From NCBI GenBank assembly GCA_038380435.1, contig JAWZYU010000010.1, forward strand, positions 49,650,135 through 49,714,134: a DNA stretch of 64,000 nucleotides. Direction: 5' to 3'. Positions 1-64,000 of the stretch are shown piece after piece. A program made the position numbers and the translations under genes. The stretch is from Ryuthela nishihirai. Its lineage: Eukaryota; Arthropoda; Arachnida; Araneae; Heptathelidae. The stretch's first letter is position 1, and each line of letters opens with the position of its first letter. The notes under the pieces are model-generated. The model was not told the DNA's origin. It saw nothing but the letters and a program-made list of their open reading frames with translations, and made no database searches.

Positions 1-230
1 CAAAGTATGGGTAATGCGAATGAAATTACAAAACGAGAGTAATTTTCTTGTTTCAAGTAATTTTTTTTGTTATTCGGAAATAAGCTGCCTTTCAATTCAT
101 GTACAACATAATCATTTTTGCCTATTAGTTTTTTTTATTTTAACAAATTTTACTTGTATTGCAAGATGATTTTTTTTTATTGCACGACTCTTATGCACTA
201 AAATTTAAATGCAAAAATTTGACACACTAA
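1..230. repeat. AT-rich dispersed repeat, copy 1
   Basis: This stretch aligns by eye, in direct orientation, with 6765-7000. Both share an ordered series of blocks, including a ttttcttgtttcaagtaa block, a gcctttc block and a ctattagtt block before T-rich runs. No termini or coding capacity are visible, so the repeat class is unknown. Bases 231-600 show nothing I can name. Confidence 0.4.
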
Positions 231-612
231 AATAGTTCAACACTGAAGAGAAAACTAGCCAAAACATACCTTTCATTTTGGCAAATTCCTGAATATATTG
301 TGAATGTTTGGCATGGTGACTGAATAGTCAGCAAGTAAATCAGCAATCTATCCATAATTAAAACATTATATCATTTAATATCAATGTTCTATTCAGCAAT
401 GAGGTGTATAACATAGTTCTCAATAAGGGATTGAAAAGAAATGCTGAAGATCTACTGAAACCCATTTGAAATGTGTGAATTTTGAAAAATATAGCTACAC
501 TATTTTTGAACTTTTATGCCTGGAAAGATTTAGAAGACAGATTAGCTTTTCCATCCCAGAAGCTGATATATCAGATATTAAGCATAGAAGAATTAAGTGA
601 AAAATGACTGAT

Positions 613-685
613 CAAGTTGGGATAAAGCCATTTTTGCACAGCTGCAACAGTTGCAGCTATGCAAAAATGCTTTATCCCCAACTTG
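613..685. repeat. Near-perfect hairpin, about 36-bp arms
   Basis: The left arm starts CAAGTTGGGATAAAG and the right arm is its reverse complement with a few single-base differences. Almost no loop separates the arms. No transposon ends flank it, so a local inverted duplication is more likely than a MITE. Confidence 0.75.
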
Positions 686-778
686 TTGGAATCACTATAT
701 TTATTATCTTACCTTCTAGAATAGTAATATTTTATTAATACAATTCCCTTATGTATAAAGGCAATATTTTATTACCCT

Positions 779-892
779 ACACTAGGGGTTCTCAACGTGG
801 GGTGTGCGGTAAAATTTTTTGGGGTATGCCATGAGAGCTCAAAAGTCACTAGATCCAGTAACAAAGTCACTAAGTTGGCAACACTGCTACTG
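779..892 (-). mobile_element. hAT-type MITE fragment
   Basis: It begins AGGGGTTCTCAACGTGGGG, like one end of the 200-bp MITE at 22273-22472. It then follows that element in reverse through the tttttggggta, agatc and aacaaagtcactaagttgg blocks. The other end is missing. Confidence 0.5.
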
Positions 893-896
893 ATTA

Positions 897-1170
897 ATTT
901 CTGAGAAGATTGTTATTTATTGTATATTTATTTTACAAAATGGTTTGAGGCAATACTTATTTAAGTTTTAATTATTTCAGAGTTAAATGATATATTACTG
1001 TTGTTAAATATTCCAGCTTCCATCTCTTTAAATATTGAATGAATATTGTTCAAAAATAGAGATTAAAATAGATTTGATTATCTTTATCTTCAGCGTATTT
1101 TCCATTGAATGCATATTTTAGAAGTTATAAAGCTTCAAAGTTAGATTCCCATTGATGTAACATGGGATTT
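897..1170. mobile_element. Fragment of the Tc1-type foldback element family
   Basis: It matches one arm of the foldback element at 46160-46919. The shared blocks are taaatattccagc, ctctttaaatattgaa and a terminal cattgatgtaacatgg. Only one arm is recognisable, and it is heavily diverged. Confidence 0.4.
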
Positions 1171-1290
1171 CTCTAAAACAGGGTTGATGCACAAGGAATG
1201 GAAAGAGGTGGAAGAATAATCATTCTCATGATTAACCAATGTTTATTTAATCAAGAATATAATTATGATTAGTAGATATGACTATGTTCT

Positions 1291-1683
1291 AATGATCTAC
1301 AAGTTTGTAGATGCCATTCCTGTAGAAACTCTTGTCCTTTGTGGCAATGAAGTCAGCAATGCTCTCTTTCACCTTGTAGTCATTCCAAAACTTCCTACTG
1401 AAAATGAAATTGTTCTGGGATCAGAATAGATGGAAATCTGAAGAAGCCATGTCCAGCAAATATGGGGGTGCATCATTATTTCCCAGCCCAACTGCCACAG
1501 TTTCTGCTGTGTCTATAATGCAACATGGAGGCTTGCATTGTCCTGGTGAAACACAACACCTTTTCGGTTTACCAACCCTGGGCATTTGGGCTTCAGTGCT
1601 ACACTTAAGCAGTCCAATTGCTCACAGTAGACATCCAAGTTGATGGTTTGGGACCAGTTTAAAAGCTCATAGTGGATGATACC
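1291..1683 (-). pseudogene. Mariner transposase fossil (C-terminal half)
   Basis: Minus-strand translation gives mariner/SETMAR-type landmarks in order: GIIHYELL, then NRKGVVFHQDNASLHVAL with the second catalytic Asp, then YLLDMASSDFHLF where the third Asp of the DD34D triad falls, then KSFYRNGIYKL near the C terminus. In-frame stops follow HVAL and HLF. The DNA-binding domain and first Asp are missing, and sequence upstream of 1683 no longer matches. It is a dead, 5'-truncated copy. Confidence 0.75.
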
Positions 1684-2275
1684 CCTGTCACATCTTGTAT
1701 CACCACTGTGAAATGCCTGTTGCCACTTGTATGGACTAAATGTAGCTATATAATGTCATTAGATACTAGAGCTATGCATGTGCTGTCTTTTACATTGTTT
1801 ACAAGACCACTGCACCTTTCCTGACAGTAACGAAAGCATGGTTTACATTTATCTCATTGCTTTTGTATCAACCCAATAATTTGGTAGGACAGTGTGTATT
1901 ATATTATTAGCATATTCTAAGCAATGAGAAATTTGCAGTATCAATGATGCATATAGTTTTCGGTACCAAAATATAAAGACTTTTGCATGTACTTTTATTC
2001 TCAACATTTTTAAAGAGTTATGGAAGCTGGAAAGTCTGAAGAAAATTATTCAGAAAAATTACTATGAAATAGTTACTCAAGACATTAATTATACTGTAAA
2101 GTCCAAGTTTCTTCATTAAACTTTAGAATTAGATTCTTAGACAACATTCTTAGTATAGTAGTACATTCTTAGTATAATAACTGAAAAATATGAATTATAC
2201 TACTTTTACCAGGTATTAATTTATGAATAAAAATTCAAGAAACAAAAAATAAGAACCATGCCAATATTAGCTTAC

Positions 2276-5200
2276 ATTTCGATTTCTTTTTATTCATATG
2301 CTCATTATCAACAGTATCTGGTGACCAAGCAACTTTTTTTTTGGGTTTTGGTTTCTTTAGCTTCATTCTTACTGTTGGTAGTGCCTGAAATAAAAACTAA
2401 AATAGTATATCTGAAATAGTTTATTGTGAAAAATTTTTACATACATTGAGAACTCTCCAACACAGTTTTTTTTTTCAGGTAGCTGCTTTATGTTGTATGT
2501 TGTTACACTAAAAATTAGTTTCCAATTTAATGAGTGGAATAAGTACTTTACTGGACAAAGGTGGGCATGTACATTACTGTCTTTATGGATTCTAATCAAC
2601 TAATGGTAATCACTAATTATTTCAATGACAGCAGCTCCATCTGTTTTGAAAACACACTGTCTTGAACTATCCAACACCAAACAATATTTTCATTTAAAAA
2701 CTTACCAGTGTAAATCATAAAGCATAAGATGATTGGTTGTTGAAATTTTATGGCACATTAGCAACTAAAGCTTTAATCATACAATGGAGGCAATAACTTA
2801 ACAGAAAGATAAGTATTCATTCTTTAGCTCAAATTTGAATCCAGATTCTTCTGCATTGCAGCTAAATATAACCAATTAGTTTATATTCTCTCATCTTGAA
2901 TATCTGGATTTCCAAACTTTGAATTCTGACACATTTAATCAACTTAATAATAATGTGATTTGCAAAATTCTGCAAATAAGATAACATATTCATTTTCAGT
3001 TATTTCAACCTTTACCTTTTAAATTTTGCACATCCTATTTTTGTCTACAACAGATTAAATTCTCCTAATTAATTTATGTCTGAAATGGATTTATGATTTT
3101 ATTTCCCATTTTGTTGATTATGCATTTCTACTAGCGTCAAAGTATGCTTCTGGTTGTTTACTACTTTTTAAAACTCAAACTTTGAAAAATTACATTTTCC
3201 CTTCATTGCTCCCTTACAAATTTAAAATCTCTTTTTAAAAAAATCTGTCTTTTTCATTTTCTTAAACTCAGAAATGAATATCTTGGTTTGATCCAAATTG
3301 AAATGGTTCTTATTCAAATGGTTCTTATTCAAATGGTTCTACTTTCTGCAACTTTTTTTTTTATCATAATGACAAAAATTATAAACCTTGGCTAAAGCTG
3401 AAATTGGAAATTTAAATATGATCATATTTTGTTAAACTGTTCAGTGCCTGAATACACTTGTAGTTTCCCTTAGTACCAATGCCAGAATTTGTTTTCCACT
3501 GTATATTTTTCTGTCAACAATATCATTACTTGTTTTAGCATTTGAAATAAGCAATATCACCTGAAAGCAAGTTTTGGTTTAATCCAGAGAAACTGACAGA
3601 TGTATGAGGATTGTTTTATTCCTGAGAAGCACTTTTTTGTGCACAATGAGCTAAATGGCCATGTCACAAGGACACTGAGAAAGTTGGGGAGAGAAACCCA
3701 TAATACAGATGGTAGCCTCCCATCAAAGTCATCTATCACGTTCTTTAATGTGCATGGTGTATGGTTCTCTTCCACACACAAGTCACCACAGCTTAATGAC
3801 CCATTCAATGGACATCAGCCTTTCCAAGCACATCAGTGTCCCCTACTGACTGAGGGCAGAGTTTTGCAGAGTTAAATCTTAATACTGGCCCAGCTGGACT
3901 TGAACCTGAGAACTGCAGATCACGAGCCTGGCATGCTACCAATAGAGCCACTCCTGCCTTACTGTAAGAGGAAAAAATTCAGTGGAGAAAGGGTTAATAC
4001 TTGCAATGAAAATTCCAGGCTTCAGTGTCAAACTCTTGGCAAAAATATGAATACAATGTTCAGAGAAATATGAATTGTAGTACAGTGGTACCTCGGTTAC
4101 CGAGCTTAATTCGTTCCGGAAACGTACTTGTAATCCGAAGCACTCGTACATCAAAGCGAATAACTCATAACAAATAATGGAAACCCCAATGATTCGTTCC
4201 ACAACAAAAAATTTATTCAAATAAAATGTTTAATACAAAATAAAAAGAATACATATAGGTACATAAAAATAATACACACAATTAATTTGTGTTTGGAACA
4301 CTGGAATCTTTTTCCTTTTGTGTAACTCTAACGACGAAACTATCAAGGGACATTTGCTTCTGCCTTCTCTTCTCTCAAGGGACATTGCTTCTGCCTTCAT
4401 AATTTCCCGAAAATGTGACATTGCATTGTCATTAAAAAGGTTGACTTCTCGCATTGCCACAGCCTTATTTGGGTGGTGTTTTTCTACAACATTTTGGACT
4501 GTTTCCCACATTTTACACATGTCCTTAATCTCATTTGAAGTGAGTGATTCCTCCTCCTTTTTCTCGTCTTCCTCACACGAGATCTCCTCCACAAACTTTT
4601 GCTGTTGCTCGCGATGCAGATCCATTAGTTCGTCGGTGGTCAGCTCCTGGCGATGTTCCTCCACCAGCTCTTGAATGTCGTCCTCATTCACTTCCAGTCC
4701 CATGTTCTTCCCCAAGTAGACAATTTCATCGAGAACTGGCAGTTCCTCTTCGTGAGCTAACCCCTCACAGTTATCTCCTAGAATGCAGTCAGGCCACAGT
4801 TTTCTCCAAGCAGAATTGAGCGTTCTCTTGGTGACCCCATTCCAAGCTTTATCGATGATCTTGAGACAGTTCACGATGTGGAAATGATTTTTCCAGAATT
4901 CTCGGAGGGTAAGATTTGTTCCTTCAGTTACCTCAAAGCACCGCTGAAATAATGCTTTGGTGTAAAGCTTTTTAAAGTTCGAAATGACTTGCTGATCCAT
5001 GGGCTGAAGTAGTGGAGTGGTATTGGGAGGAAGGAACTTCACCTTAATGAACTCGAATTCCTCCAGTAAGTCATCCTCGATACCTGGAGGATGAGCAGGG
5101 GCATTGTCCATAATTAGCAAAACTTTGAGTGGCAGATTATTTTCTAAAAGGTATTTTTTCACTGTAGGACCGAAGACCTCATTGATCCACTCAACGAACA

Positions 5201-8200
5201 AGATACGAGTGACCCAAGCTTTGCTGTTGGACCTCCACATAACGTTTAACTGACTCTTCTGTACCTTGCATTTCTTGAAGGCTCGTGGATTCTTGGAATG
5301 ATACACCAGCAAGGGCTTAATTTTAAAATCCCCGCTTGCATTAGCACAAAACAAGAGGGTGAGACGGTCTTTCATGGGCTTGTGACCAGGCATTGCATTC
5401 TCTTCTATAGTAATGTAAGTCCTCTTTGGCATCTTTTTCCAAAAAAGCCCTGTCTCGTCACAGTTAAAAACTTGCTGTGGTAGGTAACCCTCGGAAATCA
5501 TGAGTTTCGGAAATTCGGTGGTGAACGCCTCAGCTGCCTTAACGTCCGAACTCACAGCTTCTCCGTGTCACACAACACTATGGATACCACTTCTCTTCTT
5601 AAAGTTGTCAAACCAGCCCCTGCTTGCTTTGAAGCCTTCTTCGTATCTTATCGACGTATCTGGCAGTTTACTTATGAGGTCGGCGTACAAAATCTTTGCC
5701 TTCTCGCAGATAGTTTTCCGTCACAGTATCACCTGCTAGTTGTTTCTCGTTTATCCACACAAGAAGCAACTTTTCTACATCTTCCAGAACACATGGCCAT
5801 TGCTTTGATAGTCGCGTGACTCCTTTTGCTACATCTAGTCCCCTTAATTCTTTTTTCTTCTTTAATATTGTGCAAATAGTCGATGTAGACTTATTATAAA
5901 ATCTTGCGATGTCGACCACTCGCATACCTCGTGCGTGCTTCTCGATGATTTCCTTCTGAACTTCCACCGTAATCATTTTCTTCTTCTTATCACTTTCTTT
6001 TTCAACAGTTTTCTTTTTGGGAGCCATGGTTACAGTACTGTTATCAAAAAATACTCATTAACCACGTTTAGAAAGAAAATAAACAATACTTCGTACGTAT
6101 GTTGAGTAAATATGTAAAGCACACTGACACCGACCGACTGAAACTGAACGTGATGGTTGGTAGACATGCGCATACATGTTACTCGTATTACAAGACTTAG
6201 CTCGCTTATCAAGTTAAAATTTATTTTAAAAATTTGCTCGTCTTGCAAAATACTCACAAACAAAGTTACTCGCAATCCAAGGTTTCACTGTATTTCCATA
6301 GAATATCAGTAGGGTCATTCCATCTCAAATCAACAAAATTTTGGAAAAAGTTCACCACCCATCACAGATTTCAATGATCTTTTGCATAAATGTTAGTACA
6401 CATAAGATATCTAATTGTCCAAAATATTTTAAGTCAAAAAAATTTTTGTAAGGATTATAATCATTTAATCTAAGTGGAAAACATACAAACTGCGACTGTG
6501 ACTAAAGGTTTTTTTTTTTTCTTTGTTTCTCTGGTAGATGAGAAGACCAAACTTGGCGTACTGATGTAGAGTTGCCTTATTAATTCATTAAAAAATCGAA
6601 TTTGAAAAATTTAATATTTTATTAAAAAAATTTGGAGTTATATTTTGTTTAATTTGGTACATAACATGACCTATTTTTTTTTTGTTTTTGTTTTTTTTTA
6701 ATTTGAAACTGGCTTATTTGACTCAGCACAATCAGTGAAAAGCCTGGACTTTTCTCAAAGTATCGTAGGTACTGAGAAAAAATATTATAAAAAGTGACTA
6801 ATTTTCTTGTTTCAAGTAAAAAAATTTTTCAATTATTTTGAAATAAATGGCCTTTCTTTTCACATAAATTATAATTATTTCTATTAGTTGTTATTTTTTT
6901 TTAATTTTTATTTACATTGCCAGATGCATTTTTTTACTATATGACTAAAAAAGTCCTATTAAAAAAATTGGTCTTTTTTTGCAAAATATTTTATTTAAAA
7001 AAAAATACCAAATTAAATGTTAATTACTATGGTATATAACATGCCATAATTCCTTTCATTAGTTATTTGGCATTCTAAAGTTAAATTTTTCTTCCTGAGC
7101 ATAGGGAGAAAATAGCTTGGCTTCTGGATGTAAACTAGTTTTTCAGGCCAGACACTGGAAGAGTTAATGCAATAACACATGGTAGTTAAGTGATGTGTCT
7201 TAATGCAGGCACAGGCAAAGTTTTTTTCTGGTTGACATGTTCTTCGATAATTATTTTGAAAATTACATGCAAACTGCGGAGCTTTATTTCTGTTTTAATA
7301 AATTTCAATCCTCTGTAATTTTTTGTTTAGCAGAGCATACTAGTATGCTCTGTAAATAATTATCCAAGAACATGACAACCAGAGAAAAAACTCTGCCTAT
7401 GCATTAAGACGTATCACTTTGAGAAGATGAACTGTGGAGTTTATTTAACATAGATAGGCTTTGGTTTGGTTCGTTTTACCTCTGAACAGCACTTTTTTGC
7501 ACACCATGGGCTAAATGGCCAGGTTACATGGACCCCCGAAGGTTCAGAGAAGGTTGGGGGAGGGGACCTGCTGGAACAGCTGTTGGGACAGATGGTAGCC
7601 TCTCGTCAAGGTCATCCAGCATGTTCTTGAACGTGCACAGGGTATGGCTCTCCCGCACACGGGGTCATAACTTAACATCCCATCCGATGAATGGTGGCCT
7701 TACCAAGCCCATCGGTGTCCCCTACTGACCATGGGCAGGGCGGGGAAATTTGCGGAGATAAATCTCAACACTGACCCAGCTGGGACTCGAACCTGGGAAC
7801 TGCAGATTACGAGCCTCGCACGCTACCAACTGAGCCACCCCCACCCCACATACATAGATAGGCAGCAGTTGAGAATGCATTTCTTCTATGGCATTCTGGT
7901 GGCATAGAAGAAATGCATTCTCAACTATAGTTAAAGGCACAGTTTCTGTTGTTTGCTTTTTTAATTAAAGAAATTAAAGTCCCTACTTGTGATAGAATTG
8001 GTTATATCTATAAATGGCTTTGTGGCTGCGTTAATTAGTATCAGTGGTAGATCTAGAAACACCAGAATGATAGGTTTCTCAGCTTTTCTGTGTGCTACAA
8101 ATCACTGCATTCATGTCGTGTGGAGAAAACAGGAACTGACATACACTATCATATTTTACCAGATGTTGCTAGTATTCACTAAATGTGCCAAAGGTATTTA

Positions 8201-8555
8201 TAATAATGATGTTCTATATCTTTAACTACAGTTTAATAGCAAAATATTACGAAATAGATGCAAATTTCTGCCCAATTAATAACCCGATTCCTCCCACAGT
8301 ACCCTAAACTGCAAAATAACTAATATACAGTGTTTTCGATACCTTATTGTACCATTTCTCTAACAAATGAAAGACATCCTCAAAAATTTGTGGGGCTCAG
8401 TCGAAAAAACTCTAAAACTTTTTCGTTGCGGACTGCAACCTCCAGGAGTTTGTGTCCATGAATATACTTACAGTATTCTGTGTTTCAGATTCTTGAAGAA
8501 CTACGGTCGACGATGCAGAGGTATCTTCTGCTTTTCCTAGTTCACTTTCGGCCAT
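2276..8555 (-). CDS. PPP1R11: PPP1R11 (PP1 inhibitor-3) homologue, first two coding exons; 3' part outside window
   Basis: Exon 1 is 8472-8555: the ATG is at 8555, in a CCCCAAATGG context, and it codes 28 residues beginning [15 protein letters not shown]. The donor GTAAGT follows at 8471. Exon 2 is 2276-2384: it is preceded by a ttttatttcag acceptor and followed by gtaagc. It joins in phase 0 and adds 36 codons plus one base, giving [13 protein letters not shown] and then DTVDNEHM at residues 51-58. This matches the conserved core of PPP1R11, in which a K-V-x-W segment (here 45-48) docks on protein phosphatase 1; in mammals the protein is also described as an E3 ubiquitin ligase. The last codon of exon 2 starts the Cys-rich segment, which must lie before base 1. 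The Ser/Thr-rich N terminus fits the family. Identification is confident; expression is not shown. Confidence 0.87.
3301..3342. repeat. 15-bp tandem repeat, about 3 copies
   Basis: The unit AAATGGTTCTTATTC repeats directly and almost without change inside the intron. Confidence 0.8.
3610..3957 (-). mobile_element. SINE-A copy, old, full length
   Basis: The 3' end of the element (TTTTATTCCTGAGAAGCAC) lies at the left. The tRNA-like head lies at the right, with B box GAACCTGAGAAC and A box GAGCCACTC. It is one of the most diverged copies and no target duplication is visible. Confidence 0.75.
4083..6290 (-). mobile_element. Full-length Tigger (pogo group) DNA transposon, inactive
   Basis: The element is 2208 bp and is bracketed by TA dinucleotides (4081-4082 and 6291-6292), the usual Tc1/mariner/pogo target. 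The terminal inverted repeats are CAGTGGTACCTCGG at the left and CAGTGAAACCTTGG read inward from the right. They agree at about 11 of 14 positions. Similarity beyond that is patchy. A broken transposase gene fills most of the interior on the minus strand. The element sits in the PPP1R11 intron in the same orientation as that gene. Confidence 0.88.
4230..6027 (-). pseudogene. Tigger transposase, broken by one frameshift and one nonsense codon
   Basis: The N-terminal piece (ATG at 6027) has a Lys-rich leader and a CENP-B-type helix-turn-helix ([18 protein letters not shown]). The frame is lost near 5705-5715. It resumes as [14 protein letters not shown] and is interrupted once by TGA near 5568, where the family normally has Arg, consistent with CpG decay. 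The remainder, 5555 to 4230 (441 codons), holds the DDE domain. Counted from 5555, its acidic triad is D33 ([11 protein letters not shown]), D150 ([11 protein letters not shown]) and D187 (LLQPMDQQV), with 36 residues between the last two. All three are intact. The acidic tail around [15 protein letters not shown] is typical of Tigger proteins. With only two lesions it decayed fairly recently. Confidence 0.88.
6765..7000. repeat. AT-rich dispersed repeat, copy 2
   Basis: Direct-orientation partner of 1-230. It has the same order of blocks and similar length, but is clearly diverged. Bases 6300-6764 are AT-rich without recognisable content. Confidence 0.4.
7190..7418. repeat. Inverted repeat, about 65-bp arms, with a 22-bp perfect palindrome inside
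   Basis: The arms are about 7190-7255 and 7353-7418. They share gtcttaatgca, a ctggttg block and catgttctt, with scattered substitutions. The spacer ends in CAGAGCATACTAGTATGCTCTG halves at 7331-7352, a perfect palindrome abutting the right arm. No terminal signature of a known transposon was seen. Confidence 0.7.
7470..7847 (-). mobile_element. SINE-A copy, nearly full length
   Basis: It runs from the element's 3' end (TTTTACCTCTGAACAGCAC) to the tRNA-like head at 7780-7847 (B box GGGACTCGAACC, A box GAGCCACCCCC). Confidence 0.85.
7867..7925. repeat. Hairpin, 24-bp arms
   Basis: The left arm AGTTGAGAATGCATTTCTTC continues into CTATG. Its reverse complement follows after an 11-base loop. 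The arms are essentially perfect, so the event is young. It starts 20 bases past the SINE-A head. Confidence 0.8.
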
Positions 8556-9342
8556 TTGGGGAAAATGTTGATTTTCAAAGTGGTTCACTTAATTTCAGAA
8601 CATTAAATGTTAATTTATATTAATTGATGGCTCTTGTACAATGCTAACTACCTATAACTGACTTAACCGTTCGACGCACATTAAAACCTCCTTGTTAAAC
8701 ATTAGTCTTTGGTCATCTTAAAATAAAACATCGGCAATGTACGGTTACAGCCAGAACAGTTAATATCTATGATTGGAACATAAAAAGAAACAGAACCTCA
8801 TATTATTTTCAGAACATTAACGCACAACAAAATATCTCATACAATATAAGTACTATTAGGGCAATTCTTATTTACATTTCCAGTATTCATATGAGAATAT
8901 GTCACAATTTGGTAATCTAATTTGGGATAAATTAATATTTCATTTCAAAACTAACAAGAGTGCAATTTTCCAAATATATCTATGTAAATGAAAGTTAATT
9001 GTAGCCTATAGTCAATAAATGTGGAAATGCAAAAAACATTATATGCAATACAATTTTTTTTGGTAAATTTTATATTGAAATTGTAAATTTGTTTCATTGT
9101 TTAAGTCGAGACTTTCATACAGGTCTCTGTTTCAGTTGACATGAAAGCAGAAAAAATGGATTTTGAAAATCTGAAACGAAAAGGAATTAATATGAAGCTA
9201 CTTTTTTCTATTTTTCAACTTTTTAAGGGAATGGAAGATAACTGGTCCATTTAGCGTATAATGATCACGTTCAGTTTGTGTATAGCTTGGTATGTCATTG
9301 AACTATGTAATAGAAATCAATTATACTAGTATAAATAAATAA

Positions 9343-10159
9343 AATAAATAAATACCCCCTCAAGCAGCTGCTTGCCACAGAGGTCTGACAGGAGCCTGTC
9401 AGTTTATATGTTATAGTGCTGTGAGGGTGGTGGACTCAGGAAAGAAACGACATGAACATCCATGCCTTATCCGAGGTTCGAACCGAAGTCCTTTACATCA
9501 GTAAACACGGTAGCCACTAGCATATACAGGGTGAATCTGAAAAAGTGGGCAAAACTTTACGGGGTGGTAGAACGCAGCTATACGAGCAATATTCGTCATA
9601 GAATGTATGGTCGGAACGCAAACGGCGAGCCGCTAGTTGGCGTTGCAAATGGTATAAAAGGGTCTGTCCTCGCACCCAACGGCATTTCTACCGTGGATTG
9701 CCGAGAGGATGGCTGGTTATACTAACCACGAAATGGCGGATATGCACTTTTTGAGCAATTTCTTTGAGCATGTACCTCAATTACATTCCTGTTAATAAAA
9801 TGTTTTCTGAAGTATATCCTCTCCTTCTTGTGTTCATTCTTTAAACGTGACAGTGGAAAACTACCTTTTAACTTCTCACCGCTTGCGTTCCGACCATACA
9901 TTCTATGACGAATATTGCTCGTATAGCTGCGTTCTACCACCCCGTAAAGTTTTGCTCACTTTTTCAGATTCACCCTGTATATGTTAGTGGCTACCGTGTC
10001 TACTGATGTAAAGGACTTCGGTTCGAACCTCGGATAAGGCATGGATGTTCATGTCGTTTCTTTCCTGAGTCCACCATCCTCACAGCACTATAACATATAA
10101 ACTGACAGGCTCCTGTCAGACCTCTCTGACAAGCAGCTGCTTGAGGGGGTATTTATTTA
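9343..10159. mobile_element. Palindromic composite: SINE-B half / MITE / SINE-B half inverted
   Basis: The left arm 9343-9534 is a minus-strand SINE-B. The right arm 9980-10159 is the same SINE-B on the plus strand. Across the 68 bases nearest the MITE I count two differences. Both arms stop at the same internal point, in the tRNA-like head, where the MITE begins. A simple insertion into one SINE would leave the SINE 5' end on one side, and it is absent. The AT-rich SINE tails point outward on both sides. Confidence 0.85.
9535..9979. mobile_element. Long-TIR MITE, internally deleted copy
   Basis: Its ends are TACAGGGTGAATCTGAAAAA and the mirror image, with inverted repeats of about 80 bp. 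Compared with 55018-55637 it is reversed and lacks roughly 175 bp of the middle. Flanking TA is present but lies inside a larger palindrome. Confidence 0.85.
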
Positions 10160-11054
10160 GCTTCCTTAATTGGTAGTACAAACTAGCTTTTAGAACGGCA
10201 AAAAAAAATAATTCTTTGAATACTTAGGCATATGACTTTGAATGCTTTGAACGTTCTTTTGTACGGTGAATGTCACATATATATATCATTATTTTTGGTT
10301 CGATTCCTGTGAAAAGAATTGTTAAAAAAAGAAGGTGTTACAGTATAATAGTGTAAAAAATTGAATTGAATGGCTAAAAATAAATTTACTTGGGGACGGC
10401 AATATGGGAGTTGCACATATCTTCATTTCCTTTTCTGTATGTTGCACCACTCTGCACCGACTTATCTGTGGCTCCATTCAACTCACAGATCCAACTAAAC
10501 CCAATGTGGTAGAGATGGGAAGTCTAGTTCACTAAGGTGAACTAGTTCTTTATTTCTAATTCGGCGAAGTCAACTAGTTCGAAACGAAAGAGTTTGCGGC
10601 ACAGGCTTTATTAACTGTCTTGTCAGTTATTAGAATGTACTTCGCGAACAATGCACATTCAGTCAGGACAAAACAAAACTGCTGCGTCGCATTTCCTGCT
10701 GTTTTTCAACTCCACTTCATAATTCTTCTGACAACTCTAATGATCGCACATGTTTTGCATTACTTGAAATAGTTTTTCAGTTAAATTTTCGTTTTGGGGA
10801 AAGTACAAATATATATTTAATGTTATAAACAGTAATATTTGTGAACATGTAAAAAAAGGAAAATAATCTTTTTGCATCTTTTTAACAAAAATTACAATTT
10901 TACTCTTAAGAAACAATGGTTTTTAGAACATTCATTCTCCTGCTAAATTCTGTAATTAAGCACTGGACTGTTCTATATAATGCGCAAGCTTGAATCTAGA
11001 TAAAATTGAAAGTAGGGGAGTAAGACTGGGCAGGGCAGTAGACTGGGTTTGTAT

Positions 11055-11200
11055 TATAATAAATAAAATAAATACCCCCTCAAGCAGCTGTTGCCACAGA
11101 GGTCTGACAAGAGCCTGTCAGTTTATATGCCATAGTAGCAGGTCTGAGAGGATGGCAAGACCTCAGCAGAAAAACAACACGCACAACCATGCCTTACTCA
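11055..11200 (-). mobile_element. SINE-B copy, 5'-truncated
   Basis: It has the A-rich and CCCCCTCAAGCAGCTG tail, then the ggtctgacaagagcctgtcag core, and ends at ccatgccttactc before the tRNA-like head. 10165-11050 contains nothing I can identify beyond a small CTAGTTCAC..GTGAACTAG hairpin near 10523. Confidence 0.8.
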
Positions 11201-11259
11201 ATATAAAATTTCCCCCTATGTTTTAGTGGTCTGATAAATTTTCTTGAAAGATGCATGTA

Positions 11260-11330
11260 ATGTGCGCAAATTTGAAATTTTTTGCCTCTATTCCCTTTAC
11301 CAGCATTTTCAGTGGGAGAGGGCTTGACCA
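11260..11330. repeat. Fragment of a medium-copy repeat shared with 19110-19345
   Basis: The block TTTTTGCCTCTATTCCCTTT followed by accagcattttcagtggg resembles 19260-19300 and, inverted, 49300-49340. The class is unknown. Confidence 0.3.
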
Positions 11331-11925
11331 TTGAGGGGCTTGGTCCCTTACCCCCTCCTCCAGACTCCTCCCTGACACAGCGTATTTGGGAGTAGCATTT
11401 TTTAATAGAAGCTAAGACATCCTGTTCAAAATGTAAAAAAAAATCATATGAGTGTTCTATGAATTAATCATTTTACTATTAAAAAGTGCAATTGAAACTT
11501 TTGGGAGATTTGCAATATGTGAAGTGTAATATATGATTAGTATTTGTCCAACTCAAAAATATTTTGTAATTTATCTCTAGAAATAAGCAATTATCCCTTA
11601 AAATAAAAAAGAAAATGTTTTATACCTTAGGAATAAAGGTAAAAATCGTTGGTCGTTAATGTAAAATTTCTGACATTCATATTTCATTGCCAAATTTTAA
11701 AGTTTTTAACGTAATGATATCGCTTTGAAATATACGTTGAAGTTTGCAAATTTTCAACATATTACACCGTTAGAGGGCGCAGTTATAGCTATTGTAATAT
11801 TCAAAACACCGAAAGATTTACTGTCAACAGAAGGATTGAGAGACGACAAAATGAAAACGTTTGCTCGTTTTCCCTGAAAACGAGCAGACGTTTTTAAGAA
11901 ACTTGTCAGCAAATCAAAAAAAAAG

Positions 11926-11943
11926 CCCCCCCCCCCCCCCCCC
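11926..11943. repeat. Run of 18 C
   Basis: A homopolymer directly preceded by an A run and a G. It is an obvious slippage and assembly-error site. Confidence 0.9.
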
Positions 11944-12349
11944 GAAGTCCCAGTCAGCCAGAAAGCTTCAATCTAGGTAACTACTGATGAAAAACTATTT
12001 TAAATTAGTTCAAAAATAAAATATTTAAGTTTAATATCAAGTATACTCATTTCAAATAATCATTCAAATATTCAAAATAGAACGTTTTGTAATAATTATT
12101 ATCATTCAGATGTATATAAATAAATTATATATATTGTTATAAAAAAATTTAACGGATGAAAAATTAGCGTGAGTTTGAAAGAATATTTAGCAACAATAAT
12201 TTTAAAATAAAGTAATTTATTAGAAAAGTATGAATAAAAACATTTATATAAATTAAATTCGACTAACAGAATCCTTTATATTCATCAGTATGAAAATAAA
12301 CCATCAGAACAATGTAGCACTTTTTTACTATTCCTACAAATAACTACAG

Positions 12350-13620
12350 GAAACAAAATTACAACACCTGGAAGGATTATTGCCATTTTATTGAAATGCG
12401 GGCAGCTGTTAATATACACTGAGAAGTGCGATTGATTAGATTATCAAAAAAATGGAAAATTAGCACTTTACCTACACAATAAAGCAGTATAATTAGCATT
12501 ATGTTGAACCACCCCGCGCAGCAATGCATTTATGAACACAGCGGGGAAGGCTATAGCACAGCTCTGTAGTGTCCTCTTGAGGAATAAAATGCCAAATACC
12601 CCAAAGTCGCTCTTTATGTACCACTCAGCGACAGTGATTGGCAGTCCTCTTTGGAATTTTTAGAGCTGTCGGGTTATCATATCCCAGACGCAATAAAATC
12701 AAAGGTCCAGAGAGTGTGCTGGCCATGGTAGTTCCTGAATGTTTTGCCATACAGCCCCCATTAGTCAGTAGATACTGCTGACTAATGGGGGCTGTATGGG
12801 GACGGGAGTTTTCTTGCTGGTAAAAAGTGATGATGTCGCACACACTGGGTAGCGTTTCTTTCCCCTGGATGACGTCGAACACGTTGTCTACTGTCGTGCC
12901 GAGCAAGACAAAATCGAGATTCTTTAATAAATGCCACAGTACTCCACCCTTGTTCGTTCCAGTTCTGTCTCAGACGACATCACTGAAGACGTGCTTACAT
13001 GTGGGCAGATGTGAGGGGCAAACGTAGTACCGGACAATAGGCTCGCAATGAAAACAATAAAAGCCTGTTTATCGTACGCCTGGTAGGTATTCGTTGTGTT
13101 GTCTGTTGCCAGTCCCTTTGAAGTTGCTTTGTGGTCGCGAATCTGTCACGCAATGCCATGCGTCGCAAATGGTGGTCCTGTCGCTCCCTGGTCATATGTC
13201 ATCTTCCTGATCCTTGTTGGCGTATGCTGCATCCTTCTTGAACTCACTGGCGCATTATTTGTACGATTGTGCTGGGATTGCGGCCAAAACAAGGTTAGCC
13301 ATATTTCTGTACAACAAACCAGCTTCTCTAAGGGCGATGATTCTTCCACCCTCAAAGTCTATTAACTGTTGGAACGGCTGTTGATATCTGCGTAAGAGCA
13401 TCTTTTGCGGTTTAGAACAATTTCCACAACGTTTTGTCAACCAGGGAGCTTCGATTGCCTTTCTCTGTGTTGGATGTTCCGTATCTATGAAGTCAGCTTG
13501 CACCTGTCCATTCGTTTTGATCGTTCTGCAAATCCTAATCATTTCCATGCATTTCCATACACTACCCTGCCTCCTTAAATTTCGTGACATTTGCATAATT
13601 TCTTGCAAGTGTTGCATTTT
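12350..13620 (-). pseudogene. Tc1-like transposase fossil
   Basis: Minus-strand fragments in several frames follow Tc1 order. 13618-13500: a leader. 13195-12995: RERQDHHLRRMALRDRFATT, the second helix-turn-helix region. 13080-12900: unreadable. 12835-12780: ITFYQQENSRPHTAPISQQ, where Tc1 proteins have FQQDNARPHTA, so the catalytic Asp is replaced by Glu. Then LPWPAHSLDL in a shifted frame. Frame breaks are numerous, and a hairpin lies just after the PHTA motif. Terminal repeats were not identified with confidence. Confidence 0.72.
12747..12799. repeat. 24-bp-arm hairpin inside the Tc1 fossil
   Basis: The arms at 12747-12770 and 12776-12799 differ at one position. The right arm (plus strand) encodes the native PHTAPISQQ segment on the minus strand. 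The left arm replaces what should follow it, so it is the inserted inverted copy. Confidence 0.85.
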
Positions 13621-13639
13621 TTATTTCTTTTAGAGTATG

Positions 13640-16600
13640 TTCAGAAAATAAAGAAGCCACTCACAAAATATGGACCTTCTACTTCGGCTATTCCTAAGAG
13701 ACTGAATGAAAACCATCGAAAATAGAGCGTAGTACCTGTATTTCGGGTGTTAATAGAATTCTATTGAAGATAACCGAGGGGGACGTGCATTGACTTCTTT
13801 GAAATGGAAGCTTCCCTGGAAAGGTCCATAATGTAGTACATTCTAAACTTTGTGGGATTGTAAAGAGTAAAAAAAACGACAGTTAAGAAGGTGATATTCT
13901 AAATCCATAACAGCATATTTTATGTAATTTTGGTTTGTATTGTAATAATTTGTTTAAAAAAACTAACAAATTTATACTTTGGGAAGTATATTATTCCTAA
14001 TGTCTCTTCTGCCTCAGATCTGGTGAAGTCTCCTCGCACCCCTTAGAACATCCTCGCCGCTCTCCATTTCGTTCCACATTGAGAGCGATTTAGGTATTAG
14101 CAAAATGTCTCTGAGCTAACTTTATTTGTAAATATTTTCTCATTCTACTTTTTAACTGAAATGTTGCGAAATACCGTAAAAAGTGAATGTAATAAATTAA
14201 CATTATACACAACACAAATTTTCTAACATCCAATAACACTTAAAAAGCAATTTATTCATTTTGAAATTGAAACTTTTTTCCTTTTTCTTTGCGTTGTTAA
14301 TGAATTATGAGTATGTGAACACTTCTATGTTGTATGAATGAAAAGATCTGTTCAGTGCTCCCTATCTTTGAAATGTGCCTCTTATAGCAAAATATCACAC
14401 GAAATAAATTTAAAATCTTGATTAATTAATTTATTAATGTTAAATTTAAACTGACCTTTGTGACATGCAGCTGCTTGAATTAAAAAAAATCATTGGGATT
14501 TAAAACATTTTTTTCCTTTTAAAAATTTAAAAGGACATAATTTTGCTTCTACTTAAATAAAGAAATTTTAACACCTGAATATATTTGTCTACTACTCAGT
14601 TAAAGATTACCCAACAGACACATGCCTAGGGGTCCTTCCTTAGCAAGGCTACCTTGATAAAAGAAATAGGATGATTGGTAATAATAAAAAGGATCTTTTC
14701 ATATTTTTGGGTTCGAATAATTTTTTGTTGCATCAACACGTTCTACAGGTTATTAGAATTTCTCAATTAATTATTTAACAACCGGTTAAATGAAACCATT
14801 TCGCCAGATCTTTTGATGTTGTGCTTGAATCTTTTCCTACTTACACAAAGAATAATATCAATCAAGATTGGACATGGAAAGGTCTTGAACAAACACCAGA
14901 AAATTTTGCAATATTAAAATAATTGAAGTTTTGTCTAAAATTATAGCTAAATTTGAAAATTTAACTTAAAGTATTTATTTTAAAGTGCAATCAAATGCGA
15001 TAAGGTAGTTATTAAAATTTTAAAAATATATATGTAAAAATTAATAGTTACCTATATTTTAACCAGTTAACCTCTCTAGGTTACGTTAACTAGCAACTGA
15101 TTCGATTCACTCGGAGTGGCTCACCCAAAGAATCAAATGAGTCAAAAGAACGAATCTGTTTAATGACTCTTCTAAGTGAGTCCATTCAAAAAAAAAAAAT
15201 CGTTACCCATAGAGTCCCATAGTTTTAACGAAGGTATCGCAGTGCCTATATGAAAGAGGCCCGAAAACTCCAAAAACCCTGCCACGGGAAATTTTTTTTT
15301 GTCTGTAGCTGGTTTTGAACCAGATTTTGGTATCACGACACAAGCGACACTGCACGATGCCACAGTTTGAATTATTGTTTGAACCGGTGCCTACGTAATG
15401 AGAATGCCTGCGGATTTCAAGACGTGAAGCGACAGCAGAGCTAGTTACATTTTCGTCCACTTGGCGCTGGCGATTGCCTGTTTTGATTGTTACTTGCTTC
15501 GTAACAGTATAGGTTATTACGCTGTTTACTGCTTGCTTCAAAATTGGATTTTGATACGAATTTGTTCGTAAGTAATTATTTACTATTCTGTCTACTTTCT
15601 GCTGATTTTAACTAGAATTCTGAACGATGATGCAGTATTGTGTGATGTTTTGCAGAAGCGAAAGTCAGTTTCTATCGAATCTATTCCAAACTGGATCTGC
15701 AAGACAGGTGGCTGCACCAATATGTCGTTAACGTAACGATGACATGAGTAATTGGAAAAAAATTTCTGAGATCACTTTTGAATAAATAATATTTTGGAAT
15801 CGCAGAAACCTTTACAATATATGGAACTGAGTTACATTGCCCTAACAAAATATTAGAGAATTTCTGTGATATGTGAATGGGAATCTTAATATAAATTCAA
15901 GATTATAATTTTATCTATTTAAATCTCGATTTTCAACAGCATTCGTCTAGTATTTAAGGATTCATTATTCCCGTTTGTATCTCTGAGAAAGATTCTTGTT
16001 TATTGTACTTGATTAGCCATTTGTCTGATTCTTTCTTTCTCTCGACTTATCCTCGGATTTACCATGACTTCGACCAGATCGCTATATACTTACCATTAGC
16101 GTAGGCTAGCTTACCGCGGAACGGTGCTGCCCTCATGGGCGCGCTTGCTAACACGGAGAATCGCCGAAATTAGCAGGCATTTCCATTACGTAGGCACCGG
16201 TTTGAACGTAGCCGAATAGATCGCAGACAATCCAACAAGCATTGCCCTCTATCTTCTGAAATAGGTACTAGTGAATGACAGAACTGCAATTTATCGTTCT
16301 TCTTTGCCTATTTATCTATTAAATATTACCTAACCGTAACCAATACTGTAATTGGGTAATAGAGTTTTTCATTTGTATATATATATATCTTGGTTTAAAT
16401 ATGGTTGTTAATTTTAATGTAGTTAGGTAAGTTTTTAATTATTTAATATTATATACAGTGAACTTTTTTTTCCTCTATCACCTCTTGTGATCTTGGTATT
16501 AGGTCAGGATATTTCGTGTTGAGAGTAAAACGCTGCGATAATTAATATTGAATTTAATAAAAGAAAAGTAATTATTTCATACGCATATCGTGCTGGAAAG

Positions 16601-16880
16601 GAATTAGGTTTCGATGCAGTGTACAGCTCTCAGCCGTCAATTATTCCGTTTCACGTGCTAATCCAACGAAGTTGAGATGAAGCCCTAACATAAAAAGTAG
16701 TCCCTAACCACCAAAACCAAATAATCTCATTCAAGATATTATAATGAAGTTATATATCGGTAAACAACAAATCTCTATTTTGCACCTAAACTCCATTTTT
16801 AAAAACCCACATTGCTATGACATTAAAAACTAAATAATTAAGCGGATGGATAAATTATAATGCAGCCATTCTGGCGATTT
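13640..16880. other. Intergenic stretch with little recognisable content
   Basis: It is AT-rich and no exon is supported. 15310-15366 (minus) looks like a weak tRNA-derived head (B-box-like GGTTCAAAACC). 15824-16000 resembles one arm of the foldback family at 46160 (TTGCCCTAACAAAATATTAG). About 45 bases near 15375-15420 recur inverted near 16170-16210 (ACGTAGGCACCGGTTTGAAC). A (TA)n run lies near 16376-16388. Confidence 0.5.
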
Positions 16881-16891
16881 TTGGTGAAAAT

Positions 16892-16903
16892 CCAAGATGG
16901 CCG
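16892..16903 (+). promoter_or_regulatory. Possible YY1-type core promoter motif
   Basis: CCAAGATGGCCG fits the AAnATGGCSGC-type YY1 consensus common near animal transcription starts. It lies 107 bases before the ISXO2-type ATG. It is a short motif and could be chance. Confidence 0.25.
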
Positions 16904-17009
16904 TTGAGGGCCGTACATTGTACTTAATTTAGACTTCGGTATTTTTTGCTGTAAAACGTGGCTTTCAACATAATTTTTGTCTTTAGAGATATATTCAGAC
17001 GGTATTAAA

Positions 17010-18191
17010 ATGGCACAGTGTGGTAGTCTTATTAAGGCTGCAGAAATAACTCCTATGACAGAATGTACTATTCTTAATAAAGCTGCAGAAATAAGTCCTG
17101 TGAGAGAATGTAGTAGTCTTAGTAAAGCTGCAGAAATAAGTCCTGTGAGAGAATGTAGTAGTCTTAGTAAAGCTGCAGAAATAAGTCCTGTGAGAGAATG
17201 TAGTAGTCTTAGTAAAGCTGCAGAAATAACTCCTATGACAGAGTGTAGTAGTCAAATAACTGAAAATACTTCTCCTACATTGCTGAAACATTTGATTCTA
17301 CAATTTGCAAAATCTCCACTTGAAAGAATCCAATATTTGCAGAAGATGGGATTATTAAGCAAGGAATACAGCTGCCCTAAATGTCATAATTCAATGAAAC
17401 TAGCAGAAACAAAGACAATCACAGATGGTTATCGCTGGGTGTGTAGGAAGAGATATAAGGGTCAGCAGCATGATATCAATAGGAGTATAAGGAAAGGAAC
17501 TTGGTTTGAAAAGTCCAGAATGCCATTAGAACAGATTATGGAAATAGCCTACATGTGGGTTTTTAACTTTCCCCAGTGCATAGTTCGGCGGGAACTAGAG
17601 ATTGGATCAAAGCATACAACAGCTGATTGGTACAGCTTCTGTAGAGAAATTTGTGTAGATGCTGTGATTGCTAGGTCTCAACCAATAGGTGGGCGTGGCA
17701 AAATTATCGAGATTGATGAGAGCAAATTTGGATCCAACAAATGCCGAAGTGGAATATACGAAAAGGGTGTTTGGGTTTTTGGGGGAGTGGAAAGGGACTC
17801 TGATAAATGCTTTCTTGCTGTGGTTCTGGATCACTCATCTGATACCTTACTCACTGTGATCAAGGAGAAAATTTTACCCGGGTCTAGAATTTATTCAGAT
17901 TGCTGGAAGTCATATAATTGCTTGACAAAGAAAGATTTTGTCAACCTCAAGAATAGTCATTCTTTAGAGTTCATTGATTATGAGGCAGGGTGTTCTGCTA
18001 AAACAATGGAAAAAATGTGGCAGCATGTTAAATTAACTCTAACAAGAAGCAGTGTGGATGATATGTTTTTTGGCTATCTGGCTGAATTTATGTATAAGAA
18101 AAGGTTGAAAAACATTGCAGACCCTTTTCTTGAGTTTATTGCTGATATTAAAATGTTATATCCTCCAGCTGTCTGTGATGAACAGGAGTAA
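17010..18191 (+). CDS. ISXO2-like/Merlin-type DDE transposase, intact
   Basis: The protein is 393 residues from the ATG at 17010; the open frame extends 33 bases upstream without another ATG. Residues 5-79 are five 15-residue repeats (e.g. SSLSKAAEISPVREC). After a short linker come a zinc-ribbon-like C122-x2-C125 and C145, then SIRKGTWFEKS, typical of ISXO2/IS1595 proteins. The catalytic triad is complete: D236 (EIDESKFGS), D297 (IYSDCWKSY) and E334 (KTMEKMWQHVK). The 36 residues between the last two are as in Merlin elements. No stop or frameshift is present, unlike every other transposase here. A tttttgtctttag sequence ending at 16986 would serve as a splice acceptor, so a 5' exon is possible. 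I found no Merlin terminal repeats. It is either a recently active Merlin copy or a retained host gene. Confidence 0.87.
   Translation: MAQCGSLIKAAEITPMTECTILNKAAEISPVRECSSLSKAAEISPVRECSSLSKAAEISPVRECSSLSKAAEITPMTECSSQITENTSPTLLKHLILQFAKSPLERIQYLQKMGLLSKEYSCPKCHNSMKLAETKTITDGYRWVCRKRYKGQQHDINRSIRKGTWFEKSRMPLEQIMEIAYMWVFNFPQCIVRRELEIGSKHTTADWYSFCREICVDAVIARSQPIGGRGKIIEIDESKFGSNKCRSGIYEKGVWVFGGVERDSDKCFLAVVLDHSSDTLLTVIKEKILPGSRIYSDCWKSYNCLTKKDFVNLKNSHSLEFIDYEAGCSAKTMEKMWQHVKLTLTRSSVDDMFFGYLAEFMYKKRLKNIADPFLEFIADIKMLYPPAVCDEQE
17022..17246 (+). repeat. 45-bp coding minisatellite, five units
   Basis: Five in-frame 45-bp units encode the KAAEIxPxxEC repeats. The three central ones are nearly identical in DNA and the outer two diverge (ITPMTEC version), the usual picture of expansion from the middle. 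Confidence 0.92.
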
Positions 18192-19080
18192 ATCATATCT
18201 CAGTAAATATTCCAAATTTTTATTGTTTTTTTTTTATGCTGACTTTAAAATATAGTTTGATGTTTTTCTATGTTTGCAGATTTTTTGTGTTGGAGCAGTG
18301 TTTAGTAATATGCATTGTTATTGATTTGATGTTTCTAATGAAATTATTTAGAGCCAGAGTTATGTTTTAAATGCATAAACTAGGTTTTGTGCATTCTGAT
18401 TTTTTTAAAATACGTTTTGGTGTTTCCTTTTAGTGTGGAAATTCCATATTTATGAATATTAATCAAATATGTCTCAAGGTGGAAGTGACTATGCTTACTG
18501 TTAAAGACTATTTTGTCTTTGTGTCATTGTCCAGAGTATGCAGGGAGAAACAAATAACTGCTGAGGGGCTGTACACTGCACTTTTGCCAAGCAATGGTAT
18601 TTAACTAAAGTGAATGAGATATGACCATCACTAAAATGAACAACTGATATATTTCTCCACCTACCTTGAATATTTAAAGAAAAAAAAATGTAAATTTTAA
18701 ATTAAAATACAAAGAATGACAAAAGTAACATTGATATTCAGCATAGGCTCTTTGCTGATGTACATATTTCCCCAGAGATTGCTTCTTTAACTGTTTTGTC
18801 ATTGGCAAATATATTTTCTAAGTTTCTTTTTCTATTGATAATATAACCCTTTTTAAAGCATTTCATCCAAATAATGCTATATGTATCCTAAAAAATTATT
18901 TCCCTCAAGTTATGTCATGGATACAATCTTATAAAACCAAGTGTATCTCGAAAACACCTTGGGTAGAATTTTCCCATATAAGCCTAATGCCATAATGAAT
19001 GATGTGTTCTTAGTTCAAAAATTTCAATATAATCTTTATATAGTTATAGTGAATGTAGTTGATACATAGATGCACTAAAA
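18192..19080. other. 3' flank of the ISXO2-type gene, no features
   Basis: It is AT-rich and no further exon, element end or clear AATAAA close to the stop was recognised. An ATTAAA lies near 18700. Confidence 0.5.
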
Positions 19081-19109
19081 GTATAAGATAACAACTGAAA
19101 TATATTAGG

Positions 19110-19345
19110 AAGCAGGCCTGGTGCTAAAAAAAAATTGAGGAGGGGACACCAAGAAGCAATCGATCTTAAAAAATATATAAATTCCAATAAATTTCCAATG
19201 CAGTATAACATTTTCCCCTCCATTTTTGAAAAATACATTAAATTTAAATAAGTTTAATAATTTTTTCCCTCTATTACCCTTACTAGCATTCTAAAAGGTA
19301 TGTAAGTGATGCCTACCCACCCTAGATCAGGTCCTACTTACAAGT
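19110..19345. repeat. Unclassified medium-copy repeat
   Basis: It begins AGGCCTGGTGCTAAAA and ends near CCCTAGATCAGGTCCTA, a weak inverted pair. The block CCCTCTATTACCCTTACTAG recurs near 11280 and inverted near 49310. 47041-47090 starts similarly (caggctcggatctagaaaaa). Confidence 0.35.
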
Positions 19346-19544
19346 GTAAATAGGGTATTGGATGGCTTGACATCTGGATTTCTTTGGATGAGATAAGTGC
19401 CACACACCTATTATTATTATACTTATTATTATTACCTATTTCTCATGCTTATATAATTGAGGGTGGAGTTATATAAACATGAGGAATAGGTAAATCCAGA
19501 CCATAAAAAATTAATCTAAGTAAGGCCACATCTCGAATTGTGTC

Positions 19545-19850
19545 CTTCATTTTTCTGAACCATGACCTCCTGATAACATGTTGGGTGCTTTGACCCTTGA
19601 GCTACCAGCTGCCGAACAATTATCTTGTATTAGTGGCTCTAAGCATTATACCATAGAGTTAGTCATTAGAAATGTGTCTGACTGTAATTGAAGACTGCTC
19701 TAGAAGGCACTATATCATATAATGATAGTGCAAAAAATCATAAAATGTCAATAGGATGGTATTTTTTTTAAGCCAACATTCCAGGTATCAAGCATAAGTA
19801 TTAATGTTGAAATAATAGGAAATCACAGATGTGTACCTATTGGTGATATG
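19545..19850 (-). mobile_element. SINE-C copy, diverged
   Basis: 19580-19615 reads on the minus strand as a tRNA-like head (TGGTAGCTCAAGGGTCAAAG), and 19545-19580 as B-box-like sequence. 19803-19850 carries the family's 3' block (catatcaccaataggtaca, cacatctgtgatttc). The order of the parts on this strand is rearranged, so two fragments may be involved. Confidence 0.4.
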
Positions 19851-20165
19851 TTGAATAATATAGAGTAATAATAAAAATTACAGTAGAGGTTCACAGTGCA
19901 GTAATTAAAATTAAACTGAAATCTTTAATTCTCTATGACATTTATTATGTTAAATGTTTTTAAGATCAATAAATGTTCTCTGCTATCAAGTATCAAAAGT
20001 TATTAAGGAGAAATTTATATACCATACCACAGAGGATGGGTAGCAAGAGGAACTTCTGGGAATTTCTTACGGGCAAGTGACGCCTCAGTAGAATTTGAGA
20101 AGGCGATGAGGGATGCTGATAGTTTATTTGCTTAAGGTTTAGTGAAAGAAATAGCCACTAATACT

Positions 20166-20209
20166 TTTGGTAGCATAGAGTGCTTTATTAAGCACTCAAT
20201 GCTACCAAA
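20166..20209. repeat. 20-bp-arm hairpin
   Basis: TTTGGTAGCATAGAGTGCTT is followed, after four bases, by its reverse complement with one mismatch. It lies about 30 bases downstream of the hammerhead-like motif as read on the minus strand. Confidence 0.8.
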
Positions 20210-20239
20210 TTATACTATCATATAAGTTTTGAGTTCCAC

Positions 20240-20273
20240 GACGTGTTTTTCGCACCCTTGGGTGCATCATCAG
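20240..20273 (-). ncRNA. Hammerhead-ribozyme-like motif
   Basis: The minus strand has CTGATGA (20273-20267), a T, then GCACC-CAAG-GGTGC as stem II, then GAAA and ACACGTC. This is the order of a type I hammerhead with a very short stem III and cleavage after GTC (between 20240 and 20239). Flanking bases can form a short, bulged stem I (C:G, then TTC with GAA). The unpaired T between core and stem II is not canonical, and self-cleavage is untested. Such motifs are known from the terminal repeats of Penelope-like retroelements. Confidence 0.45.
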
Positions 20274-20387
20274 GTTTGAAGTGAGCAGCTTTAAATATTG
20301 CACGAGAGGCAGTTGGTTGTTAGTGATGGCTGTTTTCCTTTGCTTTCAAAACTATTAAGTTGTACATTGTCATTAGCAGTGTGGTAT

Positions 20388-20560
20388 CTGAACCCACTAC
20401 CTCCTCATAACACATAAGGTGCTCTCACCACTGAGCTACCAGACATCGAACAATGTGGGTTCAGATCCCACCCAGCTAATGACAGTTTTGCCTCTATATT
20501 CATTCTGCATATCACCAACAGGTGCATATCTGTGATTTCTTATTATTTCAATCTCAAATG
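20388..20560. mobile_element. SINE-C: two partial copies head to head
   Basis: 20370-20447 on the minus strand reads as a tRNA-like head (TAGCTCAGTGGTGAGAGCA, then GGGTTCAGATACC) and continues leftward into gctaatgaca. From 20450 the plus strand restarts at the B box (GGGTTCAGATCCCACCC), again passes gctaatgaca, and runs to the tail gcatatcaccaacaggtgca. The pair is partly palindromic. Confidence 0.55.
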
Positions 20561-20614
20561 AGTTTTGGAAGTCAAGTTTCTGAAGATAGATATTTTTAGG
20601 CAAATAAAAAACAA

Positions 20615-20875
20615 AGGTATTTTTTTTATTTACCTTCTTATATGCACCCTAAAATGTAGATGAAACTAAAGCTTATTTATAGTGCATGCAGTCACTGAAT
20701 TGATATTCACTTCAAAGGAAGATAGATGGGTGCTAATTTACCTACTCAACAAAAATTGCTGGTGCTCTATCTTCCTTTGAAGTGAAAACAAATTCAATGA
20801 CTGATTGCACCATTGATATGCTGTAGTTTTATTTTCTGCTTTTTAGAGTGCATTTGGGAAGATAAGCATTTTTTT
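20615..20875. mobile_element. Foldback element, about 115-bp inverted arms
   Basis: The arms are about 20615-20740 and 20763-20875. The inner parts (TTCACTTCAAAGGAAGATAG and complement) are identical; outer parts are diverged but alignable (tatgcaccctaaaa against aatgcactctaaaa). The short loop is AT-rich and there is no coding capacity. Confidence 0.7.
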
Positions 20876-21789
20876 TCTGAATTTTTTAATTTATATTTTT
20901 AACATTTTAATAAACAGTGGTTGCAAAAAGACCACCTCTGATATTGACTAATTTATTCGCATCACAAGTGTAGGATATTTAACATTAATATTTCAGCATC
21001 ATGATATTCCGTAACACTAATGGTAATACTTTGAATGTATATATAAGCTCTATCAGATATTGTAGTACTAGGTTCAGCTTACTTCTATGGGAAATGATTG
21101 CTAATTCACATAGTGAAACAAATGGTTCCACATTTGCCTTATAAGTGCAGTAAATATGATATTTGTACCATTAGTTTTGTGTGAATATTTCCATAGTTAC
21201 ATATATAAAATGTTATTAATGTTAATAAAATTATTTCTTCAAAATTGTTCTTTGAAAAAATTGATCTGCCTATTGATTGGAAAATTTATGCTGAGATTCA
21301 TGTCTTCTTCACTGTGCTTAAGCAAAATTATAAATCACGATCGGAGTGTAGTAAACAAGTATAGACAGATTTAATTCAGGCATTTTTATTTGCAATTTTT
21401 TTTAAGTAAATGCTTCTGCGAGTATAAATAAATTTTGGAAGGTGTTTCACTAAGTCATTTCGTAGCTTGTTTGCTGCAAAAGTATTAGTATTCAGTGATC
21501 TTTAGGGTTTTACTGCATTTTTTAAACACTTGGCGAAATATCATTAGTTTTAAGAATATATAGTTACTTCTCAATATTCTTAATAATTAAAATGCAATTT
21601 TACATGTAGTGCATTTTTAAGGTTTTTTATTGTTGAATATGATAATATTGTAATGTATTGTAATCTGAAAATATACACTAATGTGTCATATAAAAAGTTG
21701 TAGAACAATTTTCTTTTATATTTCATAAATAATACAGTTGCAAAATGTGAAAAAACAAACTTAGAGACACTGCAAATAGGTTGCATTGT

Positions 21790-21850
21790 TTACATCCTGA
21801 ACAGCATTTGTTTTTGTTACACATTGAGCTAAATGATGAGATCATGTTAA
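21790..21850 (-). mobile_element. SINE-A 3'-end fragment, very old
   Basis: Only the last 50-60 bases are recognisable (cctgaacagcatttgt and attgagctaaatgatgaga). 20880-21790 and 21850-22260 contain nothing else I can assign. Confidence 0.45.
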
Positions 21851-22272
21851 CTTTGAATTTCATGTTGGCAGAGATTCCTGGACAGCTCTTGTAGATATAG
21901 TGTGTCTCATGTCCAGTTTATCTAGTATTTCTTGATGCTTGAGAAATGGTCTCTGTACATCAGCTAGGGCTGCATCAACTCAAAGCATTTGTAAAGCAAC
22001 TTGTCCCAGGCAATGCAAAGTTTTGTCCACTTTAAAAAATAAATTATACATTCCTTTTAACCCTGTATTGCTACAAAGGTATACTGATGATTTTGGTGCC
22101 CTTAGCAAACTGTCTGGTTCACTGATATATCAGGTTGATCCTGGACTAGACTAAAACAAGGGGAGAAATTTAAGTCTGAACCTCTGAATATTAATTTTGA
22201 GGCTTAATAAGGATGTACATCTTAGATCCCATGGTTAAAAATACAATATCTAACACTAGAGTTGGTCTAAGG

Positions 22273-22472
22273 CAGTGGTTCTCAACCTTTTATGCTTCAT
22301 GTACCCTCTGGAAATGTGTATGTAACTGGCGTACCCCTTATATAGATAGATAAAACTATAGTTATAGTATAATAATGCCAACTTAGTGACTTTTTTACTA
22401 GATCTAGTCACCTTTGAACTCTCACGGTGTACCTCAAAAAATTTTGCCACATGCCCCATGTTGGAACCCCTG
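22273..22472 (+). mobile_element. hAT-type MITE with 8-bp target duplication
   Basis: A 200-bp element with ends CAGTGGTTCTCAACC and GTTGGAACCCCTG. Flanks gtctaagg (22265-22272) and gtttaggg (22473-22480) agree at six of eight bases, as expected for an aged hAT duplication. It has no ORF. A small hairpin (TAAAAACCCCT and complement) follows at 22534-22560. Confidence 0.78.
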
Positions 22473-22864
22473 GTTTAGGGGTTTTAGGGTCCATGTCAAT
22501 CAGCCTGTGTTTGGGGGCCTAAAACCTCTGGCCTAAAAACCCCTGGTCTAGGGGTTTTTAACTTTCACTAGGGGTCATAAACTTTCTGCGATGCAGAATT
22601 ACAGGATCCAGGAGAGTCTCTCCAATTTAACAATACCAGTTCTGTGTGGTATTCTAAAGTTGTATTATACTCCACTGTCAACATTGATTGCATCTTGTAT
22701 AAGTTGCATGATTGTACTGCTTTAGTTGTTAAACTTTTTACCTCTAGTATTACATTTACTATGCATCAATTTTCTGCAATTAAATTACTTTTTCTTTTCT
22801 ATTTATAGTGTTTTAATTGATTTCTCTTTATAGAAAATGAAAAACAGTGGCTGCAAAAATCTAA

Positions 22865-23794
22865 ATGGAGTCATGTAAACAGTCTAATATGATAGATAGT
22901 GAAGGCTTTACTAAAGTTGTGTGTCGCAGAAGAAAACGAAGCTCTGCTAAGCATAATTGGGAAGCACTATGCTTAAGTAAAGAAACTGATATACCTAATG
23001 CACATGAACTTAGTGATACATTAATTGAAAAACTATCAGCTATCACAACTGAGATATCATGCTCAGAATATTTCAATAATTGTAAGGTACTGATTTTTAA
23101 GGCATTTATAATTCTAGGTGTAGACTGTAGTTATTCAAGCATTGCTTCATCATGCAAAATTGGTTTGCCACATGAAAATGAACAAAATCTGCTGTTCCAA
23201 GGTGAAAAATGTGTAGTTGACATTGTGTGTTATGGACTAGGAGGATTTTTGTCTTGTGTGAATGCACAATATCAGCTTGGTTTTCTTTTACAACTAAAGG
23301 TTTTATTAAGTGCTGAAGTTTATGTTTATGATCCAATATTTAGTGATGTTGAAAAGAACATTTTGAAAAAATTGAACCTTCATATTTTGCAACTTAATGA
23401 AGAGGGTAAAAGGCCAGTAGAATCACATACAATATTTTTTATGCCTCATTGTGGGAAGCCTCTGTACAACAGTGTATTATGGGCTAATTGGTCTGTAGAG
23501 CGATTGTGTAAAGTTATAATTATTGGTAACAGTTTCGAAAGCATTGTAGAATCCTCTCCGGAGAGACATCTAATGCAACATGTACCTTATATTTTTCGTT
23601 CTCGACAAGTTACCCAAGAAATTCCAATTCCAAATATTTTTAGGTTTTCTGATATATTTAATAACTTATCTGTTCATATATTTGAAAAGCAAAAGATGAT
23701 TTCACTACCAGATGAAATGTGGTTAGATTGTGAAGAGCCACATTACACTTCAGAAGATGAAATAATAGTTAATTCTGTGAGATTTCCACAATAA
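22865..23794 (+). CDS. SRRD: SRR1-like protein, single exon
   Basis: A 309-residue uninterrupted frame from an ATG in AAATGG context. The Lys/Arg-rich N terminus with SEGFTKVVCRRRK (12-24) fits SRR1/SRRD proteins. The SRR1 domain carries the family's landmarks: VCYGLGGFLSCVNAQYQL (121-138), VYDPIFSDVE (154-163), FFMPHCGKPLYNSVLWANW (191-209) and IIIGNSF (218-224). Arabidopsis SRR1 acts in circadian and phytochrome signalling; the animal homologue's biochemistry is poorly known, so I assign family only. A 14-codon upstream ORF (22837-22878) overlaps this start out of frame, and a splice-acceptor-like tttctctttatag ends at 22833, so a 5' non-coding exon is possible. No frame damage is visible. 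No poly(A) tract marks it as a retrocopy. Confidence 0.87.
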   Translation: MESCKQSNMIDSEGFTKVVCRRRKRSSAKHNWEALCLSKETDIPNAHELSDTLIEKLSAITTEISCSEYFNNCKVLIFKAFIILGVDCSYSSIASSCKIGLPHENEQNLLFQGEKCVVDIVCYGLGGFLSCVNAQYQLGFLLQLKVLLSAEVYVYDPIFSDVEKNILKKLNLHILQLNEEGKRPVESHTIFFMPHCGKPLYNSVLWANWSVERLCKVIIIGNSFESIVESSPERHLMQHVPYIFRSRQVTQEIPIPNIFRFSDIFNNLSVHIFEKQKMISLPDEMWLDCEEPHYTSEDEIIVNSVRFPQ

Positions 23795-23866
23795 GTAGTG
23801 TTTTTTAAAAACTGCTGGTGAGTTACATGAGTTTTTTTTTGTGAGTTATGGCTGTTTAGCTTATGT

Positions 23867-24313
23867 CAGTGGTGTTCAACCTTTTCCTGTACAGGGGCCA
23901 TATTCAAAGTTAGATTTGTTTCGTGGGCCACACTGAGTGATTTGAGAAAATTTAGTGTGTTACATTTTCCATATCTTGTTACGTGTAAAAGGAAGCCTGT
24001 AACTGTATTTAGTGTACACATAACTGCAATGGACTACATTTGGCATGCTTCTGGTCAGGCATGCACATATTTGATATTAAATGTAGATAAAAGAAACAGA
24101 ATTCAGGACACCAACATGTGGTTTTGTAATTTTAACACTTTCACATATTTGCTGCAATTAGTGCCACAATCTTTTAAATTTGTTTATTTCCATTTATTTT
24201 AGTGTCAAATGTACATGGTTCTTGAAGTAATTAAATTAAAAATGCTATTTTAGTTCACTTTCTGCATGGGCAGTGTAAAAATTGTGCATGGACTGTAGGT
24301 TTGGACACCACTG
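23867..24313 (+). mobile_element. hAT-type non-autonomous element, 447 bp
   Basis: The ends are CAGTGGTGTTCAACC and, read inward from the right, CAGTGGTGTCCAAACC. Flanks gcttatgt (23859-23866) and gctaattt (24314-24321) agree at six of eight bases. It begins 72 bases after the SRR1-like stop, so it may sit in that gene's 3' UTR. Confidence 0.8.
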
Positions 24314-24352
24314 GCTAATTTGATCTTATTTTATTTCTTTGTAAAAACTAAG

Positions 24353-24620
24353 TTGGTAGCATGCCAGGCTCATAATCTCCAGTTGTAAGAATTGAGTCCC
24401 ACTTGTGCCAGCATTGAGATTTATCTGTACTAAACCCCTACTGTCCTGCCCTTGTTAGAAAGAGACATCAATGAACTTGGAAAGGCAGAATGTCAGATGG
24501 AATGTTAAGCCAATGGCCCATGTTAAGGACCAGCCGTACCCTGTGCATGGTAAAAGAACACATTGGATGGCCTTTGCAGGAGGATTTCATCTATCCTTAC
24601 AGCTGTCCAATAGGTATCCT
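24353..24620 (+). mobile_element. SINE-A copy, old, 3'-truncated
   Basis: It starts in the tRNA-like head (TTGGTAGCATGCCAGGCTC, with the anticodon triplet here CAT) and keeps the order of internal blocks to cagctgtcc. The tail is lost. Confidence 0.7.
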
Positions 24621-26985
24621 TCCCTCACAGATAATAGAAGAGTAAAGATTGGTTGTAAGAAAATGATTGCTGTGCCTCTATAGTTAAGACTTCGCTGTTC
24701 ACAGAAACATCCATCACTCCCTGTCTGGTGGTTTGTCTGTTAAAATTTGTAATCCCTCCCATGTGCCCTTAAGTTTAGATTGCTGTTTACATTTTTTTTT
24801 CATACCTTTACAACTGTCTTCAATATTTTGTATGTATTTCAATCAAGGAAACTCAAATACATTATTAATGGAACAAAACTTGTATTTTATTGAATTTCCA
24901 GAAATAATCATATTATTCTAAATAGTATAAAATGTTATAAAAAATAAAGTTTTTGACAATTCACAAGCTTATTACAGAGTAAATATCAAAAGTAAACTAA
25001 TATCAGTGTTAAAATATTTTTATATAAAAAAAAAGTTATAATAAATGAAAATAAAGTGCTATTGACATTTTTTCAATTATATTTTTTCTGAAGATTCAAT
25101 TTAAAAGTTATGGAGTTTGCATTTTTTCCTTTTCTTTTAAAGGAAAAGCACTTACTTTGTGAAAATTATACTGAAGTGCAATAAAAAAAAATGCTGTGAT
25201 AGTTACATACTGCAAATAATCATTATGAAAGAAATTGACTGTATATTAGAGTTTATTTCTTAAAAAAATTAGTAATTTTTCTGTCTCTTCCAACAAGCAT
25301 CTCTGTGAATTCTTAAATGATGTCACAACTCTGCAAAACATTGTTTGGTATATCTTTCCATGTCATTACAAAATGGCGGCGACTTCACCATATTGGCTGC
25401 TAACAGCGAAACTAATGACCTTAACTAAATAATAATGAACAAATATAAAAATAACTTTAATTTAACAAATGGTAAAATGCATGGATTGGAATTGATTTGA
25501 AAGAACTTTTTGCTGACTCTCCAGTTAATTGCAATACAATCAGAATTGCTGAGATCGCCAAGTTTCAAAATCCTGTTTTATGCTAAGAAAATGTGGTGTT
25601 GCTGCTTTAACTCGTTAATGCCTAGGAAATTTCAGAAAAGGGTGTTAAAGACAAAGAAATAGCATTATTTGGATGGGTCCATTTCAAATTTCAGCCGTTA
25701 TGGGCATTAAAGGATAAAGCATCATGCTGCACTTGAGAGCATCTATGCCGCCCAATGAGATCAGCAGAAATCCCTGCTGGGCAATGTAATGTACAATAGC
25801 GCTGTGATTGGTTACATATTTCAGTGTTTAAATCATTGCAGTGATGCTAATGCCAAAAAACAAAATATTTAAAGGTGAAAAAAATATACGTTTTACATAT
25901 TGTTCTAGGATTTTCATTTTACAAATTTCATTATACTGATTATCTTTTGCATTGGGATTTTTTTTATTTATTTAAATCATAATCAATTTTCATCATATTG
26001 GTATTCATTAAAATGAAACATTTGACGTAAATGATCTGGGTTCAGAATTTTTTTTGTTATGCTGAATATTTCGTTATTCTGGTGGCTTTATCTTGCTGCT
26101 ATTTGCATATTTTACAACCTGTTTTAGCACCACACTTTTAAAATGTGATTTTTTTTTTATGAAAGAAAAAGTAAAAATCCTGCAAAGTAATGTGGTTGTA
26201 TATTCTGGCACAAATAAGTACCTTGTGCTCATAATATTTAGCTGATTAAAATTAATTTGGTGCACCGATTTATGTGTTATATTCTTCATTACATTTTTAC
26301 ATTTGTAAACCACTACTTGAAATCAGTTGAGACATTTGATTGATGATATATAGAGCTATAGCTGGCGTTTTCAGTAACTGTGTTATCAGAATACTCTTTG
26401 AAGGACAAAAATAAAACCTATGCATCACACCTGTATTCTGCTGTTTAGTTATACCATTGTTTTTCACAAACACAACACTGATCTGATTTAAAAGTCTGTC
26501 AGCAATATAAAATATTACATTTTCGTTTACCAAGTGTACACATAGTATATGTGCAAATGATAAGTTCTCTGCTAACAATGAATATTTGAATTATATGTGG
26601 GAATAGCATTTTCACTGTTATCACTAAACTTGTTTTTCAGTATATAAGGAATGTCACTATTTCATCTGCATCCTCTTTTATTACCTGCACCAGATAAATG
26701 AAGCAGTGTATTAACAGAAACAGCTGAAATATATTTGACCAACTGCAGGCAACCTGGGTTATCAAACCACACTTATTGCAAATAATGCAGGACATATTCT
26801 CTGGGACAGACTAGTTTAACCTTATCATCGTTACAAACTGTTAGTCAACATTTAAAATAATTTTTTTTTATCTATCCACCTATTGCTTTTTTGCTCGTCA
26901 TTTGTTGGGTTACCAGTTGCAGTGTTTGTCAAAACAGTTATTCCACCATATCTTTAAAATGCAATGGACAAACTTAATGATTTAT
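24621..26985. other. Intergenic AT-rich stretch
   Basis: No gene or element ends are supported. A strong YY1-type motif, CAAAATGGCGGC, lies at 25369-25380; the ATG inside it opens a 19-codon frame that stops at 25433. A CCAAT box in reverse (GATTGGTTA) lies near 25807. Together they could mark a promoter, but no gene body was found. Confidence 0.4.
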
Positions 26986-26989
26986 GTGT

Positions 26990-27690
26990 CAAATGTAATA
27001 TCTTTGGTTACATTCTCATTTTTAGGGATCATTTTCTGGTTGAAATTTAAATATGGGGCAACTTTCGGCTAAAGGCAGTTATACATAATGTCACAGTGAC
27101 ATGCTGCTTTTCATAACCCGTTTTCATGATCTCTTTAGCACCTTTATTGTTTGTATAATTTTGAGGCATATCGAAGAACCCCCGGGTTTCGTCTACATTT
27201 CATATTAGACTAAACTTGGTTTCATTTTTTCCTCAATTGAATCACATGAAACAGCTTTCGTTCAAAGTCTGCAGGAAGTTTTTGACAAATACACATTCGA
27301 TGCCTTAATGATAATCCTATATGGTGCATGAATCGGCCACACCAACTTCTCGTTTCTTTGAAATTTCTTTCATGTATTCCGAGGGAGTTGACAATTTCCT
27401 CTTGCCTTTTCATTTCTTGCATATGATAGGCAATCTTTTTTCATCTCTCTCAGTAACAAAATGTAATACAGCTTCATCTACTTGTGGTTACTTTCCTTAA
27501 GTCCCGTAAAGCACTTGGTTGTTGCTTTTTAAGAGAATAGGGAATACGGTCATTTCTACAATGATGAATATTTGTTTCACTAATACCAAATTTATGGCCA
27601 GCAGGCCTTAATTTTGGTATTAGTGAAGGCCTGTTTCCATGTATTTTCTGTATACATAAGTTTCTTTTCAATGTAGCATAGTGTAATTTT
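26990..27690 (-). pseudogene. Pogo/jerky-type transposase fossil (N-terminal half)
   Basis: Minus-strand fragments in changing frames follow pogo-type order. 27671: an N-terminal HTH region (AGHKFGISETNIHH, RNDR). Then SWCGRFMHHIGLSLRHR and ICQKLPADFERKL, the CENP-B-type second helix-turn-helix. Then FFDMPQNYTNNKGAKEIM and GYEKQHVTVTLCITAF, leading into the DDE domain. Several stops and frameshifts are present and the catalytic core is lost. It is a different lineage from the 4-6 kb Tigger. Confidence 0.72.
27579..27633. repeat. Inverted duplication inside the pogo fossil
   Basis: The CACTAATACCAAA arm at 27579 recurs inverted, ending at 27625, and CAGGCCTT/AAGGCCTG flank the second arm. On the minus strand the extra 24 bases add exactly eight in-frame codons between GNRP and AGHKFGISET, so the inverted piece is the insertion. 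Confidence 0.75.
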
Positions 27691-27870
27691 TAAAAACATT
27701 TTAAATGACAATTGAGAATACAAATTTTAGTTAAACTCAACACTCGACACTCAGCTGAAGTGACAACAGATAAGAACAAGTGTGCTTATCGTAAAAATAT
27801 TTAGCAGTAGTCGATGTGTCGCCATCTACCGATGATTTTAGATACTACTAAGATGAATCAATGAGTTTGG

Positions 27871-28233
27871 TGTTTTCTGAACGGCACTTTTTTGCACACG
27901 GTTTAAATGGTCAGGTCACAAAGACCCCTAGGACTCGGAGAAGGTTCGGGAAGAGGACCCACTGGAAAACTGTTAGGAGACATGGTAGGTGCTCGTTAAG
28001 GCCTTCCAGCGTGTTCTGCAACGTACAGAAGGTGTATCTCTCCAGCACATGAATCCAAGACTAAACTTCCCATCCGAAGGACGTCTCCCTTTACCAATCC
28101 ATCGGTGTCCCCTTTCTCACCTGGGACACAAAGGGAATTAGCGGAGAAAATTCTCAGCACAGTTGGGACTCGAATCTGCGAACTCCAAGTTACGAGCCTC
28201 GAAAGCTGCCTGCTGAGCCAAAACCCGTCCTCC
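27871..28233 (-). mobile_element. SINE-A copy within the left arm
   Basis: Full length, from TTTCTGAACGGCAC to a head with B box GGGACTCGAATC. Its counterpart is 40806-41165, so it inserted before the arms were formed. Confidence 0.8.
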
Positions 28234-28364
28234 ATTAGTATTCTAAAAGGAAATTAATACTACGAGGTTGATACTACGCAACGATGAGCATTTCATTGCG
28301 ATTTACCCTTTTTGGGTCGATACTTTGATGACAATAGCGGGAGGAGGGGGTGGGCGAAGATTTT

Positions 28365-28640
28365 AGGCGTTTTCCCAATTCCTGAGGGTTGGGTTTGGCT
28401 GAAATAGCGCAGGACTCGTAATCTGCAGTTCCAAGGTTCGAATCCCAACTGTGCCTGGGTTGAGAATTTTCTCACCTAATTCCTGTTCTGCCTTCGGAGA
28501 GAAAGGAGGCGTCAATGGATTTGGAAAGGCAGCTGTGAGACGGGAGGTTAAGCCACGGCTTCGTATGCAAGAGAACTGCTGCTACTTAGTGGCTTTTGCC
28601 CCATGCTGAAACTTCCTTCGGCTGCAAAACTCGGCGAAAA
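28365..28640 (+). mobile_element. SINE-A-related copy within the left arm, 3'-truncated
   Basis: The head is GGCTGAAATAGCGCAGGACTC with CGTAATCTGCAG and B box GGTTCGAATCC. The body follows the family to cgtatgcaag and then diverges. It is mirrored at 38460-38690. Confidence 0.65.
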
Positions 28641-28696
28641 TATCTGCAAGGAAAAGTTATTTTTGCTTATCAGGCTCCTGTCGGACCTCTGTGGCA

Positions 28697-28755
28697 AGCA
28701 GCTGCTTGAGGGGCTATTTATTTTTATTTAACCTTTCACCAATGATTCGCCTCTC
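28697..28755 (+). mobile_element. SINE-B tail-only insertion
   Basis: GGCTCCTGTCGGACCTCTGT to the TTGAGGGGCTATTTATTT tail interrupts sequence that is continuous in the right arm, so the insertion postdates arm formation. Confidence 0.75.
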
Positions 28756-28774
28756 TAAGGAATTGTAAGACGCC

Positions 28775-28809
28775 CTGAAGATGACTGCTGAGTGCAGTCG
28801 AAAGCGCTC
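28775..28809 (+). ncRNA. Hammerhead-ribozyme-like motif, left-arm copy
   Basis: CTGAAGA, a T, then GACTGC-TGAGT-GCAGTC (perfect 6-bp stem II), GAAA and GCGCTC, with GCC before the core able to pair with GGC after the cleavage site. The arrangement matches the 20.2-kb motif, including the extra T. Downstream AT-rich sequence (gtgtaaataaaactaacc) resembles retroelement ends, but no Penelope reverse transcriptase was found. Confidence 0.45.
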
Positions 28810-29186
28810 GGCTCATACAAGCATGTAAATAACACATTGCAGTACTTGTGTAAATAAAACTAACCGGGGAAAAAAAAACCTTATCGATTCTTAAGAGCCA
28901 TGCCCTGTCCACGTTAAAGAACACTCTGAATGGCCTTGACAGGAAGCTTCCATCCAGTGGCGAAGCATGACATTTTGAGTAGGGAAAGCAATTGTCAAGA
29001 GCAGTGCTGCAATTAAATCGAAACGCTGTTCAGATACCTGATATTTACGAATCGATGAGTGAGTGTTGTTCTATATTTTTTAAATCAAACATTGATATTA
29101 TATACTGTATAGTCTAGTAACGAGGGGAGGGGATTTGCGAGTGCAATCTCTATCATGAAGAAAGTTTTTTTAAGAAACTGTTCATT

Positions 29187-29395
29187 GGCGTTCCGGTGGC
29201 CGAGTGGTTAGCCCATTTGGCTACAAATATGAACCTGAGATCGAGCCCCGGATAAAAGGCATAAATGTTTTCTTTCTGATGGGAGTGGGACCTCGCCTTT
29301 CTCACAAACCTTCCTGATGTCTTATTATATTGATATGCTCCTGTCAGATTTCTGTGGGGAAGCAGCTGTTTGAAGAGGAATTTGTTTGTTCATTT
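29187..29395 (+). mobile_element. SINE-B copy in the left arm, full length
   Basis: The tRNA-like head CGGTGGCCGAGTGGTTAGCC and B box GATCGAGCCCC are followed by the body and the tail gaagcagctgtttgaagagg. Mirrored at 37345-37560. Confidence 0.8.
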
Positions 29396-29671
29396 GTTCA
29401 CTAACTGGTATTAATAAAAACAATAACAAAATTTTTGAAAAACCCCATGTTTCCTAATATTTTGGCCAATCTTCGCTACGCCACTTTGTATGTGAATAAT
29501 TCGTAAATTTTATTTGTCTTACTTTCTATAAAATTGTGTGTGCGCTTGAATAAAGAAAGGCATTATTGTTATTAAAAATACAGTGCACTTTCTCCTTGGA
29601 ATGCTGAAATCTATAAGCACACGTGTGGAAGTTGCCAAAATTTTTCGCCATCATTCCTTTGCTAGATTTCA

Positions 29672-29922
29672 ATCGTTTTACCTATGAACAACATTTTTAT
29701 GCGTAAAATAGGTTAAAGGTCCAGGTCCCAAGGGCTCGGTTAAATTGGGGAAAGGGATCCATTGGAGATTTGTTAGGAGACAGACGGAAATCTCCCTTTA
29801 AAATCATTCAACGTACACAGGGTTGTCCTGAGCATGGATTCACGACTTTCGATCTCATCCAGCGGACGGCGGTATTTCCAAACCCAACGGTGTCCCCTTC
29901 CTCGCCGATGGCAAAGTAATAT
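29672..29922 (-). mobile_element. SINE-A copy cut by the LINE 3' end
   Basis: It is recognisable from CGTTTTACCTATGAACAAC to gccgatggcaaag. The tRNA-like head is missing, replaced by the LINE tail at 29928. Confidence 0.7.
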
Positions 29923-29927
29923 TATCA

Positions 29928-31330
29928 TCATCTTCAAGCAGCTATGGACCACGGAGGTCCAACCAGACCGTGCAATTTAGTTCTTCAAGCATTTCTGTGC
30001 TGAGCTACGTCTGCTGTTTCTGGCCACTGCAAACCAATTCTAACAAGGTCCTGTTTGACATTGTCTGCCCACCGCATCCTAAGTCTCCCCCTCTTTCTGA
30101 GGCCTTTAGGCACACTGTTCATAACCCTATTCGCTGTCTATAATTTTCCATACGGTCAGCATTGCCAAACCTCAGTAATCTCTCTATGCACAAAATAGTG
30201 CTCAAAGGAGGTTGATGACTCTTCTAACCTCATAATTACTTACAAAGTTAAACCACCTAACGCCAAAAATACTGCATAAGCATCTAGAATCAAAAGCATC
30301 AAGTTTCATGTTGTTTACAAAGCATCCAAGTTTCACTACCACAACTAACCATAAAAAGAACCAAACTATTATACAGTCTAATTTTAGTCTTTAGGGTGTA
30401 TACGCCTGTTCCTACACAGTCTTCTAAGATTCCTAAAAGTCCCAGAGGCAATCCCTATTCGCCTGTTAATCTCATGCTGCACATCAGTATCTGTTACACA
30501 GCTCCCAAAATAATTAAACTGAAACACATGGTCAAGGGTGCAACCATTCAGAGCGACTGAAGCAACAACTGCCTGACCAGTTTTCATCACTTTAGTTTTA
30601 TCTCTTACTGGTATAGAGTCGGTTTATCACCAAACCGACTCTATTACCAGTCTCATCAACATCCCTAATGAAAGAATTCATCTCATCAACATACCTAATG
30701 AAAGAATTCTTTCATCAACATCATTAGCCAAAAGGTCAAATCAACTGCATAATCTAAATAGAAATTTTGAAATCTCTAGACCATTTAAGTCCAAAATCTT
30801 TCCCTTCCAAAGAATTTCATACAATATAATCAATAACCAAACTAAAGAGAAAAGGAGGCAAAATGTATCCTTTTGGAACACCAGAAGCGATGCTAAAACA
30901 ATTGCTACAAGCCGTATCAACTCTTACACGTGACTCGGTGTTATTATAGAGAGCTTTCATTATGTTAACTAACTTGTCTGGTATGCCATACAATCAACCA
31001 CAAATTATGACAATCAATAGAGTCGAAAGCCTTTTTTAAATCAACAAAGCTAGCAACCAAAGGTTTCTGAAACTCTAAAAACATTTCTCAAGAATCTGCC
31101 GAAGTGAAAATATCTGATCTACACATCCCCTACCACTTCTGAATCCACATTGCTCATCACGAAATTGCTTGTCAACCAGATTCTTAATTCTATTAAGCAG
31201 AATCATGCAAAGAACTATCTGGAACAGAAATTAGGATGATACCCCTTTATCACAAGAATTGCGATCACCTTTTTTAAAAATAGGGAAAATCTCAACGTTG
31301 ACACAGTGGGGACTGAAGCCTGGGAACATC
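29928..31330 (-). pseudogene. LINE (non-LTR retrotransposon) reverse-transcriptase fossil
   Basis: Minus-strand translation gives RT landmarks in order: IFPIFKKGDRNSCDKG (near 31270), FVDLKKAFDSID (motif A, near 31030), then LDYAVDLTF where a YADD-type active site is expected (near 30750; one Asp of the pair is Val). Then come ANDVDE, TKVMKTGQAVV, HVFQFNYFGSCVTDTDVQHEI, IASGTFRNLRRLCRNR (30590-30384) and RRRWADNVKQDL near the C terminus. Frameshifts and stops are frequent. The 3' end is gacctccgtggtccatagct-gcttgaa followed by a GAT-type microsatellite. The clade could not be fixed from these motifs. Confidence 0.8.
30608..30650. repeat. Hairpin inserted in the LINE fossil
   Basis: CTGGTATAGAGTCGGTTT and its complement are separated by six bases. 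On the minus strand ETGNRVGLVIN should continue into KTKVMKTG; instead about 20 bases complementary to the preceding codons intervene. 30655-30715 also holds imperfect direct repeats of catcaacatccctaatgaaa. Confidence 0.78.
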
Positions 31331-34300
31331 AGAACACTACTATGGTAGCTACAAACTCCATATGCTGAAACGCAAAGGCTGTTCTGATTGCTTTTGACAG
31401 GCAAGTCACAAAAATAATTGAAAGAGATAATAAGCTTACAAATGTTTGTATTGTGTAGATTTGAGTGGGACCCTTTCAAAATTCTACAAAAGGAAAAAAA
31501 ATTCAAAATGAAGTAGAATTGACAAAATATTAATTTTATTCTAATTTAATTTCGACTAAATTCAATATTCTAAATTTAATTCATTGCACTACAGTGTAAA
31601 ACCAACATTATATCATTAATATTGACTAAATTCTATTTTAAGTAAATAGTGAAAGAATCAAAAGACGAATGCAAAAACCAGAGTTAATGAAGAAATTATA
31701 GATATTTAATTTTTTACAATTTTCACCCATTTGTTTATCATAGTTCGTTTTCAAAAACACCCTTCTGTTTTTATGTGTTCGGAAAATATTCAAGGGCCAA
31801 AGAAATATATTTCGCCGCAGACAGCTACTTTAGTAGCCCTGAAACAAACTAATGTTTCAAGAATAATATTTTTACCACAGATGAATATGCTGCAATGAAT
31901 TTATGATAAACGTGTCATGAACGCTCGCGTATGCTTCTGCGTGAAAATTAGGTTATCAGCTGTTTAGAACGGAGATACTTTGAATAATAAGATTCGTAGA
32001 GGAAAAACAAAAAGGTGTAGTGAAGAAATAAGAATATATTGTATTAAATTAGTGTGTTACGTAAGAAGACTTATTATTTGAGTGAAAGTGAACCTGGTTC
32101 CAGTGGTGAAAGGGAATCAACAGCAAAGTTATTTTTGGGCCCTCTATCAGGAGAGATCAACGTTAGATGTTTCGCATCTATAAGATATAAAGCATTATTA
32201 TGGTAGTCCTCTAACACAAATGAAATTCAATAAAAATTGGTTTGTTTGTTGGATGTTACAAAGTAATAGGTTCTATTTTGTCATAGGAACTGAATATTGA
32301 CAGCATTGTGGTTTAAACATTGAAAATTAGTTAAACATAGTAAATCGTTCTTTTTATTTTTTGACTTTATGCTAAGAGGAATAGAAATACTTGTGTATAA
32401 TATTTGTGCTTTTGTAATAAATTACTTCATTCATACTTTAGTATACATATATACTAGTTTTGAACTCACGCTAAGTTTTCATCTGTTTGAATTCATATCA
32501 ATTGGTGTCAGGAGCAGGATAATTTAATTGAATGCCTTTTACTAGAGGTATAATGCCTATAAGTAATAGTTTGGCAATCGTCAATAGCCTAGCCATTAAA
32601 AAGTGGTCCAAATAATGGTTCCCTACCGAAAGGGGTAGTAGAGTCGCATTATAACTTCGTACATGCGCAGTGAAAAGATATTGGTATAGTACCGTTTTAC
32701 GCCTAATTACTCCGCCACAAGTAGTTCTAGACAGGAAAAAAGTAGTTCTACATGAAAAATGATATCGCGAAACATTATGGGCATAAAAAAACATGACACT
32801 CTATAAGAAGCTAAAATATTTCATTAGTTTCCTCCAGAAATTTAAATATTAAGAATTAGCTTGCATAATAAAAAATTGTTTAACTGAGGTGTCATCCTTT
32901 CAAATCCCATTTGTACATCCATTTTAATTTGATAAGTGTAAAGTGAATAAAACTTTAATTTGTTTGATTTATTTAGCGTAATTGATCATTTATAGAAGTT
33001 TCAGGGCAAGTTGTAAATTCCAGTGTTGCTATGTTTAACGTTATGAAAAGGAGATAATTATATAGTTTATATTTGCTCATATTTAACCTCACGTGACATT
33101 TAATAAATTTCAAGTACAATTTGCTGAATACTGTGTCGCCGTAAGAAATTCAGCTCGCCGTGGCTAAAATATAAAGCGGCAAGGCATGATCGCGTCCATT
33201 GTACTTTTAACTTAGTAAGGTGTGCTTTGCATGCGGCATCTTGAAAGCGATAGGAACCGCTAGCCTCACGATTGCAACGAAAAGTTTTAAAAGTATTTTT
33301 CTTAGTATAACAACTTTCTTTTGCACAGTGCAGTTAAGACGAAAATTTTTAAGAGTAATATTTAGAATTTTAGATTCTACTCAAATATAAATAAATCACT
33401 GAGGTTTTGTTTTTACGTTTAAGAACTTTCAAGACTAATATGCATTGTGGGTACGGTAAAGCTATTATTGGTTCCTGTCAACTCCATGACCTATGTTCCA
33501 GTACTTAACGGTAATAAAATGCTCTGGCATTCAGCACGGGATGGTAACAGCGTTTAACAATCCTTCATCCTTTCCTGGACCACTTTGTAAAAGGGGCCGC
33601 AGCCCCTTTACCATCTGGTCCAATCGCAAAATTCAATTTTGGGCGCTGTAAGCAACAACTGGCGGGACCAGGACCGTAAAGTGCTGGCTATCCCACTTTT
33701 CGGTGATTAGGCTTAATGGCTCGCAGGTCGCCTAGATTCGTTGAAAAATGAAAAAAAAAAAGAAGCAAAGGGAAGCTGCTATGTCGTAAAAAGTGTTAGA
33801 GAGTGGTGAGGAGTAGTTAAAATATCTTCCATGATGGAGGGTGAAATGTATAATGCTTTTTGTGGGACATACTGTGAGTTGGTGTCAATAAGATAGATTT
33901 TAGCGCTTGCGTTGCGTTACACAACGTAGCATAACTACCTAGGAAATGGGATCGACTGTAGTATGGGATTGAGATAGTTATAAATTTTTAATGGTGTGGG
34001 GGAGGAGGGGTCTGGGGTCTTTAATAGGGGTGGAAATTTGTACCCTGGGGGGCTAAGATAGAACTTTTATATTCTTTAAATCCTCTTGCATTGGAGGGAG
34101 TTAACTGTAGAAATGGAATTCTTAGGGGGTAGAGGGACCTTTAATTAACTGTCCTTAAAAATTTTAAAATGTGCTATTAATTTAATGGGGATGTGAATTG
34201 AGCTATATGGGGGTAAGGAGATGGTTGTTAGCCAGTTAGATTAGCAATGCTAATGAGGTGGAATGCAGTGAAGTAGACTTGAAGGGGTCCAGTGCAAACT

Positions 34301-34430
34301 GTATTCCTTGTGAATTAAAGGATATTTGATACCATAAATGTTTTTTCCATGTAGTGAGGGGTAAGGGGGTTATGGGGGTCTGTTTATGACTAATTGATGT
34401 ATTCAGAGTGGTGGAGTGGGTGTTGTGGGT
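31331..34430. other. Spacer within the large inverted repeat
   Basis: No gene or classified element is supported. 33576-33621 is a hairpin (GGACCA and AAAGGGGC with their complements). 32085-32170 has an open, Ser/Glu-rich frame without splice or start support. A retrotransposon LTR could lie here, but I could not find matching termini. Confidence 0.5.
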
Positions 34431-34440
34431 TGAGAGGGGG

Positions 34441-34556
34441 TAATAAAAATTTGAATTAATCAATAGGTTAGTGCATTTCAATACAGAATAATCATGATAC
34501 TGATAATTTGTAGTATTGAAATGATCTAACCTGTTGGTTAATTAAAATTTTTATTA
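34441..34556. repeat. Hairpin 1 of a pair sharing the same loop
   Basis: The 44-bp arms 34441-34484 and 34513-34556 have about five differences. The loop contains AATAATCATGATACTGATAA. Confidence 0.82.
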
Positions 34557-34611
34557 CTTGATGTATATTTTATAATTTGAAGATGTGACAATTAACATAC
34601 GTACAATATGT

Positions 34612-34829
34612 GACGTTTGGACTCGCCAATTGTAATAGAAGTCGTGCGTAAATATCCTTGTAAATTAAGCAATTTAAAACTTTATAATTGGCTAAACAAT
34701 AAAAAATAATCATGATACTAATAACTTGCATTCTTGTTTAGCCAATTACAACGTTTTAAATTGCTTTTGCAAATTTACAAGGATATATACGCCATAAGAC
34801 TTCTATTACAAGTGGCGAGTCCAAACGTC
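34612..34829. repeat. Hairpin 2 of a pair sharing the same loop
   Basis: The arms 34612-34699 and 34734-34829 are unrelated to those of hairpin 1 (GACGTTTGGACTCGCC.. outermost). The loop contains AATAATCATGATACTAATAA, one difference from the loop of hairpin 1. Confidence 0.82.
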
Positions 34830-35099
34830 GCATGTTAGAACATATGTTACATCACGTGTCATTCGAAGAGTTTACCAAAGAGCCAGTCAAAACTATCACA
34901 TAAAGAGAAATGCGGTTTGTTTTGATCGAACGGCCATCAATTTTCTTCGTTTTAAAAAAATATACTTGCTCAAGCTTTCTCTAAGTTTTACTAGTTCAGT
35001 TAAAATACTTAGGAATAATGTGCATTTGAATGGTAAAATCATTGCATAAATGCTTCTATGTTTAAAAGTCATCGAAAAGCGAAACTTCCATAGAGGATA

Positions 35100-36997
35100 A
35101 TGTTAACAAGGCAAGAATATCGTTCCCAGCGCTCTCTACTGGTATGGGACACTTTTCTGCCAGATTTTAATAGGCGAATGCCACACTATACTTATAGGCA
35201 CTATACTAGAGGTGTGGATGAGTTAATAAAGCTGATGACTGATATTAGAGGTGATATAGCTGTCCAAAGCAGCAAAATTGGTGAACTTTCTATTCAAAAT
35301 AATGACATAAACAGTAAAATTGATGAACTTGCTAGTCAAAATAATGACATAAACATTAAAATTGGTGACCTTGCTAGACAAAGTGATGACTTGAAAGCCG
35401 AAATGGCTACACAAAATAATAAGTTGAGAGCTCAAGTGGCTTCTCAAATTAGTAAGATTACTGATCAGAATAATGATCTGAATATAAAAATCAGTGAAAT
35501 CACTGACCAAGTTAGCTGTAGTACATGCTAAAATTTCTGCAGCAGAATTTCTTAAGAAACTGCAAGAAAAACTGCTCTTCTGGAATTCATTCCACTCATT
35601 AGTTCTGGAACGAATTAGCTCTGGTTAATGAGTTGAGAGCTGAAGTGGCTTCTCAAATTACTGATCAGAATAATGATCTGAATATAAAAATTAGTGAAAT
35701 CACTGATCAAGTTAGCTGATCAATGTAAAGACATTTAAGACCGAACTCAAGAGTGTAAAAGATGATCTTGATAGTGTAATGTTAGATTATAAACATGAAA
35801 TTGAAACTATAAAAACTGATTGTGAATGCCAGTTTCAGATTTTAAGAAATGAAATAGTACCTTCTTGTGATAATGGTAATTTTAGTGACAATAATGTTTT
35901 TACACATATCGCTAGAAATACAATTAAATCTTCTACATATGATAGTCAATCATCTTGGACAATATTCAAAACACAGTTTGAAGTTATCGCCAGCTAATGA
36001 GTAGAATGAATTCCAGAAGACCAGTTTTCTTGCAGTTTCCTTAAAAAATTCTGCTGCAGAAGTTTTAGTGTCTGTTCCAGAAGAAAAACGACTTGATTAT
36101 CAAAATCTGGTTTTTGCATTAGAACTCAGGTTTGGTGATAGTTATTTAAAACAATACTATGTGACACAATTTAAACATCGTATGCAAAAGAGTGGTGAAA
36201 CTTTGCAAGAACTTGTTAGTGATGTTGAGCGTCTAGCTAGATTGTTTTATAGTAACTGTCTACCAGAAATTCAAGATAACTTAGCTCAATTACAATTTAT
36301 TGATGCTGTTGCTGACCCTGAGACTCAACAATCTCTGAGGATGTTGGAAGATGAAACCTTAAAGTTAGCTGTGGTACATGCTATGAAGTACGAGTGCTCT
36401 AGACTTTCCTCCCGATCCAACAAACGCACAATGAGATTTGTGAATGCAGAAGAAACTGTAGAAAAGGATAGTGAAATGAAAGAACTAACCAAAGCCTATT
36501 ATCCGTTTTGAAAGAGATTAAAGGTCCCTCTCCAAGAACTTCTACAAACATAATATTGGAATTGTGGCAAGACTGGACACATTCGAGCGAACTGCAAAAA
36601 GTTGTGAGTACAAAGTTCAAGCACGTCTAACAGACAACAGAACCAGCATAAGCAATGTGAAGGGCAAAGGCTGTATGTTGATTGGTTGGCTCCAGGGGAA
36701 GTCGCCCACCTTTCAGCACTACATAGTGCAGATCACGGATTGGTAGCCGATGGAACCATGAATAAAGTTCCTTGCCGTATGATAGTAGACACTGGTGCAA
36801 ATGTAACTTTACTCAGAACAGACATAATAAAGAAGATAATATCTCACACAAACTGGAATGCTAGACAGTCTAATATAACCCTACAAACAGCCACTGGAGA
36901 TCGTACTAAAATTCATGGACAGATAGAACTCAACATCAGAGTTGGTAGCCTGTCTCCTAACAACTTTCTAATGGATCTCTTTCCTCAATTCAACTGA
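35100..36997 (+). pseudogene. LTR-retrotransposon gag and protease remnant
   Basis: 35100-35531 encodes a Gag N terminus with an Asn/Ile/Lys-rich coiled coil (repeated QNNDINIKIxEL units). 35779-35997 and 36068-36511 continue Gag, including VPEEKRLDYQNLVFALELRF and a conserved C-terminal helix region. In the same frame as the last piece, past a stop at 36509, lies a zinc knuckle (36554-36595; pattern x-x-x-C-x4-H-x4-C, its first Cys replaced by Tyr). Another stop at 36605 follows, then an aspartic protease with IVDTGANVTLL from 36686. The element ends abruptly at about 36996 against SINE-A sequence. No reverse transcriptase, integrase or LTR was recognised. It is of the Ty3/Gypsy-like gag-pro type, multiply broken. 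Confidence 0.78.
35528..36070. repeat. Inverted duplication within the gag remnant
   Basis: About 70 bases at 35998-36070 (native Gag sequence) recur inverted at 35528-35603. Between them, 35628-35718 is also a direct second copy of 35427-35520. The two copies together suggest one complex replication-switch event. Confidence 0.8.
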
Positions 36998-37344
36998 GCC
37001 CTTGGGACCTGGATCTTTAACCTATTTTATGCGTAAAAAGGTTGCTCAGAGGTGAAACAATTGAAATCTAGCAAAGGAATGATGACGAAAAATTTTCGCA
37101 ACTTCCACACGTGTGCTTATAGATTTCAGCATTCCAAGGAGAAAGTTCACTGTATTTTTAATAACAATAATGCCTTTCTTTATTCAAGCGCACACACAAT
37201 GAATATTTGATAGGAAGTAAGACAAATAAAATTTACGAATTATTCACATACAAAGTGGCGTAGGAAGGATTGGCCAAAATATTTGGAAATGTGGGGTTTT
37301 TCAAAAATTTTGTTAATGTTTTTATTAATACCAGTTAGTGAACA

Positions 37345-37560
37345 AATGAATAAACAAATTCATCTTCAAACAGCTGCTTGCCACAGAAATCTGACAGGGG
37401 CATATCAATATAATAAGACATCAGGAAGGTTTGTGAGAAACGCGAGGTCCCCCTCCCATCAGAAAGAAAACATTTATGCCTTTTATCCGGAGCTCGATCT
37501 CAGGTTCATAATATTTGTAGCCAAATGGGCTAACCACTCGGCCACCGGAACGCCAATGAA
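37345..37560 (-). mobile_element. SINE-B copy in the right arm
   Basis: Mirror of 29187-29395, from the aaacagctgcttgcc tail to the GGCCACCGGAACGCC head. Confidence 0.8.
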
Positions 37561-37786
37561 CAGTTTCTTAAAAAAAACTTTCCTCCATGATAGGGAGATT
37601 GCACTGGCAAATCCTCTCCCCTCGTTACTAGACTATATAGTATATAATATTAATGTCTGATTTAAAAAATATAGAACTACACTCACTCATCGATTCGCAA
37701 ATAACAGGTATCTGAACAGCGTTTCGATTTAATTGCAGCACTGCTTTTGGCAATTGCTTTCCCTACTCAAAATGTCATGCTTCGCC

Positions 37787-38166
37787 TGGGGCGGGGGTGG
37801 CTCAGTCGGTAGCGCGCCAGGCTCGTAATCTGTAGTTCCCAGGTTCGAGTCCCAGCTGGATCAGCGTTGAGATTTATCTCCGCAAAATTCCCTGTCCACG
37901 GTCAGTAGGGGACACCGATGGGCTTGGCAAGGCCGCCGTCCGTCGGATGGGACGTTAAGCCGTGGCCCGTGTGCGGGAGAGCCATACCCTGTGCACGTTA
38001 AAGAACACGTTGGATGGCCTTGACGGGAGGCTACCATCTGTCTCCCAACAGCTGTTCCAGTGGGTCCCCTCCCCCAACCTTCTCTGAGCCTTCGGGGTCC
38101 TTGTGGCCTGGCCATTTAGCCCATGGTGTACAAAAAAGTGCCGCTCAGAGGTAAAACAACCCAACC
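37787..38166 (+). mobile_element. Young full-length SINE-A with 11-bp target duplication
   Basis: CATGCTTCGCC occurs at 37776-37786 and 38167-38177. The left arm has an uninterrupted single copy of this site, so the insertion is younger than the inverted repeat and its exact empty site is known. Confidence 0.93.
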
Positions 38167-38303
38167 CATGCTTCGCCACTGGATGGAAGTGTTCTTTAAC
38201 GTACACAGGGTATGGCTCTTAATAATGGATAACCCTTTCTTTTGCCGGTTAGTTTTATTTACACAAGTACTGTAATGTGTTATTTACATGCTTGTATGAG
38301 CCG

Positions 38304-38338
38304 AGCGCTTTCGACTGCACTCAGCAGTCATCTTCAGG
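38304..38338 (-). ncRNA. Hammerhead-ribozyme-like motif, right-arm copy
   Basis: Inverted copy of 28775-28809, with core CTGAAGA, stem II, GAAA and GCGCTC all unchanged, although the surrounding arm has diverged by about a tenth. Confidence 0.45.
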
Positions 38339-38459
38339 GCGGCTTACAATTCTTACAGAGGCGGATCGTTGGTGAAAGGTTAGGATAAGCAAAAATAATA
38401 CCTTTTTCTTGCAGATATTTTCGCTGACGAGAGTCTTGCAGCCGAAGGAAGTTTCAGCA

Positions 38460-38690
38460 TGGGGCAAAAGCGACTAGGTAGCAGCAGTTCTCCTGCATAC
38501 GAAGCCGTGGCTTAACCTCCCATCTCAATATCTTTCCAAACCCATTGACGCCTCCTTTCTCTCCGAAGGCAGAACAGGAATTAGCAGAGAAAATTCTCAA
38601 CTCAGGCACAGTTGGGACTCGAACCTGGGAACTGCAGATTACGAGTCCTACGCTTCCATTTGAGCCAAACCCAACCTTCAGGAATTGGGA
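38460..38690 (-). mobile_element. SINE-A-related copy in the right arm
   Basis: Mirror of 28365-28640, with B box GGGACTCGAACC and head ending GAGCCAAACCC. Confidence 0.65.
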
Positions 38691-39004
38691 GGACGCCCAA
38701 AATCTTTGCAGTACACCCCCCCCTCCTTCCGCTATTGTCATCAAAGTATCGAACCAAAAAGGTAAATTTCAATGAAATGCTCATCATTTATTTCATATTT
38801 TAGAGTTTTTTTGCAATGTTCTGTTGCTCTTTGGTGTAACTCGCTTTCTGTTTCAATCATGTCATTGGGCTTTGGTGGCGTCGAAATTCATCTTCCATTT
38901 GGAAGCCTAAAACTTATTTTATCTAATTAAATACGTTTTCTTTAAAAGGAAAAGAAATAACTATAGAGAACAAGTATAATATTTATCAAATTATAGGTAC
39001 AAGC

Positions 39005-39130
39005 CATCCAGTGGCCGAGTGGTTAGCGCGCTTGGCTACTGATTAAAGGTCCTTGGTTTGAAACCAGAATAAGTCATGGATGTTTGTGTTGTCGGCCTGA
39101 CATCATCATAGACATTCTGTAATCTTATAC
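39005..39130 (+). mobile_element. SINE-B copy, 3'-truncated
   Basis: Intact head CAGTGGCCGAGTGGTTAGCG with CTTGGCTACTGATTAAAGG. It stops after cattctgtaatc without the tail. Confidence 0.75.
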
Positions 39131-39217
39131 GTATAATTTAATAAATTACTATAATTGATTTATTGCCATTAGAGAAGGTCTGATCAGGTATAATAATCTA
39201 TTAAATTATACATATCA

Positions 39218-39425
39218 GCCGTCCCGTGGCAGAGTGGATTCGAGCCCAAGGTAAGGGTGGTCCAGGGTCCTTGGTCCTAAGGTCCAGGTAGCTATACCAA
39301 GGTAAGGCATAGACTTTCTGCTAAGGTCCCGCCATCCTCATAGATCTTCTCTAATGGTATATTGAACTGACAGTCTCCTGTTAGACCTCTGTGGCAAGCA
39401 GCTGCTTGAGGGATAAATATGATGA
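39218..39425 (+). mobile_element. SINE-B copy, rearranged head
   Basis: Begins CAGCCGTCCCGTGGCAGAGTG, then an internal duplication around 39250-39300 (repeated ggtcc and ccaaggtaag pieces), then a normal body and tail. 39426-39835 shows nothing further. Confidence 0.75.
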
Positions 39426-39837
39426 CAAGAGCCAGTAGTTCCGTCTAAAGCACTACCAGTATAGGGATAATGCCATATTCACCACTACCTAAGGTCAGGG
39501 GCAAGACAGTACCATATAGATATAGTTCATCCCCGACTACCTAATGGCGAGCAGTACCATAGGAGTAAAGCTCATCCATCGGTCAAAACCTAAATTTAAT
39601 CTATGTCTCGGACCGCCACAAACAAGGATATAGAATCCAAGTTGTCTCGGCTCCCGTGGTTGGGACTCTTAGTCCGGCCCTTCCGTTGGGGCCCTGTCCA
39701 ACATGACCGGACCTAGTCAGTCAGCAGGGTCCTCAACTTCTGAGATGGAAATCCTAGTGTGTCCAACCGTTGCCCAATCTAGTCAGCATAGACTTCGACT
39801 TCATTTAGGTCCTCTACTGCCACTCTATTTTTATTCT

Positions 39838-40055
39838 ACTGGGGATATGATATGGCTCTCCTGCACACAAGACCACGTCATTGCATCGCATCCAACGGAC
39901 GGCAACCTTTCTAATCCATCAAGACCATCAGTGTCCCCTTTCTCACCAAATAGATGGGGGTTAGCGTAGGAAAATCTCAAAATTAGCACGATTGAGACTC
40001 GGGAACTGCAAATTACAAGTCTAGCTCGCTATCGATTGTGCCAACAACACTCGCG
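39838..40055 (-). mobile_element. SINE-A copy, 3'-truncated
   Basis: Body from gatatggctctcctgcaca to a degenerate head (ttacaagtctagctcgctat). Confidence 0.65.
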
Positions 40056-40059
40056 TCAA

Positions 40060-40772
40060 TCAGTTCGGAGAAGCAGCTTTTGTCCATAGGGAGAGAGAAG
40101 GTTTAGGTAGGTGCGAAAGGCTACACTAGGGATCGCTGCATGATTCTTATTGTATCGCGATGGAATTGCTCAAAGCTTTAGCACTTAAAATGGAGTTCGG
40201 ATATTGATTCTTGGTGAAGCTCCTACTTGCATAAAATTCTACAATACAGAGCAATGGGCATCTATCAATTTTTCTGAACGAAACTTGGTTATAAAGAAAT
40301 ACTTCTGTTTATCCTAGTTACATCCTGATTTTTGAACTCTTTTTCATAAAAACGATCTATTGTTTTTCTTTCGTCTCTGTACACATTAAAATCTTTTTCT
40401 GTAAGAGACAAGTGAAAAATTCTTTTTGTTGAATAGGTATTAATGAGGTATTACTCTTACTAGATTCTTAAAGCGGGAGTGGGGAAAATGAGCATTTCAT
40501 CATCCTTGTTTTATGTTTTTTTTTTAATATCTTTGAGGGGATTTATTGCCTATGATCGCTTTATATCCCACTGCGAGAACATCTATTTCTTTAATGACAT
40601 ATTTAGAACTGAACAATTTTTTGCTGAACACACATATGTATATATCTTTTGACGGGACACACAACATATAAAACAGAACAAGCGACTATGCCATACCCGA
40701 GACTCAAACCTAGACCCCTGCAGTCGCAGTGTCACCGCGAGCCAACGCGATGCCAATGAGCCATCGAGACGG
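40060..40772. other. Stretch without assignable gene
   Basis: No coding signal. 40690-40765 on the minus strand resembles a tRNA-derived head (ggctcattggcatcgcg), perhaps another SINE fragment. Confidence 0.35.
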
Positions 40773-40805
40773 CCTCGTAGTATTAATATCCATTTTAGAA
40801 TAGTA

Positions 40806-41165
40806 ATGGAGGCGGGTTTTGGCTCAGCAGGTAGCTTTCGAGTCTCGTAACTTGAAGTTCGCAGATTCGAGTCCCAACTGTGCTGACAATTTCCTCCCTA
40901 ATTCCCTTTGTGTCCCCAGGTGAGAAAAGGGACACCGATGGCTTGAGAAAGGGAGACGTCTTCCGGATGGAAAGTTCAGCCTTGGATCCGTGTGCTGGAG
41001 AGACATACCTTCTGTACGCTAAAGAGCACGTTGGAAGGCCTTAACGAGACTCTACCATCTGTCTCCTAACAGTTGTCCAGTGGGTTCCCTTCCCGAACCT
41101 TCTGTGAGCCCCAGGGGTCTTTCTGACTTGATCATTTACACCACTCTGTGCAAAAAGTGCCGCAA
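40806..41165 (+). mobile_element. SINE-A copy in the right arm
   Basis: Mirror of 27871-28233. Head GGTTTTGGCTCAGCAGGTAG with B box AGATTCGAGTCC. Confidence 0.8.
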
Positions 41166-41243
41166 ACTCATTGATTCGTCTTAGTAGTACCTAAAACCAT
41201 CGGTAGATGGCAACACATCATCAACTACTGCAAAATATTTTCC

Positions 41244-41706
41244 CTAGTCCTGTTTTTTTCACTTACTTTTATTTTAGCGTCCGACTCGAATTTCCAGTTC
41301 ATTGATTCTTTTATTGGCACTCTCTTCCAGTTTGTTTTATCTGTTGACCGAAGTTAATTGGTAAAACCCGCATCTTCCAATATGTCAATAAACGTTTCCG
41401 AAATGGGCATTCATTGCCGCTGAACTGTTGTAGATGCGGGTCTCATGTAAAGAATATAAATATTAGTGTTTCCTCGCTAAAAAAAGTGTTTTGTTTCCTG
41501 AAATATTAATCCTTTACATTTCGTATTAAAACTGAAATAGATATAAATTTATAACTTTTATATATAACTAATTAGTTATTTGTGCAGAGGACTTCTGAAA
41601 AACTATCACATAAGAGCAATATAATATTTTTTCTTCGTTAGACAATTCCAGATCAAAGTTCGTTCATTATTAGAGAAATGGGATATTTTTAAAGGATATA
41701 CTGAAA
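41244..41706. other. Outer flank of the inverted repeat, no features
   Basis: AT-rich; nothing recognised. Confidence 0.4.
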
Positions 41707-41915
41707 CTGATCCGTCCCGTGGCCGAGGCTACTGATCTAGGGGATCCTGGGTTCCAGCCCCGGATTAAGACACGTCCGTTTGTGTTGTTTCTCTGCTGAG
41801 GTCCTGCCATCTTCATAGACCTTCTACTATGGCATATAAACTGGCAGGCTCCTGTCAGACCTCTGTGGCAAACAGCTGCTTGAGGGGGTATTATTATATT
41901 ATTATTATTTTATAC
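41707..41915 (+). mobile_element. SINE-B copy, near full length
   Basis: Head GATCCGTCCCGTGGCCGAGG (short deletion in the A-box region), B box GGGTTCCAGCCCC, intact tail, then an ATT microsatellite. Confidence 0.85.
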
Positions 41916-42182
41916 TTTTTTAATTTTTATACCTATTTTATACCGAAACTGAATTTGTAAAGACCGTCGTTTACGATAATCGCATGAACCTGTTATTATC
42001 GCTCGATATTCATGAACGCTGCAAGACACGATTGCTTACTATAGCATATTTCGTATTTTCTTCTTAGTTATTCAAAATCTAATGACTTAACTATGTAATT
42101 TGCACGGGAATAGAGTGCTCAGAAGGCTCAAAAATTTCCGTTATCTTACTGATTTATCCTTATCGGATGTAATTTTCCGCCC

Positions 42183-42335
42183 TGGGCTAGTAGAACCCAT
42201 AGGACAGCTGTTAGGAGATGGTAGCCTCCCGTCAAGGCCATCCAGATGTTATTTAACGTGCACAGGTATGGGACCACGGCTTAATGTCTCATGTGAGGAA
42301 CGGTTTTTCCATAGTCCAGTGCATGGCTGAGCGTC
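42183..42335 (-). mobile_element. SINE-A central fragment
   Basis: Blocks acagctgttaggagatgg, cgtcaaggccatccag and cacggcttaatgtc in family order; both ends missing. Confidence 0.65.
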
Positions 42336-42590
42336 AGTTAAACCCCCTAGTTACTCCACTTTCGAAAGCTGTAAAGTACACATGTAATAAATGACTTATT
42401 GTTAACCTGCCTTAAAGGAATTGACTGTGTTCTGACTATTATAGCAATTAGAGCTAATGCATCACAGAAGGCTGCCGTAGTGGTGCAGTGATGTAACACA
42501 GAAGGGAGTTAGGTGATAAACTCAAGGTTGCCGGGGGGATATTGTGTTATTAATGACGTACTGCAGAGTTGTACGCCATCTCTTCACGGG

Positions 42591-42972
42591 GGGGTGGGGG
42601 TGGCTCAGTCGGTAGCACGCCAGGCTCGTAATCTGTAGTTCCCAGGTTCGAGTCCCAGCTGGGTCAGCGTTGAGATTTATCTCCGCAAAATTCCCCGCCC
42701 TGCCCGCGGTCAGTAGGGGACACCGATGGCTTGGAAAGGCCGCCGTCCGTCGGATGGGACGTTAAGCCGTGGCCCCGTGTGTGGGAGAGCCATACCCTGT
42801 GCACGTTAAAGAACACGCTGGATGGCCTTGACGGGAGGCTACCATCTGTCTCCCAACAGCTTTTCCAGTGGGTCCCCTCCCCCAACCTTCTCTGAGCCTT
42901 CGGGGTCCATGTGACCTGGCCATTTAGCCCATGGTGTGCAAAAAAGTGCCGCTCAGAGGTAAAACAACCCAA
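42591..42972 (+). mobile_element. Young full-length SINE-A with 11-bp target duplication
   Basis: CTCTTCACGGG flanks both ends (42580-42590, 42973-42983). The extra G run at its 5' end makes the first base uncertain. Confidence 0.92.
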
Positions 42973-42989
42973 CTCTTCACGGGTTGCGT

Positions 42990-43345
42990 TATTTTATCCC
43001 TGAGGAGCACTTTTTCACGCAATGAGCAAAATGGCCTTATCATAAGGACCCCCAAGGCTCAGAGAAGTTTGGGAGAAGTGGACCCAAAGGAAGCTGTTAG
43101 GAGATGGTAGCCTCCCGTCAAGACCACCCAGCGTGTTATTTATCGTGCACAGGTATGGGACAACGGCTTAATGTCCCATGTGACGGACGATTTCCTTTCC
43201 AAGCATATCAATGTTCCCTTTCTCACCGAGCCCAGGGTGGAGGTTAGCGGAGAGAAATCTCAAGGCTGGACAGTTGGGGCTCGAAACTGGTAACCGGCAG
43301 ATTTTGACCCGCGTGCGCTACCGTCTAAGCCAACTCACACCACCT
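42990..43345 (-). mobile_element. SINE-A copy, old, full length
   Basis: From TTTTATCCCTGAGGAGCAC to GCTACCGTCTAAGCCAACTC; diverged and immediately next to the young insertion. Confidence 0.75.
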
Positions 43346-43569
43346 CTTCAAAGGAAATCGACTGGATGAATTTAATCGACAGCATTTGTTTTGGGGAATA
43401 ATAGTAAATCCCAATGTTAAAATAATTTTGTTGGCAACAAGTTACATTTATATTCTATGGTTAAACCTATTCTTTTTACTGATTGTAATGTTAGCTATAT
43501 ATAGCTCGAGACACTTTGATGATATAACGTCTGCTGGGTATCTGGAAGCGGAGGCTGAAGTTCTAAATA

Positions 43570-43675
43570 AAAAAAAAATTACTCCCTTAAGCAACTGCTT
43601 GCCACAGAGGTCTGACAGGAGCTTGCCAGTTTTACGGCATAGTAGAAGGTTTGTGAGGATGGCGGGTCTTTTACG
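43570..43675 (-). mobile_element. SINE-B copy, 5'-truncated
   Basis: Tail cttaagcaactgcttgcc to ggatggcgggtctttt; no head. Confidence 0.75.
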
Positions 43676-43712
43676 CTTCACAAACATTTGTGCGCAAAGT
43701 CAACTCCTATTT

Positions 43713-44102
43713 TGGGGCGGGGGTGGCTCAGTCGGTAGCGCGCCAGGCTCGTAATCTGTAGTTCCCAGGTTCGAGTCCCAGCTGGGTCAGCGTTGAGATT
43801 TATCTCCGCAAAATTCCTCCCCCCCCCTGCCCACGGTCAGTAGAGGACACCGATGGGCTTGGAAAGGCCGCCGTCCGTCGGATGGGACGTTAAGCCGTGG
43901 CCCCGTGTGTGGGAGAGCCATACACTGTGCATGTTAAAGAACACGCTGGATGGCCTTGACGGGAGGCTACCATCTGTTACCCAACAGCTGTTCCAGTGGG
44001 TCCCCTCCCCCAACCTTCTCTGAGCCTTCGGGGTCCATGTGACCTGGCCATTTAGCCCATGGTGTGCAAAAATGTGACGCTCAGAGGTAAAACAACCCAA
44101 CC
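43713..44102 (+). mobile_element. SINE-A reference copy, full length, 12-bp target duplication
   Basis: CAACTCCTATTT lies at 43701-43712 and 44103-44114. The tRNA-like head has an A box TGGCTCAGTCGGTAGCGCG, an anticodon loop CTCGTAA (triplet CGT) and a B box GGTTCGAGTCC. The body is GC-rich and the 3' end is GAGGTAAAACAACCCAACCC; there is no poly(A). About 385 bp is long for a tRNA SINE. The loop differs by one base from both tRNA-Lys (CTT) and tRNA-Met (CAT) and equals tRNA-Thr (CGT), so the parent tRNA is uncertain. Confidence 0.93.
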
Positions 44103-44167
44103 CAACTCCTATTTCATCTCGAACGTTGTCGTTTGAATGTGTGAATTTTGATTGACACGTGAGAAAA

Positions 44168-44466
44168 GTTGGGTGGGGGTTGTTTTATCTCTGAGCTGCA
44201 CTTTTTTGTTCCTAACGGGCTAAATGACCGGGTCACAAAGACCCCGAAGGCTCAGAGAAGGTTGGGCCGAGGGGATCCACTGGACAGCTGTTGGGAGACA
44301 GATGGTAGCCTCCTGTCAGGGTCATCCAGTGTGTTCTTTAAAGTGCCCAGGATATGGATCTCTCTCACACGGAGCCACGGCTTTACGTCCCATCGGACGG
44401 ATGGCGGCCTTTCTAAGCTCATCAGTATCCCCTACTGACCGAGGGCAGAGCGGGGAGTTTTGCGGC
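44168..44466 (-). mobile_element. SINE-A copy, 5'-truncated
   Basis: From GTTGTTTTATCTCTGAGCTG to gagcggggagttttgcgg; ends before the head. Confidence 0.8.
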
Positions 44467-44564
44467 ACGTGAGAACAGAGATCAACACCCCTCTCCATTG
44501 AAATTGTGATGATCTTCCTGTTAAGGCTGAAACATTCAGAATTGCGTTACAGAATTTTTCCCCA

Positions 44565-44760
44565 ATGTTAATTAAACGTAATAAACAACTATAAATCAAA
44601 ATGTTCCAAACTTTATATCATTACGCACCCCTTAGCTTAGGATAGATTTCATTCCACCTCCTTTTTAACTTTGCGTATAAAGAACTACTTTCTATTTTTT
44701 TTTTCAGTCCGCCCTCCCAAAGAGCTAATCTCCCCCCACATACTTTGGAAATCACTGCTT
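44565..44760. mobile_element. hAT-like remnant
   Basis: The right end, read inward, is AGCAGTGATTTCCAAAGTATG, followed by ggggggagattagctc and a degenerate body; the left end was not found. A related block (cgcaccccttagaa) occurs near 14035. Confidence 0.35.
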
Positions 44761-44799
44761 TAGGGAGTTGTAACTTAACATGAAGGGTCTTATCACATG

Positions 44800-45140
44800 T
44801 AAGGGAGTCAATCGGTAGCGTGCCAGACTCGTAATCTGCAGTTTCGAGGTTCGAGTCCCATCCTGTGCCAGCGTTGAGATTTCTCTCCTATAAACCCTCG
44901 CCCTGATTTCCATCAGAAAGACGACACCGATGGGTTTGTAAAGCCTTGACGCCACGTGCAGGGAAGCCATACCCTCTGCATGTTAAAGAACATGCTGGAT
45001 GGCCCTAAGGGAGGCTACCAAATGTCTCCTAACAGCTGTTCCAGTACGTATCCTTCTTCCAACCTTCTCTGAGCCCTTGGGGTCTTTTAGACCATTATGT
45101 TCAAAAATAGTGTCCCTCAGAGGTAAAACAATCCAAACTT
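44800..45140 (+). mobile_element. SINE-A copy, full length, moderately old
   Basis: Head AGTCAATCGGTAGCGTGCC with B box GGTTCGAGTCCC; tail aggtaaaacaatccaaact. Two short internal deletions. Confidence 0.82.
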
Positions 45141-46159
45141 CCCTCTAGAAATTTAATTGCGGTCTTCCATTGGCACACGTGATCTTTTTATGTTTCGTAC
45201 ATTCTGTGGATGATAGATATTGTATGACAAGGAAAGGGAAGGTAAATTAAAAGCTGTGTTAAACGACATCAGCACAACGAGCAGAAATGCGACGAGTAAT
45301 TAAATTTCCGTTTCCCTACCTCATAAAGGTAAATTCAATTACCACATTTGACGAGACAAGGGCAAAGATCTCTCTCTCGTTTGCATGCAATCTCTGTGGG
45401 AGATTTTCTCGCCTCTTGCTTTTGTTTTTCCTTCGCGACATCCTACTCTGATTGTTTTATTAATTTTGTTGTAGAGGCTGAAATAGCAAAAGAAACGAAA
45501 TATGCAAAAATTAATCTGCGATGTGTAAATATCTCTAAAGAAACCGTCCGGGCAGATGTCTGTTTCTAACAAAACACCGAGATTGAAGAAATAACTGAAT
45601 TCGGGTTTTTTTTTTAAATTTTTTTTTCGTTAAAGCACATTAATATTATATGCACATAAAAACAATACTTGCAGGGTTTTTTTACGACAGTAATTAAAAA
45701 CAAATGTGCAGAATTATGTGCCGCAGCTTTGTGGGATTAGAATCGGATGTTTGTCTTGCTGAAAGGGAATTTGATAAGAAGTCATCGAAATACTCGCCAC
45801 AAATATGAAAAAAAAAAAACAAAACAACAAAAAACGAAAAAGAAAACTAGATTAAAAGTTAGAATAATTTTTTCCAAGAGTTCATTTGCCACTCGAGACT
45901 AACAATTTAATAATTTAATTATTCATGGAGAAAAACTGTATGTGTGGACTGGAAGTTCAATGGACGCCATTTATAGCCTGCAACGAAGCTATAATGTCGA
46001 GCGTCAATGTCGGGTCCAAGAGTTAAAATTTGCACCTGAGTCGTCAATTGTGTCCTATTTTGTGAATAGAAAATAAAAAAAACCCTCGAAAATCCGTAAC
46101 TTCTTTGAAAGAATGCCTATTGCTCTATTTGGCAGTAAACATTAGATATACATATATCA
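45141..46159. other. Stretch without assignable gene or element
   Basis: AT-rich with homopolymer runs (A12 near 45808). Short open frames at 45339-45572 overlap on both strands and have no family resemblance. Confidence 0.45.
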
Positions 46160-46919
46160 TACACTGCCCTACCAAAATATTAGATAATTCCCATATTATG
46201 CCAATGTTAAGTAAAATTACAAACGCGATATCTTGAAAAACAAACTTTTAATGGAAATGAAACATAATAAATCAAATATCAAAACTGTGTCTATCTAAAT
46301 CTTGAATTTCGAGAATTTTCATTCAGTATTTAAAGAATTGTGGAAACTGGAATATTTGACAGCAAAAGTTACCAGCTATAAGAATTTATCTCAAGAACCA
46401 ATCAAAACGTAAGAAATAATAGTTGTATGAAAAATAATAAAATAAATACCCCCTCAAGCAGCTGCTTGCCACAGAGGTCTGACAGGAGCCTGTCAGTTTA
46501 TATGCCATAGTAGAAGGTCTGTGAGGATGGCAGGACCTCAACAGAAAAAAACGACACATACATCCATGCCATACCCGGGGCTCGAACCCAGGTCCCTTAG
46601 ATCAGTAGCCAAGCGCGCTAACCATTCAGCCCGTTTGCTAAAATAATTGTATTTTTAAAAGTTCGTGTGATAATTCTTTCGATTTTGATGAAACTATTTT
46701 TAGAGGAGTGACGCTACTACTAAATATTCCAGCCTCCATAACTCTTCAAATACTGAACAAATATTTTCGAAATTGAAGATTTAAATGAACTTGATTGAGA
46801 TCATTAATCTACCTTCAGCCTCACAGCTATGCAAAGTTTACTCTTCAAGATATTGAGTTTCTAAATTAGCCTTCCGTTGACATAATATGGCAATTATAAT
46901 ATTTTGATAGGGAAGTGTA
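46160..46919. mobile_element. Foldback Tc1-type element, about 200-bp inverted arms
   Basis: The ends are TACACTGCCCTACCAAAATA and, inward from the right, TACACTTCCCTATCAAAATA. The arms remain alignable through gtatttaaagaattgtgg and its partner, roughly 190-200 bases. TA at each end fits Tc1/mariner targeting. A SINE-B is inserted in the middle. Other members: 897-1170, 15824-16000 and 55945-56495. Confidence 0.82.
46433..46637 (-). mobile_element. SINE-B reference copy, full length
   Basis: Read on the minus strand it has the tRNA-like head TTAGCGCGCTTGGCTACTGA, B box GGGTTCGAGCCCC, the core TCCTGTCAGACCTCTGTGGC and the tail AGCAGCTGCTTGAGGGGGTA followed by TTTATTTT. The GGCCGAGTGGTTAGCG start of better heads is of tRNA-Leu/Ser type. 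Flanking AAAATAAT may be the target duplication. Confidence 0.9.
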
Positions 46920-47094
46920 TATAGATGTGACAATAACAGTATATATTAATATATATACATATGCTGCTATATGCAGAACAGTAACATTAAGTAACATTAG
47001 AATATCACTCTCTATATAAACGTATATGATATATATAATATCAGGCTCGGATCTAGAAAAAAATTAAGGGGTAGGGGGAGGATGATACAATCGA

Positions 47095-47885
47095 ACCAGA
47101 ATAAAGTAAAAGAAATCATCCAGAATAAAGCGAAAGAAACCAGCCAGAATAAAGCAAATCAACTAGAATAGAGCAATAGAAATCAGCCAGAATAAAGCAA
47201 AAGAAACAAGCCAGAATACAGCAAAAGAAACCAGCCAGAATAAAGCAAAAGAAACAAGCCAGAATAAAGCAAAAGAAACCAGCCAGAATAAAGCAAAAGA
47301 AACAAGCCAGAATAAAGCAAAAGAAACAAGCCAGAATAAAGCAAAAGAAACCAGCCAGAATAAAGCAAAAGAAACAAGCCAGAATAAAGCAAAAGAAACA
47401 AGCCAGAATAAAGTAAAATAAATCATCCAGAATAAAGCAAAAGAAACCACAAAGAATAAAACAGAAGAAATCACAAAGAAACAAGCCAGAATAAAGCAAA
47501 AGAAACCAGCCAAAATAAAGCAAAAGAAACAAGCCAGAATAAAGCAAAAGAAACAAGCCAGAATAAAGTAAAAGAAATCAACCAGAATAAAGCAAAAGAA
47601 ACCACAAAGAATAAAACAGAAGACACCACAAAGAATAAAACAGAAGAAACCACAAAGAATAAAACAGAAGGAACCAGTCAGAATAAAGCAAAAAAAACAA
47701 CAACAACAAACAAACAAACAAAAACAGCCAGAATAAAGTAAAAAAAAAACAGCCAGAATAAAGCAAAAGGAACCAGCCAGAATAAAGCAAAAGAAGCTAG
47801 CCAGAATAAAGCAAAAGAAGCCAGCCAGATAAAACAAACCAGCCAGAATAAAGCAAAAGAAAAAAGAAAAATCAGCCAGAATAAA
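47095..47885. repeat. 24-bp minisatellite, about 33 units
   Basis: Unit AGCCAGAATAAAGCAAAAGA+AACC, with variant blocks (cacaaagaataaaacagaag). Because 24 is a multiple of three, the minus strand stays open for hundreds of codons of Phe/Leu/Cys-rich repeat; this is not evidence of a gene. Confidence 0.95.
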
Positions 47886-48227
47886 TGCCATATAGGTGTT
47901 CTCTAACGTGCACAAGTTATGGCTCTCTCCCTCACAGAGTTTCACGGCTTAACGTCCCATACCTCATCGGTCCCTCTATTCAGTGATGTCAGACGGATGG
48001 CGACCTCATCGGTGCCTCTACTCAGTGATGTCAGACGGATGGCGACCTCATCGGTGCCTCTACTCAGTGATGTCAGACGGATGGCGACCTCATCGGTACC
48101 TCTACTCAGCAATGTCAGCGCGGGGAGTTTTGCGGAGATAAATCTCAACGCTGGCACAGGTTGGGACTCGAACTTGCTAACTGAAAATCGCAAGCCTTGA
48201 GCGCTATCCACTGACCCCTCCCCTATA
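47885..48227 (-). mobile_element. SINE-A copy with an internal 42-bp tandem expansion
   Basis: SINE-A from tgttctctaacgtgcaca to a degenerate head (gactcgaacttgc). At 47961-48118 a unit containing ACCTCATCGGTGCCTCTACT and gtcagacggatggcg repeats 3.8 times. The single-copy source is the family segment around gacggacggcgg and atcggtgtcccctactgac. Confidence 0.87.
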
Positions 48228-48555
48228 ACATCGAGTAAATGAATTCATCTCCTTCATTTTTACTAGAAGTTTGTTGCGATTCTTTATATAGAAAATAAAG
48301 ACAAAATAAGTTCCTTTGATATTTGAAACATAGAGCATGTCGAAAATGGTTGCGGGGAAACGCCTTAGGTAAGAAACGTTCATGGAACTTCATGATACCG
48401 ACTAAATCAGGGGATGGCAAATGCGGGGCACGTTAAGAAATTTTATAGGCACACAAAAAAAAACTTCTAAATGTTTCAATTAAACAAATGCGGAGATCGA
48501 ATAAATGTGGTGAGAAAAGTAAAATAGCAAACATTAACGAACTCGCATTCACAAT
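48228..48555. other. Stretch without assignable content
   Basis: No gene, element end or repeat was recognised. Confidence 0.4.
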
Positions 48556-48565
48556 GATTCAAAAA

Positions 48566-48953
48566 CGGGGGCGGGGGTGGCTCAGTCGGTAGCGCGCCAG
48601 GCTCGTAATCTGTAGTTCCCAGGTTCGAGTCCCAGCTGGGTCAGCGTTGAGATTTATCTCCGCAAAATTCCCCGCCCTGCCCACGGTCAGTAGGGGACAC
48701 CGATGGGCTTGGAAAGGCCGCTGTCCGTCGGATGGGATGTTAAGCCGTGGCGCCGTGTGCGGGAGAGCTATACCCTGTGCACGTTGAAGAACACGCTGGA
48801 TGGCCTTGACGGGAGGCTACCATCTGTCTCCCAACAACTTTTCCAGTGGGTCCCCTCCCCCAACCTTCTCTGAGCCTTCGGGTCCATGTGACCTGGCCAT
48901 TTAGCCCATGGTGTGCAAAAAGGTGCTGTTCAGAGGTAAAACAACCCAACCCA
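48566..48953 (+). mobile_element. Young full-length SINE-A with 10-bp target duplication
   Basis: GATTCAAAAA at 48556-48565 and 48954-48963. Confidence 0.92.
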
Positions 48954-49444
48954 GATTCAAAAATGTTTAAATTTAAAATGGAACACAATTTTATTTTCTT
49001 TCAGTTTTTCAATAATTTAATATTATTTAATTGTTTACTCCCATTCCTCGATTTACACGGGAAGATAGGTTTCGGAGATATCACCGTGTAAATCGGAACC
49101 GCCCAAATCGAAGCCAAGTACTTATGGGGAAAAAAAAGAATAGATTCAAAAAAATTCCTTGTTACTAATAGAACGTACATTGAAAATGTTGTTTAAATAC
49201 TTTTTTCAAAAATTTTTATTCAGCAGTAACAATTAAAGTTAACGTACCGCCAGGGCAGGAACTAGGTGGGTGCGGATGTGAAGGTGGGGGGTGAGGGCAT
49301 GCACCTCCCCTTTGTAAATGCTAGTAAGGTTAATGGTATGTCCAAAAAATTTATTAAACCTGTGCATATTTAAGGCATTTTTCCAAAACGAAGGAAAAAT
49401 TGCTATACGGCTAAGGAAATCCAGTGTCTTGTCCTTTTTTCCCG

Positions 49445-49830
49445 AGGGGCGGGGGTGGCTCAGTCGGTAGCGCGCCAGTCTCGTAATCTGTAGTTCTCAG
49501 GTTCGAGTCCCAGCTGGGTCAGCGTTGAGATTTATCTCCGCAAAATTACCCGCCCTGCCCACGGTCAGTAGGGGACACCGCTGGGCTTGGAAAGGCCGCC
49601 GTCCGTCGGATGGGACGTTAAGCCGTGGCCCCGTGTGCGGGAGAGCCATACCCTGTGCACGTTAAAGAACACGCTGGATGGCCTTGACGGGAGGCTACCA
49701 TCTGTCTCCCAACAGCTGTTCCAGTCGGTTCCCTCCCCCAACCTTTTCTGAGCCTTCGGGGTCCATGTGACCTGGCCATTTAGCCCATGGTTTGCAAAAA
49801 AGTGCCGCTCAGAGGTAAAACAACCCAATT
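49445..49830 (+). mobile_element. Full-length SINE-A
   Basis: Intact head and tail (ccgctcagaggtaaaacaac). Target duplication not obvious. 49080-49440 to its left has only a weak medium-copy repeat near 49300. Confidence 0.9.
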
Positions 49831-49932
49831 CGGTTTTTAAAGCACGGTTTTTACTACACTGAAAATTTCAGTCTAGAAAAGTCAGATCTCGATGCCTGTT
49901 CAAAACATTTCATTAAGATGTCGCGAGACAGA

Positions 49933-50206
49933 TTGCTTTGGTTGTTTTGTCTCTTAGTAGCATTTTTTGCACACAATGGGCTAAATGGCCAGTCCATAAC
50001 GATTCCCGAAATCTCAGAGAAGGTTGGGAGAGGTGACACACTGGAACAGTTGTTGGGTGACAGATGGTAGCCTCCCGTCGAGGCCATCCAGGGTGTTCTT
50101 TAACTTGTACAGGGCATGTCTCTCCCATATATGGGGCCACTGCTTAACGTCCCATCCGATGGACGGAGGCCTTTCTAAGCCCATCGGTGTCCCCTACTGA
50201 CTTAAG
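49933..50206 (-). mobile_element. SINE-A copy, 5'-truncated
   Basis: From TTGTTTTGTCTCTTAGTAGC to tcggtgtcccctactgac. Confidence 0.8.
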
Positions 50207-50579
50207 AATTTCTTAGAGATCTGCTTCATATGGGTGTAAATATGTTGGACGCCTAAATCCCCATGTATTTGTCTGTTGATCACAAACCATGGGGCATTTA
50301 CGACCTGTCTCAAGATTTTATTTTGATAGATCTGGAGTTTTCACGCTAAAATCTTCCAGAATAAGACCTATAAATCCTTTACTGAGATGTGGAGGACCTT
50401 GCGCCAACTATACTTGAGGAGAGGCAACTTTTTCAGTTGTTGCCAATGATTTAGATGTTAATGAGGAGGACAATCACGCCTAAGCATTTATTATTAAAAA
50501 TCCTTCCATAGTAAAAACACAGATTACCTGTAGAAATAGACTTCAAGAATAGTTAAAAGCATCCGAAATAAAATTCTCG
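50207..50579. other. Stretch without assignable content
   Basis: No recognised gene, element or repeat. Confidence 0.4.
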
Positions 50580-50850
50580 CTGACGCGGCGTGGTTTAATG
50601 GTTAGAACGCTCTGGTATGTATTTAGAGCAGAGGTTCTCAACCCTTTACGCTTCACGTACCCCCTGGAAATGTGTATGTAACTGGTGCACCCCTTCTATA
50701 GATAGATAAAACTATAGTTATAGTAGTATAATAATGCCAATTTATCGACTTTGTTACTAGATCTAGCAAATTTTGAGCTCTCATGGAGAACCCCTCTTCT
50801 AGAGAGTTGTGGGGTTCGATTCCCGCTGCGTCAGCGACAATTTTTTAGAG
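50580..50850 (+). tRNA. tRNA-like sequence split by a hAT MITE
   Basis: Left piece TGACGCGGCGTGGTTTAATG then GTTAGAACGC resembles an acceptor stem and A box. Right piece (50812-50845) has B box GGGTTCGATTCCC and ends CGCTGCGTCAG, which pairs with the left start at 10 of 11 positions. Between them sits the MITE at 50629. It may be a tRNA pseudogene or the head of another SINE; the anticodon is not certain. Confidence 0.5.
50629..50803 (+). mobile_element. hAT-type MITE, same family as 22273-22472
   Basis: CAGAGGTTCTCAACC start and the diagnostic gatagataaaactatagtta block. Flanks atttagag and ttctagag agree at six of eight positions. Confidence 0.75.
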
Positions 50851-51154
50851 AAGCTTTTAACAATTGTTGAAGTTTATTTTTAAAGATAATCTGTGTATTC
50901 TTTCGATGTTTTGCAGTATATACTGATAAATACAGTGTAGCATAATAAAACTTTGTGTATTAATAGTGGGTTTATGTTTTTCTATGTACGGAATTTTACT
51001 TTGTGTTACTATGGCATGCCCGTAATCATTTTACAGATTTTAATCACCATCGGCACGCCTGCTAAAACCTATTTTCATCCCTAGACTAAGCCATCACTTT
51101 CTTGAGCACGAGACGTATATACCAAAAATAAGATAGTCTGACAAACAAATGAGA

Positions 51155-51365
51155 TAATTTTGTGCACAATGGGCTAAACGGCTAGATCACAAGGACTCAG
51201 AAGGCTCAGAGAGGTTTCGGGAGGTGACACACTGGAACAGTTGTTGTGAGACAGATGGTAGCCACTTATTAAGGCCATCTAGTGTGTTCTTTAATGTGCA
51301 CAGGGGTAGGGCTCTCCCGGGCACGGGGCTATGGCGTAACATCCCATCCAATAGACGACGGCCTA
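51155..51365 (-). mobile_element. SINE-A fragment
   Basis: From TTTTGTGCACAATGGGC to caatagacgacggcct; both extremities lost. Confidence 0.75.
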
Positions 51366-51370
51366 TTTGT

Positions 51371-53130
51371 ATTAGTTTTTTTTTTTTGTCTTTGTATTAG
51401 ATTTCTCAATCGTAAACCTAATATGTCAGCTGTTGCTCAGGATCTAAATATTTGGAGAAACCAAATAAATACCTTTTGGCTGAACCTTCGTACCCTTTGG
51501 TTAATCATTTCGTTTAAACTTCAATCACTAGTCCTCAAGCGATATTAGGCACGACTTATTAGCAGAAAACAGCAGTCTTAAAAATATTTATCACATATTT
51601 AAAAAAACAAAGGTCTGTCAGTTAATCATCTGTCCTCTGCAGTTTAATCAGCTTAAGTAAGACGGGAGTTCTTCATTGTCAATCTTATAAGCTAGTCTCT
51701 TTAATTACGAAATCCAAAAGAGAAAGCTAACACAAATCCTCATGAAATTATCCACGTGTGCAGAAAGTGTGCCATGCCACAAAAAAAAAAGAACAAAACA
51801 ATAAAAAGAAAAAACGCTCATTTCCTCAAATAAAAAAAAAAACCTTTTTGGTTCATTTTCAAATCTCGTCAGCACTCTTCCGAAGAAGAAGTTGCATAGT
51901 ATCTCAGAAATTTTCCTCCCGAACGATTCAGAACAATATGCAGAGGGAAGCAATTTTTTTTCTCTCTCTCTCCGTCTTTTTGTCATTTCCTGTTTTCTTC
52001 ACTGCGACGAGCAGTAAAACCTCCGCAGATACTCGTCCCCCCCTCCCTCTCTCCCCTCTTCTCTGTTCCTCTCCTTGCAACCAACTTGTTCTCCTGCACT
52101 GATTATTGCATTCCATTTCCACTTCAGAGGAGGAATTTGGACGAGTCGAGGGGAAAAAATATCCAATCCTTGTTTTTTACTCCTATCACTAACTCTTCCT
52201 CATATTCTCTGAGATATTATTTCCGCACAGTTTGGTTGGGATCCGTCTTTGGGATCGGAGAAGCTGATTACCATCCCACTTTACACACAACATTTCGTTT
52301 CAGCTCTGGTGCTTTTTGGATTGTTTCACTGAAGGATTACAGGATGAAGGCTTTTCTTTTTTTCTACATTCGATTCTTTTACACAGGCACAAGTAGCGCG
52401 CAATCTCGGGAAAAAATCTTCCTAGCCTTATGCAATGCACTACACCAATTCTGGAATTCCAAGTTCTAATCCCCATGGCAGTAAGAAGGCGCTCCTAACT
52501 ACACTTAGTGTTGTTTGATGGAAAGCAGTATTTTGTTTTTCATTAAATGTTGAAAAAAAATATATTTTTTTTAAATCTCAGGTTGTTTTGAGTATGTATA
52601 GTTGTGTGTAGTAGCTTATTGAATGAGGCAGATGTAATTTCATCTAGAATCGCATTCAGATGTGTGTTGGCGAGTCGTGTCATATTTTCAGGAGATGAAA
52701 TCTTTGCAGAAAGAGTGAACATGGTGGTCGCCATGGAAACGGAACAGTTTTATTTGTCAATGAGAAGTGTGCGGAGCAGAGTCGGACTTTACCTTCCGAG
52801 GCCCTAAGCTAAGGCGTATTTAAGAGGTCCTAAGCTATTCAAATTTAAGAGGCCCCTAAAATTCCAAAGTCGAAATACATACATAGTTATTGTGATTGAG
52901 TAGAACATTGAAAAGTAAACTCGAAATTGATGTGGTGAAAACGTTATTCTAGCATTGGCAAGCAAGGGTCAACAGTGTTTGCACAATAGATTAAATATTA
53001 AAATAAGCTTTTGCAACGCAGTAAAATTTGAAATATATTTCTTTGAGGCTCTAAGCCGTAGTTTAGTTATCTTATGTGAAGTCCTCCCTAGTGCGAAGGA
53101 AAGGTGACATAGAATCTGTAAAGTCTTTTT
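51371..53130. other. Longest repeat-poor stretch of the right half
   Basis: Open frames of 60-127 codons exist here (e.g. 52086-52469), but none resembles a known family or has convincing splice sites. 52604-52807 (+) includes ERVNMVVAMETEQF without a recognisable domain. An unannotated exon cannot be excluded. Confidence 0.4.
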
Positions 53131-53132
53131 AA

Positions 53133-53302
53133 ATTCGGCATGTCGAGCCCCGGATTAGGCATGGATGTGTGTGTCGTTTTTCTGCTGAGGTTCTGCCATC
53201 CTCTCAGATCTCCTACTGTGGCATATAAACTGACACACGCTCCTGTCAGACCTCTGTGGCAAGCAGCTGCTTGAGGGGGTATTTATTTATTTATTTTTTT
53301 AT
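53133..53302 (+). mobile_element. SINE-B copy, 5'-truncated
   Basis: Starts at the B box (CGAGCCCCGGATTAGGCATG) and runs to the tail and (TTTA)n. Confidence 0.85.
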
Positions 53303-54407
53303 GTTTGTCACCAGTTGGTATCATTACTTTTTTGTTATAATTAGTGAAGTATAATACTTATTATCCATTGTTTTGCTTATACGGTAAAAATAATTGTTAA
53401 AAAAACATTAGAACCTTGTAACCAATCTACTGTATTATGCTGGTTAATTAAAAAGCTTTTCAAATAATTCAACACAACTGAAAATCAGAACGAGGAATTT
53501 GGGCTTGTTTAGAAGCCAATTCGGTTACCTCCACATAAAAAAATTCTTCAGAAACTGTATTTTAGAACACCGTTTCCGCAAATAATTCTCTTTGAAACTA
53601 TATTTAAAATTTGATCTAGTCAGTCCAGTCTTCCAAACAAATGTACGTTAAAATTTTAAAAATGTACTGATTCTTAGGCTGACAATAAGAAATGAAATTT
53701 ACAAAATTTAGAAAATTCGTTTCCAATTGGTGGAAATTGGTACGCAATTGGGTTAACTTCTGAAAAGTTCAATTATTGAACAATAGAGAAGATTGCATAA
53801 TGTCAAAAATTTTCTGTTACATATTTCAATATGTTTGTGGTATACGATCATAAAGAAGAAACTAAAACTGAAAAAAACACAATTTTTAAATTTCTTTTTA
53901 CTACGACAAGTTTTGCTGCTACATAATCTTTTTTCTTCCTAAATAATGATCAAGCTAATAAGCGTGCAAAGACATCTGATGATTGAGGCATTAATGGAAT
54001 AGTACATTGGTGTGCCCAAAGGGAGGTTAGATATATGGAGTTATAACTCTTTACGGTTTAAATGACATAGATTTTCCAAGTTAGTCCCCAAAAGTCAGAT
54101 GTTCAAATCTGCCCAATAATCCCAATATCACACCGAAAAATGATCCGACCCAAACGTAATATTAGAGGGAAACACGCTAAAAGCTCCCCCCCACCCCAAC
54201 TTCTCTCTCTTACAGCAGAGCTTTCTGGATACGTCCAGGGTCGCGTTTAGACATTTTGGGAGCTTTGGCATAAAGGCATGTGAGTCCAATGTATTCTCCT
54301 GCACCCTAATTTGAGGAGCCCACAGCAGACCCCTTATATTAACAACGAAATGACTTACATTACTTGTAAATATGAGGGACCTGCCGGGCACCTCAGATTC
54401 ACAAGAA
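53303..54407. other. AT-rich stretch without features
   Basis: Nothing recognised on either strand. Confidence 0.45.
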
Positions 54408-54905
54408 GTAGAGAAACAAAAGAGGGAGAAATAAATTAGAGAAACAAAGTAGAGAGAAACAATTTAGAGAAAGCAGGAAGAAACGATTTAGAGAAAGCAG
54501 GAAGAAAATATTTAGAGAAACAAAGTAGGAAGAAACAATTTAGAGAACAAAGCATAGAGAAAAAATTTGAGAAACAAAGTATAGAGAAACAATTTTGAGA
54601 AACAATGTAGGAAGAAACAATTTAGAGAAAGTAGGAAGAAACAATTTAGAGAATAAAAGTATAGAGAAGCAATTCAGAGAAGCAAAGTATAAATTTAAAT
54701 AGCAAAGTATATAATTCCGAGAAACAGCTTTGAGAATCAAAGTGAAAAAACAATTTAGAGAAAGTAGAAAGAAACAATTTAGAGAAAAAAGCATAGAGAA
54801 AAAATTTTGAGAAACAAAGTATAGAGAAACAATTTTGAAAAACAATGTAGGAAGAAACAATTTAGAGAAAGTAGGAAAAAACAATTTAGAGAAATAAAAT
54901 AGGTA
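54408..54905. repeat. Degenerate minisatellite, AGAGAAACAA-type units
   Basis: Variable-length units built from agagaaacaaagtag, gaagaaacaatttag and agagaaagtagg alternate over about 500 bp. A longer order of roughly 240 bp may recur (54540 and 54780 begin alike). Open frames on the minus strand are by-products. Confidence 0.85.
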
Positions 54906-55017
54906 TGAGCCCTAGTTATGCACCTATTTTGCCTTAGTGAAGACTCGGCTTTGGGTCCTCCACTAGAGCTGTATATCAGATAAATGGGAAACTAAAACGC
55001 AGAGTGGATATATGATA

Positions 55018-55637
55018 TACAGGGTGAATCTGAAAAAGTGGGCAAAACTTTACGGGGTGGTAGAACGCAGGTATACGAGCAATATTCGTCATAGAATGTA
55101 TGGTCGGAACGCAAGCGGTGAGAAGTTAAAAGGTAGTTTTCCACTGTCACATTTAAAGAATGAACACAAGAAGGAGAGGAGATACTTCAGAACACATTTT
55201 ATTAACAGGAATGTAATTGAGGTACATGCTCAAAGAAATTGCTCAAAAGAGCTGCCGCCAGCTGTAATGCAGGCTTCACACCTGCGGGATAGGGACCGAC
55301 GCCCATTTGCGAAGACACCAGGCATTTCCCGAATATCGCCGGCAACAACGGCGATCCTGGCGACTAGATCCATATCGGTTCACTTGCATTCTCGTCCGCC
55401 GCACCGTACACAAAGTGCATATCCGCCATTTCGTGGTTAGTATAACCAGCCATCCTCTCGGCAATCCACGGTGGAAATGCCGTTGGGTGCGAGGACCGAC
55501 CCTTTTATACCATTTCCAACGCCACCTAGCGGCTCGCCGTTTGCGTTCTGCCCATACTTTCTATGACGAATATTGCTCGTATAGCTGCGTTCTAACACCC
55601 CGTTAAGTTTTGCCCACTTTTTCAGATTCACCCTGTA
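55018..55637. mobile_element. Long-TIR MITE, complete 620-bp copy
   Basis: Inverted repeats of about 90 bp start TACAGGGTGAATCTGAAAAA and continue to a ggtcggaacgc block; TA lies at both outer ends. The middle holds GC-rich single-copy sequence with a 142-codon frame reading in from the left end; it resembles no transposase. No SINE flanks this copy, unlike 9535-9979. Confidence 0.88.
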
Positions 55638-55944
55638 TAGTCCTTGCTAAAACTGCTGATTGGTGTTTAGAATTTGCATGGCGGAAGCGCAAATTTAGAA
55701 TTAGCGTACGCCAATTCTTAATTGCAACTGGAGTAAGCACAAATTTCGAATTTGCGCCAGTTGCAAACAACTTGTTTTAGTTCAGTCCACCTCAGAAAAT
55801 TCGAGAAGGCATATAAAGGGACATACATAAAAAATCTTATTCCTATTATGATTTGCAATGGTATTTATGAACTTCACAATTCAGAGACAATAATTATTGA
55901 GCATTAGCGAATAACCGTTACCTAGATCCCGTTAGTATAAATCA

Positions 55945-56495
55945 TAATGCCTGTAAAAGTTATAACCCCATTTTATGTCAAAGGAAAATAACTTCGAAAC
56001 TATTCTAAAATACACCGTTTATGGTGAAATATACGAAGATCAATTAACGTTCTCAGTCAAACTATCCAAATCTGAAATTTCAGCAATATTCGTTAAGTAT
56101 TTAAAGAGTTATAGAAGTTTGGATTGTAACAATAGTTGGCAATCATCAGATTTCACCTCAAAAGTCAATTTAAACTTAATAAGTATTGTTTCGGGATGTT
56201 TAATAGAATAAATGTATGTTTTAGATGTTTGTGTCAGTAATTCTTTCAATATTCGTCAGTATTTTATGAGAAGTTAGCAGTGGATTACTGATGGTAAATA
56301 CTGCAGTTTACATAACTCTTTCAATACCAGCTATTACTGCTGAAAATCGAGATTTATATAGATTTAATTGAGATCTTTAATTTATTTTCAGTAACATTTT
56401 AGCATAAAATCTTATATTTAGACGTTACAGTGCTTCGAAGTTAGTTTCCTCTTGACATCAAATGGAGTTGTAACTTAAATTTGACGCATCAGGAT
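55945..56495. mobile_element. Foldback Tc1-type element, diverged copy
   Basis: aaagttataaccccattttatgtca at the left mirrors gacatcaaatggagttgtaactt at the right, and the gtatttaaagagttatagaag block matches the 46160 element. Confidence 0.55.
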
Positions 56496-56561
56496 ACTAA
56501 AAAATTTCTAATTCCGTTTCACTTAAGATGTAAAAAGCGCATAAATTTTTCTGGTTTTTCG

Positions 56562-56635
56562 TGGTCCATGTGACCTGGCCATTTAGCCCATGGTGTGCAA
56601 AAAAGTGCCACTCAGAGGTAAAACAACCCAACCCA
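56562..56635 (+). mobile_element. SINE-A 3'-end fragment
   Basis: Only the last 70 bases (gtccatgtgacctggcc to caacccaaccc). Fresh in sequence, so probably a severely 5'-truncated insertion. Confidence 0.8.
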
Positions 56636-56720
56636 AATATTCGAACTCATTCTGCTGGTGTCCTTTCGGTTCTGATTGCTCATGCCGCCTGTCGTCTTCT
56701 TACCGTCTACCTGAGATGGG

Positions 56721-57101
56721 TTGGGTTGTTTTACCTCTGAGCGGCACTTTTTTGCACACCATGGGCTAAATGGCCAGGTCACATGGACCCCGAAGGCTCA
56801 GAGAAGGTTGGGGGAGGGAACGCACTGGAACAGCTGTTGGAGACAGATGGTAGCCTCCCGTCAAGGCCATCCAGCATGTTCTTAACGTGCACAGGGTATG
56901 GCTCTCCTGCACACGGGGCTATGGCTTAACGTCCCATCCGACGGACGGCGGCCTTTCCAAGCCCATCGGTGTCCCTTACTGACTGTGGGCAGGGCGGGGA
57001 ATTTTGCGGAGATAAATCTCAACGCTGACCCAGCTGGGACTCGAACCTGGGAACTACAGATTACGAGCCTGGCGCGCTACCGACTGAGACACCCCCGCCC
57101 C
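56721..57101 (-). mobile_element. Young full-length SINE-A with 12-bp target duplication
   Basis: ACCTGAGATGGG at 56709-56720 and 57102-57113. Confidence 0.93.
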
Positions 57102-57113
57102 ACCTGAGATGGG

Positions 57114-57930
57114 CCAAAGCTGCAAGCACATAGACAAAGAGCTGAGGTGAATCCAAGAAAGTCGCTTCCCCATTTTGCTGAGCACCGGAGAGGGCATGGC
57201 CAAGAAACCCAGGCATCCAAGTGTCAATAGAAGAGAAGAAACGATAAAACGCCTGTCTGCTAAGCTGAGGATTTGATGCAAAGGAGCGTGAAAGGCGTGA
57301 GTCATACTACAACTATTTTCATCTCTCTTGGCTTAGGAGAAATAACTATGCACACGTCCCATTTTGCTTTTGTCCTTTTATTGTTACCTAGATGACAGCT
57401 TTCTGCCACTATTACCTAAGTCACACTACACTAAAATTTGCCATTGTGCCTTTCCCTACTGGTAGCCTTTTCTACACACATATTCTCTTTCCTTCTGCAC
57501 TTAAGTGGTGCCTTAAGTGGCTTCGTCTGCTCAGACCAACTTTTCCTATTCCCCTCTAATTCACTCTAAATGAACTTCACTGCGAACAGCGTGGCGTGTT
57601 GAGGAAATCTGGAGTTCCATACTTGTTGGAATTCCAACCATCTTCCACCATCTCCGCCCGTCCCTTCCATAGCCTTGAGGGTTCAGCCAGAGTCACGAGG
57701 TTTAATTGCCATTGTTAGGTGTTGCTAAGCGCATGCGCAATGAATATATCATGTGAGAACTGGAATGCAAACAGAAACGGGGGTGGAGGAATGGAGGTGG
57801 AGGAATGACATTGGCGTTGGCACGGAAGGTAAAACTGTAGGTATAGTGGGTTTAAACGTGACCAAAAATGGCGACCGGAACACCAATGTTCGTGACGACA
57901 CAGCTCTTCCGGCAAAGGAGTCCCTTGGCC
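57114..57930. other. Stretch without assignable gene
   Basis: 57770-57810 has short GGAGG-type direct repeats (ggtggaggaatg). Frames near 57715-58003 overlap on three frames and look random. Confidence 0.4.
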
Positions 57931-57934
57931 TTCT

Positions 57935-58037
57935 CTTTCGGTGGTCACGGCTTAACTCATTGGAATCTTCTTTCTGACTGAGAGCAAGGTGAGAGCCAGA
58001 CAAGCCTGGCGTGCTACCAACTGAGCCAACTTGCCCT
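57935..58037 (-). mobile_element. SINE-A head fragment
   Basis: cacggcttaactc, a deleted middle, then gcctggcgtgctaccaactgagccaac, i.e. the tRNA-like head. Confidence 0.6.
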
Positions 58038-58062
58038 GCAAGACATCACCACGTTTTTACCT

Positions 58063-58368
58063 TATCTCGGCAAAATTCCCCGCCCTGCCCACGGTAAGTA
58101 GGGGACACCGATGGGCTTGGAAAGGCCGCCGTCCGTCGGATGGGACGTTAAGCCGTGGCTCCGTGTGCGATAGAGCCATACTCTGTTCACGTTAAAGAAC
58201 ACGCTGGATGGCCTTGACGGGAAGCTACCATCTGTCTCCCAACAGCTGTCCCAGTGGGTCCCCTCCCCCAACCATCTCTGAGCCTTCGGGGTCCATGTGA
58301 CCTGGCCATTTAGTCCATGGTGTGCAAAAAAGTGCCGCTCAGAGGTAAAACAACACAACCCAACCCAT
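58063..58368 (+). mobile_element. 5'-truncated SINE-A with 10-bp target duplication
   Basis: GTTTTTACCT at 58053-58062 and 58369-58378 directly brackets an element lacking the tRNA-like head, which shows LINE-style 5' truncation at insertion. Confidence 0.88.
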
Positions 58369-58378
58369 GTTTTTACCT

Positions 58379-59523
58379 CTGGCCATGGTTTTTACACAAT
58401 TTCACTGTCATATTCTGTCCCTCACAAGATTCATACAAAATGCTGGTCAGAATCTACAGCAAATTTCTTTAAGGTCGTTTTCAATTCGCTGAAATCAGAG
58501 ATGAGATAAAAGAGAAAATGGTTGTGTTCACAAACGCGTAATTGTTTTTTTAAGAACATTATTTTTTCCATTTTTTTTTAATATTCAGGCGCGAATGTAT
58601 TGATACTATGATCAAAGAGTTAATAGATTTTTACAATTACGAATTAAAACGATTTAGACTTATCCAGGTACTTTTGCATGAAATTTGTTTATTGGAGCTT
58701 AAAATTAAAAGAAAATTCAAATTTTGCGAAAATGTCGAATTAACCAGATTTTACTGTATCATCTAGGAGAGTAACTAATGAAAGATTTTGTTATTTTTAA
58801 GGTGAAGCGAAAGGCGATTTTACACTGATTCTCGCTCAACAGATGGCGTTGAATATCGCCCGATTCCTAGGGGGTGGTGGGGGTGGCATTGACCACGTGA
58901 GAATAAATTACAAGTGAATTTTTGAAAGTTCTACATTCGACAAGGATGTTTTATAGTTCGGGTAAGCAACGAAAAGCACTGAACATTTTTAAATATATTA
59001 TCCATTTACTAGCTACTTTGAGAGAGCTAACAAAACAAGCTGTAAGAAAAAAAAATACTGAAAGAAAACTTATGAATATTTGTGAAGCGAGTTGCCGAAC
59101 TTGAACAAAGTTTTAATATCGGTAAACACGAATCTCGATTTCCATAATTTCAGTCGAACAACATTATACCAATTACTAAACGATTACTAAACTATCGAGA
59201 ATTTAAATTTTGCACTCTCAAACACGAAGTTGCTTCAACTGAACGAAACGGTGCTTAACAACTTGGAGACAAATATTAATTAGTGCTTGTGAAAGTAGGA
59301 GAAAAATTGATTATTAACTAGAAGAACACACATATCGTCTCTGGCGAATAATGGAAATCTCGTGTTTCAAGGGATTGAAGTTTTTCATTTATTGCATTTT
59401 GCTCTCTTTAAAAGTTTTTATCCGAAATAATCGATGATTGTGGAAATACAAATAGCAATAATGTTTTTAGTATTTATGCAACATGGATTATGCCCTTAAA
59501 AATGAAAGAAAGTCGAATGTCTG
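58379..59523. other. AT-rich stretch without features
   Basis: No gene or element end recognised; short frames at 58297-58509 and 58922-59104 are unsupported. Confidence 0.4.
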
Positions 59524-59727
59524 TACAGTCGCTCAAAAAAGTATCCGAACACCATGGTTGATTACAGAATTCAGAAAAAATATCTGGCAAAGTTTTTTTA
59601 GAAATTAGTGATCTGGCAACCTTCGTGTCACGTGATTAAAGAATTCAGAAAAAATATCTGGAGCGTGTACAGCAACTGCACAATACGGAATTGGTTTCGC
59701 CTCTGTATCATTGCCACGTATATCTAA
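59524..59727 (+). mobile_element. Possible Tc1/mariner end fragment
   Basis: TACAGTCGCTCAAAAAAGTA then tccgaacacc is the style of a Tc1 terminal repeat starting at TA. A 25-base block (gaattcagaaaaaatatctgg) occurs twice, at 59567 and 59641. No matching right end. Confidence 0.35.
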
Positions 59728-59740
59728 TCGAAATGGTTTG

Positions 59741-60128
59741 GGGCCGGGGGTGGCTCAGTCGGTAGCGCGCCAGGCTCGTAATCTGTAGTTCCCAGGTTCG
59801 AGTCCCAGCTGGGTCAGCGTTGAGATTTATCTCCGCAAAATTCCCCGCCCTGCTCACGGTCAGTAGGGGACACCGATGAGCTTGGAAAGGCCGCCGTCCG
59901 TCGGATGGGACGTTAAGCCGTGGTCCCGTGTGCGGGAGTGTCATACCCTCTACACGTTAAAGAACACGCTGGATGGCCTTGACGGGAGGCTACCATCTGT
60001 CTCCCAACAGCTGTTCCAGTGGGTCCCCTCCCCTAACCTTCTCTGAGCCTTCGGGGTCCATGTGACCTGGCCATTTAGCCCATGGTGTGCAAAAAGTGCC
60101 GCTCAGAGGTAAAACAACCCAACCCAAC
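59741..60128 (+). mobile_element. Young full-length SINE-A with 13-bp target duplication
   Basis: TCGAAATGGTTTG at 59728-59740 and 60129-60141. Confidence 0.93.
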
Positions 60129-60436
60129 TCGAAATGGTTTGCAATCATGTAAGAAGCTATGTCACCGAAAATATCAAAACGATTAAACTCGGAGGAGTTC
60201 GATTATCACAAGAAAAACTATCAGCTTATAACGTAGTGGAAAACTGTCAAAATTATATTAGCTATGTAGTAACTGAAGATAGAGATTTGTGGAAAGTCGA
60301 CGTAGTAAACGGAAAAGATGTTGAAAAAATAGTCTTTGATCAACAAAGCAGTTGACCAACAAGTAGTGATGATTTAGCATTATATGTAAACTGGTTTTCG
60401 AGTCACTCTTGAATTGAAATAGCTCTTTCATTTTAG

Positions 60437-60782
60437 GTTGGGTTGTGTTGTTTTACCTCTGAGCGGCACTTTTTTGCACACCATGGGCTAAATGGCCAGG
60501 TCACACGGACCCCGAAGGCTCAGAGAAGGTTGGGGGAGGGGATCCACTGGAACAACTGTTGGGAGACAGATGGTAGCCTCCCGTCAAGGCCATCCAGCGT
60601 GTTCTTTAACGTGCACAGGGTATGGCTCTCCCGCACACGGGGCCACGGCTTAACGTCCCATCCGACGGACTTTTCAAGCCCATCGGTGTCCCCTACTGAC
60701 CGTGGGCAGGGTGGGGAATTTTGCGGAGATAAATCTCAACGCTGACCCAGCTGGGACTCGAACCTGGGAACTACAGATTACG
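60437..60782 (-). mobile_element. 5'-truncated SINE-A with 16-bp target duplication
   Basis: AGCTCTTTCATTTTAG at 60421-60436 and 60783-60798. The element stops within the anticodon arm (ATTACG), so the A box is missing. A 16-base internal deletion lies near 60670. Confidence 0.92.
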
Positions 60783-60798
60783 AGCTCTTTCATTTTAG

Positions 60799-61147
60799 AT
60801 TCCTTCAGATATTTTTAACGATTTGTATTATCAGGTCCTTGATTTTATTTAATAAGTAATCTAACTCTAATATTTTTGTATTTGGCACAGGAACCGAAAA
60901 GCAATAATACTAAGTTGTTCAGGATGCAGTATTATCTGCAATCTAAAGTCTCTGTATTGTATTTATTTTTTTCTACGTGTTCAATATATTCTTAAATTGT
61001 GGTGAAAATATATTCAATAACATCTGTGCGCAATGATACCAGAGGAGTCTTGCTTGCATCCAGGGTCGACCCAACAGCATAAGCATTCCAAGCGACCTCT
61101 TGGGGTTACACATTTTTTAAAGTCGACATGCTAATGCTTGGAAGGAT
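60799..61147. other. Stretch without assignable content
   Basis: AT-rich; nothing recognised. Confidence 0.4.
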
Positions 61148-61524
61148 TGGTGTTGTTTTACCTATGAGCGGCACTTTTTTGACACACACTGGGCAAAATG
61201 GCCAGGACAGAAGGACTCTAAGGGGTAAAAAAAGGTTGGAGAAAAGGATCCACTGGATAGCTGTTAAGAAACAGATGGAATCTCCATCAGGGCTATCGAG
61301 CATGTTCTTTAACGTGCATAGGGTATAGATCTTTCCAGCATATAGGGCAATCGCTTTATTCCATTCGACGGACGGCGGCCTTTTCAAACCCATCGATGTC
61401 CACTTTCTGACCGGGAGCAGGGTGAGGGTTTAGCGCAGATAAATCTCAACGCTAGTACAGGTGAGATTCGAACCCAACAGCTACAGATTACGAGGCTAGC
61501 GCTCTACCGAATGAGCTCCCGCCC
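61148..61524 (-). mobile_element. SINE-A copy, full length, moderately old
   Basis: From TGTTGTTTTACCTATGAGCG to CGCTCTACCGAATGAGCTCC; B box GAGATTCGAACCC. Confidence 0.82.
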
Positions 61525-62105
61525 TTGATTGGACGGATTTGCTCCAAATCCAACAGAGTGTGAAAATGCCATGAAAGCAAAATGCTAACATATTTTGAAG
61601 ATTTTCCTAGAATTGTAATTTTGGAATCTCGTTAGGTAAGATTTACCTGATAGTTTATTTCAAGTGTTAAGATAGAAAAACGTATTTACTAAATAGCTTA
61701 AAAAAGTTTAGTTTCGCCGTGAGTGCTTCAGTTAACTATTTCATGACTCCCACTCTACAGGGCATCTCCTGTGATACTTTGCTATTGAAGTTTTATTTAA
61801 TAATAAAAAAAAGCAGGCACTTCCCTACACAAAGGACGGAGATAACCTAAAAGCTATATTAGGTTTGATCCGGTTTCTCATACAACCATTTACACAACTT
61901 GCGCTGCTGGTCTTAGTCGTCAGGTACGCTAACCACTAGACCATGTACGGTTTGTTTATCATTATTACCAGGTAGATAAATATTCAGTAAATTAGCAAAC
62001 ATTCTGATCCTTTTAGCACATAATAATATCAATCGGAACATCAAAAGAGAGCAAATTATTTGGGGGCAGGAAATACGTGTATTTGTATCTATTAAAAGTA
62101 GATTA
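61525..62105. other. Stretch with a weak tRNA-like sequence
   Basis: On the minus strand 61950-61920 reads TGGTCTAGTGGTTAGCGTAC, a good A box, with a B-box-like GGATCAAACC at about 61867. This may be the head of another SINE family. Otherwise empty. Confidence 0.3.
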
Positions 62106-62712
62106 ACTTTGTGTGGCAAAAGGTAAATTTGCTTTGGGAGGCAAAGAAAAAAATGGTAAGTTGCTTTGGGAGGGGGAAAAAAGTAAATTTGCTTTGGGAG
62201 GCAAAAAGGAAATTTGCTTTGGGAGGCGAGAAGGAAATTTGCTTTGGGAGGCAAAAAGGAAATTTGCTTTGGGAGGCGAGAAGGAAATTTGCTTTAGGAG
62301 GCAAAAAGGAAATTTGCTTTGGGAGGAAAAAAGGAAATTTGCTTTGAGAGGCAAGAAGGAAATTTGCTTTGGGAGGCAAGAAGTAAATTTGCTTTGGGAG
62401 GCAAGAAGGAAATTTGCTTTGGGAGGCAAAAAAGAAATTTGCTTTGAGAGGCAAGAAGGAAATTTGCTTTGGGAGGCAAGAAGGAAATTTGTTTTGGGAG
62501 GGAAAAATGGAAATTTGCTTTGGGAGGCAAGAAGTAAATTTGCTTTGGGTAGCAAAAAGGAAATTTGCTTTGGGAGGAAAAAAGGAAATTTGCTTTGGGA
62601 GGAAAAAAGGAAATTTGCTTTAGGAGGCAAAAAGGAAATTTTCTTTGGGAGGCAAAAAGGAAATTTGCTTGTGTAGGCAAAAAAAAAAATAATTTGCATT
62701 GAGAGGCAAACT
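62106..62712. repeat. 25-bp minisatellite, about 24 units
   Basis: Unit AGGAAATTTGCTTTGGGAGG+CAAAA. Because 25 is not a multiple of three, a run of units cycles through all frames, and it happens to lack stops on both strands. This gives overlapping open frames of up to 198 codons that are not genes. Confidence 0.95.
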
Positions 62713-63019
62713 TACTATTTGCCACTCAAAGCCTGATTTGCCTCAATGAGTTCAGCGAGAAAAGCTACACTGATGTAAGATGAACATATTCCAAAGATTA
62801 ATAAATAATACTCTTGAAATAACATATAAACAATATCTTATTGAAATGATTGAATGAATTACTATCCTAATATTTCATTAGTCCCTATTTAATCTTACTA
62901 AAAAATTTTTGTTGTTAGTTTTATGAAAATGCAATTACATAATTTTTTAACACTTCGAAAAGTGAGTATTTACCTACGTGGAGGATGTTTGTTAATTTTG
63001 TTTGGAATTTCTATCATTG

Positions 63020-63271
63020 TCATGGGCTTGGAAATGTCGCAGTGCGTTGGACGGGACGTTTTGCCGTGGTCCCATGTGCGGGAGAGCCATACCCTGTGAA
63101 CGCTAAAGAACCCGCAGGGTGGTCTTGACGAGAGGCTTCCACCTGCTCTCTACAGCTCTGTAGTGTATTCTTTTCCCTCAATCGTCTCTGAGCGCTCGGG
63201 GTCTTTGTGACCTGGCTATTTATCTTTTTGTTCCAAAAAAGTGCCGCTCAGAGGTAAAACAGGCCAAACAA
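63020..63271 (+). mobile_element. SINE-A copy, 5'-truncated
   Basis: From gtcatgggcttggaaatgtc to gctcagaggtaaaacaggcc. Confidence 0.82.
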
Positions 63272-63533
63272 AGACAACTCTGCCTAAAAAGCTGCTAGAA
63301 CAGTAAAAAAAAATAATTTTTCCATTAATAGCCTTTTAAATATATCCTTTAGTGGTTCATATCTCTTAAGTGGATAGGAACTGAGATCAGTAGCAACTAA
63401 ACAATGGAAACCAAAGCTAACCGAAGAGACTATGAGACTGCGCAGTTGGCCCTTCGAAACTTTTCGTAGATTATCGTTCAAGGGCTCTTCATCATCTATT
63501 AACCCAATTATTACCTTGACTATTGTTTACAGC

Positions 63534-63660
63534 AGTGGTTCTAAAACTGTGAGTCTCGGGAAACATGTAAAGAGGGTCGCAAAGCTCTAATAATTTTACA
63601 TTTGATAACATTTTTAGTGAAATTTTTGCCATATATGTGAGACTATGTGTGTTTTGTGAC
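63534..63660 (+). mobile_element. Possible hAT-type element end
   Basis: CAGTGGTTCTAAAACTGTGA, then gagggtcgcaaagctc, is typical of hAT left ends. The right end was not found. Confidence 0.35.
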
Positions 63661-63837
63661 AAATTTTTGTGTTAAATGTAAAAAGATAACATTGTTTCAT
63701 TTTATCCTATCTAAATGTGATGGCATCATTAGATTTCACTAAGTAGGTCGTAAGAATGTGAGTATACATATACAAGGTGACGCCACAAGGCTATGTTTTT
63801 CCAATGTCATTCGAGTGTCGCTGAGGGACGTGCCCCA

Positions 63838-63845
63838 TGACGTCA
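63838..63845. promoter_or_regulatory. Perfect CRE palindrome
   Basis: TGACGTCA within a locally CpG-rich segment (63780-63930) in an otherwise AT-rich window, 132 bases before the candidate start at 63977. It is a plausible CREB/ATF site in a promoter. Confidence 0.4.
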
Positions 63846-63976
63846 CAGCGGGGAGAGCTCAGCTAAAGGATTTTTCATAATCGTCCGTTATTTCGTGTCT
63901 TGCTTTGTTCTTCGCTTGGCGAATCTCCTTCTCTCTGTGAAGACTTTCAGATAATTTTTTTGTTGTTTTTTTTATC

Positions 63977-64000
63977 ATGACGAACTGTGCAGCAGCAAAG
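63977..64000 (+). CDS. Possible start of a gene cut by the window edge
   Basis: ATGACGAACTGTGCAGCAGC opens the frame M-T-N-C-A-A-A-K and runs off the edge. A Met-x-x-Cys start resembles THAP zinc-finger proteins, but eight residues cannot decide this. Confidence 0.2.

What the first reader, a model, noticed from the sequence alone, without database searches (positions are those of the whole stretch)
12747..36070. Recurrent local inverted duplications, a template-switch mutation signature
Four coding fossils of different origin (Tc1 12747-12799, pogo 27579-27633, LINE RT 30608-30650, gag 35528-36070) each carry an inverted copy of adjacent sequence. The conserved protein order shows which arm is the insertion; in pogo it adds exactly 24 bases, in frame. 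Non-coding hairpins at 613, 7190, 7867, 20166, 34441 and 34612 look the same. The elements are unrelated, so the genome's replication or repair, not one transposon, is the likely cause.
Basis: partly seen in the sequence, partly recalled or inferred. Interest (0 to 1): 0.78.

Follow-up and report, generated by a model that had tools for sequence, protein, structure and literature searches.

The report
Fold-back copying scars in dead transposons
Several dead transposons and nearby non-coding stretches in this animal-like DNA carry short mirror-image copies of the sequence beside them, which fits a known kind of DNA copying or repair slip; nothing yet shows that this genome makes the slip unusually often.

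Summary
The hairpins are real and far beyond chance: 10 tight hairpins score 30 or more, against a mean of 0.07 (maximum 1) in 30 shuffles. For Tc1, 3 of 3 relatives lack the extra arm. For LINE, 11 of 24 alignments lack exactly the joined 5-residue insert and 3 of 24 show no gap. The pogo insert is 24 bases and in frame, but its polarity rests on recall. In all three the extra arm starts at a short inverted match (up to 6, 4 and 4 bp), as expected for fold-back priming. gag fits one longer-range switch. Three of the six 'same-looking' non-coding hairpins (7190, 34441, 34612) form another, MITE-like class. The mechanism is published. A cross-species yardstick gives 2.31 bp/kb here against a metazoan mean of 4.55, but it counts only one of the four coding hairpins; a rough great-ape yardstick points the other way. 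The own-genome search did not complete (15 tries), so uniqueness of the arms and the genome-wide rate are untested.

The parts
12747..12799 (-). Tc1-like transposase fossil, tight hairpin: source arm 12775-12799, extra copy 12747-12762 (16 bases beyond the AGTCAG/CTGACT match), loop 3 (9 at the presumed fold)
   Evidence: extra stretch absent from 3 of 3 relatives; fossil identity by P0001-P0003 and PF01498 E 9.9e-9
27576..27631 (-). pogo-like transposase fossil, tight hairpin: source arm 27576-27599, extra 24 in-frame bases 27608-27631, fold core GGCC-AGCA-GGCC 27596-27607
   Evidence: fossil identity by P0004 (DDE_1); polarity from a recalled pogo N-terminal pattern, no relative found
30606..30651 (-). 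LINE reverse-transcriptase fossil, tight hairpin: source arm 30632-30651, extra copy about 30606-30621 (16 bases, one templated base missing), fold core GTTT-GGTGAT-AAAC
   Evidence: most relatives have a gap between the GLVIN and KTKVM positions; RVT_1 E 1.2e-5, below its curated cut-off
35417..35718 (+). gag-like fossil: first copy A 35417-35518, inverted copy C' 35528-35602, unexplained joint 35603-35625, second copy A' 35626-35718
   Evidence: A/A' 89 of 93 (95.7%) and C/C' 70 of 74 (94.6%) identical outside gaps; gag identity weak (PNMA E 0.003, below cut-off)
35994..36068 (+). gag-like fossil: source C of the inverted copy, in the frame that continues into the open stretch 36068-36511
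613..685 (.). tight non-coding hairpin, 34 of 37 columns, loop 1
   Evidence: six-frame Pfam scan of 199-1102 gave nothing above a curated cut-off
7867..7926 (.). tight hairpin, 24-bp perfect arms, 26 of 27 with extension, loop 6
   Evidence: six-frame Pfam scan found nothing above a curated cut-off
   Evidence: six-frame Pfam scan found nothing above a curated cut-off
20166..20209 (.). tight hairpin, 19 of 20, loop 4
7188..7419 (.). MITE-like fold-back, spacer 97, arms 84%; contains a small perfect palindrome at 7331-7352
20630..20865 (.). MITE-like fold-back, 78% arms overall but innermost 21 bp perfect, spacer 39
34440..34557 (.). MITE-like fold-back, spacer 28, arms 89%
34593..34849 (.).

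Best explanation
The tight hairpins (Tc1, pogo, LINE, and probably 613, 7867, 11854, 19432 and 20166) are scars of independent local fold-back events. A 3' DNA end, at a stalled fork or a resected break, pairs with a short inverted match a few bases upstream, copies the strand back for some 16-30 bases, is released and rejoins the original template or the other end. This leaves a reverse-complement insertion next to its source. The gag case is the same logic at longer range: a jump of several hundred bases, a 75-base inverted copy, then a return upstream that copies about 100 bases twice. Shown here: the inverted copies, their statistical excess, the polarity in Tc1 and (in most relatives) LINE, short inverted matches at the fold points, similar divergence of the two duplicated parts in gag. 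Inferred: that those matches were there before the event, the polymerase, the trigger (fork or break), the germline timing, and that the non-coding tight hairpins arose the same way.
For: Hairpin excess: 10 against 0.07 at score 30 or more; 6 against 0.08 for perfect arms of 13 or more. Extra arm absent from 3 of 3 Tc1 relatives. LINE: 11 of 24 spanning alignments have exactly the joined 5-residue gap, 10 more have another gap at or just upstream of it, 3 of 24 have none. Fold points AGTCAG-9-CTGACT, GTTT-6-AAAC and GGCC-4-GGCC; the 16-base Tc1 copy is an exact reverse complement and starts exactly beside the match. Extra lengths of 16, 16 and 24 fit published spectra: in the gold-standard subset (1503) of 4017 great-ape events the copied length has median 12 and maximum 128, and 65% lengthen the sequence (PMC7954356, section 8 part 1); yeast fold-back insertions are mostly 5-34 bp and use microhomology (PMC11724301, abstract and section 15). 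The eight tight hairpins have arm identities of 92-96%, with perfect cores up to 24 bp, so they need not be of one age.
Against: No second genome or same-genome copy was seen, so the state without the arm is inferred from distant proteins (25-44% identity). Three of 24 LINE alignments show no gap. pogo polarity has no relative behind it. The LINE and Tc1 queries were joined by me across frame changes, which sets the apparent gap length. The fold-point matches are now part of the arms; in Tc1 the residues coded by CTGACT are matched by only 1 of 3 relatives each. The gag joint 35603-35625 is unexplained, the region has older tandem repeats, and the gag call itself is weak.
Confidence: 0.8

Rival explanations
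1. The hairpins are MITE or fold-back transposons, or pieces of them, inserted into older elements.
For: Five inverted repeats with spacers of 23-97 and arms of 36-119 columns at 78-89% identity (7188-7419, 20630-20865, 34440-34557, 34593-34849, 39124-39218) look like this.
Against: In Tc1, pogo and LINE one arm is the element's own coding sequence, so the hairpin cannot have arrived whole. Seven of the eight tight hairpins were compared with the rest of the window and had no other copy (19432 was not compared).
Confidence: 0.1
2. Library, amplification or assembly artefacts made the inverted copies.
For: Perfect palindromes are a known artefact class (recalled). Raw reads were not available. 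In Tc1 and 7867 the only mismatch lies beside the loop, so these two give no sign of age.
Against: The other six tight hairpins have 1-3 differences within their arms and the gag duplications are 94-96% identical outside gaps, which a copy made at sequencing would not show.
Confidence: 0.06
3. Inverted arms are homogenised afterwards by quasi-palindrome correction, so perfect arms do not mean recent insertions.
For: 20630-20865 has a perfect innermost 21 bp inside arms that are 78% alike overall; conversion of near-perfect into perfect inverted repeats is described in the introduction of PMC7954356 (passage).
Against: It needs an existing inverted repeat and does not explain the extra coding stretch in Tc1, pogo and LINE.
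Confidence: 0.25
4. This lineage has a raised rate of fold-back mutation, for example through a repair bias.
For: A rough great-ape yardstick (4017 events; tree length and alignable bases are my assumptions) predicts about 0.4-1.6 events of any size per 64 kb at 10-30% divergence; about eight tight hairpins and one long event are seen. The published inverted-repeat density that puts the window below the metazoan mean counts only 1 of the 4 coding hairpins (LINE), because it allows spacers of at most 8 between perfect arms.
Against: The authors suspect that the true great-ape rate is higher than reported. The divergence here is unknown. The one published cross-species density gives no excess: 2.31 bp/kb against a metazoan mean of 4.55.
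Confidence: 0.2

Closest known systems
Short-range template switch mutations (four-point model; PMC7954356, PMC8794818)
   Same: Reverse-complement copy of adjacent sequence, hairpins created in one step, insert sizes in the published range.
   Different: Seen here in one genome without a close relative, with polarity from distant protein relatives, in dead transposons; the gag jump spans several hundred bases.
Microhomology-primed fold-back insertions at double-strand breaks in yeast (PMC11724301)
   Same: Short inverted match, hairpin, templated inverted insertion of tens of bases, rejoining with little homology.
   Different: There induced breaks in yeast with a 41-base loop in the case described; here inferred old germline events with loops of 4-9.
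Polymerase theta end joining with templated insertions in Drosophila and C. elegans (PMC2895639, PMC4490562)
   Same: Insertions copied from flanking DNA, in Drosophila in direct and reverse-complement orientation.
   Different: The passages describe shorter inserts (average 5.5 bases in wild-type flies) and, in worms, small deletions; no enzyme was tested here.
MITEs and other fold-back elements
   Same: The class with long spacers resembles them.
   Different: Tight hairpins in coding fossils do not: one arm is the host element's own codons.

Membership tests
Short-range template switch mutation | Inverted copy of nearby sequence beyond chance | tested here: met
Short-range template switch mutation | Ancestral state without the copy, from an aligned relative | tested here: inconclusive
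   At protein level met for Tc1 (3 of 3) and in most alignments for LINE; no relative for pogo; no DNA relative for any
Short-range template switch mutation | Significance under a four-point pair model against a closely related genome | not testable with these tools
   own-genome search not answered (15 tries); no related animal genome in the collections offered
Microhomology-primed fold-back insertion | Short inverted match at the fold point, present before the event | tested here: inconclusive
   Matches of up to 6, 4 and 4 bp found; prior existence is inferred from the reading frame, and for Tc1 only weakly
Polymerase theta end joining | Dependence on polymerase theta | not testable with these tools
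   needs an experiment
MITE (the long-spacer class) | Terminal inverted repeats with target-site duplication | tested here: inconclusive
   Inverted arms present; flanks of five elements and of 613 printed, no clear duplication seen by eye
MITE (the long-spacer class) | Many copies in the genome | not testable with these tools
   genome search not answered; no second whole copy in the window for those compared

The most novel reading that the evidence does not exclude
This lineage accumulates microhomology-primed fold-back insertions several times more often per substitution than great apes, with loops of a few bases and arms of about 19-37 bases, so that its dead transposons act as dated recorders of a lineage-specific repair or replication habit.
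Probability: 0.2. Interest if true: 0.62.

Novelty: new member of a known kind. Interest (0 to 1): 0.33.

Why it matters
If the rate proved high genome-wide, dead transposon coding regions would give a polarity-resolved way to count fold-back mutations in species without close relatives, because the protein family tells which arm is new. As it stands it is a set of worked examples of a known mutational process, with fold points and insert sizes readable base by base.

Tried and rejected
Whole-window six-frame annotation was left out for cost. Pfam scans of pogo N-terminal pieces gave no family, and scans round 613, 7867 and 11854 gave nothing above a curated cut-off; a passing idea that 7867 lies in a Harbinger fossil is therefore not supported. 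A PDB search with the pogo piece gave only chance-level matches. Viral contigs and phage records gave no pogo relative. A direct-repeat control (53 pairs of 13 bp or more) was dominated by tandem arrays; judged by eye, only 2 pairs (2144 and 4354) lie outside arrays, against 6 inverted pairs. The human palindrome catalogue (PMC7680136, passages) uses other criteria and was not used for rates. A post hoc idea that coding fossils are richer in hairpins than the rest was dropped. Of the 43 inverted repeats I aligned and classed 16 places and one more; most long-spacer ones beyond 36 kb were not studied. Left out of the tight count: 7323-7359 (inside a MITE-like element) and 22534-22560 (11-bp arms). 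20368-20484 (27 of 30, spacer 57) fits neither class well.

On re-reading I raised the novel case from 0.17 to 0.20, because the published density yardstick turned out to count only one of the four coding hairpins.

Full report
What was checked. The window is 64 kb of AT-rich DNA (GC 0.30-0.49 in 2-kb steps) with transposon remains, long open frames of a DDE_1 transposase at 4230-6027, an IS1595-type transposase frame at 16977-18191 and an SRR1-domain frame at 22865-23794. The finding claims local inverted duplications in four coding fossils and six non-coding places.

Existence and chance. The ten inverted repeats are present. Perfect arms of at least 13 bp with loops up to 60: 6, against a mean of 0.08 and maximum 1 in 60 local dinucleotide shuffles; at least 18 bp: 3 against 0. 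Two of those 6, and one of the 3, lie in MITE-like fold-backs. A gapped scan anchored on loops of 0-8 gives 10 hairpins scoring 30 or more, against a mean of 0.07 and maximum 1 in 30 shuffles, and 26 against 4.5 at score 20. Of those 10, eight are tight hairpins outside larger palindromic elements (613, 7867, 11854, Tc1, 19432, 20166, pogo, LINE), one is the MITE-like 34440 and one sits inside the long palindromic stretch 42601-43332. Low-complexity arms were dropped before these counts.

Two classes. Alignments separate the eight tight hairpins (loops 1-6 in seven, spacer 12 in 19432; arms of 19-37 columns, 92-96% identical) from fold-backs with spacers of 23-97, arms of 36-119 columns and 78-89% identity. 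One repeat, 20368-20484 (27 of 30, spacer 57), fits neither well. I classed 17 places of the 43 that one search lists. The neighbours 34440-34557 and 34593-34849 share about 40 inner bases (33 of 40) but not their outer arms, which I cannot explain.

Polarity and fold points. Tc1: in an alignment with three full-length relatives, 3 of 3 lack the fossil's extra stretch between YLLT and the LPWP motif. On the minus strand the 16 bases after CTGACT are the exact reverse complement of the 16 bases before AGTCAG, with nine bases between the two matches. Whether all of CTGACT was ancestral is open: its two residues are each matched by 1 of 3 relatives. LINE: for 24 of 38 found proteins a local alignment spans the place; 11 have exactly a 5-residue gap there, 5 have 3, 1 has 7, 4 have gaps placed upstream, and 3 (P0011, P0024, P0035) have none. 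The gap length depends on how I joined the frames; the DNA shows about 16 extra bases. The fold core GTTT-GGTGAT-AAAC lies inside the fossil codons for GLVIN. pogo: the 24 bases 27608-27631 are in frame and follow the fold core GGCC-AGCA-GGCC. That PAGHKFGIS is the old part is recalled from pogo-type transposases; the only relative found, P0004, covers other parts.

gag. The inverted copy 35528-35602 matches 35994-36068 at 70 of 74 aligned bases, and the flanking direct copies 35417-35518 and 35626-35718 at 89 of 93. The similar divergence suits one event: leave after A, copy C in reverse, return before A. Against this, older 42-base tandem repeats lie just upstream, the joint 35603-35625 is unexplained, and the family call is weak (PNMA E 0.003, below cut-off).

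Mechanism and precedent. Great-ape comparisons give 4017 such events; in the gold-standard subset of 1503 the copied length has median 12 and maximum 128, and 65% lengthen the sequence (PMC7954356, section 8 part 1; passages). Yeast breaks acquire fold-back insertions primed by microhomology (PMC11724301, abstract and section 15). Hairpins made in one switch are described in PMC8794818 (abstract, opening text and outline). Templated insertions, in both orientations, are frequent at Drosophila breaks (PMC2895639, passages), and templated inserts occur at worm transposon breaks (PMC4490562, passages). I therefore place the finding inside a known kind.

Rate. By the published definition (perfect arms of 10 or more, spacer up to 8), the window has 6 inverted repeats covering 2.31 bp per kb, against a mean of 0.37 in 60 shuffles (maximum 1.53). 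The published means are 1.91 for eukaryotes and 4.55 for Metazoa, with AT-rich repeats dominating in eukaryotes (PMC13155455, abstract, passages and sections 8, 9 and 16). So this measure shows no excess. It is a poor measure of the finding, however: of the four coding hairpins it counts only LINE, and of the other four tight ones only 11854. A great-ape yardstick points the other way, 0.4-1.6 expected events of any size, but rests on assumed tree length, alignable bases and divergence. The question is open. In the rows listed by my literature searches I saw no arthropod-wide survey of template switching; that says nothing beyond those listings.

Limits. The own-genome search did not complete, so I could not test whether the arms are unique to these copies, whether the long-spacer hairpins are repeated, or what the genome-wide rate is. 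The species was not identified. 'Animal-like' rests on the element types and on named hits such as Chionoecetes opilio and Blattella germanica; other hits carry bacterial names, which I take for contaminated records without having tested it.

Noticed in passing
34440-34557 and 34593-34849: Two neighbouring fold-back hairpins share about 40 bases of their inner part (33 of 40) while their outer arms differ.
   Followed up: partly
20630-20865: A 236-base fold-back whose innermost 21 bp are perfect while the arms as a whole are 78% alike, as if the inner arm had been re-copied.
   Followed up: partly
42601-45006 and 49564-50201: Long, diverged palindromic stretches and related blocks, perhaps a fold-back or SINE-type family.
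   Followed up: no
16977-18191: An open IS1595-type (ISXO2-like) transposase frame with a 45-base tandem array in its N-terminal part (17019-17253).
   Followed up: partly
4230-6027 (-): A DDE_1 transposase frame and, upstream of it, a frame with a weak CENP-B-type match (below its cut-off); no hairpin lies in them.
   Followed up: partly
22865-23794 (+): An open SRR1-domain frame, possibly a host gene or retrocopy.
   Followed up: partly
47096-47866, 54409-54902, 62150-62683: Long short-period tandem arrays that are open in one or more frames.
   Followed up: no
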